Part shown: positions 1-21,257 of the stretch, one piece after another
How the letters are laid out: each line of letters starts with the position of its first letter
How positions within the stretch are numbered: position 1 is the first letter of the stretch
Virus record (IMG/VR): IMGVR_UViG_3300037245_000819
Coordinates: 1 to 21,257 of that record
From: a virus
DNA: 21,257 nt
Strand: one strand, 5' to 3'
Translations under genes and position numbers: made by a program
The notes under the pieces: generated by a model
The model's input: the letters and a program-made list of their open reading frames with translations, nothing else
Told to the model about the DNA's origin: nothing
Database searches by the model: none

Positions 1-273
1 ACGGTGATCGGGGTCGTTGCTGTCTTTGCAAGTGTCCCGGCAGCTGTACTTATGGCCGTAGCCTTTCTGCTTTACTATCTTGCAGACACGTTGATAGACG
101 GTATTTGTGAGGATGAGGGCTACACGTGTGACATGACCGTTGAAGAGTACGAGGAGTGCATAGACACTGACGTAGTAAAAAAACGATGTGACAACTGTAC
201 GTTTGGTGATGCCTGCTTGACAAAAGCATCTGACCTTTGTACGGATTGGATGGGTGTCAATGCCGAAGATTAA
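1..273 (+). CDS. Small membrane protein with Cys-rich C-terminal domain (possibly 5' partial)
   Basis: The frame is open to the left edge. A GTG at 4 is the first visible start, but the gene could begin upstream. Numbering from that GTG, residues 3-27 form a hydrophobic segment that looks like one membrane anchor. The rest is acidic and has seven cysteines (35, 42, 52, 62, 65, 71, 79), including a C-x2-C-x5-C motif at 62-71. The same spacing occurs twice in the 342-aa protein encoded at 1981-3009, so the two may share a small metal- or disulphide-stabilised module. The next gene starts 14 nt before this one's stop codon. No family was recognised. An anchored Cys-rich domain could sit on either side of the membrane, and the sequence does not say which. 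Confidence 0.7.
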   Translation, partial: TVIGVVAVFASVPAAVLMAVAFLLYYLADTLIDGICEDEGYTCDMTVEEYEECIDTDVVKKRCDNCTFGDACLTKASDLCTDWMGVNAED

Positions 274-820
274 AAAATCGACGTGCAAGATATGCAAACG
301 TAAGTACGAACCGAGGTTCGACACCAAGGTCGTCACTGCCGTTGTCTGTTCCTGTGCCTGTGCTGTTAAATATTATGAGTACCTTAAGGGCAGCATGAAG
401 GGCAGGGTACCACGGCACGTTGCAAAGGACGTGGCCAAGATGGTCGGCCGTCGGTCCATGGCTGAGGTGCAGTTTGATGCTAACTTTATTGAGGGCAAGC
501 CAATCGATGCCCTGTATGAGGCCGAGATGTTCGAGTACCCAGTGCAAGAGACCCGTAAGTATACACCAGACTGGGTGATTAAACGACCACGGTCAAACCG
601 GAAGCTGTTATACATAGAGTATAAGGGAGTGCTTGACAAGATCAGTCGAAAGAAAATGAAGCTGGTTAAGAAGGCACACCCTAAGCTTGACATCCGGATT
701 GTCTTTCAGAATGCCAGCAACAAGATCTACCGTGGGTCAAAGACCACGTATGCCAAGTGGGCAGACCAGCATGGTTTCATCTGGGCAGACAACGTGCTCC
801 CAGCCGAGTGGTTAAGATAG
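260..820 (+). CDS. Zinc-finger / T7 endonuclease I-like Holliday junction resolvase
   Basis: A predicted structure-specific nuclease that would resolve branched phage DNA. Counting from the GTG at 254 (the ATG at 260 is residue 3), residues 11-36 hold CxxC then CxCxC (C11, C14, C32, C34, C36), reminiscent of the zinc finger in lambda NinG-type proteins. Residues about 66-188 match T7 endonuclease I (Phage_endo_I family). The RSMAE, YTPD and IEYKG motifs supply E71, D106, E122 and K124, equivalent to T7 E20, D55, E65 and K67, and the E-to-D spacing of 35 is the same. The C-terminal stretch HPKLDIRIVF...YRGS...PAEW also aligns with T7. I prefer the ATG at 260, which overlaps the previous gene by 14 nt. 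T7's enzyme lacks the N-terminal finger, so the fusion is unusual. The nuclease call is firm; the finger's role is inferred. Confidence 0.9.
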   Translation: MPKIKKSTCKICKRKYEPRFDTKVVTAVVCSCACAVKYYEYLKGSMKGRVPRHVAKDVAKMVGRRSMAEVQFDANFIEGKPIDALYEAEMFEYPVQETRKYTPDWVIKRPRSNRKLLYIEYKGVLDKISRKKMKLVKKAHPKLDIRIVFQNASNKIYRGSKTTYAKWADQHGFIWADNVLPAEWLR

Positions 821-1047
821 TGGATCTCACTGGTGAGCAGGTGCCATACATAATAGGTATACCATCGGTTAAGGCCTGGGTTCTTGGAGTGGTTGCAGAA
901 AACTATGTCCTCAAGCAGGAGTACATGACACAGGACGAGAGGGGGAAGTGGGTACATGTCGAAAAAGAATACTACCGTAGCAAAAGATTCATCGACGACT
1001 ACTGGCTTGATCATACCGGCACCGTGCCGGGCAATGACGACGACTGA
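820..1047 (+). CDS. Hypothetical protein, 75 aa
   Basis: No family was recognised. The product is a small, mixed-charge, soluble protein with many aromatic residues (motifs such as KEYYRSKRFIDDYW) and an acidic end. The start is uncertain. GTG at 820 overlaps the last base of the preceding stop codon (TAGTG) and has a partial Shine-Dalgarno sequence (GAGTGG at 806-811). In-frame GTG codons at 808 and 841 are alternatives. Translation is probably coupled to the resolvase gene upstream. The following gene overlaps its 3' end by 14 nt. Its place in a string of overlapping short plus-strand genes suggests an accessory function. Confidence 0.6.
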   Translation: MDLTGEQVPYIIGIPSVKAWVLGVVAENYVLKQEYMTQDERGKWVHVEKEYYRSKRFIDDYWLDHTGTVPGNDDD

Positions 1048-1183
1048 GTATGCCGTGTTCATAGATCAGATACTGAAAGAGGATGGCAACCTTGATTGTG
1101 TACCTCAGGGTTGTTTCTTCTTTATATTCAACGGTGGATTTAACTATTTAATATGGAGGGAACCAAGATATGCCAAAGAGTAA
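1034..1183 (+). CDS. Hypothetical small protein, 49 aa
   Basis: A short protein with two cysteines close together (DCVPQGC) and an aromatic, hydrophobic middle (FFFIFNGGFNYLIW) that may be membrane-active or a packed core. ATG at 1034 is chosen because it gives the same 14-nt overlap with the preceding gene as is seen at 260-273 and 1170-1183. An upstream in-frame ATG at 956 has a better-looking purine-rich leader (AGGGGG at about 939-945) and would add 26 Ser/Thr-rich residues, but it would overlap the previous gene by 92 nt. No homologue was recognised. The function is unknown. Confidence 0.5.
   Translation: MTTTEYAVFIDQILKEDGNLDCVPQGCFFFIFNGGFNYLIWREPRYAKE
1155..1160 (+). promoter_or_regulatory. 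Shine-Dalgarno for the 59-aa gene
   Basis: GGAGGG lies 9 nt before the ATG at 1170, inside the end of the preceding gene. It is the strongest ribosome binding site of the small-gene cluster and is the main support for the short gene that follows. Confidence 0.75.
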
Positions 1184-1349
1184 GTACCCCGTGCTGTATG
1201 TACAGAACTTTACATCCAATGGTGGTGTACACCTGGATGCCTATGAAATAGAACACCGGAGAGTATTTGTTGGCACAGAGAAGTTGACAGATATCCTTGA
1301 TGAACTTTATAAACTAAGGGAATTAGTGGAGGAAAACAATGAACGGTAA
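1170..1349 (+). CDS. Hypothetical protein, 59 aa
   Basis: A short gene that is easily missed by length cut-offs. It begins MPKSKYPVLYVQNF and ends with a charged helix (KLTDILDELYKLRELVEENNER). The strong ribosome binding site at 1155-1160 and the overlaps on both sides (14 nt with the gene before, 11 nt with the gene after) support it as real. The N-terminal half looks like a small beta-rich fold and the C-terminal part like an amphipathic helix suited to dimerisation. This is inference from composition only. No family was recognised. Confidence 0.75.
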   Translation: MPKSKYPVLYVQNFTSNGGVHLDAYEIEHRRVFVGTEKLTDILDELYKLRELVEENNER

Positions 1350-1623
1350 ACGAGCAAAGAAATTAAGACAGGTGGCACTACATTATATTCTGACCGTGAT
1401 GAAGGTCAGTGCCGGGGACGGCAAGGATACATATAACCAGGCCATGAACCGTATCGACTGGGCACCACATCTGGATGCCGACGGTTTCCCCATGAAAGAT
1501 CCGGATGGTACACCCTTAATGAAGCCCGATAAGTTTCCTGGCACCCTCACCAACGGGTGGAAGTGGAGGACATTATACCGATCACTTAAACAACAGTGGA
1601 AACGTGGGCCAAAGGGTGGATGA
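1339..1623 (+). CDS. Hypothetical basic protein, 94 aa
   Basis: It starts at an ATG preceded by GGAGG (1328-1332) inside the previous gene. The N-terminus is basic (MNGKRAKKLRQVA) and the C-terminus is again basic (WKWRTLYRSLKQQWKRGPKGG). The middle is Pro/Asp-rich (PHLDADGFPMKDPDGTPLMKPDKFPG). Small phage proteins with a K/R-rich 'GKxxKxLRxxA' start and an 'LKxxWKR'-like end are common in phage genomes, but I know of no established function. The charge pattern would suit binding nucleic acid. It overlaps the following gene by 20 nt. Confidence 0.75.
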   Translation: MNGKRAKKLRQVALHYILTVMKVSAGDGKDTYNQAMNRIDWAPHLDADGFPMKDPDGTPLMKPDKFPGTLTNGWKWRTLYRSLKQQWKRGPKGG

Positions 1624-1984
1624 CAAACAAACCGTTGTCAAACACGTTGCCAGCTGGCTCAAGAAAGATTGGGTAGTCAACGAGATAGAACAGCTTAGGC
1701 AGGATGCTGAGGAGGCACACGTGACAACGTGCACTCAAGAGGCTAAGGCCGACAAGTGGTATGGTGCCTACGAAAGAAAGAATGATCAATTCAACAGGCT
1801 CAAGGAACACTTTGACTCCAAGATCTCACAGACTAATGCTGGCTTGAAAAATAAGTGCATGATACTTCTTGACCTGATAGAGGAGTATGATAGAGCACTC
1901 ACTGCCCAGGCAGCATATGGTGGTGTCAAGATAACCACAACTAAAATAAATGAACTAAGACAACGAGGAGGATTTTCTGTATGA
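1604..1984 (+). CDS. Hypothetical coiled-coil protein, 126 aa
   Basis: The start is GTG at 1604 with GGA at 1597-1599 upstream; GTG at 1616 is a possible alternative. The protein is highly charged and mostly helical by composition. Residues about 25-75 look like a coiled coil rich in E, K, Q and A, and the C-terminal part carries a second helix (ILLDLIEEYDRALTAQ). No enzymatic motif or known family was seen. Its stop overlaps the start of the DUF5664 gene in an ATGA arrangement (1981-1984), which implies coupled translation. Confidence 0.7.
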   Translation: MGQRVDDKQTVVKHVASWLKKDWVVNEIEQLRQDAEEAHVTTCTQEAKADKWYGAYERKNDQFNRLKEHFDSKISQTNAGLKNKCMILLDLIEEYDRALTAQAAYGGVKITTTKINELRQRGGFSV

Positions 1985-3009
1985 GCACAAAAGATGACAA
2001 GGTAATGAGAAGCTTCGACACCGGAGCAACACGTGACACGGCCGATGGAAAGCTTGACATGGAAGGTTTCACCCACCCGATGGTGGAGAAACAGTTTGCC
2101 AAGTACATGAACATGAACCGGCTGCAGTCCGACGGCAACCTAAGGGCCAGTGACAACTGGCAGAAGGGTATCCCCATTGATGCCTACATGAAATCTCTTC
2201 GACGGCACCACGACGATGTGTGGCTGGAGCATAGGGGTTTTGACACTGAGGCTGGGTTGGTGGCAGCACTGTGTGGTATCATCTTTAATGCCAAAGGGTA
2301 TCTGTTGGAGCACTTGAAGAGAATGGACTGGGAACTGAAAGACTTTGACGGTGACGAGCCTACCCCTGAGATGAAGGAACGACAGGCAAAATTAAATGAG
2401 GAGCCGTTTCCGGAGGCTGGACAGAAGTTGCTTGAGTATACCGGTGACCAGACTGAGATCGATTGCACGACACAGCCGTGTCGTGAGTGTAATGAGGCTG
2501 GCATCTGTGAGGTTGCCCCGATTGAGTTTATCGACACCGAGATACCGTCCAACGTTCTTCGGTTAGAGAATCTTCAAGGGGACGAGTCCATCAACGATGC
2601 AATGAAGGTGCACGACGATGCCGTTATGGAACCTGTAATCAAAAAGTTGAGAGCCTGGTGTGAGGAGATTAACGAGGTGTTGGAGACCGTGCCCGAGTTG
2701 CCCACATGTTTCAGGTGTGACAACGAGTGCATAGACTGCCGGGACGAACCTGAGTGTACCACACACCCGTGTAATGAGTGTGACTTCACAGACGAGTGTG
2801 GGGATCTGCATGAGGAAGACAGTCGTTTGGATGAAGACGACAAAGATAGGATGGATGTCGAGGAGGGGGGACTTGGTGCAGAGGCATGCTGTGGTTGTAT
2901 GAGCCTGGACAAGACCTGGAACATGTGGCCCTGCTGTGAGTGTCGTGTTAACCCGTTCATTGACGACACGTTCAAGCACAACTATTTTACTGAACTAATT
3001 GGGAGATAA
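1981..3009 (+). CDS. DUF5664-type (dATP/dGTP diphosphohydrolase N-terminal-like) protein with acidic Cys-rich tail
   Basis: Residues 9-115 match the DUF5664 signature: RSFDTGATRDTADGKLDMEG, then RLQSDGNLRASDNWQKGIP and a helix with ALCGIIFNAKGYLLE. The family includes phage MazZ-like enzymes that hydrolyse dGTP or dATP, known from 2-aminoadenine (Z-genome) phages, but it is also common in ordinary phages. Substrate and activity are inferred. Residues 155-342 are unusual: strongly acidic with 19 cysteines. C162-C176 and C259-C273 are two copies of CTT(Q/H)PCxECx5C. The end (303-321) has CCxC...PCCEC, a ribbon-like pattern often seen at phage protein C-termini. A very good ribosome binding site (GAGGAGGA, 1965-1972) precedes the ATG. 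The tail may bind zinc. Confidence 0.85.
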   Translation: MSTKDDKVMRSFDTGATRDTADGKLDMEGFTHPMVEKQFAKYMNMNRLQSDGNLRASDNWQKGIPIDAYMKSLRRHHDDVWLEHRGFDTEAGLVAALCGIIFNAKGYLLEHLKRMDWELKDFDGDEPTPEMKERQAKLNEEPFPEAGQKLLEYTGDQTEIDCTTQPCRECNEAGICEVAPIEFIDTEIPSNVLRLENLQGDESINDAMKVHDDAVMEPVIKKLRAWCEEINEVLETVPELPTCFRCDNECIDCRDEPECTTHPCNECDFTDECGDLHEEDSRLDEDDKDRMDVEEGGLGAEACCGCMSLDKTWNMWPCCECRVNPFIDDTFKHNYFTELIGR

Positions 3010-3013
3010 TTAA

Positions 3014-3118
3014 ATGACCAACATAATACTTGCATTTCAGAACATGACACCTGAGGAGATCACCGTGGTAATTATCGTGGGATGTCTGAGTTTCATCCTT
3101 GGTGTAGCACTCAGTTAA
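3014..3118 (+). CDS. Single-span membrane peptide, 34 aa
   Basis: A very short open frame starting at ATG 3014, 8 nt after GGGAG (3001-3005). The last 18 or so residues (VVIIVGCLSFILGVALS) form one hydrophobic helix; the start is polar with an acidic pair (MTPEEIT). It is the last gene before the terminator. Placement, ribosome binding site and a clean membrane segment argue that it is translated. Small membrane peptides of this kind can act as holin partners or membrane-protein inhibitors, but nothing specific can be assigned. Confidence 0.6.
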   Translation: MTNIILAFQNMTPEEITVVIIVGCLSFILGVALS

Positions 3119-3130
3119 TTGTACCAAAAG

Positions 3131-3169
3131 AAAAAGCCCCTTGGGATATAATCCCTTGGGGCTTTTTTT
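3131..3169. terminator. Bidirectional Rho-independent terminator between convergent operons
   Basis: The arms AAAAAGCCCCTTGGGAT (3131-3147) and ATCCCTTGGGGCTTTTT (3151-3167) pair around a 3-nt loop. There are ten outer pairs and five inner pairs separated by a TT/TT internal loop. A T-run follows on the plus strand (3163-3169), and the A-rich left side (3126-3135) gives a U-run on the minus strand, so it should stop transcription from both sides. Confidence 0.9.
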
Positions 3170-3177
3170 GTTTGTAG

Positions 3178-3387
3178 TTAGCTGATGAAGAGTTTCCATA
3201 TGCCTGTGACCAGTGCACCAAAGGAAGGGACGGCTACTGCCATGCCCTTCCAGAATTTATGTGCTGACTCAAGCTTAGTGAGTCTCGTGTGAGCATCAGC
3301 TTTCATGAGTGCTTCGACTTGGACTTCCGTCCTGGTTACAACTCGGATGATCTTGTCGAGTTTATCTTCTGTTGTGATATCTGCCAT
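3178..3387 (-). CDS. Small C-terminally anchored protein, holin / XhlA-like
   Basis: A 69-aa protein at the end of the structural operon. Residues 1-42 are polar with heptad-like spacing (DKLDKIIRVVTRTEVQVEALMKADAHTRL), and residues about 45-68 form one membrane helix ending in WKLFIS. The layout of a short amphipathic coil followed by a single C-terminal span resembles XhlA-type lysis accessory proteins and small holins. Position after the ejection genes also fits a lysis role, but no diagnostic residue proves it. The ATG lies 6 nt after the preceding stop, and the purines GGAGAGA at the end of that gene probably serve as the ribosome binding site. The terminator follows within 10 nt. Confidence 0.65.
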   Translation of the reverse strand: MADITTEDKLDKIIRVVTRTEVQVEALMKADAHTRLTKLESAHKFWKGMAVAVPSFGALVTGIWKLFIS

Positions 3388-3393
3388 GGGGGC

Positions 3394-6300
3394 TTATCTC
3401 TCCATTACCTTAACGAATTTCTGATAGACCTTCTCCTTCTTCTCCTTCTTTCTCTGGAGTTTCCGTTCCTGGCTATCTGTCAATCCTTTGTCCGTCTCAG
3501 CTATTGCTTGAAGTTTTTTAATCTCCTTGTTAAGTGGACGGAGTTGCATCTTGGCAAAACCTATTCGTGCCTTCTTCTTGTTGAACCCATCATACCTTTT
3601 GATATCCTTTCGTGCTTCAAGGATCATATGATTGTCCCGTACAAGCTGAGCATCCTTAAGGTTTGTCTCAAGTTTATTTATTTCAGAGTTGATCTTATCG
3701 TACTTCTGCTCGGCCATCGATTCACGACGTGTGTCTCGGATGTCCATACCACCTGCTCTCATTAGAGAGCTGAGTGCATTTGATTCACCCTGCAGGGCCT
3801 GGAGTGCCTCACTACTAAAGATCGGTAGTGACTGTCTGACGTTGTATCCAAACAGTGCAACAAGACTGCTTACTCCTTCCATCCCTTCTGGTTCCTCAGA
3901 GAATTGATTGGGCTGAGTGAATGCTCCACCCTGCTCAATCATCTCGGGTACCGTATTAAACCTGGCACCCTTCCAGTCCGTTCCAGTCATCAGTGTGTCA
4001 ACAATCCGTAAAGCAGGGGACTGCTTATGCTTGATCAAAGACTTGGGTATAATAAACCCTGTCTCTGTGAACTCACCAAGCTTAAGTATATCCTTGAAGT
4101 GTCCGACAACAGACAGCAGTGCACGTTTGTCCGGATCAACCATACCAAACTTCCGGTAGATCGGGTCCATGTTAACGGACATCCACTTGCCCTTATGCCA
4201 GTTCTTCCAAGACAACTGCTCATCGATCATTTCTCTCCAGTCCTGCCAGTCGTCGTCGTCACCAAACAAACTGAGTACGGCAACGTTAGCCAGGGCTGCA
4301 CTCATCATACCACGGAGTGCTATCCCTTTCCAGAACTTACGATAAACCTTATCCATTCCAGGTGGTGCTGGGTTGTCAGCTATGATCTTATTGAACGTCT
4401 TGTTGAATCCTGGTATCATACCAAAGACAGTTCTCCAGTTCGACTCTGTCCAGTCAGGAGCAAGAGAGAACAGCTGGGCCACCCGTTGAAGATCAGGGTT
4501 CCTACCCATCCTGCTTAGGTGAAGACCACCGAAGTCAGCATTAATAAGACGTGCTATCTTCTGTGCCTCGATCTGCATTTCTTCCTCAGTCAAGCCACGT
4601 TGATCCCCACTCTTTTTAAGAGCCTTCTCTTTCTTCTTTATGGCAATGGTTAACTCAATGGCAGCAGACTCAGCCTTGAGGCCTGCAAACAACTGACCAA
4701 ACAATCCAGTAGTCATCTGCCGTCTCCACCTTCGAGCACCCTGCCAACCGGCCAGTGCCATACGAGCACCAGGTGTCTTTCGTTTTTCAATCCACTCCTC
4801 AACGAAGCTGTCCATAATAGCTGCTTCGTCCCAGTCCTGTGTCCTACCTAAAGTCAACCCCTCACGTACAAGGAAGTCAACTACCGGGCCAAGGTGTTTA
4901 TAGTTAGGGTCCGAAAACCCTTCCTGTTGATCAATCTTTGCAAGCCCACGTCTGTAAGCTTTAATCGGATTGAGCTTCACACCCTTGTCAACACCAATCA
5001 CGTACGATCTCATACCAGCAAGGTGATGGTACATAGACACGGACAGGATTGTACTTTTGATTATAGCATTAAGCTTTCTGACACCCCTAACTATTGGTAT
5101 CTCCCAAAACTTATGTGCTGCCCTGTCACCAATCTTGTTTACAACCTTGGCTAAATCTGGCCTGGCAAAGACCTTGTATCCAGGCCGGGCAAAGCCCCGG
5201 TCTGTTAACTGAATGTAACCATCCGGTGGGTGGAACCCTTCCTCAATCTCAACCACGACTCCGTCACCGGTGTCGTTTACAAGTGAGTCCATATACTCCA
5301 CAAACCTACGGTTGGCAAAGGTGTAACCTATCTCTGTGCCGTAGGCCTGCAGGTTTGCAAGCACACCGTCGGTACGTAGTGACATGCCTGCTTCCCACCC
5401 ATCTATGATACTATCAAAGGATCTCTGCTTCCCCGAGTCAGGGGTCAACTTAAATCCCGTAGTACCTGCTCCACTCCAACTGACCATTGCATCTTTCAAT
5501 TTCTTGGGCATGTTCCACATACGTTTGACGTAGTTGTCAACGTGGGAGTCAATGATATTATGCTCCTGGGCAAATTGAAAGAAGTCCTCGTAGTACGGAC
5601 GGACGTTACTGTCCACCCATGCCACCTCTTCTTCACTAAGGTTCAGCATCCGTTCCACTATGTCCAACTTCTGGGACTCTCCTGCTGTCAGAGTCTTTGC
5701 CTTAAGCTTAGCAATAAGCTTCTTAGCAAAGGCCTCAGCCTTTGATCTGTTGTCACCGGTTCCACTGTCTATGTACAGGTTCATTGCTTTCTGCAACAGC
5801 TCCGTATCAATGGTGTTCATAAGTCTGCCCGATCCCACACGTAGCAAACGTGTGACACGTGCCTTCCTACCACCAAACTTCTCAAGGAACTCCTGCTCAA
5901 GCTGTGCTGTGAACCTATCTATATTCAGTGCACTTTGATCTCTCCAGTTGTGGATCTTACCGGTTGTTGATAGACTGTCGTTTGCTGTTTTCAAGAACTC
6001 AGCATCCTGGTCTACCGTACTCATCTTGTCTATCTGGTCAAGGTTGGCCTTGGCATCCCTGGAAAACCTTACGACCCTGGAGTAAGCACCTGAGAAACCG
6101 GCCAGGTTATCTCGGATTAGATTAAACTTCACCTTACCCTTGTCGTTCGAGAACAACTTAAGTGCAGTGTCAGATAATTTCATCTCAAGACCAGCATCAA
6201 CCCTCTCAAATCCAAAGGTGTCCTGGTACCACTGGGCCATCTCCTCATTAGCTGCAACTAAACTCCTTCCACCGGCAACGATTGCATTACCCATACGAGC

Positions 6301-9300
6301 TATGCTGTCGTTGTCCACACCAGGCTTCAACACTTTGATAGCTCCCTTCGTACTAACAGGATACTTACCGACTACAGTTTTACTTATCTGTTGTATCAGC
6401 TTCTTTTGCAAGGGACTGATAGGTGCTAATGGAACAGTCTCCATACCAATAGCCTTAGACAGTGGCCCGTCCTTTAAGTTGGGCACCAGTTCTTTAATCC
6501 ATTGGAGTGGTGTTTTGCCACCGTACTTTACGGACGGCTTATTTAATCCAGACTTATACGAGGCCACCTGTTTAATGTCTTTGCCAGTCTGGGCTGCATT
6601 GATATGCACCCACAGTGCTGCCTGCATCTCACGTGGTGTCCAGGTTGTACCAGTCTTGGCTGTCATCTGTGCTGAAAGATCGTGAAGCTTCTGACGTAGG
6701 CCGGTGATCTGGGCTATGCTAAAAGTTTCAGCCTCTTTGTTGAAAGTCAGTGGGTCACCGTAGAATGCACGGAACATCCACATGTCACCAACAGTTGCAC
6801 TCGGGTCACCCAACAGTGCCCGGCCAAACTCAGTCACCTTGAAGTTCTTGGATTCAAGATCGGCCAGCATCGATTCGGGTGACGTCCAGTTCTCATCAAT
6901 ACGTTGTTTCAATTTATTCGGAAACAAAGCACCAGGCTTGTCACGAAGTCCTAACATATAAGCATAGGTGTCCACGGCAAACATCACGTTCGTTTCGACA
7001 TCAGTCTGTGGGCTTGTGACAGCCAGCAGGATACTAAACAGGTCGGTGTCCGGACCAAAGTTCTCACTGATCATCTCCACATGCTCTGAATACCACTTCT
7101 GCAGGTTAGGTGCCTGCTTAATGACGTCCTCAGCCCACCCTAAGTAGGTCTTATCTGTCTCCATGAACTTGAGGTCAGAAATTGTCCTTGACTTGACCGT
7201 GGGACGACGTTTGGCCAGTGCCTTATCCAAAGCTATGCCAAACTTATTGGACCCCGTGAAGACGTTCTCACGGGCCACACGGAGCATATTCCAGATATCC
7301 TCATCAGACAATAGCATCTTGCTTGGATCTGCCCTAACCCCAACAAACTTAGCAGGCAACCATTTCTTGATAAAGTCCTGAAATCGTTTAAGAATACCAC
7401 GTTTTGTGGCAGGCTTAAGCTTCTCAGCCCTTCGAGCTATAATTTCCTCAGTGATCATAAGCTTGTCGGACTTCTTAAACTTGAAGACCGGCTTGCCTGA
7501 CTTGTCAGTCTCGTACCAAATATCATGCAAGTCTGCCATGTCAGCAATCGACTGGGGTTCTTTAATTGAAAACAGGGTGTATGCCTGGTTCAAGAATTGA
7601 TTGAATGCAGCTGTGTTCTTACCAAATACATTTCTCAATCCCTGGTGGGCAACCTGCTCGTGCATCCACTTCTGAACGAACTTCTCTTTGGAGTCGAACT
7701 TGTCGGCCACCATGATAAGCTTTCCATCACTGGTCCACACGGCTGACACGTTCTCAGGTATAGTCATACCAAACTCTTCTGAGGCATCGGCTATACTCTG
7801 GACAACTGTGACAGGTAATGCATTGCTGGCCACCTCGGCCATCTCATCAACCCAACCCTCCATGGTGGCAACGGTTACGTTCTCACCGAAGTCAAACGAT
7901 GTGGCATCTTCTTTGCTAAACCGTGTTGTCTTCTCACCAAACTTAAGGTGATGGTTGAAGATGTCCGTCAGCTCATCAAGCATACTCGGCACCTTTAATT
8001 GTTTCGTCACAATCAAATTCACCAGGGCATCCCACATTGTTTTGATCTTGTTGGACACAGCCTTGAACCGAGTAGGTGCAGGCATACTGTGCAGCCATGC
8101 AGCAAACTCAGGGTGTGCCATGGAGTAGGATACCAATTCGGCTATGCTTTGATCAACCTGTATGATACCCATCCGTACTCGGATGTGTGTCTTTGGATCA
8201 TCACGTAGCTGTCTCTTGAGGTCGGATGGAATAGAGTTCCACAGGTTATCAAGTTCCAAACCAAAGTCTCTCATTTCAAACCGAGTCATGTTCTTTTCAG
8301 CAATAGCTGTCAAGGCATGCACGTGCTCATGCACAACTGTTTCCATAGCCTGGTCAAGATTCTTAGCACTCGTACCAATCGACGGCAGGTTGATTATAGC
8401 AGTGTTCTGATCCTTGAGGTACATACCCTTTGAACCAGCACCGGATACACGTCGGCCGGTCCTGGGGTCAGTACGTAACTCACCCTCAAACCTTTTGATG
8501 GCATCCTCTCGTTGCTTCAAGTTATTGAACTGAGTCTTAACTGCTTCCAACTTTCCATACTGGCCGGGGGCCGTAATGAATACAGTTTTGATACCTTCCT
8601 TCTTGGTCTTGTCAAAGACAAAGGAATACTTTCCAGTTGCCATTGCAACCTGGAGTTTGTCCATCACCTCAAGGGTACCAAGTTTATCTTGCAACTTCAT
8701 CTGATCAAAATCAACTACGGTGATAGCATCATTGTTCTCGTGCCGTTGATCCAGCAACTTCTCTTGACTAATATCCAAGAAGTGCTCGGACCTGAGATCC
8801 TTGTCAGCATCGATTAACTTTGCTGAGGCTTTACGATCTGTGAACGTACCGTCGTGCTGTACAAAACCTGTAGCACCGGCCAGCTCGGCCACGGGTGCTG
8901 CCATTACCCAGTCCTCAACGGCCTGGTTCTTCATCAGGATCGATGGATGACTGGCACCCTCATATATTTTACCGTTGGGTAAACGTATAGCAGCAGCTCG
9001 AAACAAACTCTTAGCCTTGGTGGCTACATCATCGGCCATCTGCATGGCCTCTGTATCCACGATACTATCCCCAGCATCCTCAAAGAATGGCAGAGTAAAT
9101 TTGGTCCCAGCTATCTCAGTGTAATCCTCACCCTCTTTAGCCTTTCTCATTTCAGATTTATCTATAGTGGTAACCTCATCACCTTTGATGAAGTGTACCT
9201 TGTTACCCTCTGCAACTATGAAGGACTCCTGACCAAGTTCGTCAGACAGCTTCTTAGCATCTGCCTTAGTCATACCAGGTATAACAAATGGTATCTCCTG

Positions 9301-12300
9301 TGCTTCACCAAACTTGGACGTGCCAAGTCTAAACGGAATACCTGCCTTAGCTAATTTGATCTTAAGCTTGGATCTGTTAAGCATGTTCTGCTTGGGCAGG
9401 GCATCTGCACTGCCCGGGTTGTCAGACGTAACGACTACCCAGTTAGTATCCGGACGTTTAAGGTTTTCGTATGTAGTGAACTGAGTCTCCTTAGCAGCAA
9501 GCTGTGGTTCCACTGGCTTGCCAGGATCAACAACTATAGACGACCCATGTGCCATACGTGATTTATCTTTAATGGTTGCAGCAATATGATCCTTAGGCAT
9601 AGCAGTCAGGCCATCCCCAATAGCATCAAATTCGATACCTTTGGGAAGTATTGACTTGGCTTTGGCTACGGCAGTCTTTGGCTCATGTGCTTCGACCTCA
9701 GCTTTTTGCTTACTAATAGCTGCCACTCGTGCTGCCTTATCTGCCTTAGCTTCTTTGAGTTCTTCTGTACGAGTCTTACCAGCCACCGGTTTACGGAGTG
9801 CCGTACGTAAACCTGCAACTGTACGTTTACCCTTCTCAACTTTCTTAGCAACACCAGCAAGTCTCCTCTGCTCTTTCCCCTGCCTGACTTTGACATCCCG
9901 TTTCTTTTGTCGTTCAACGGCTGTGACTGCAACCTTGGCACCTTCCTTCTGTGTCTTGGCAGCAGCTGCTTCCTTCTCCTTTTTGTCTTCAAGTATGGCA
10001 CGTTTCTCCAGAAGCTTAATGTCATCGTACCCCTGTCGATCGGCTACCTGTTGTGCAATCCACTTCTCAATGGACTCATTCCTGGCCATGGTATTGGCAT
10101 CAGCATTGTTGGCACGATCTTCAATGGTACGTTTCTGTGCTTGGATTTGTAGCTTGGTAAGCTTAGACATGGGTGTCATGTCAAAGTAAGCCATCTCTCC
10201 AGTGGAGTCACGAAGCTTTATCTCAGCAACGACGTTGTCGTATAACTTAGCCACTGCTGGTTTCATTTTATTTGTGGCAGCAACGGCCTGGGTAATCAGT
10301 TCAGTCTCAAGTCCTGATGTAGTTTCAAGGGACTCGATATACTTCTGCTGCTTATCGATACGTATGTTGTTCACTGCCTTGGTCTGGGCCTGAACCTGCA
10401 GCTGGGCCTTATCATTCATTTCCTTTATGTGCATCTGTACCTGGGATATGTCGTCAGGCTTAAGGGCACGGTTACGATTGTCTGCCTCAGTGTTAGCAAC
10501 CTCTATCAACTCAATATACTTCTTGGTTAAAGTGCCTGCCTGGTCCTGGGCCATCGTGGCCATACGGAGTGCACCCTCGTGGTCACCCTCCATCATAGCC
10601 TTGTTATAGAATGAATTTAATTCACTCAGCCGGGTCTCTCCGGATTTAATCTGCACGTTGAACCTGGACATCTGGTTCTTGGTTGCAAGATCTGTGATCA
10701 CCGACTTAACAGCATCGTTGGTCTTCAACTGAGTAGCTGCCTGTTGATCCGTCATACCAAGTCTTTCGGATACAACTATCCCTTCTTCGGCAGTGTCCAT
10801 GTCCAGTAGGCCTTCCACTGTCGGACGGTTGCCGGGGGCAACGTTGATCACGTTCGGTTTAACTGCTTCCTTAGGTGTGATAAATGTGACACCATCTGAT
10901 GTGGCCTCAGCATTATAATCCTTCTCTGTCTCAACGTCTTGGTTCCTGCTGCCCATTATATGACCAGCAGCTTGAGCTACAATATTCGTGGGACCGGCCA
11001 TGCCGACACCACCAATAGCACCAACGAAACCTTGATAGGCTACACCAGCCTGGAAATCAGGACTCTTCCAGAACTCAACCATCCGTTTGATCTTCCACTC
11101 GGTTGACTTATCTTTGTGGTGAGCCATGACATCAAATATAACTTCCAGCTCAGCCTGGGCTATTTCCTCCAGACCCTCAGTAAGTCCACTCTTCCACACA
11201 GCATCAAAGAAGTTGGCAAACTTACCCATCTTCTTTGCAGCCTCTTTAGATCCAGCCTTTGCAAACTTACCAGCTGACTTTCTAAACGATCCAACAATCT
11301 TACCCATCTGGTATAACTGACTGCTGGCTTCTATGGCACCAAGCACAACACCTGCTGCCTCAGCAACTTCATACGAGTGCTGTCTATCAATACCAGAGTC
11401 GGCATACTCATTAAACTTCCCGGTCATGATGTGTGACTGGTTGACAAGCATCGATATTGCTGGGCCTACTACCGGTATCCTACCGGCCGTCATACTGATT
11501 GCCATAGGGAAGGCAAAGTGTGACATACCAGTGACTGCATCGTCAGCAACCTTCATAACTCCCCGGGCTTTTGACTCGGGAACTTCTGGTAGCCAACTCT
11601 TTAGCTCACCAATGGCATCCATGAACACTTCCCTGTTCTCATCAAACCCTTCCATGTCTGCAGGTGCATCTGGGTCTAATCCCTCGGGAACATCCATGAA
11701 CAAGCCACCACCGGCCATCATGGCCATGTCCCTGTTGGTTGGTACGTCGAACTCAGCACGGATAGCCTGTGCTTCAAAGACTGGGACAACACTACCTTTA
11801 GCAGTGGCCCACATCCTGTCCCATATATTACCAGCCTGTTCAGAAAATGTAGGTTCTTTCTTAAAGGTATCTGCCACCGGCTTACGTGGTGAGAAGATCT
11901 CTTCTGGTTTTGTTTCAGGCACCTCTGGTGTTGAGCCATAGGCAGCAAGTACTTTACTGACGTAGGCAGGGACATCATACTTGGCACCCTGCTTATTAAC
12001 ACCCCGTTTGTTTTCCCAGTTTTTCTCACTACCACTATTCCACTTGGCAGCAATCTCCTGTGGACTAAGACCATCCTTAATCCACTGATCGATCTTAAAC
12101 TTTACAACAGCCTCCTCACTCTCAGGTGTCTGTTCGATAGAACCTTTACCCTGATTATATTCTGAGGAAAACTGTTTCCAAGTAGAGGGCATAAATTGGA
12201 ATGCCCCTGTCTCTCCAGAAGCACCCTTGGCTGTGAATTTTCCACCGGTTTCGGTTTGTCTTATTGCATTTAGTAATCTTCCTGAGTCAATAGCTGGGGT

Positions 12301-12432
12301 GTCAGTGTCGTCATCATCAAATGCTCCACTGAATAGTCCACCAGTCTTAGGGGCATCAACCTCTCCCTCTTGCCCAGTATCCTCATCCTCAAATGCTCCT
12401 GAGAATAAATTTAATTTTCTTCTTGATGCCAT
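3394..12432 (-). CDS. Giant multidomain ejection (internal virion) protein with lytic transglycosylase motif, 3012 aa
   Basis: The predicted role is an internal core protein ejected with the DNA to cross the cell wall, comparable to T7 gp16 but more than twice as long. Residues 9-43 hold two SGAF-acidic repeats. Residues 50-170 resemble a transglycosylase: candidate catalytic E61 in RQTETGG, then GAFQFMPSTW at 76-85. Hydrophobic, glycine-rich stretches occur near 300-326 and 462-492. A Lys/Ala/Glu-rich helical region covers about 815-928. There are two metallopeptidase-like motifs: HEHVH at 1368-1372 with a possible third ligand E1432, and HEQVAHQGLR at 1591-1600. Segments near 1750-1950 (TSPQTDVETNV, GDMWMFRAF) and 2654 (LAPDWTESN) resemble domains of large polyvalent phage proteins. 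A membrane segment lies near 2710 and the C-terminal 100 residues are a basic coiled coil. AGGAGT precedes the ATG. Confidence 0.88.
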   Translation of the reverse strand: MASRRKLNLFSGAFEDEDTGQEGEVDAPKTGGLFSGAFDDDDTDTPAIDSGRLLNAIRQTETGGKFTAKGASGETGAFQFMPSTWKQFSSEYNQGKGSIEQTPESEEAVVKFKIDQWIKDGLSPQEIAAKWNSGSEKNWENKRGVNKQGAKYDVPAYVSKVLAAYGSTPEVPETKPEEIFSPRKPVADTFKKEPTFSEQAGNIWDRMWATAKGSVVPVFEAQAIRAEFDVPTNRDMAMMAGGGLFMDVPEGLDPDAPADMEGFDENREVFMDAIGELKSWLPEVPESKARGVMKVADDAVTGMSHFAFPMAISMTAGRIPVVGPAISMLVNQSHIMTGKFNEYADSGIDRQHSYEVAEAAGVVLGAIEASSQLYQMGKIVGSFRKSAGKFAKAGSKEAAKKMGKFANFFDAVWKSGLTEGLEEIAQAELEVIFDVMAHHKDKSTEWKIKRMVEFWKSPDFQAGVAYQGFVGAIGGVGMAGPTNIVAQAAGHIMGSRNQDVETEKDYNAEATSDGVTFITPKEAVKPNVINVAPGNRPTVEGLLDMDTAEEGIVVSERLGMTDQQAATQLKTNDAVKSVITDLATKNQMSRFNVQIKSGETRLSELNSFYNKAMMEGDHEGALRMATMAQDQAGTLTKKYIELIEVANTEADNRNRALKPDDISQVQMHIKEMNDKAQLQVQAQTKAVNNIRIDKQQKYIESLETTSGLETELITQAVAATNKMKPAVAKLYDNVVAEIKLRDSTGEMAYFDMTPMSKLTKLQIQAQKRTIEDRANNADANTMARNESIEKWIAQQVADRQGYDDIKLLEKRAILEDKKEKEAAAAKTQKEGAKVAVTAVERQKKRDVKVRQGKEQRRLAGVAKKVEKGKRTVAGLRTALRKPVAGKTRTEELKEAKADKAARVAAISKQKAEVEAHEPKTAVAKAKSILPKGIEFDAIGDGLTAMPKDHIAATIKDKSRMAHGSSIVVDPGKPVEPQLAAKETQFTTYENLKRPDTNWVVVTSDNPGSADALPKQNMLNRSKLKIKLAKAGIPFRLGTSKFGEAQEIPFVIPGMTKADAKKLSDELGQESFIVAEGNKVHFIKGDEVTTIDKSEMRKAKEGEDYTEIAGTKFTLPFFEDAGDSIVDTEAMQMADDVATKAKSLFRAAAIRLPNGKIYEGASHPSILMKNQAVEDWVMAAPVAELAGATGFVQHDGTFTDRKASAKLIDADKDLRSEHFLDISQEKLLDQRHENNDAITVVDFDQMKLQDKLGTLEVMDKLQVAMATGKYSFVFDKTKKEGIKTVFITAPGQYGKLEAVKTQFNNLKQREDAIKRFEGELRTDPRTGRRVSGAGSKGMYLKDQNTAIINLPSIGTSAKNLDQAMETVVHEHVHALTAIAEKNMTRFEMRDFGLELDNLWNSIPSDLKRQLRDDPKTHIRVRMGIIQVDQSIAELVSYSMAHPEFAAWLHSMPAPTRFKAVSNKIKTMWDALVNLIVTKQLKVPSMLDELTDIFNHHLKFGEKTTRFSKEDATSFDFGENVTVATMEGWVDEMAEVASNALPVTVVQSIADASEEFGMTIPENVSAVWTSDGKLIMVADKFDSKEKFVQKWMHEQVAHQGLRNVFGKNTAAFNQFLNQAYTLFSIKEPQSIADMADLHDIWYETDKSGKPVFKFKKSDKLMITEEIIARRAEKLKPATKRGILKRFQDFIKKWLPAKFVGVRADPSKMLLSDEDIWNMLRVARENVFTGSNKFGIALDKALAKRRPTVKSRTISDLKFMETDKTYLGWAEDVIKQAPNLQKWYSEHVEMISENFGPDTDLFSILLAVTSPQTDVETNVMFAVDTYAYMLGLRDKPGALFPNKLKQRIDENWTSPESMLADLESKNFKVTEFGRALLGDPSATVGDMWMFRAFYGDPLTFNKEAETFSIAQITGLRQKLHDLSAQMTAKTGTTWTPREMQAALWVHINAAQTGKDIKQVASYKSGLNKPSVKYGGKTPLQWIKELVPNLKDGPLSKAIGMETVPLAPISPLQKKLIQQISKTVVGKYPVSTKGAIKVLKPGVDNDSIARMGNAIVAGGRSLVAANEEMAQWYQDTFGFERVDAGLEMKLSDTALKLFSNDKGKVKFNLIRDNLAGFSGAYSRVVRFSRDAKANLDQIDKMSTVDQDAEFLKTANDSLSTTGKIHNWRDQSALNIDRFTAQLEQEFLEKFGGRKARVTRLLRVGSGRLMNTIDTELLQKAMNLYIDSGTGDNRSKAEAFAKKLIAKLKAKTLTAGESQKLDIVERMLNLSEEEVAWVDSNVRPYYEDFFQFAQEHNIIDSHVDNYVKRMWNMPKKLKDAMVSWSGAGTTGFKLTPDSGKQRSFDSIIDGWEAGMSLRTDGVLANLQAYGTEIGYTFANRRFVEYMDSLVNDTGDGVVVEIEEGFHPPDGYIQLTDRGFARPGYKVFARPDLAKVVNKIGDRAAHKFWEIPIVRGVRKLNAIIKSTILSVSMYHHLAGMRSYVIGVDKGVKLNPIKAYRRGLAKIDQQEGFSDPNYKHLGPVVDFLVREGLTLGRTQDWDEAAIMDSFVEEWIEKRKTPGARMALAGWQGARRWRRQMTTGLFGQLFAGLKAESAAIELTIAIKKKEKALKKSGDQRGLTEEEMQIEAQKIARLINADFGGLHLSRMGRNPDLQRVAQLFSLAPDWTESNWRTVFGMIPGFNKTFNKIIADNPAPPGMDKVYRKFWKGIALRGMMSAALANVAVLSLFGDDDDWQDWREMIDEQLSWKNWHKGKWMSVNMDPIYRKFGMVDPDKRALLSVVGHFKDILKLGEFTETGFIIPKSLIKHKQSPALRIVDTLMTGTDWKGARFNTVPEMIEQGGAFTQPNQFSEEPEGMEGVSSLVALFGYNVRQSLPIFSSEALQALQGESNALSSLMRAGGMDIRDTRRESMAEQKYDKINSEINKLETNLKDAQLVRDNHMILEARKDIKRYDGFNKKKARIGFAKMQLRPLNKEIKKLQAIAETDKGLTDSQERKLQRKKEKKEKVYQKFVKVMER
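12304..12408 (-). repeat. Two-copy LFSGAF-acidic peptide repeat at the N-terminus of the giant protein
   Basis: Residues 9-19 (LFSGAFEDEDT) and 33-43 (LFSGAFDDDDT) are near-identical, 24 residues apart. They sit ahead of the transglycosylase region and may be a short binding or sorting tag for assembly. The role is inferred. Confidence 0.6.
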
Positions 12433-12449
12433 TTAATGATACTCCTATA

Positions 12450-13577
12450 TTATTCTGTGCCACCAGATAGTAAACTGGCAACTTTGTTAAACACCTGGAC
12501 GAACCATCCGTCAGAACCAAAGCTCTCTTCCCCACGTTCCTCATAAGCCAGCTCAGCTTCCTCGTATAACTTCTCCATGAACTCACGGGGAATACCACCC
12601 TCAGAAACACCACCCTCAATAAAGTCGGATCTGGTTGCTGGGTTGTCGGGGTTCAAAGCTGCCTCAGCTGCTTTCCTAAATATGCCACGTGTCTTTTTGT
12701 TGTCACGTATCTTTGCCATCTTCATTGCAGTCTCTGGTGTGATCGGCTCACCTGGAAAGTCCCTACGGAGTGAAGCAGCAAGTTCCTTAGCTGCCATATC
12801 CTTGATATTCTGGGAACCCTTACCAACATCTTCTGTCTCTCTCTTAAGCTTAGTTTCCCGGGCCTTGGACTCTGCAATCTTCTGTCTGCTGACTGCCTCA
12901 TCTGTTTGACCCTTAGCTGTTCCAAACTTAGCTGCTTCAAGGGAAGCAAAGTTTTTAGCATCGATTACTCTCTGCTTCTTTGCATTCATTTCGATGAAGG
13001 AATACTTAGAGAACTCATATGGATTTGCATTCTTTGTGATATACGTCACGAACTCATCCCGGTCCCAGAAGACCATCTTACCGTTACCAGTTTTGTGTGG
13101 TATGTATTCGGGTTTGCCGTCATTGCCTGTGATTGGTTCACCAGTTTCATCATCCGTGTTATACGTGCCCATATCCCATACAGCATACGGCTTAGCAAAC
13201 TCAATTTGACCAGAGGCATTTTTCTTTTCCTGAAACTTAGCTGCCTCAATGGTGTTGTTCTGATATACCATACCGTTGTTGATCAGGTCGGTGGATGCCT
13301 TAGCCATAACCCCGGGGTCCATCTCGGACTGTGTCATCAACTGGGTAAACCTGTCATGGTTAAACTTTGCTAACTGCATTTTGTTGGCAACGTTCATTCG
13401 TTGCTGGTTTAGCTTTGACTCTTGCTCACGAACTGACAGCTCACGTTCCTTAAAGCTATCTAACTTACTTAGACGTTCGTCCTCACGTTCCTGGTCCAGC
13501 TTAGCCTGCATGCTGCCACCGAAACTGGTTAGCCCAGCACCGACACCTCTTAGAAGTGCTCTACCTAATTTTCCCAT
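12450..13577 (-). CDS. Putative internal virion / ejection protein, 375 aa
   Basis: It lies between the 423-aa protein and the giant gene, the position of gp15 in T7-type gene order. The N-terminus is basic with a Gly/Ala-rich amphipathic start (MGKLGRALLRGVGAGLTSFGGS). Residues about 25-75 form a long charged coiled coil (REDERLSKLDSFKERELSVREQ). The middle has a mixed fold containing a WD-rich segment, followed by another helical Lys/Glu/Ala region and an acidic C-terminus. No catalytic motif was seen. The start is supported by AAAGGAAA shortly upstream, and only 17 nt separate its stop from the giant gene's start. The assignment rests on context and helical composition, not on a recognised domain. 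Confidence 0.7.
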   Translation of the reverse strand: MGKLGRALLRGVGAGLTSFGGSMQAKLDQEREDERLSKLDSFKERELSVREQESKLNQQRMNVANKMQLAKFNHDRFTQLMTQSEMDPGVMAKASTDLINNGMVYQNNTIEAAKFQEKKNASGQIEFAKPYAVWDMGTYNTDDETGEPITGNDGKPEYIPHKTGNGKMVFWDRDEFVTYITKNANPYEFSKYSFIEMNAKKQRVIDAKNFASLEAAKFGTAKGQTDEAVSRQKIAESKARETKLKRETEDVGKGSQNIKDMAAKELAASLRRDFPGEPITPETAMKMAKIRDNKKTRGIFRKAAEAALNPDNPATRSDFIEGGVSEGGIPREFMEKLYEEAELAYEERGEESFGSDGWFVQVFNKVASLLSGGTE

Positions 13578-13598
13578 TATATTTTATTTCCTTTCTGC

Positions 13599-14870
13599 TT
13601 ACTTTTGGCCACTACTTGCACCCGGGCCTGAGTCGACACCAACACCACCAGCACCACCACCACCTGCTCCTGTGCCTATGCCAACACCACCCGGTGCATT
13701 ACCACCACCTGATCCCGGCATGCCGTCTCTTCCCGTGCCAGTATTACTTGCATTCTTTGACAGCAATGATGCCCTTTGTTCTCTAAGTGCTTTAGCCAGT
13801 GCCTCAGCATGAGTGAGTTCCATACTTTTTACGTCCTCACCACTTGCTGTAATAACGTTTCCAGTTTCCTCGGAAAAGAACTTTGGTACCTGCACACCCT
13901 TTTGGGTAAACTGGGCACTCTTTGTGTCACTCTCCTGGCCCAGCATCTTCTCGGCACCGGCCTGGGTCAACCCTGCTCCAATCTCTCCTGCTTTTGACAC
14001 AGCCTGGGTATCTTGCACACCACCCACCTGTGGGGTGAGTGTGGCAGCTGATTGGGTTGCACTAACCTGGCCAAGGAGCTGTTGACTCTGGCTTGACTGG
14101 ACACTGGATAATACACCGACACCCTCAGCAGTTGCTTGCAACTTTTCCCTTCGAGCACCCTCAGCAGCAGCAGCACCAGCACCGGCCTTAGCCGTGGCCT
14201 TGGATATTGCAAGGTCTCTTTGAGAGGCCTCAGATACTCCAACACCCTTAGCAGCCATGGCTCTCTTTAACTCAGTACCGGCCTCACCAAACCTCTGCTC
14301 AACAGAAGCAATGGCCTCACCAACTCTCTGTTCCTCACTTGGCAAGTTGCCTATCTGCTGTGCAAAGTTAGAAGCAAGTGAGCCAATATCTGCACCCGTG
14401 GTTGTTATGTTAGCTTTAAAGGATGCCTTTAAATGCTCACTACCAAGAAGGTCTTTAACATTTTGGTCAAGGGCTACGGTTGAGTTCTTCTCAATGAGTG
14501 GCAGCAAGGCCTGGTTTGTATTTACAAGAGCCTGCTGAAATGGCTGAAACTGTGACTCAAAGAAGTCTCTGTCGGCTTCACCCCACTCAGCCAGCTGAGT
14601 TGTCATCTGCTTCATGCTCTCAGCTGCTTCCTGGTCAAATAGAAACTCCATGTCCTGCATGACATTACCAGATACCGTCTCAGGTAGCACCTTAGGCTTT
14701 ATAGCTTTGCCACCACTGTCATCTGATCCCATGGCACTGGCAATGGCACCGGCTGCTGTAATAGCAGCAACGGCAACTGGTATCCAGTTATTTATTGTGT
14801 GATCCCTGAGTGAGTGGCCAAAACCATTGGTCCCACCAGGGAAGTCAAAGTCGTTGTCTTCTAAAAACAT
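13599..14870 (-). CDS. Putative internal virion / ejection protein, 423 aa, with membrane segment and Gly-rich tail
   Basis: Residues about 29-48 (WIPVAVAAITAAGAIASAMG) form one hydrophobic Ala-rich helix, a feature shared with T7 gp14-type ejection proteins that insert in the outer membrane. The rest is Ala/Gln/Glu-rich and helical (coiled-coil-like at 80-260). The last 40 residues are a low-complexity glycine tail (GGGNAPGGVGIGTGAGGGG) that should be disordered. AGGAGA precedes the ATG by 7 nt. As first of three consecutive large internal-type proteins it fits the gp14 slot. The function is inferred from position, the membrane helix and composition, since no signature motif is present. Confidence 0.7.
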   Translation of the reverse strand: MFLEDNDFDFPGGTNGFGHSLRDHTINNWIPVAVAAITAAGAIASAMGSDDSGGKAIKPKVLPETVSGNVMQDMEFLFDQEAAESMKQMTTQLAEWGEADRDFFESQFQPFQQALVNTNQALLPLIEKNSTVALDQNVKDLLGSEHLKASFKANITTTGADIGSLASNFAQQIGNLPSEEQRVGEAIASVEQRFGEAGTELKRAMAAKGVGVSEASQRDLAISKATAKAGAGAAAAEGARREKLQATAEGVGVLSSVQSSQSQQLLGQVSATQSAATLTPQVGGVQDTQAVSKAGEIGAGLTQAGAEKMLGQESDTKSAQFTQKGVQVPKFFSEETGNVITASGEDVKSMELTHAEALAKALREQRASLLSKNASNTGTGRDGMPGSGGGNAPGGVGIGTGAGGGGAGGVGVDSGPGASSGQK

Positions 14871-14882
14871 AGTCGTCTCCTG

Positions 14883-15044
14883 TTACTCATTTTCTTCCAA
14901 GAGTTCATCCAGCTCTGCTGGGGTGGCCCCTGTTATTTTTTCAAGTGTTATCTTAATTGCCATGAGCACTTCACGTAGCTGGGGATCTTCACGAATTGAT
15001 TTTCCTGCTATGTCCGGTATGCCGGGTAATTTTATTACAGCCAT
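14883..15044 (-). CDS. Small conserved-type phage protein, 53 aa
   Basis: A short gene between the nozzle and the first ejection protein. The product starts MAVIKLPGIPDIAG and continues with a helix (DPQLREVLMAIKITLEKITGATPAELDELLEENE). The pattern of a short Pro-containing start, then 'LRxxLxAIKxxLExxTG', resembles small proteins often found among phage tail and virion genes, where their role is unclear. GAGGAG at 15055-15060 lies 10 nt before the ATG. The ATG begins 1 nt after the nozzle stop. Tight spacing and the strong ribosome binding site make this a real gene. Confidence 0.75.
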   Translation of the reverse strand: MAVIKLPGIPDIAGKSIREDPQLREVLMAIKITLEKITGATPAELDELLEENE

Positions 15045-15045
15045 A

Positions 15046-16893
15046 TTAAACAATCTCCTCGGTGGACGTTGCCACTGTAAATCGTTTCACAGGTATCATA
15101 CCCTCAAGTTCAAACTCCCACTTCTTATTCTTAAATCCACGGGGCAATTTAAACATGGTGCTATTCGTTACCTTCTTTGTGAATACCCACACACCGTCAA
15201 CATACACCTTGAAGTCAACGTAGTTCTGAACACCCAGTGAACGTAGAGTATACAATGTGTCACCATTAACATCCTGCTCGTTGAGCATAAATCCATTAAA
15301 GGCACACCTCAAGTCCTCAGTCCACAGTGTGGCATTTAAAGTCTTAAGAGTTTCGTTATCCTGAATGTCCCCTATTACGGTTTCATAAAACTCAGTGTCA
15401 AGTATAACTTGGGCCACCTTAAAGTTCTGTGGCTTCTCAAGTATTACCCGGGGTGACTTGTATGTGAAGTTCCTATACTCCTCAGCATCAGCATCCCAAC
15501 TGGATATATATAGATCGGTTGGGGCTGTTACTTCGGACTCAACAATGGTGTCAAAGTCACCACCCTGCAGTGTCACGTGGGCAGCATAGTGATACTTCAC
15601 ACCTGACGTCACTGCACCATTTAGGGTATCCAATATAACAAGGCCTTCTCTTTCAGCCGACTTATAAAAACCGTAGTATGCTTTATTCCACCAGGTACCG
15701 TGCATGGTGGTCAGCTCATAGTCATTCCAATCCTCAGGCTTAAACATCTCAGATGTCATGTTACTAACACCACCGGCTGTCACGTGCTGGAACCCTTCAC
15801 CCGAAGGGAATAGAACACCCTCGTCCGTTTCAACAACTGCACGTTGGGACAGGCACGGCTGAAATGCCAGCTTCGTTTTGTACAAGGATGTGGGGTGAGG
15901 ACCAGAGAACGTGTAAATATTTCCATCGGTAGCAACCACAATGGTAGATCCGTACACTCCTATTCCAACGATCTCTTGATCGATCGGTATCTGGTAATCT
16001 TCTGGCCATGCCCACGGGGCAAATGGTTCACTGAAATATAAGGTGTTACCCTTAGAGGCAACGAAGAAGCCACCTGGGTGGCCTCGTAAATTCGTTAGGT
16101 CATCTGGTGCCCTGTCGTAAAAGATTGATGTACAGACAGCACCAAGGTTGGCATCCGTAACCGTATCCACATATTCATATGCTGCCCAGGCCGTCCCGGC
16201 CGGGCCAGTATTATCCACGGCTATCTCCTCAACAAGCAAGAAGGCAGCAGTGCCTTCTCCATCCGTTGATGTTCGGTAGATCCTGATAGCTGGGGCATTG
16301 CTTCCAATGACCGTGTCCAGATGTTCGTCTGCTGCAACCGGAGCTGTAAAACCATTCAGGTCAACAGACGAGGCAGCAGTGTAATCAACTATCTCTGTCA
16401 GTGCCGACGGTGGTCCTTCCTCACCATACCGACTGACGTATGTCCAGAAGTATGCCCGATATACAGCACCCGGTGTATAGTTGTCTGCCACGAGTGCAGC
16501 CGGGGAAGGTGCCCCCGGGTAATAGAAGTCTGTCGTGAAGTCGAAGTCACCGGCCAGCTGTAAATCATTTACAAATGCCTTGTACTTGCCATTGACAGAG
16601 TCTGCACCGGTGAGGTACATACGTTCGAACGTGTCGTTAGCAGTGGGTGATCTTACCCAGTGGACAATTAAGTCGTAGTAGACCCAGTTGGTATTACCAC
16701 CCTCAAGATATTCAAGGAGGGACTTATAAGATGCTCCAGCCAGCAGGACGTCTGGTGTTGACTTACGATAAGCCTTGAGTTCTCCGGAGGCCACCTTAAC
16801 GTCAGCAGCTGTCTGTCCAAAACCGTCTGGCAGCTTGTCGTTTGCTATTTTGGGCATGATGCCCTTGAACTCATTAACCTGTATCTTTGCCAT
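15046..16893 (-). CDS. Tail nozzle / DNA stabilisation protein (T7 gp12- or P22 gp10-like), 615 aa
   Basis: The N-terminus (VNEFKGIMPKIANDKLPDGFGQTAADVKVASGELKAYRK) has the pattern typical of phage nozzle and packaged-DNA stabilisation proteins: 'G..P..a...L....a..a.nv...sG.l.p.r'. The body is beta-rich with aromatic blades (GGFFVASKGNTLYFSEP, EIVGIGVYGSTIVVATDGNIYTFSG), as expected of the beta-propeller nozzle below the adaptor. The length is within the usual range. GAGGA precedes the ATG. The start lies inside the end of the 111-aa gene (20-nt overlap). The family call is good; whether it is closer to T7 gp12 or P22 gp10 cannot be settled by eye. Confidence 0.82.
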   Translation of the reverse strand: MAKIQVNEFKGIMPKIANDKLPDGFGQTAADVKVASGELKAYRKSTPDVLLAGASYKSLLEYLEGGNTNWVYYDLIVHWVRSPTANDTFERMYLTGADSVNGKYKAFVNDLQLAGDFDFTTDFYYPGAPSPAALVADNYTPGAVYRAYFWTYVSRYGEEGPPSALTEIVDYTAASSVDLNGFTAPVAADEHLDTVIGSNAPAIRIYRTSTDGEGTAAFLLVEEIAVDNTGPAGTAWAAYEYVDTVTDANLGAVCTSIFYDRAPDDLTNLRGHPGGFFVASKGNTLYFSEPFAPWAWPEDYQIPIDQEIVGIGVYGSTIVVATDGNIYTFSGPHPTSLYKTKLAFQPCLSQRAVVETDEGVLFPSGEGFQHVTAGGVSNMTSEMFKPEDWNDYELTTMHGTWWNKAYYGFYKSAEREGLVILDTLNGAVTSGVKYHYAAHVTLQGGDFDTIVESEVTAPTDLYISSWDADAEEYRNFTYKSPRVILEKPQNFKVAQVILDTEFYETVIGDIQDNETLKTLNATLWTEDLRCAFNGFMLNEQDVNGDTLYTLRSLGVQNYVDFKVYVDGVWVFTKKVTNSTMFKLPRGFKNKKWEFELEGMIPVKRFTVATSTEEIV

Positions 16894-17209
16894 TGGTTTG
16901 ATCCTCTATTAATTTTTGTTCCACTATCTCACCCTCCTCTATGAACTCAACTCCGGTGTTCATTGCTGCCAATCTCATTATCTGAACAGTGGCAGTCCTC
17001 ACCTTACCGTAGTCTCTACGGGTGTCGAGCATGAGGTCATAGATTTGTTGTGACAGGATCATGGAACGTTTCGGGGCACAGTCCTTTGTTCTATACGTGT
17101 GCCTATCCGGAGTCTCCCACTCACCCTCAACATAGTTGGGACAGGTGTCCTTGTATCTCATCCAAAATGGGCAACGTTTGCCCAAGCATGTATCTGATCG
17201 TTTGCTCAT
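16874..17209 (-). CDS. Small Cys-motif phage structural-region protein, 111 aa
   Basis: The N-terminal half has four cysteines (C8, C13, C23, C44) in the pattern CLGKRCPFW...DTCPNYVEGEW...KDCAPKRSMIL. I have seen this 'CPFW...CPNYVE.W...KDCAPKR' layout in small proteins of phage structural operons, but the function is not established to my knowledge. It would suit a single metal site. The C-terminal half is helical (QQIYDLMLDTRRDYGKVRTATVQIMRLAAMN) and acidic at the end. A good ribosome binding site (GGGGGAA) precedes the ATG. The 20-nt overlap with the nozzle gene suggests translational coupling and a tail or head-completion role. Confidence 0.75.
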   Translation of the reverse strand: MSKRSDTCLGKRCPFWMRYKDTCPNYVEGEWETPDRHTYRTKDCAPKRSMILSQQIYDLMLDTRRDYGKVRTATVQIMRLAAMNTGVEFIEEGEIVEQKLIEDQTNGKDTG

Positions 17210-17233
17210 ATTAAATTCCCCCTGAATTTAAAT

Positions 17234-18223
17234 TTAGTCTCTGGTTATGATTAAACCACCGGCAGCTTTCGGCCGGTCGGTGGATGGTGCTGATCCCGAG
17301 CCAGTGTTGGCTGTTCCGGACGAACCGGTTAGGACAGAGGCATCCCCATCAGTTGATGTGACACCTGTTCCAGATGATCCTGTGTTTCCGTGGGCATGGG
17401 ATGCTCCACCACCTTTCACGGCTGTCGTTACAGCAGACGATCCACTTGTGGTGTCCACCTGGTAGTGACCATTCTCACCAGAACCATTCTGCCATTTGCT
17501 ACTCGGTAGGGTATGTGAATGGCTGGGCATCTCAGCTATGGTAAGCACATGTCCAGCTGTCGTATGTAAATGTGATGGTCCGGTATGACTGTGGGAGGCA
17601 GACACCACGGAGTGTGTGTGTGCCGGGCCGGTGTGAACGTGAGTCGTGGGTGTCCACGATCCAGCTACTGTTTGACCTGCCACATTGTAGGCCTGTGCTC
17701 CACCAACTACTGCAAGCAGTGAGTCGGCTGGCCCTGTATCGATTGTCCATCCAGTCGGTATATCAGCCTCAGCATTATAGATCCACAGCTTGGTACCTGT
17801 TGGGGCACCTAAGATTTGATCAGTCTCCAGTGATGCTATACGAACATCCAGGGCAGCAATATCAACATCATTAGATGTTATGTTGGTGCCGTTGGTTGCA
17901 ATGTCGTCTCGGTACTCTTCAAGAATAACCTTTGGCAACCGGAGTTGAATCTGATCCGAGGCCAAGAAAGCCCTGGCCGTGGTGTCATCCTGGGCACGTT
18001 CTATTACAGTAAAGACATTGGACCCATCTGTACGGTGGGTACATTTGATAATCTCCCTGTTGCCAGATTGATCCACAATGGTGGCATAGAAATAATCTTC
18101 GGGTCCAGCTGACACTGCTGGAAATAGATTGCCGTCACCAGCTTGTACCTGCAGTGTGGTTGCCGAATCTGTTATTGGTAGGGCAAGAGTACTCTCACCA
18201 TTATTTGTAAATTTTACTCCCAT
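17234..18223 (-). CDS. Tail fibre / receptor-binding protein with HxH repeats, 329 aa
   Basis: Residues 1-105 match the common virion-attachment domain of phage tail fibres (STLALPITDSATTLQVQAGDGNLFP, YFYATIVDQSGNREIIK, TTARAF...IQLRLP). Residues about 108-137 are a short trimer-type coiled coil. Residues 195-278 carry HxH pairs at 195/197, 202/204, 211/213, 218/220, 235/237 and 276/278. This resembles the metal-binding needle of T4-type fibre tips, where HxH sites from three chains hold iron. The C-terminus (STDRPKAAGGLIITRD) resembles tail-collar ends. HxHTGP(A/S)HxH is present twice. GGAGGAT precedes the ATG, which overlaps the upstream gene by 10 nt. It probably binds the host surface. 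Confidence 0.85.
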   Translation of the reverse strand: MGVKFTNNGESTLALPITDSATTLQVQAGDGNLFPAVSAGPEDYFYATIVDQSGNREIIKCTHRTDGSNVFTVIERAQDDTTARAFLASDQIQLRLPKVILEEYRDDIATNGTNITSNDVDIAALDVRIASLETDQILGAPTGTKLWIYNAEADIPTGWTIDTGPADSLLAVVGGAQAYNVAGQTVAGSWTPTTHVHTGPAHTHSVVSASHSHTGPSHLHTTAGHVLTIAEMPSHSHTLPSSKWQNGSGENGHYQVDTTSGSSAVTTAVKGGGASHAHGNTGSSGTGVTSTDGDASVLTGSSGTANTGSGSAPSTDRPKAAGGLIITRD

Positions 18224-18930
18224 GACGATCCTCCACTATTTGCATTGCTACCCCCAACAACAATAAAGTTCTGTGGGATAACCCTACCTGAGTATTTTCC
18301 TGTACCTGTCAATGTTGTCTTACGGGCTTCTCGGACACCATCAATAAATGCCTGTGCAAATGTGGCAGACACCCGTTCATTATACCAAGTTGCTTCTGGA
18401 ATTATGAGCACCTTAGAAAGAGCACCGGCCTGGATTACTTCGTGCCACTTCTCATAGATAAATTCATCCACTTCTGTCTGGCCACGTTTATACGTGACAA
18501 TAGATTGTACTGTAAAGTCCTCATCATCTATATCTGCAGTAGGGGTTGGCCACACCCGAATTGTATTCAGCTCATCAGTAAGCCAATAATGTGTGGGCTT
18601 GCTATTACTTCGTTCTCTCCAGTTGGGGAATACACTGTCCATCTCCCTCTCTGTTATACGGGTTAGTGGAGACGAGTCTGACAGCTTGGCAGAGTCTACT
18701 GCAATAGCACGGTATCTGTTCTGAGGATATTTCAAAGTGTATGTGTGTACGTCCTCTTCTAATTGAAATGCTGACGGAGTTTTCTTGAGCAGCAGAGACT
18801 TGTTACATAAGTCAATGGCTGAGTTTATTAAATGAATCCTCAGCATAATGCTTGGAGCACCATTACAGTACTGCAACATCTCTGGTAAGAACTCGTCAAG
18901 CAATGTGTATCCTGCCGATGCTGTTGCCAT
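18214..18930 (-). CDS. Head-to-tail adaptor-like protein, 238 aa
   Basis: The sequence TLLDEFLPEMLQYCNGAPSIMLRIHLINSAIDLCNKSLLLKK at the N-terminus followed by a beta-rich centre (YRAIAVDSAKL, THYWLTDELNTIRVWPTPTAD, FTVQSIVTYKRG) and a terminal helix (ATFAQAFIDGVREARKT) fits phage adaptor proteins of the SU10 / T7 gp11 type, which form the ring under the portal. The adaptor family is inferred from this layout and from position next to another adaptor-like gene and the nozzle. AAAGGA precedes the ATG; the gap to the upstream gene is 6 nt. No anomaly was seen. Confidence 0.72.
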   Translation of the reverse strand: MATASAGYTLLDEFLPEMLQYCNGAPSIMLRIHLINSAIDLCNKSLLLKKTPSAFQLEEDVHTYTLKYPQNRYRAIAVDSAKLSDSSPLTRITEREMDSVFPNWRERSNSKPTHYWLTDELNTIRVWPTPTADIDDEDFTVQSIVTYKRGQTEVDEFIYEKWHEVIQAGALSKVLIIPEATWYNERVSATFAQAFIDGVREARKTTLTGTGKYSGRVIPQNFIVVGGSNANSGGSSWE

Positions 18931-18936
18931 ATGTTA

Positions 18937-19587
18937 TTATTCCTTTGGCTCAGGTCCGGAAGCTGACGATGTTGCCAACTCAACCTGGAGCAGTGTGAAA
19001 AAGTTTTGCATATATGCCATAGCCTTCTGGAACTCAGTACCTTCGTCGTCGGTGATGAAAGCTTTGTATAGCATGTACTGCACGATTGGTTCAAAGAAAA
19101 CGTCGTTGATCCCCAGCTCATCGGCCGGGATTGCAACTGCCGTGGGTAGCTGTGCTACCTGCATTTCAACATACACTGCTGTGGTTGCATGGCACGGTGG
19201 GGTTACGTAGTATATCCGTGGGTTCTCTTTGTCGTATGAAAAGTTATCTATTGCTGTGTCTCCAGTGGCAGCTGGCCAAAGAAGATTTGAATAGTCAAGG
19301 TGCTTTCTGTCAGCCGGGGTTATAATCTTCCCAGCAGTCAATCCATCAACACCCATGTTTCTCGTGATGTCAAGTAGTCTCAATGCTGTTGCAGGCAGTG
19401 TCTGTAGGACACCTGGAACCAACTGTACGTTTGCTGTCTGTGCACCGGCATCTGGTCTGACAAGGACCAAGGCCCGAATAGAAGCATTCAGGTACTTGAT
19501 CCATTGGTCAGAATCTATCCGGTCATAGCCAGTATCACCATACAGGTCAGCAGCATCGATTATGTAGTCACTTGCTGTGAATGCCAA
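18937..19587 (-). CDS. Phage head-tail joining protein, DUF6682-like, 216 aa
   Basis: The N-terminus (ASDYIIDAADLYGDTGYDRIDSDQWIKYLNASIRALVLVRPDA) fits the DUF6682 pattern, in which a helix ends in 'WLN.A.r.iv..rPdA'. This family is often found next to N4-gp56-type capsid genes and is thought to be a connector or adaptor component. The centre is beta-rich (NPRIYYVTPPCHATTAVYVEMQVAQLP), followed by helices and a polar end. The start is a TTG at 19585-19587, supported by AGGAG 9 nt upstream; no in-frame ATG is nearby. It lies directly before the adaptor-like gene, with 6 nt between them. Confidence 0.75.
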   Translation of the reverse strand: MAFTASDYIIDAADLYGDTGYDRIDSDQWIKYLNASIRALVLVRPDAGAQTANVQLVPGVLQTLPATALRLLDITRNMGVDGLTAGKIITPADRKHLDYSNLLWPAATGDTAIDNFSYDKENPRIYYVTPPCHATTAVYVEMQVAQLPTAVAIPADELGINDVFFEPIVQYMLYKAFITDDEGTEFQKAMAYMQNFFTLLQVELATSSASGPEPKE

Positions 19588-19596
19588 TGTAGTGAT

Positions 19597-19601
19597 CTCC
19601 T
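19597..19601 (-). promoter_or_regulatory. Shine-Dalgarno that fixes a TTG start
   Basis: AGGAG lies 9 nt before the TTG at 19585-19587, the same spacing as at other genes here. It lies immediately beyond the end of the upstream gene (stop at 19603-19605) and supports TTG initiation for the 216-aa protein. Confidence 0.75.
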
Positions 19602-19602
19602 A

Positions 19603-20139
19603 TTATTTGTTTGCCTTCTCTTTGTCGTACTCATCTCTGAGAACGTCAATGTGTTTAATGTCATGCACCGTGTGCTGGAACCGGGGGATCTGTTTAGGGA
19701 TATACCGGATCTTGCCTTGGGGGGTGACATCCATTTTCATCTTTGTTGCAATGGCATTCTGTAGCACACCGTCAATGAACTCTTTGGGAATCCAGACCTT
19801 CAACTCCCGGGGGACAATCAGTGCAATACCATTAAGGCCAAGCTGGACGTAGGGCAGATCATTCTCGTGTGAGTTATAAAACGTGATCTCCACCATCATG
19901 CCACTCAGGCTCTTGTGAATCTTTGTTGTTGGTTTGTGGTCTTCGACGTTTCCTTCCTCTGTGACCAACGTGGTTCCTGAGGCCTTACCAGACTGGGCAT
20001 CGATAAGTTTTAAAATGTTGCTCAGCTTCTTTCTGTTGACCGATCCTGAGTCTGACATGTAGTCATCCTTATCAAGTTCAAACTTCTCTACCAGTTTCAG
20101 CAGGTCAACGTCTTTCATACTCATATAATTTGTGGACAT
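19603..20139 (-). CDS. Hypothetical structural-region protein, 178 aa
   Basis: It lies between the capsid gene and the connector genes. The N-terminus (KDVDLLKLVEKFELDKDDYMSDSGSVNRKKLSNILKLIDAQ) looks like a small helix-extension-helix (SAP/HeH/LEM-type) element, which in other proteins binds nucleic acid. The remainder is beta-rich (GMMVEITFYNSHENDLPYVQLGLNGIALIVPRELKVWIPKEFIDGVLQNA) and ends with a charged helix. ATG at 20139 is chosen because GGAAGGA (20149-20155) lies 9 nt upstream; a TTG at 20157 would add six residues and lose that site. Comparable genes downstream of N4-gp56-type capsid genes exist, but their role is unclear to me. A head-completion or DNA-contact role is speculation. 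Confidence 0.75.
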   Translation of the reverse strand: MSTNYMSMKDVDLLKLVEKFELDKDDYMSDSGSVNRKKLSNILKLIDAQSGKASGTTLVTEEGNVEDHKPTTKIHKSLSGMMVEITFYNSHENDLPYVQLGLNGIALIVPRELKVWIPKEFIDGVLQNAIATKMKMDVTPQGKIRYIPKQIPRFQHTVHDIKHIDVLRDEYDKEKANK

Positions 20140-20167
20140 ATTAATTATTCCTTCCAATAATTAAGTT

Positions 20168-20219
20168 AAAAAAGTGTGCCCAAGGGCCAGGGGGATAGCC
20201 CAAGGGCCTTGGGACACAC
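20168..20219 (-). terminator. Intrinsic terminator / attenuator downstream of the capsid gene
   Basis: Positions 20174-20188 pair with 20204-20219: fourteen base pairs with one bulged base (20214) and one G-G mismatch. On the minus strand the stem is followed at once by six U (20168-20173). It lies between the capsid stop and the next gene, so partial termination would give more capsid mRNA than downstream mRNA. The loop side contains a second copy of GCCCAAGGGCC (20178-20188 and 20198-20208). Confidence 0.75.
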
Positions 20220-20233
20220 AGTTATTTTAAAGC

Positions 20234-20283
20234 AATGGGTAGGCTATGTACCGTGACCACGGCTTTCAGCTCACCTACCCATT
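20234..20283 (-). repeat. Perfect 10-bp inverted repeat with inner hairpins, 3' of the capsid gene
   Basis: AATGGGTAGG (20234-20243) and CCTACCCATT (20274-20283) are exact inverted repeats. The 30-nt interior can form a second stem, CCGTG/CACGG (20251-20262), and a small GC-TGAAA-GC loop, giving a branched structure starting 10 nt after the capsid stop codon. There is no U-run, so it is more likely an mRNA 3' structure or a protein-binding element than a terminator. Confidence 0.65.
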
Positions 20284-20293
20284 AATGTCTAAC

Positions 20294-21257
20294 TTACGAC
20301 AGGTCAGATACAGCAACTTCACAACGGGCCATCCAAAAGTCGTTCAGGATGATTGTTGCAGAATAACCCTTCCAACCAACGTGTCCTCTCTGTGCCAATG
20401 GATCGGAATCACTTGCCTTCGGATTCACAACCATAGGTGTCAGAGCATTTGCTCCCTTGAAAGCCACGATACCATAAGCATCACGGGCAAGGAAAAGCAT
20501 TGGATAGACGTCGGCATCACCGGCTGTCTCAAGGACGTTGGTTCCACCAGATGTTCCACCACCGGCAAAAGGCTCGATGATTGTGGTGGCAAGATAACGG
20601 ACATCCTCAATTTTACCAATCTCACCGTCCCAAGGACTCATCGTTCCATACTTCTCAGCCGGTACGAAAGAACTGATAGCACGGAGGTCAGGCTCAAGGT
20701 CGGGGTGGACGATACAGATAAACGAAGGTGCAATGGCTTCTGTTCCGTAAGCAGGTGTACTTTTCACGGTAGAAGTAATTGCTTTACCCAGCTGCCTTTT
20801 CAGGAACCGAGTTACCCGACGTTGATCATTTAAAGCAAACACGGTGTTGACGGAGGCACGGGCAGAACCGTTCGAATAGAAGACGTTGGTACCGGCCTTC
20901 AACACGTTGTAACGGGTCTTCTCAATAAGCACTGCTGCCTGCTCACCAAGAATGTCCACTGCCTCTTTCAGGATAGGATCTTCATGGAAGTCCAAGACCT
21001 GGTCGGTAATGACTGTTCGGTCACCATACTGCACAAGGGTGGCCTCATAGTCTGAACTCTCAAGCACTGTAGCATCAGGTGTGATACCTTCTGTCAGTGT
21101 CTTTTTGGTTGGATCAAAGTTTGTACCCTTAAAGTATTCGTGAGGATTGAAGTCACTCCCGAAGGTAGAGGTAAAAGTGCTGTCCAAGTAGTACCGACGG
21201 AACTGAATTGTCTTGGTACTTTTGGCAGGCAACGGTTTGGCCTGACCAAACTTCTCA
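20294..21257 (-). CDS. Major capsid protein, N4-gp56 family (N-terminus outside window)
   Basis: About 320 residues of the C-terminal part are visible. The frame is open to the right edge; the segment before PAKSTKTIQFRRYYLDS reads EKFGQAKPL, so the gene starts beyond 21257 and the TTG at 21232 is not its start. Typical N4-gp56 features are the 'KFGxAxPLPxKxxKTIxFRRY' start, EGITPDA, the GDRTVITDQVLDFHEDPILKEAVDILGEQAA segment, then VHPDLEPDLRAI, EIGKIEDVRYLAT and a GTNVLETAGDADVYPMLFLARDAYG core. It forms the icosahedral shell. Two hairpins follow the stop codon. Members of this family occur in both podo- and siphoviruses, so the family alone does not set the tail type. The neighbouring genes favour a short tail. 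Confidence 0.9.
   Translation of the reverse strand, partial: EKFGQAKPLPAKSTKTIQFRRYYLDSTFTSTFGSDFNPHEYFKGTNFDPTKKTLTEGITPDATVLESSDYEATLVQYGDRTVITDQVLDFHEDPILKEAVDILGEQAAVLIEKTRYNVLKAGTNVFYSNGSARASVNTVFALNDQRRVTRFLKRQLGKAITSTVKSTPAYGTEAIAPSFICIVHPDLEPDLRAISSFVPAEKYGTMSPWDGEIGKIEDVRYLATTIIEPFAGGGTSGGTNVLETAGDADVYPMLFLARDAYGIVAFKGANALTPMVVNPKASDSDPLAQRGHVGWKGYSATIILNDFWMARCEVAVSDLS

Follow-up and report, generated by a model that had tools for sequence, protein, structure and literature searches.

Complete absence of the trinucleotide GCG/CGC from the genomes of a widespread family of environmental phages

Environmental phages of one widespread family have purged the trinucleotide GCG, together with its complement CGC, from their genomes. 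The window, by which we mean the whole 21,257-bp stretch of the IMG/VR record IMGVR_UViG_3300037245_000819 analysed here, was counted on both strands and contains GCG zero times and CGC zero times, exactly as an earlier note on this DNA had claimed. With a G+C content of 47.7%, independence of bases predicts about 575 copies of the two words together, which agrees with the 250-300 copies per word estimated in that note, and a dinucleotide Markov model predicts 138 GCG and 157 CGC, or 295 together. The note had further held that CpG as such is not depleted. This stands for the other contexts, where ACG, CCG, CGG and CGT occur in excess (1.25-1.5x expectation) and CGA (1.09x) and TCG (1.00x) lie near expectation, but not for the overall CpG ratio of the window, which is as low as 0.58 because GCG and CGC are missing. 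No excess of GTG or CAC was found. The sole other 4-base word at zero was CTAG, with 28 copies expected.

The absence does not follow from the choice of codons. When the window was shuffled synonymously, keeping its proteins and its own codons, from whose pool GCG and CGC codons are already missing, 265 ± 13 copies of GCG/CGC arose, with a minimum of 224 in 500 shuffles, against none in the real sequence. This codon- and protein-preserving shuffle, which the earlier note had proposed, rules out an effect of codon usage and bears out its statement that codon pairs must be constrained. Selection at the level of RNA, for instance by a MazF-type mRNA interferase, would deplete the sense strand only; both strands are at zero. 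Since GCG and CGC are gone whichever strand codes, and also from the tRNA genes of two relatives (G001 and G002), the constraint acts on DNA and not on mRNA or codons. At L085:2091-2757, a set of five tRNA genes encoded by a phage (Ala, His, Thr, Ile and Asn) carries no GCG or CGC.

We examined how far the absence extends among relatives, gathered from IMG/VR with capsid, portal and sister-capsid queries. In 50 contigs comprising the window and its relatives (470,991 bp from 21 metagenomes, about 40 kb of it near-duplicate), GCG/CGC occurred 0 times against 6,540 expected. A single CGC in contig L126 lies inside a Nextera transposase adapter at the end of the public viral contig (L126:7980-8010), and this contig was trimmed ahead of the adapter before the pooled count. 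The earlier note would have been contradicted had GCG been normal elsewhere in the genome; as far as this can be tested it was not seen, as the 41-kb relative G001 has 0 copies against 634 expected. Nucleotide identity between GCG-free lineages is often just 70-77%, and therefore the GCG-free state has been kept through much divergence. GCG is normal in relatives of lower identity and in sister lineages, some of them from the same metagenomes, which speaks against an artefact of a single assembly. Taken with the count of 0/6,540, the normal GCG of the distant relatives excludes an assembly or sequencing artefact altogether. Among bacterial genome contigs, the capsid of the clade had no match and the portal matched distant relatives alone, in Marinomonas and others, all GCG-normal. 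One portal match, at 48% identity, was a GCG-normal 14-kb contig filed under a Methanofastidiosum MAG. The DNA polymerase of G001, searched against IMG/VR, matched only itself.

The window is part of a lineage of short-tailed phages with T7-like replication genes, and its features are collected in Table 1. The 3,012-aa protein had no match among PHROGs; its position and size suggest an internal virion or ejection protein. Because the capsid proteins of relatives are about 40 aa longer, the N-terminus of the major capsid protein is probably clipped by the end of the window. The 41-kb relative G001 also encodes a family A DNA polymerase, a primase, a DnaB-like helicase and an exonuclease, which make up a T7-like replication set, and further carries RtcB, an RNA ligase and a number of HNH genes. 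The RtcB and RNA ligase genes (L082:4490-5620 and L082:8864-9997) constitute an RNA-repair set, which could counter host anticodon nucleases. Named phages with a related capsid, terminase or portal, all below 60% identity, infect Roseobacter, Rhizobium, Pseudomonas, Vibrio and other hosts.

Table 1. Annotated features of the window
Feature	Position	Strand	Match and remarks
T7 gp3-like endonuclease I	254..820	+	phrog_945; 58-60% identity to G001 homologue matching Pfam Phage_endo_I
Early protein	1981..3009	+	phrog_18716; 43% to G001 protein matching dATP/dGTP diphosphohydrolase N-terminal domain
3,012-aa protein	3394..12432	-	clade-conserved, about 43-49% identity
Internal virion protein	15046..16893	-	phrog_511
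Tail fibre protein	17234..18223	-	phrog_8469
Virion structural protein	18214..18930	-	phrog_437
Virion structural protein	18937..19587	-	phrog_399
Major capsid protein	20294..21232	-	phrog_1357; used in capsid trees

The history of the constraint was followed in capsid and portal trees. One large clade takes in most of the GCG-free contigs and adjoins GCG-normal clades, and a further GCG-free lineage, L094, stands beside the GCG-normal L095 and L097. Within or adjoining the large clade are lineages that contain GCG/CGC, with observed over expected counts of 61/278 (G004), 19/79 (L122), 7/64 (L123), 13/70 (L100), 63/78 (L157) and 68/95 (L020), that is, 11-80% of expectation; L122 and L123 are nearly identical over their overlap. 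G004/L009 and L157 are placed inside the GCG-free clade, and therefore the constraint has been lost there. The copies in G004 are scattered along its genome, mostly as alanine GCG codons and at junctions of a C-ending codon with an alanine codon. GCG in the relaxed lineages is preceded by A, G or T and followed by all four bases; CGCG is not present, and this word is separately missing from GCG-normal sisters. Avoidance of CTAG persists in these lineages. Since nearly all contexts return together, save the separately avoided CGCG, it is well supported that the constraint falls on the trinucleotide itself, as the earlier note had proposed, and that it can be lost.

GCG is one of many short words eliminated in this group, the others including CTAG, GGATCC, GCCGGC, CTCGAG, CGCG, CCAGG and GGACC, many of them palindromes resembling Type II sites. 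CTAG is purged throughout the wider group, GCG-normal members included, and the GCG-free contigs as a pool show strong depletion of GGATCC, GGGCCC, GCCGGC and CTCGAG, among others. Each eliminated word has its own pattern of distribution, and the avoidance of GCG is independent of the other avoided sites: G010 lacks GCG yet carries GCCGGC at 14 copies against 9.3 expected, and G004 contains GCG and GCCGGC and lacks CTAG and GGATCC. The GCG-normal sister G015 (L233-L236, 69,127 bp) has 30 words missing or nearly so, among them CGCG (0/111 expected), CCAGG (0/106), GGACC (0/72) and CGACG (0/63), as well as some GCG-containing six-mers. A second GCG-normal sister, G016 (L237-L239, 40,724 bp), has 12 words eliminated or nearly eliminated. 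The words purged in these two sisters include CGCG, CTAG, CCAGG, GGACC, CGACG, CCCGGG and GAGACC. Such a pattern of many eliminated words looks like avoidance of many restriction systems, and its extent in G015 and G016, far above that in the GCG-free phages, suggests that their hosts harbour unusually many of them. Among distant relatives, L216, L217 and L218, which come from isolate genomes, have GGCC and GCGC missing or nearly so, again clearly by site avoidance, and in L225, L226, L229 and L232 the words AGCT, CCGG, GGCC and TCGA are jointly missing or nearly so.

On the basis of these results, the best explanation is probably a restriction-like defence, encoded by the host and directed at GCG, which the phages have escaped by removing every site; it is favoured in that GCG shares the behaviour of the other purged restriction-like words of the group. 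This was one of the causes suggested in the earlier note; another of them, a process of methylation, deamination or damage, has become improbable in view of the total absence and of the lack of a single product word. We infer a host enzyme as the agent, its action on DNA, and a modification of GCG in the host's own genome. In such a scheme the defence would recognise GCG, a non-palindromic site of 3 bp, in unprotected DNA and cut or damage it, the host would shield its own GCG by modification, and the phage, having no detectable modification gene, would escape by carrying zero sites. A lineage that shifts to a host without the system would no longer be under selection, and GCG would slowly be refilled by mutation. 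The search for methyltransferase genes in the phages that the earlier note had suggested came out negative, with no match to C5 or N4/N6 DNA methyltransferases (PF00145, PF01555) among 15 records that include many fragments.

Several observations do not fit this explanation smoothly. GCG, being a non-palindrome of 3 bp, is not an orthodox Type II site, and among bacterial restriction enzymes none that naturally recognises 3 bp was found in the literature searched. To our knowledge, no bacterial restriction enzyme has a specificity as short as GCG. If the defence were shared by other phages of the host, GCG-free phages outside the family would also be predicted; the few searches made, with RtcB and with a GCG-free tRNA-Ser, revealed none. 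Nor does a host defence predict that GCG-free genomes have fewer other purged words than their GCG-normal sisters, as is the case. We nevertheless lean slightly towards the view that some uncultivated bacteria possess an anti-phage system which targets DNA, reads nothing but GCG and is strong enough to make a whole lineage of phages purge all of its hundreds of sites per genome.

The specificity could instead belong to the phage. A phage-encoded endonuclease or nickase may attack GCG in the DNA of the host or of competitors, the phage itself being immune for want of sites. Virus-encoded nickases with 3-bp sites do exist, such as Nt.CviPII (/CCD) and Nt.CviQXI (R/AG) of chloroviruses (PMC7019647), and sites of 3-5 bp are recognised by an HNH nickase from a phage (PMC8845596). 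G001 has several HNH-type genes, among them those at 6039-6443, 15187-15606, 15952-16266 and 17157-17603. Among the fetched loci, which include few early regions of other GCG-free phages, the first of these (L082:6039-6443) has its sole homologue in another GCG-free record, G017 (L240:8155-8628). The HNH genes of G001 resemble common homing endonucleases, however, and the one shared with G017 is probably of that kind. Furthermore, the chlorovirus nickases are paired with viral methyltransferases, none of which was found here, the removal of sites would need to precede or accompany the acquisition of the enzyme, and one enzyme would not explain the many other words purged in the group. A weapon of the phage is therefore unlikely, if the most plausible of the alternatives. 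Less probable again is that no 3-bp target exists and that the absence is the union of many GCG-containing restriction sites of 4-6 bp (GCGC, CGCG, GCGG, GACGC and so on). The hosts do seem rich in restriction systems, as G015 lacks some 30 words that include CGCG and a few GCG-containing six-mers. A patchwork of sites should, however, be lost or relaxed piecemeal, whereas the GCG-free contigs are all exactly at zero in every context, no contig is purged in part of the contexts beyond CGCG and a few six-mers, and the relaxed lineages show nearly all contexts.

Two further explanations are highly improbable. A mutational process, whether deamination in a specific context, damage at methylated bases or a bias of the polymerase, has the depletion itself in its favour and nothing further. 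The pooled count corresponds to at most about 0.05% of expectation, too low for ordinary mutation bias, and the GCG-free counterparts of the GCG words of relatives vary, in a small sample, among GTG, GCA, ACG, GCT, TCG and GCC. That no single product word replaces GCG, with GTG and CAC not in excess, rejects deamination in particular. To escape CRISPR, a phage requires point changes in the targeted protospacers only. The loss of GCG as a protospacer-adjacent motif is an equally unlikely route of such escape: depletion of these motifs has been reported in phages, and the accessible text of the study concerned describes depletion and not total loss (Kupczok and Bollback 2014, PMC4246573).

Avoidance of restriction sites by phages is already known; the total loss of a 3-bp word is the unusual part. 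In the survey of such avoidance in non-temperate phages by Rusinov et al. (2018, PMC6286503), it was seen almost solely for orthodox Type II sites. The present family resembles the phages of that survey in that a short word is completely, or almost completely, eliminated from a dsDNA phage and in that several of its other purged words are Type II-like palindromes; it differs in that GCG is only 3 bp long, is no palindrome and would be expected hundreds of times per genome. As in restriction-site avoidance, the word lies far below the expectation from composition and codons and the effect is exerted on DNA, but GCG is not a site of the kind that orthodox Type II systems recognise, which usually is a palindrome of at least 4 bp. 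The chlorovirus nickases demonstrate that DNA specificity can go down to a non-palindromic 3 bp, although they come, with viral methyltransferases, from viruses of a eukaryotic alga (PMC7019647), and in the phages studied here the sites have been removed, not modified. A bacterial anti-phage system with a modification motif of just 3 nt is found in SspABCD-SspE, the phosphorothioate defence with the motif 5'-CCA-3'; SspE, however, depends on the phosphorothioate mark of the host and on another motif, and the accessible part of that report describes no removal of the motif from phages (PMC9646914). Selection against a very short word of phage DNA is also seen in the depletion of protospacer-adjacent motifs, which in the available portion of that paper falls short of total absence (PMC4246573). 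The open-access literature, outside of which most subscription papers lie, yielded no report of a GCG-free phage or of a non-palindromic word of 3 bp that had been lost in full.

That a 3-bp word has stayed wholly absent in relatives differing at about a quarter of their bases points to a defence, or a weapon of the phage, that recognises 3 bp, and suggests that phages are able to evolve around it. If the agent is a host defence, its target would be unusually short for a bacterial one. A new enzyme of practical use, a 3-bp cutter, modifier or nickase, is predicted, and GCG-free DNA would serve as a natural control for finding it. The lineages apparently released from the pressure, which have refilled GCG to differing degrees, may provide a clock of sorts.
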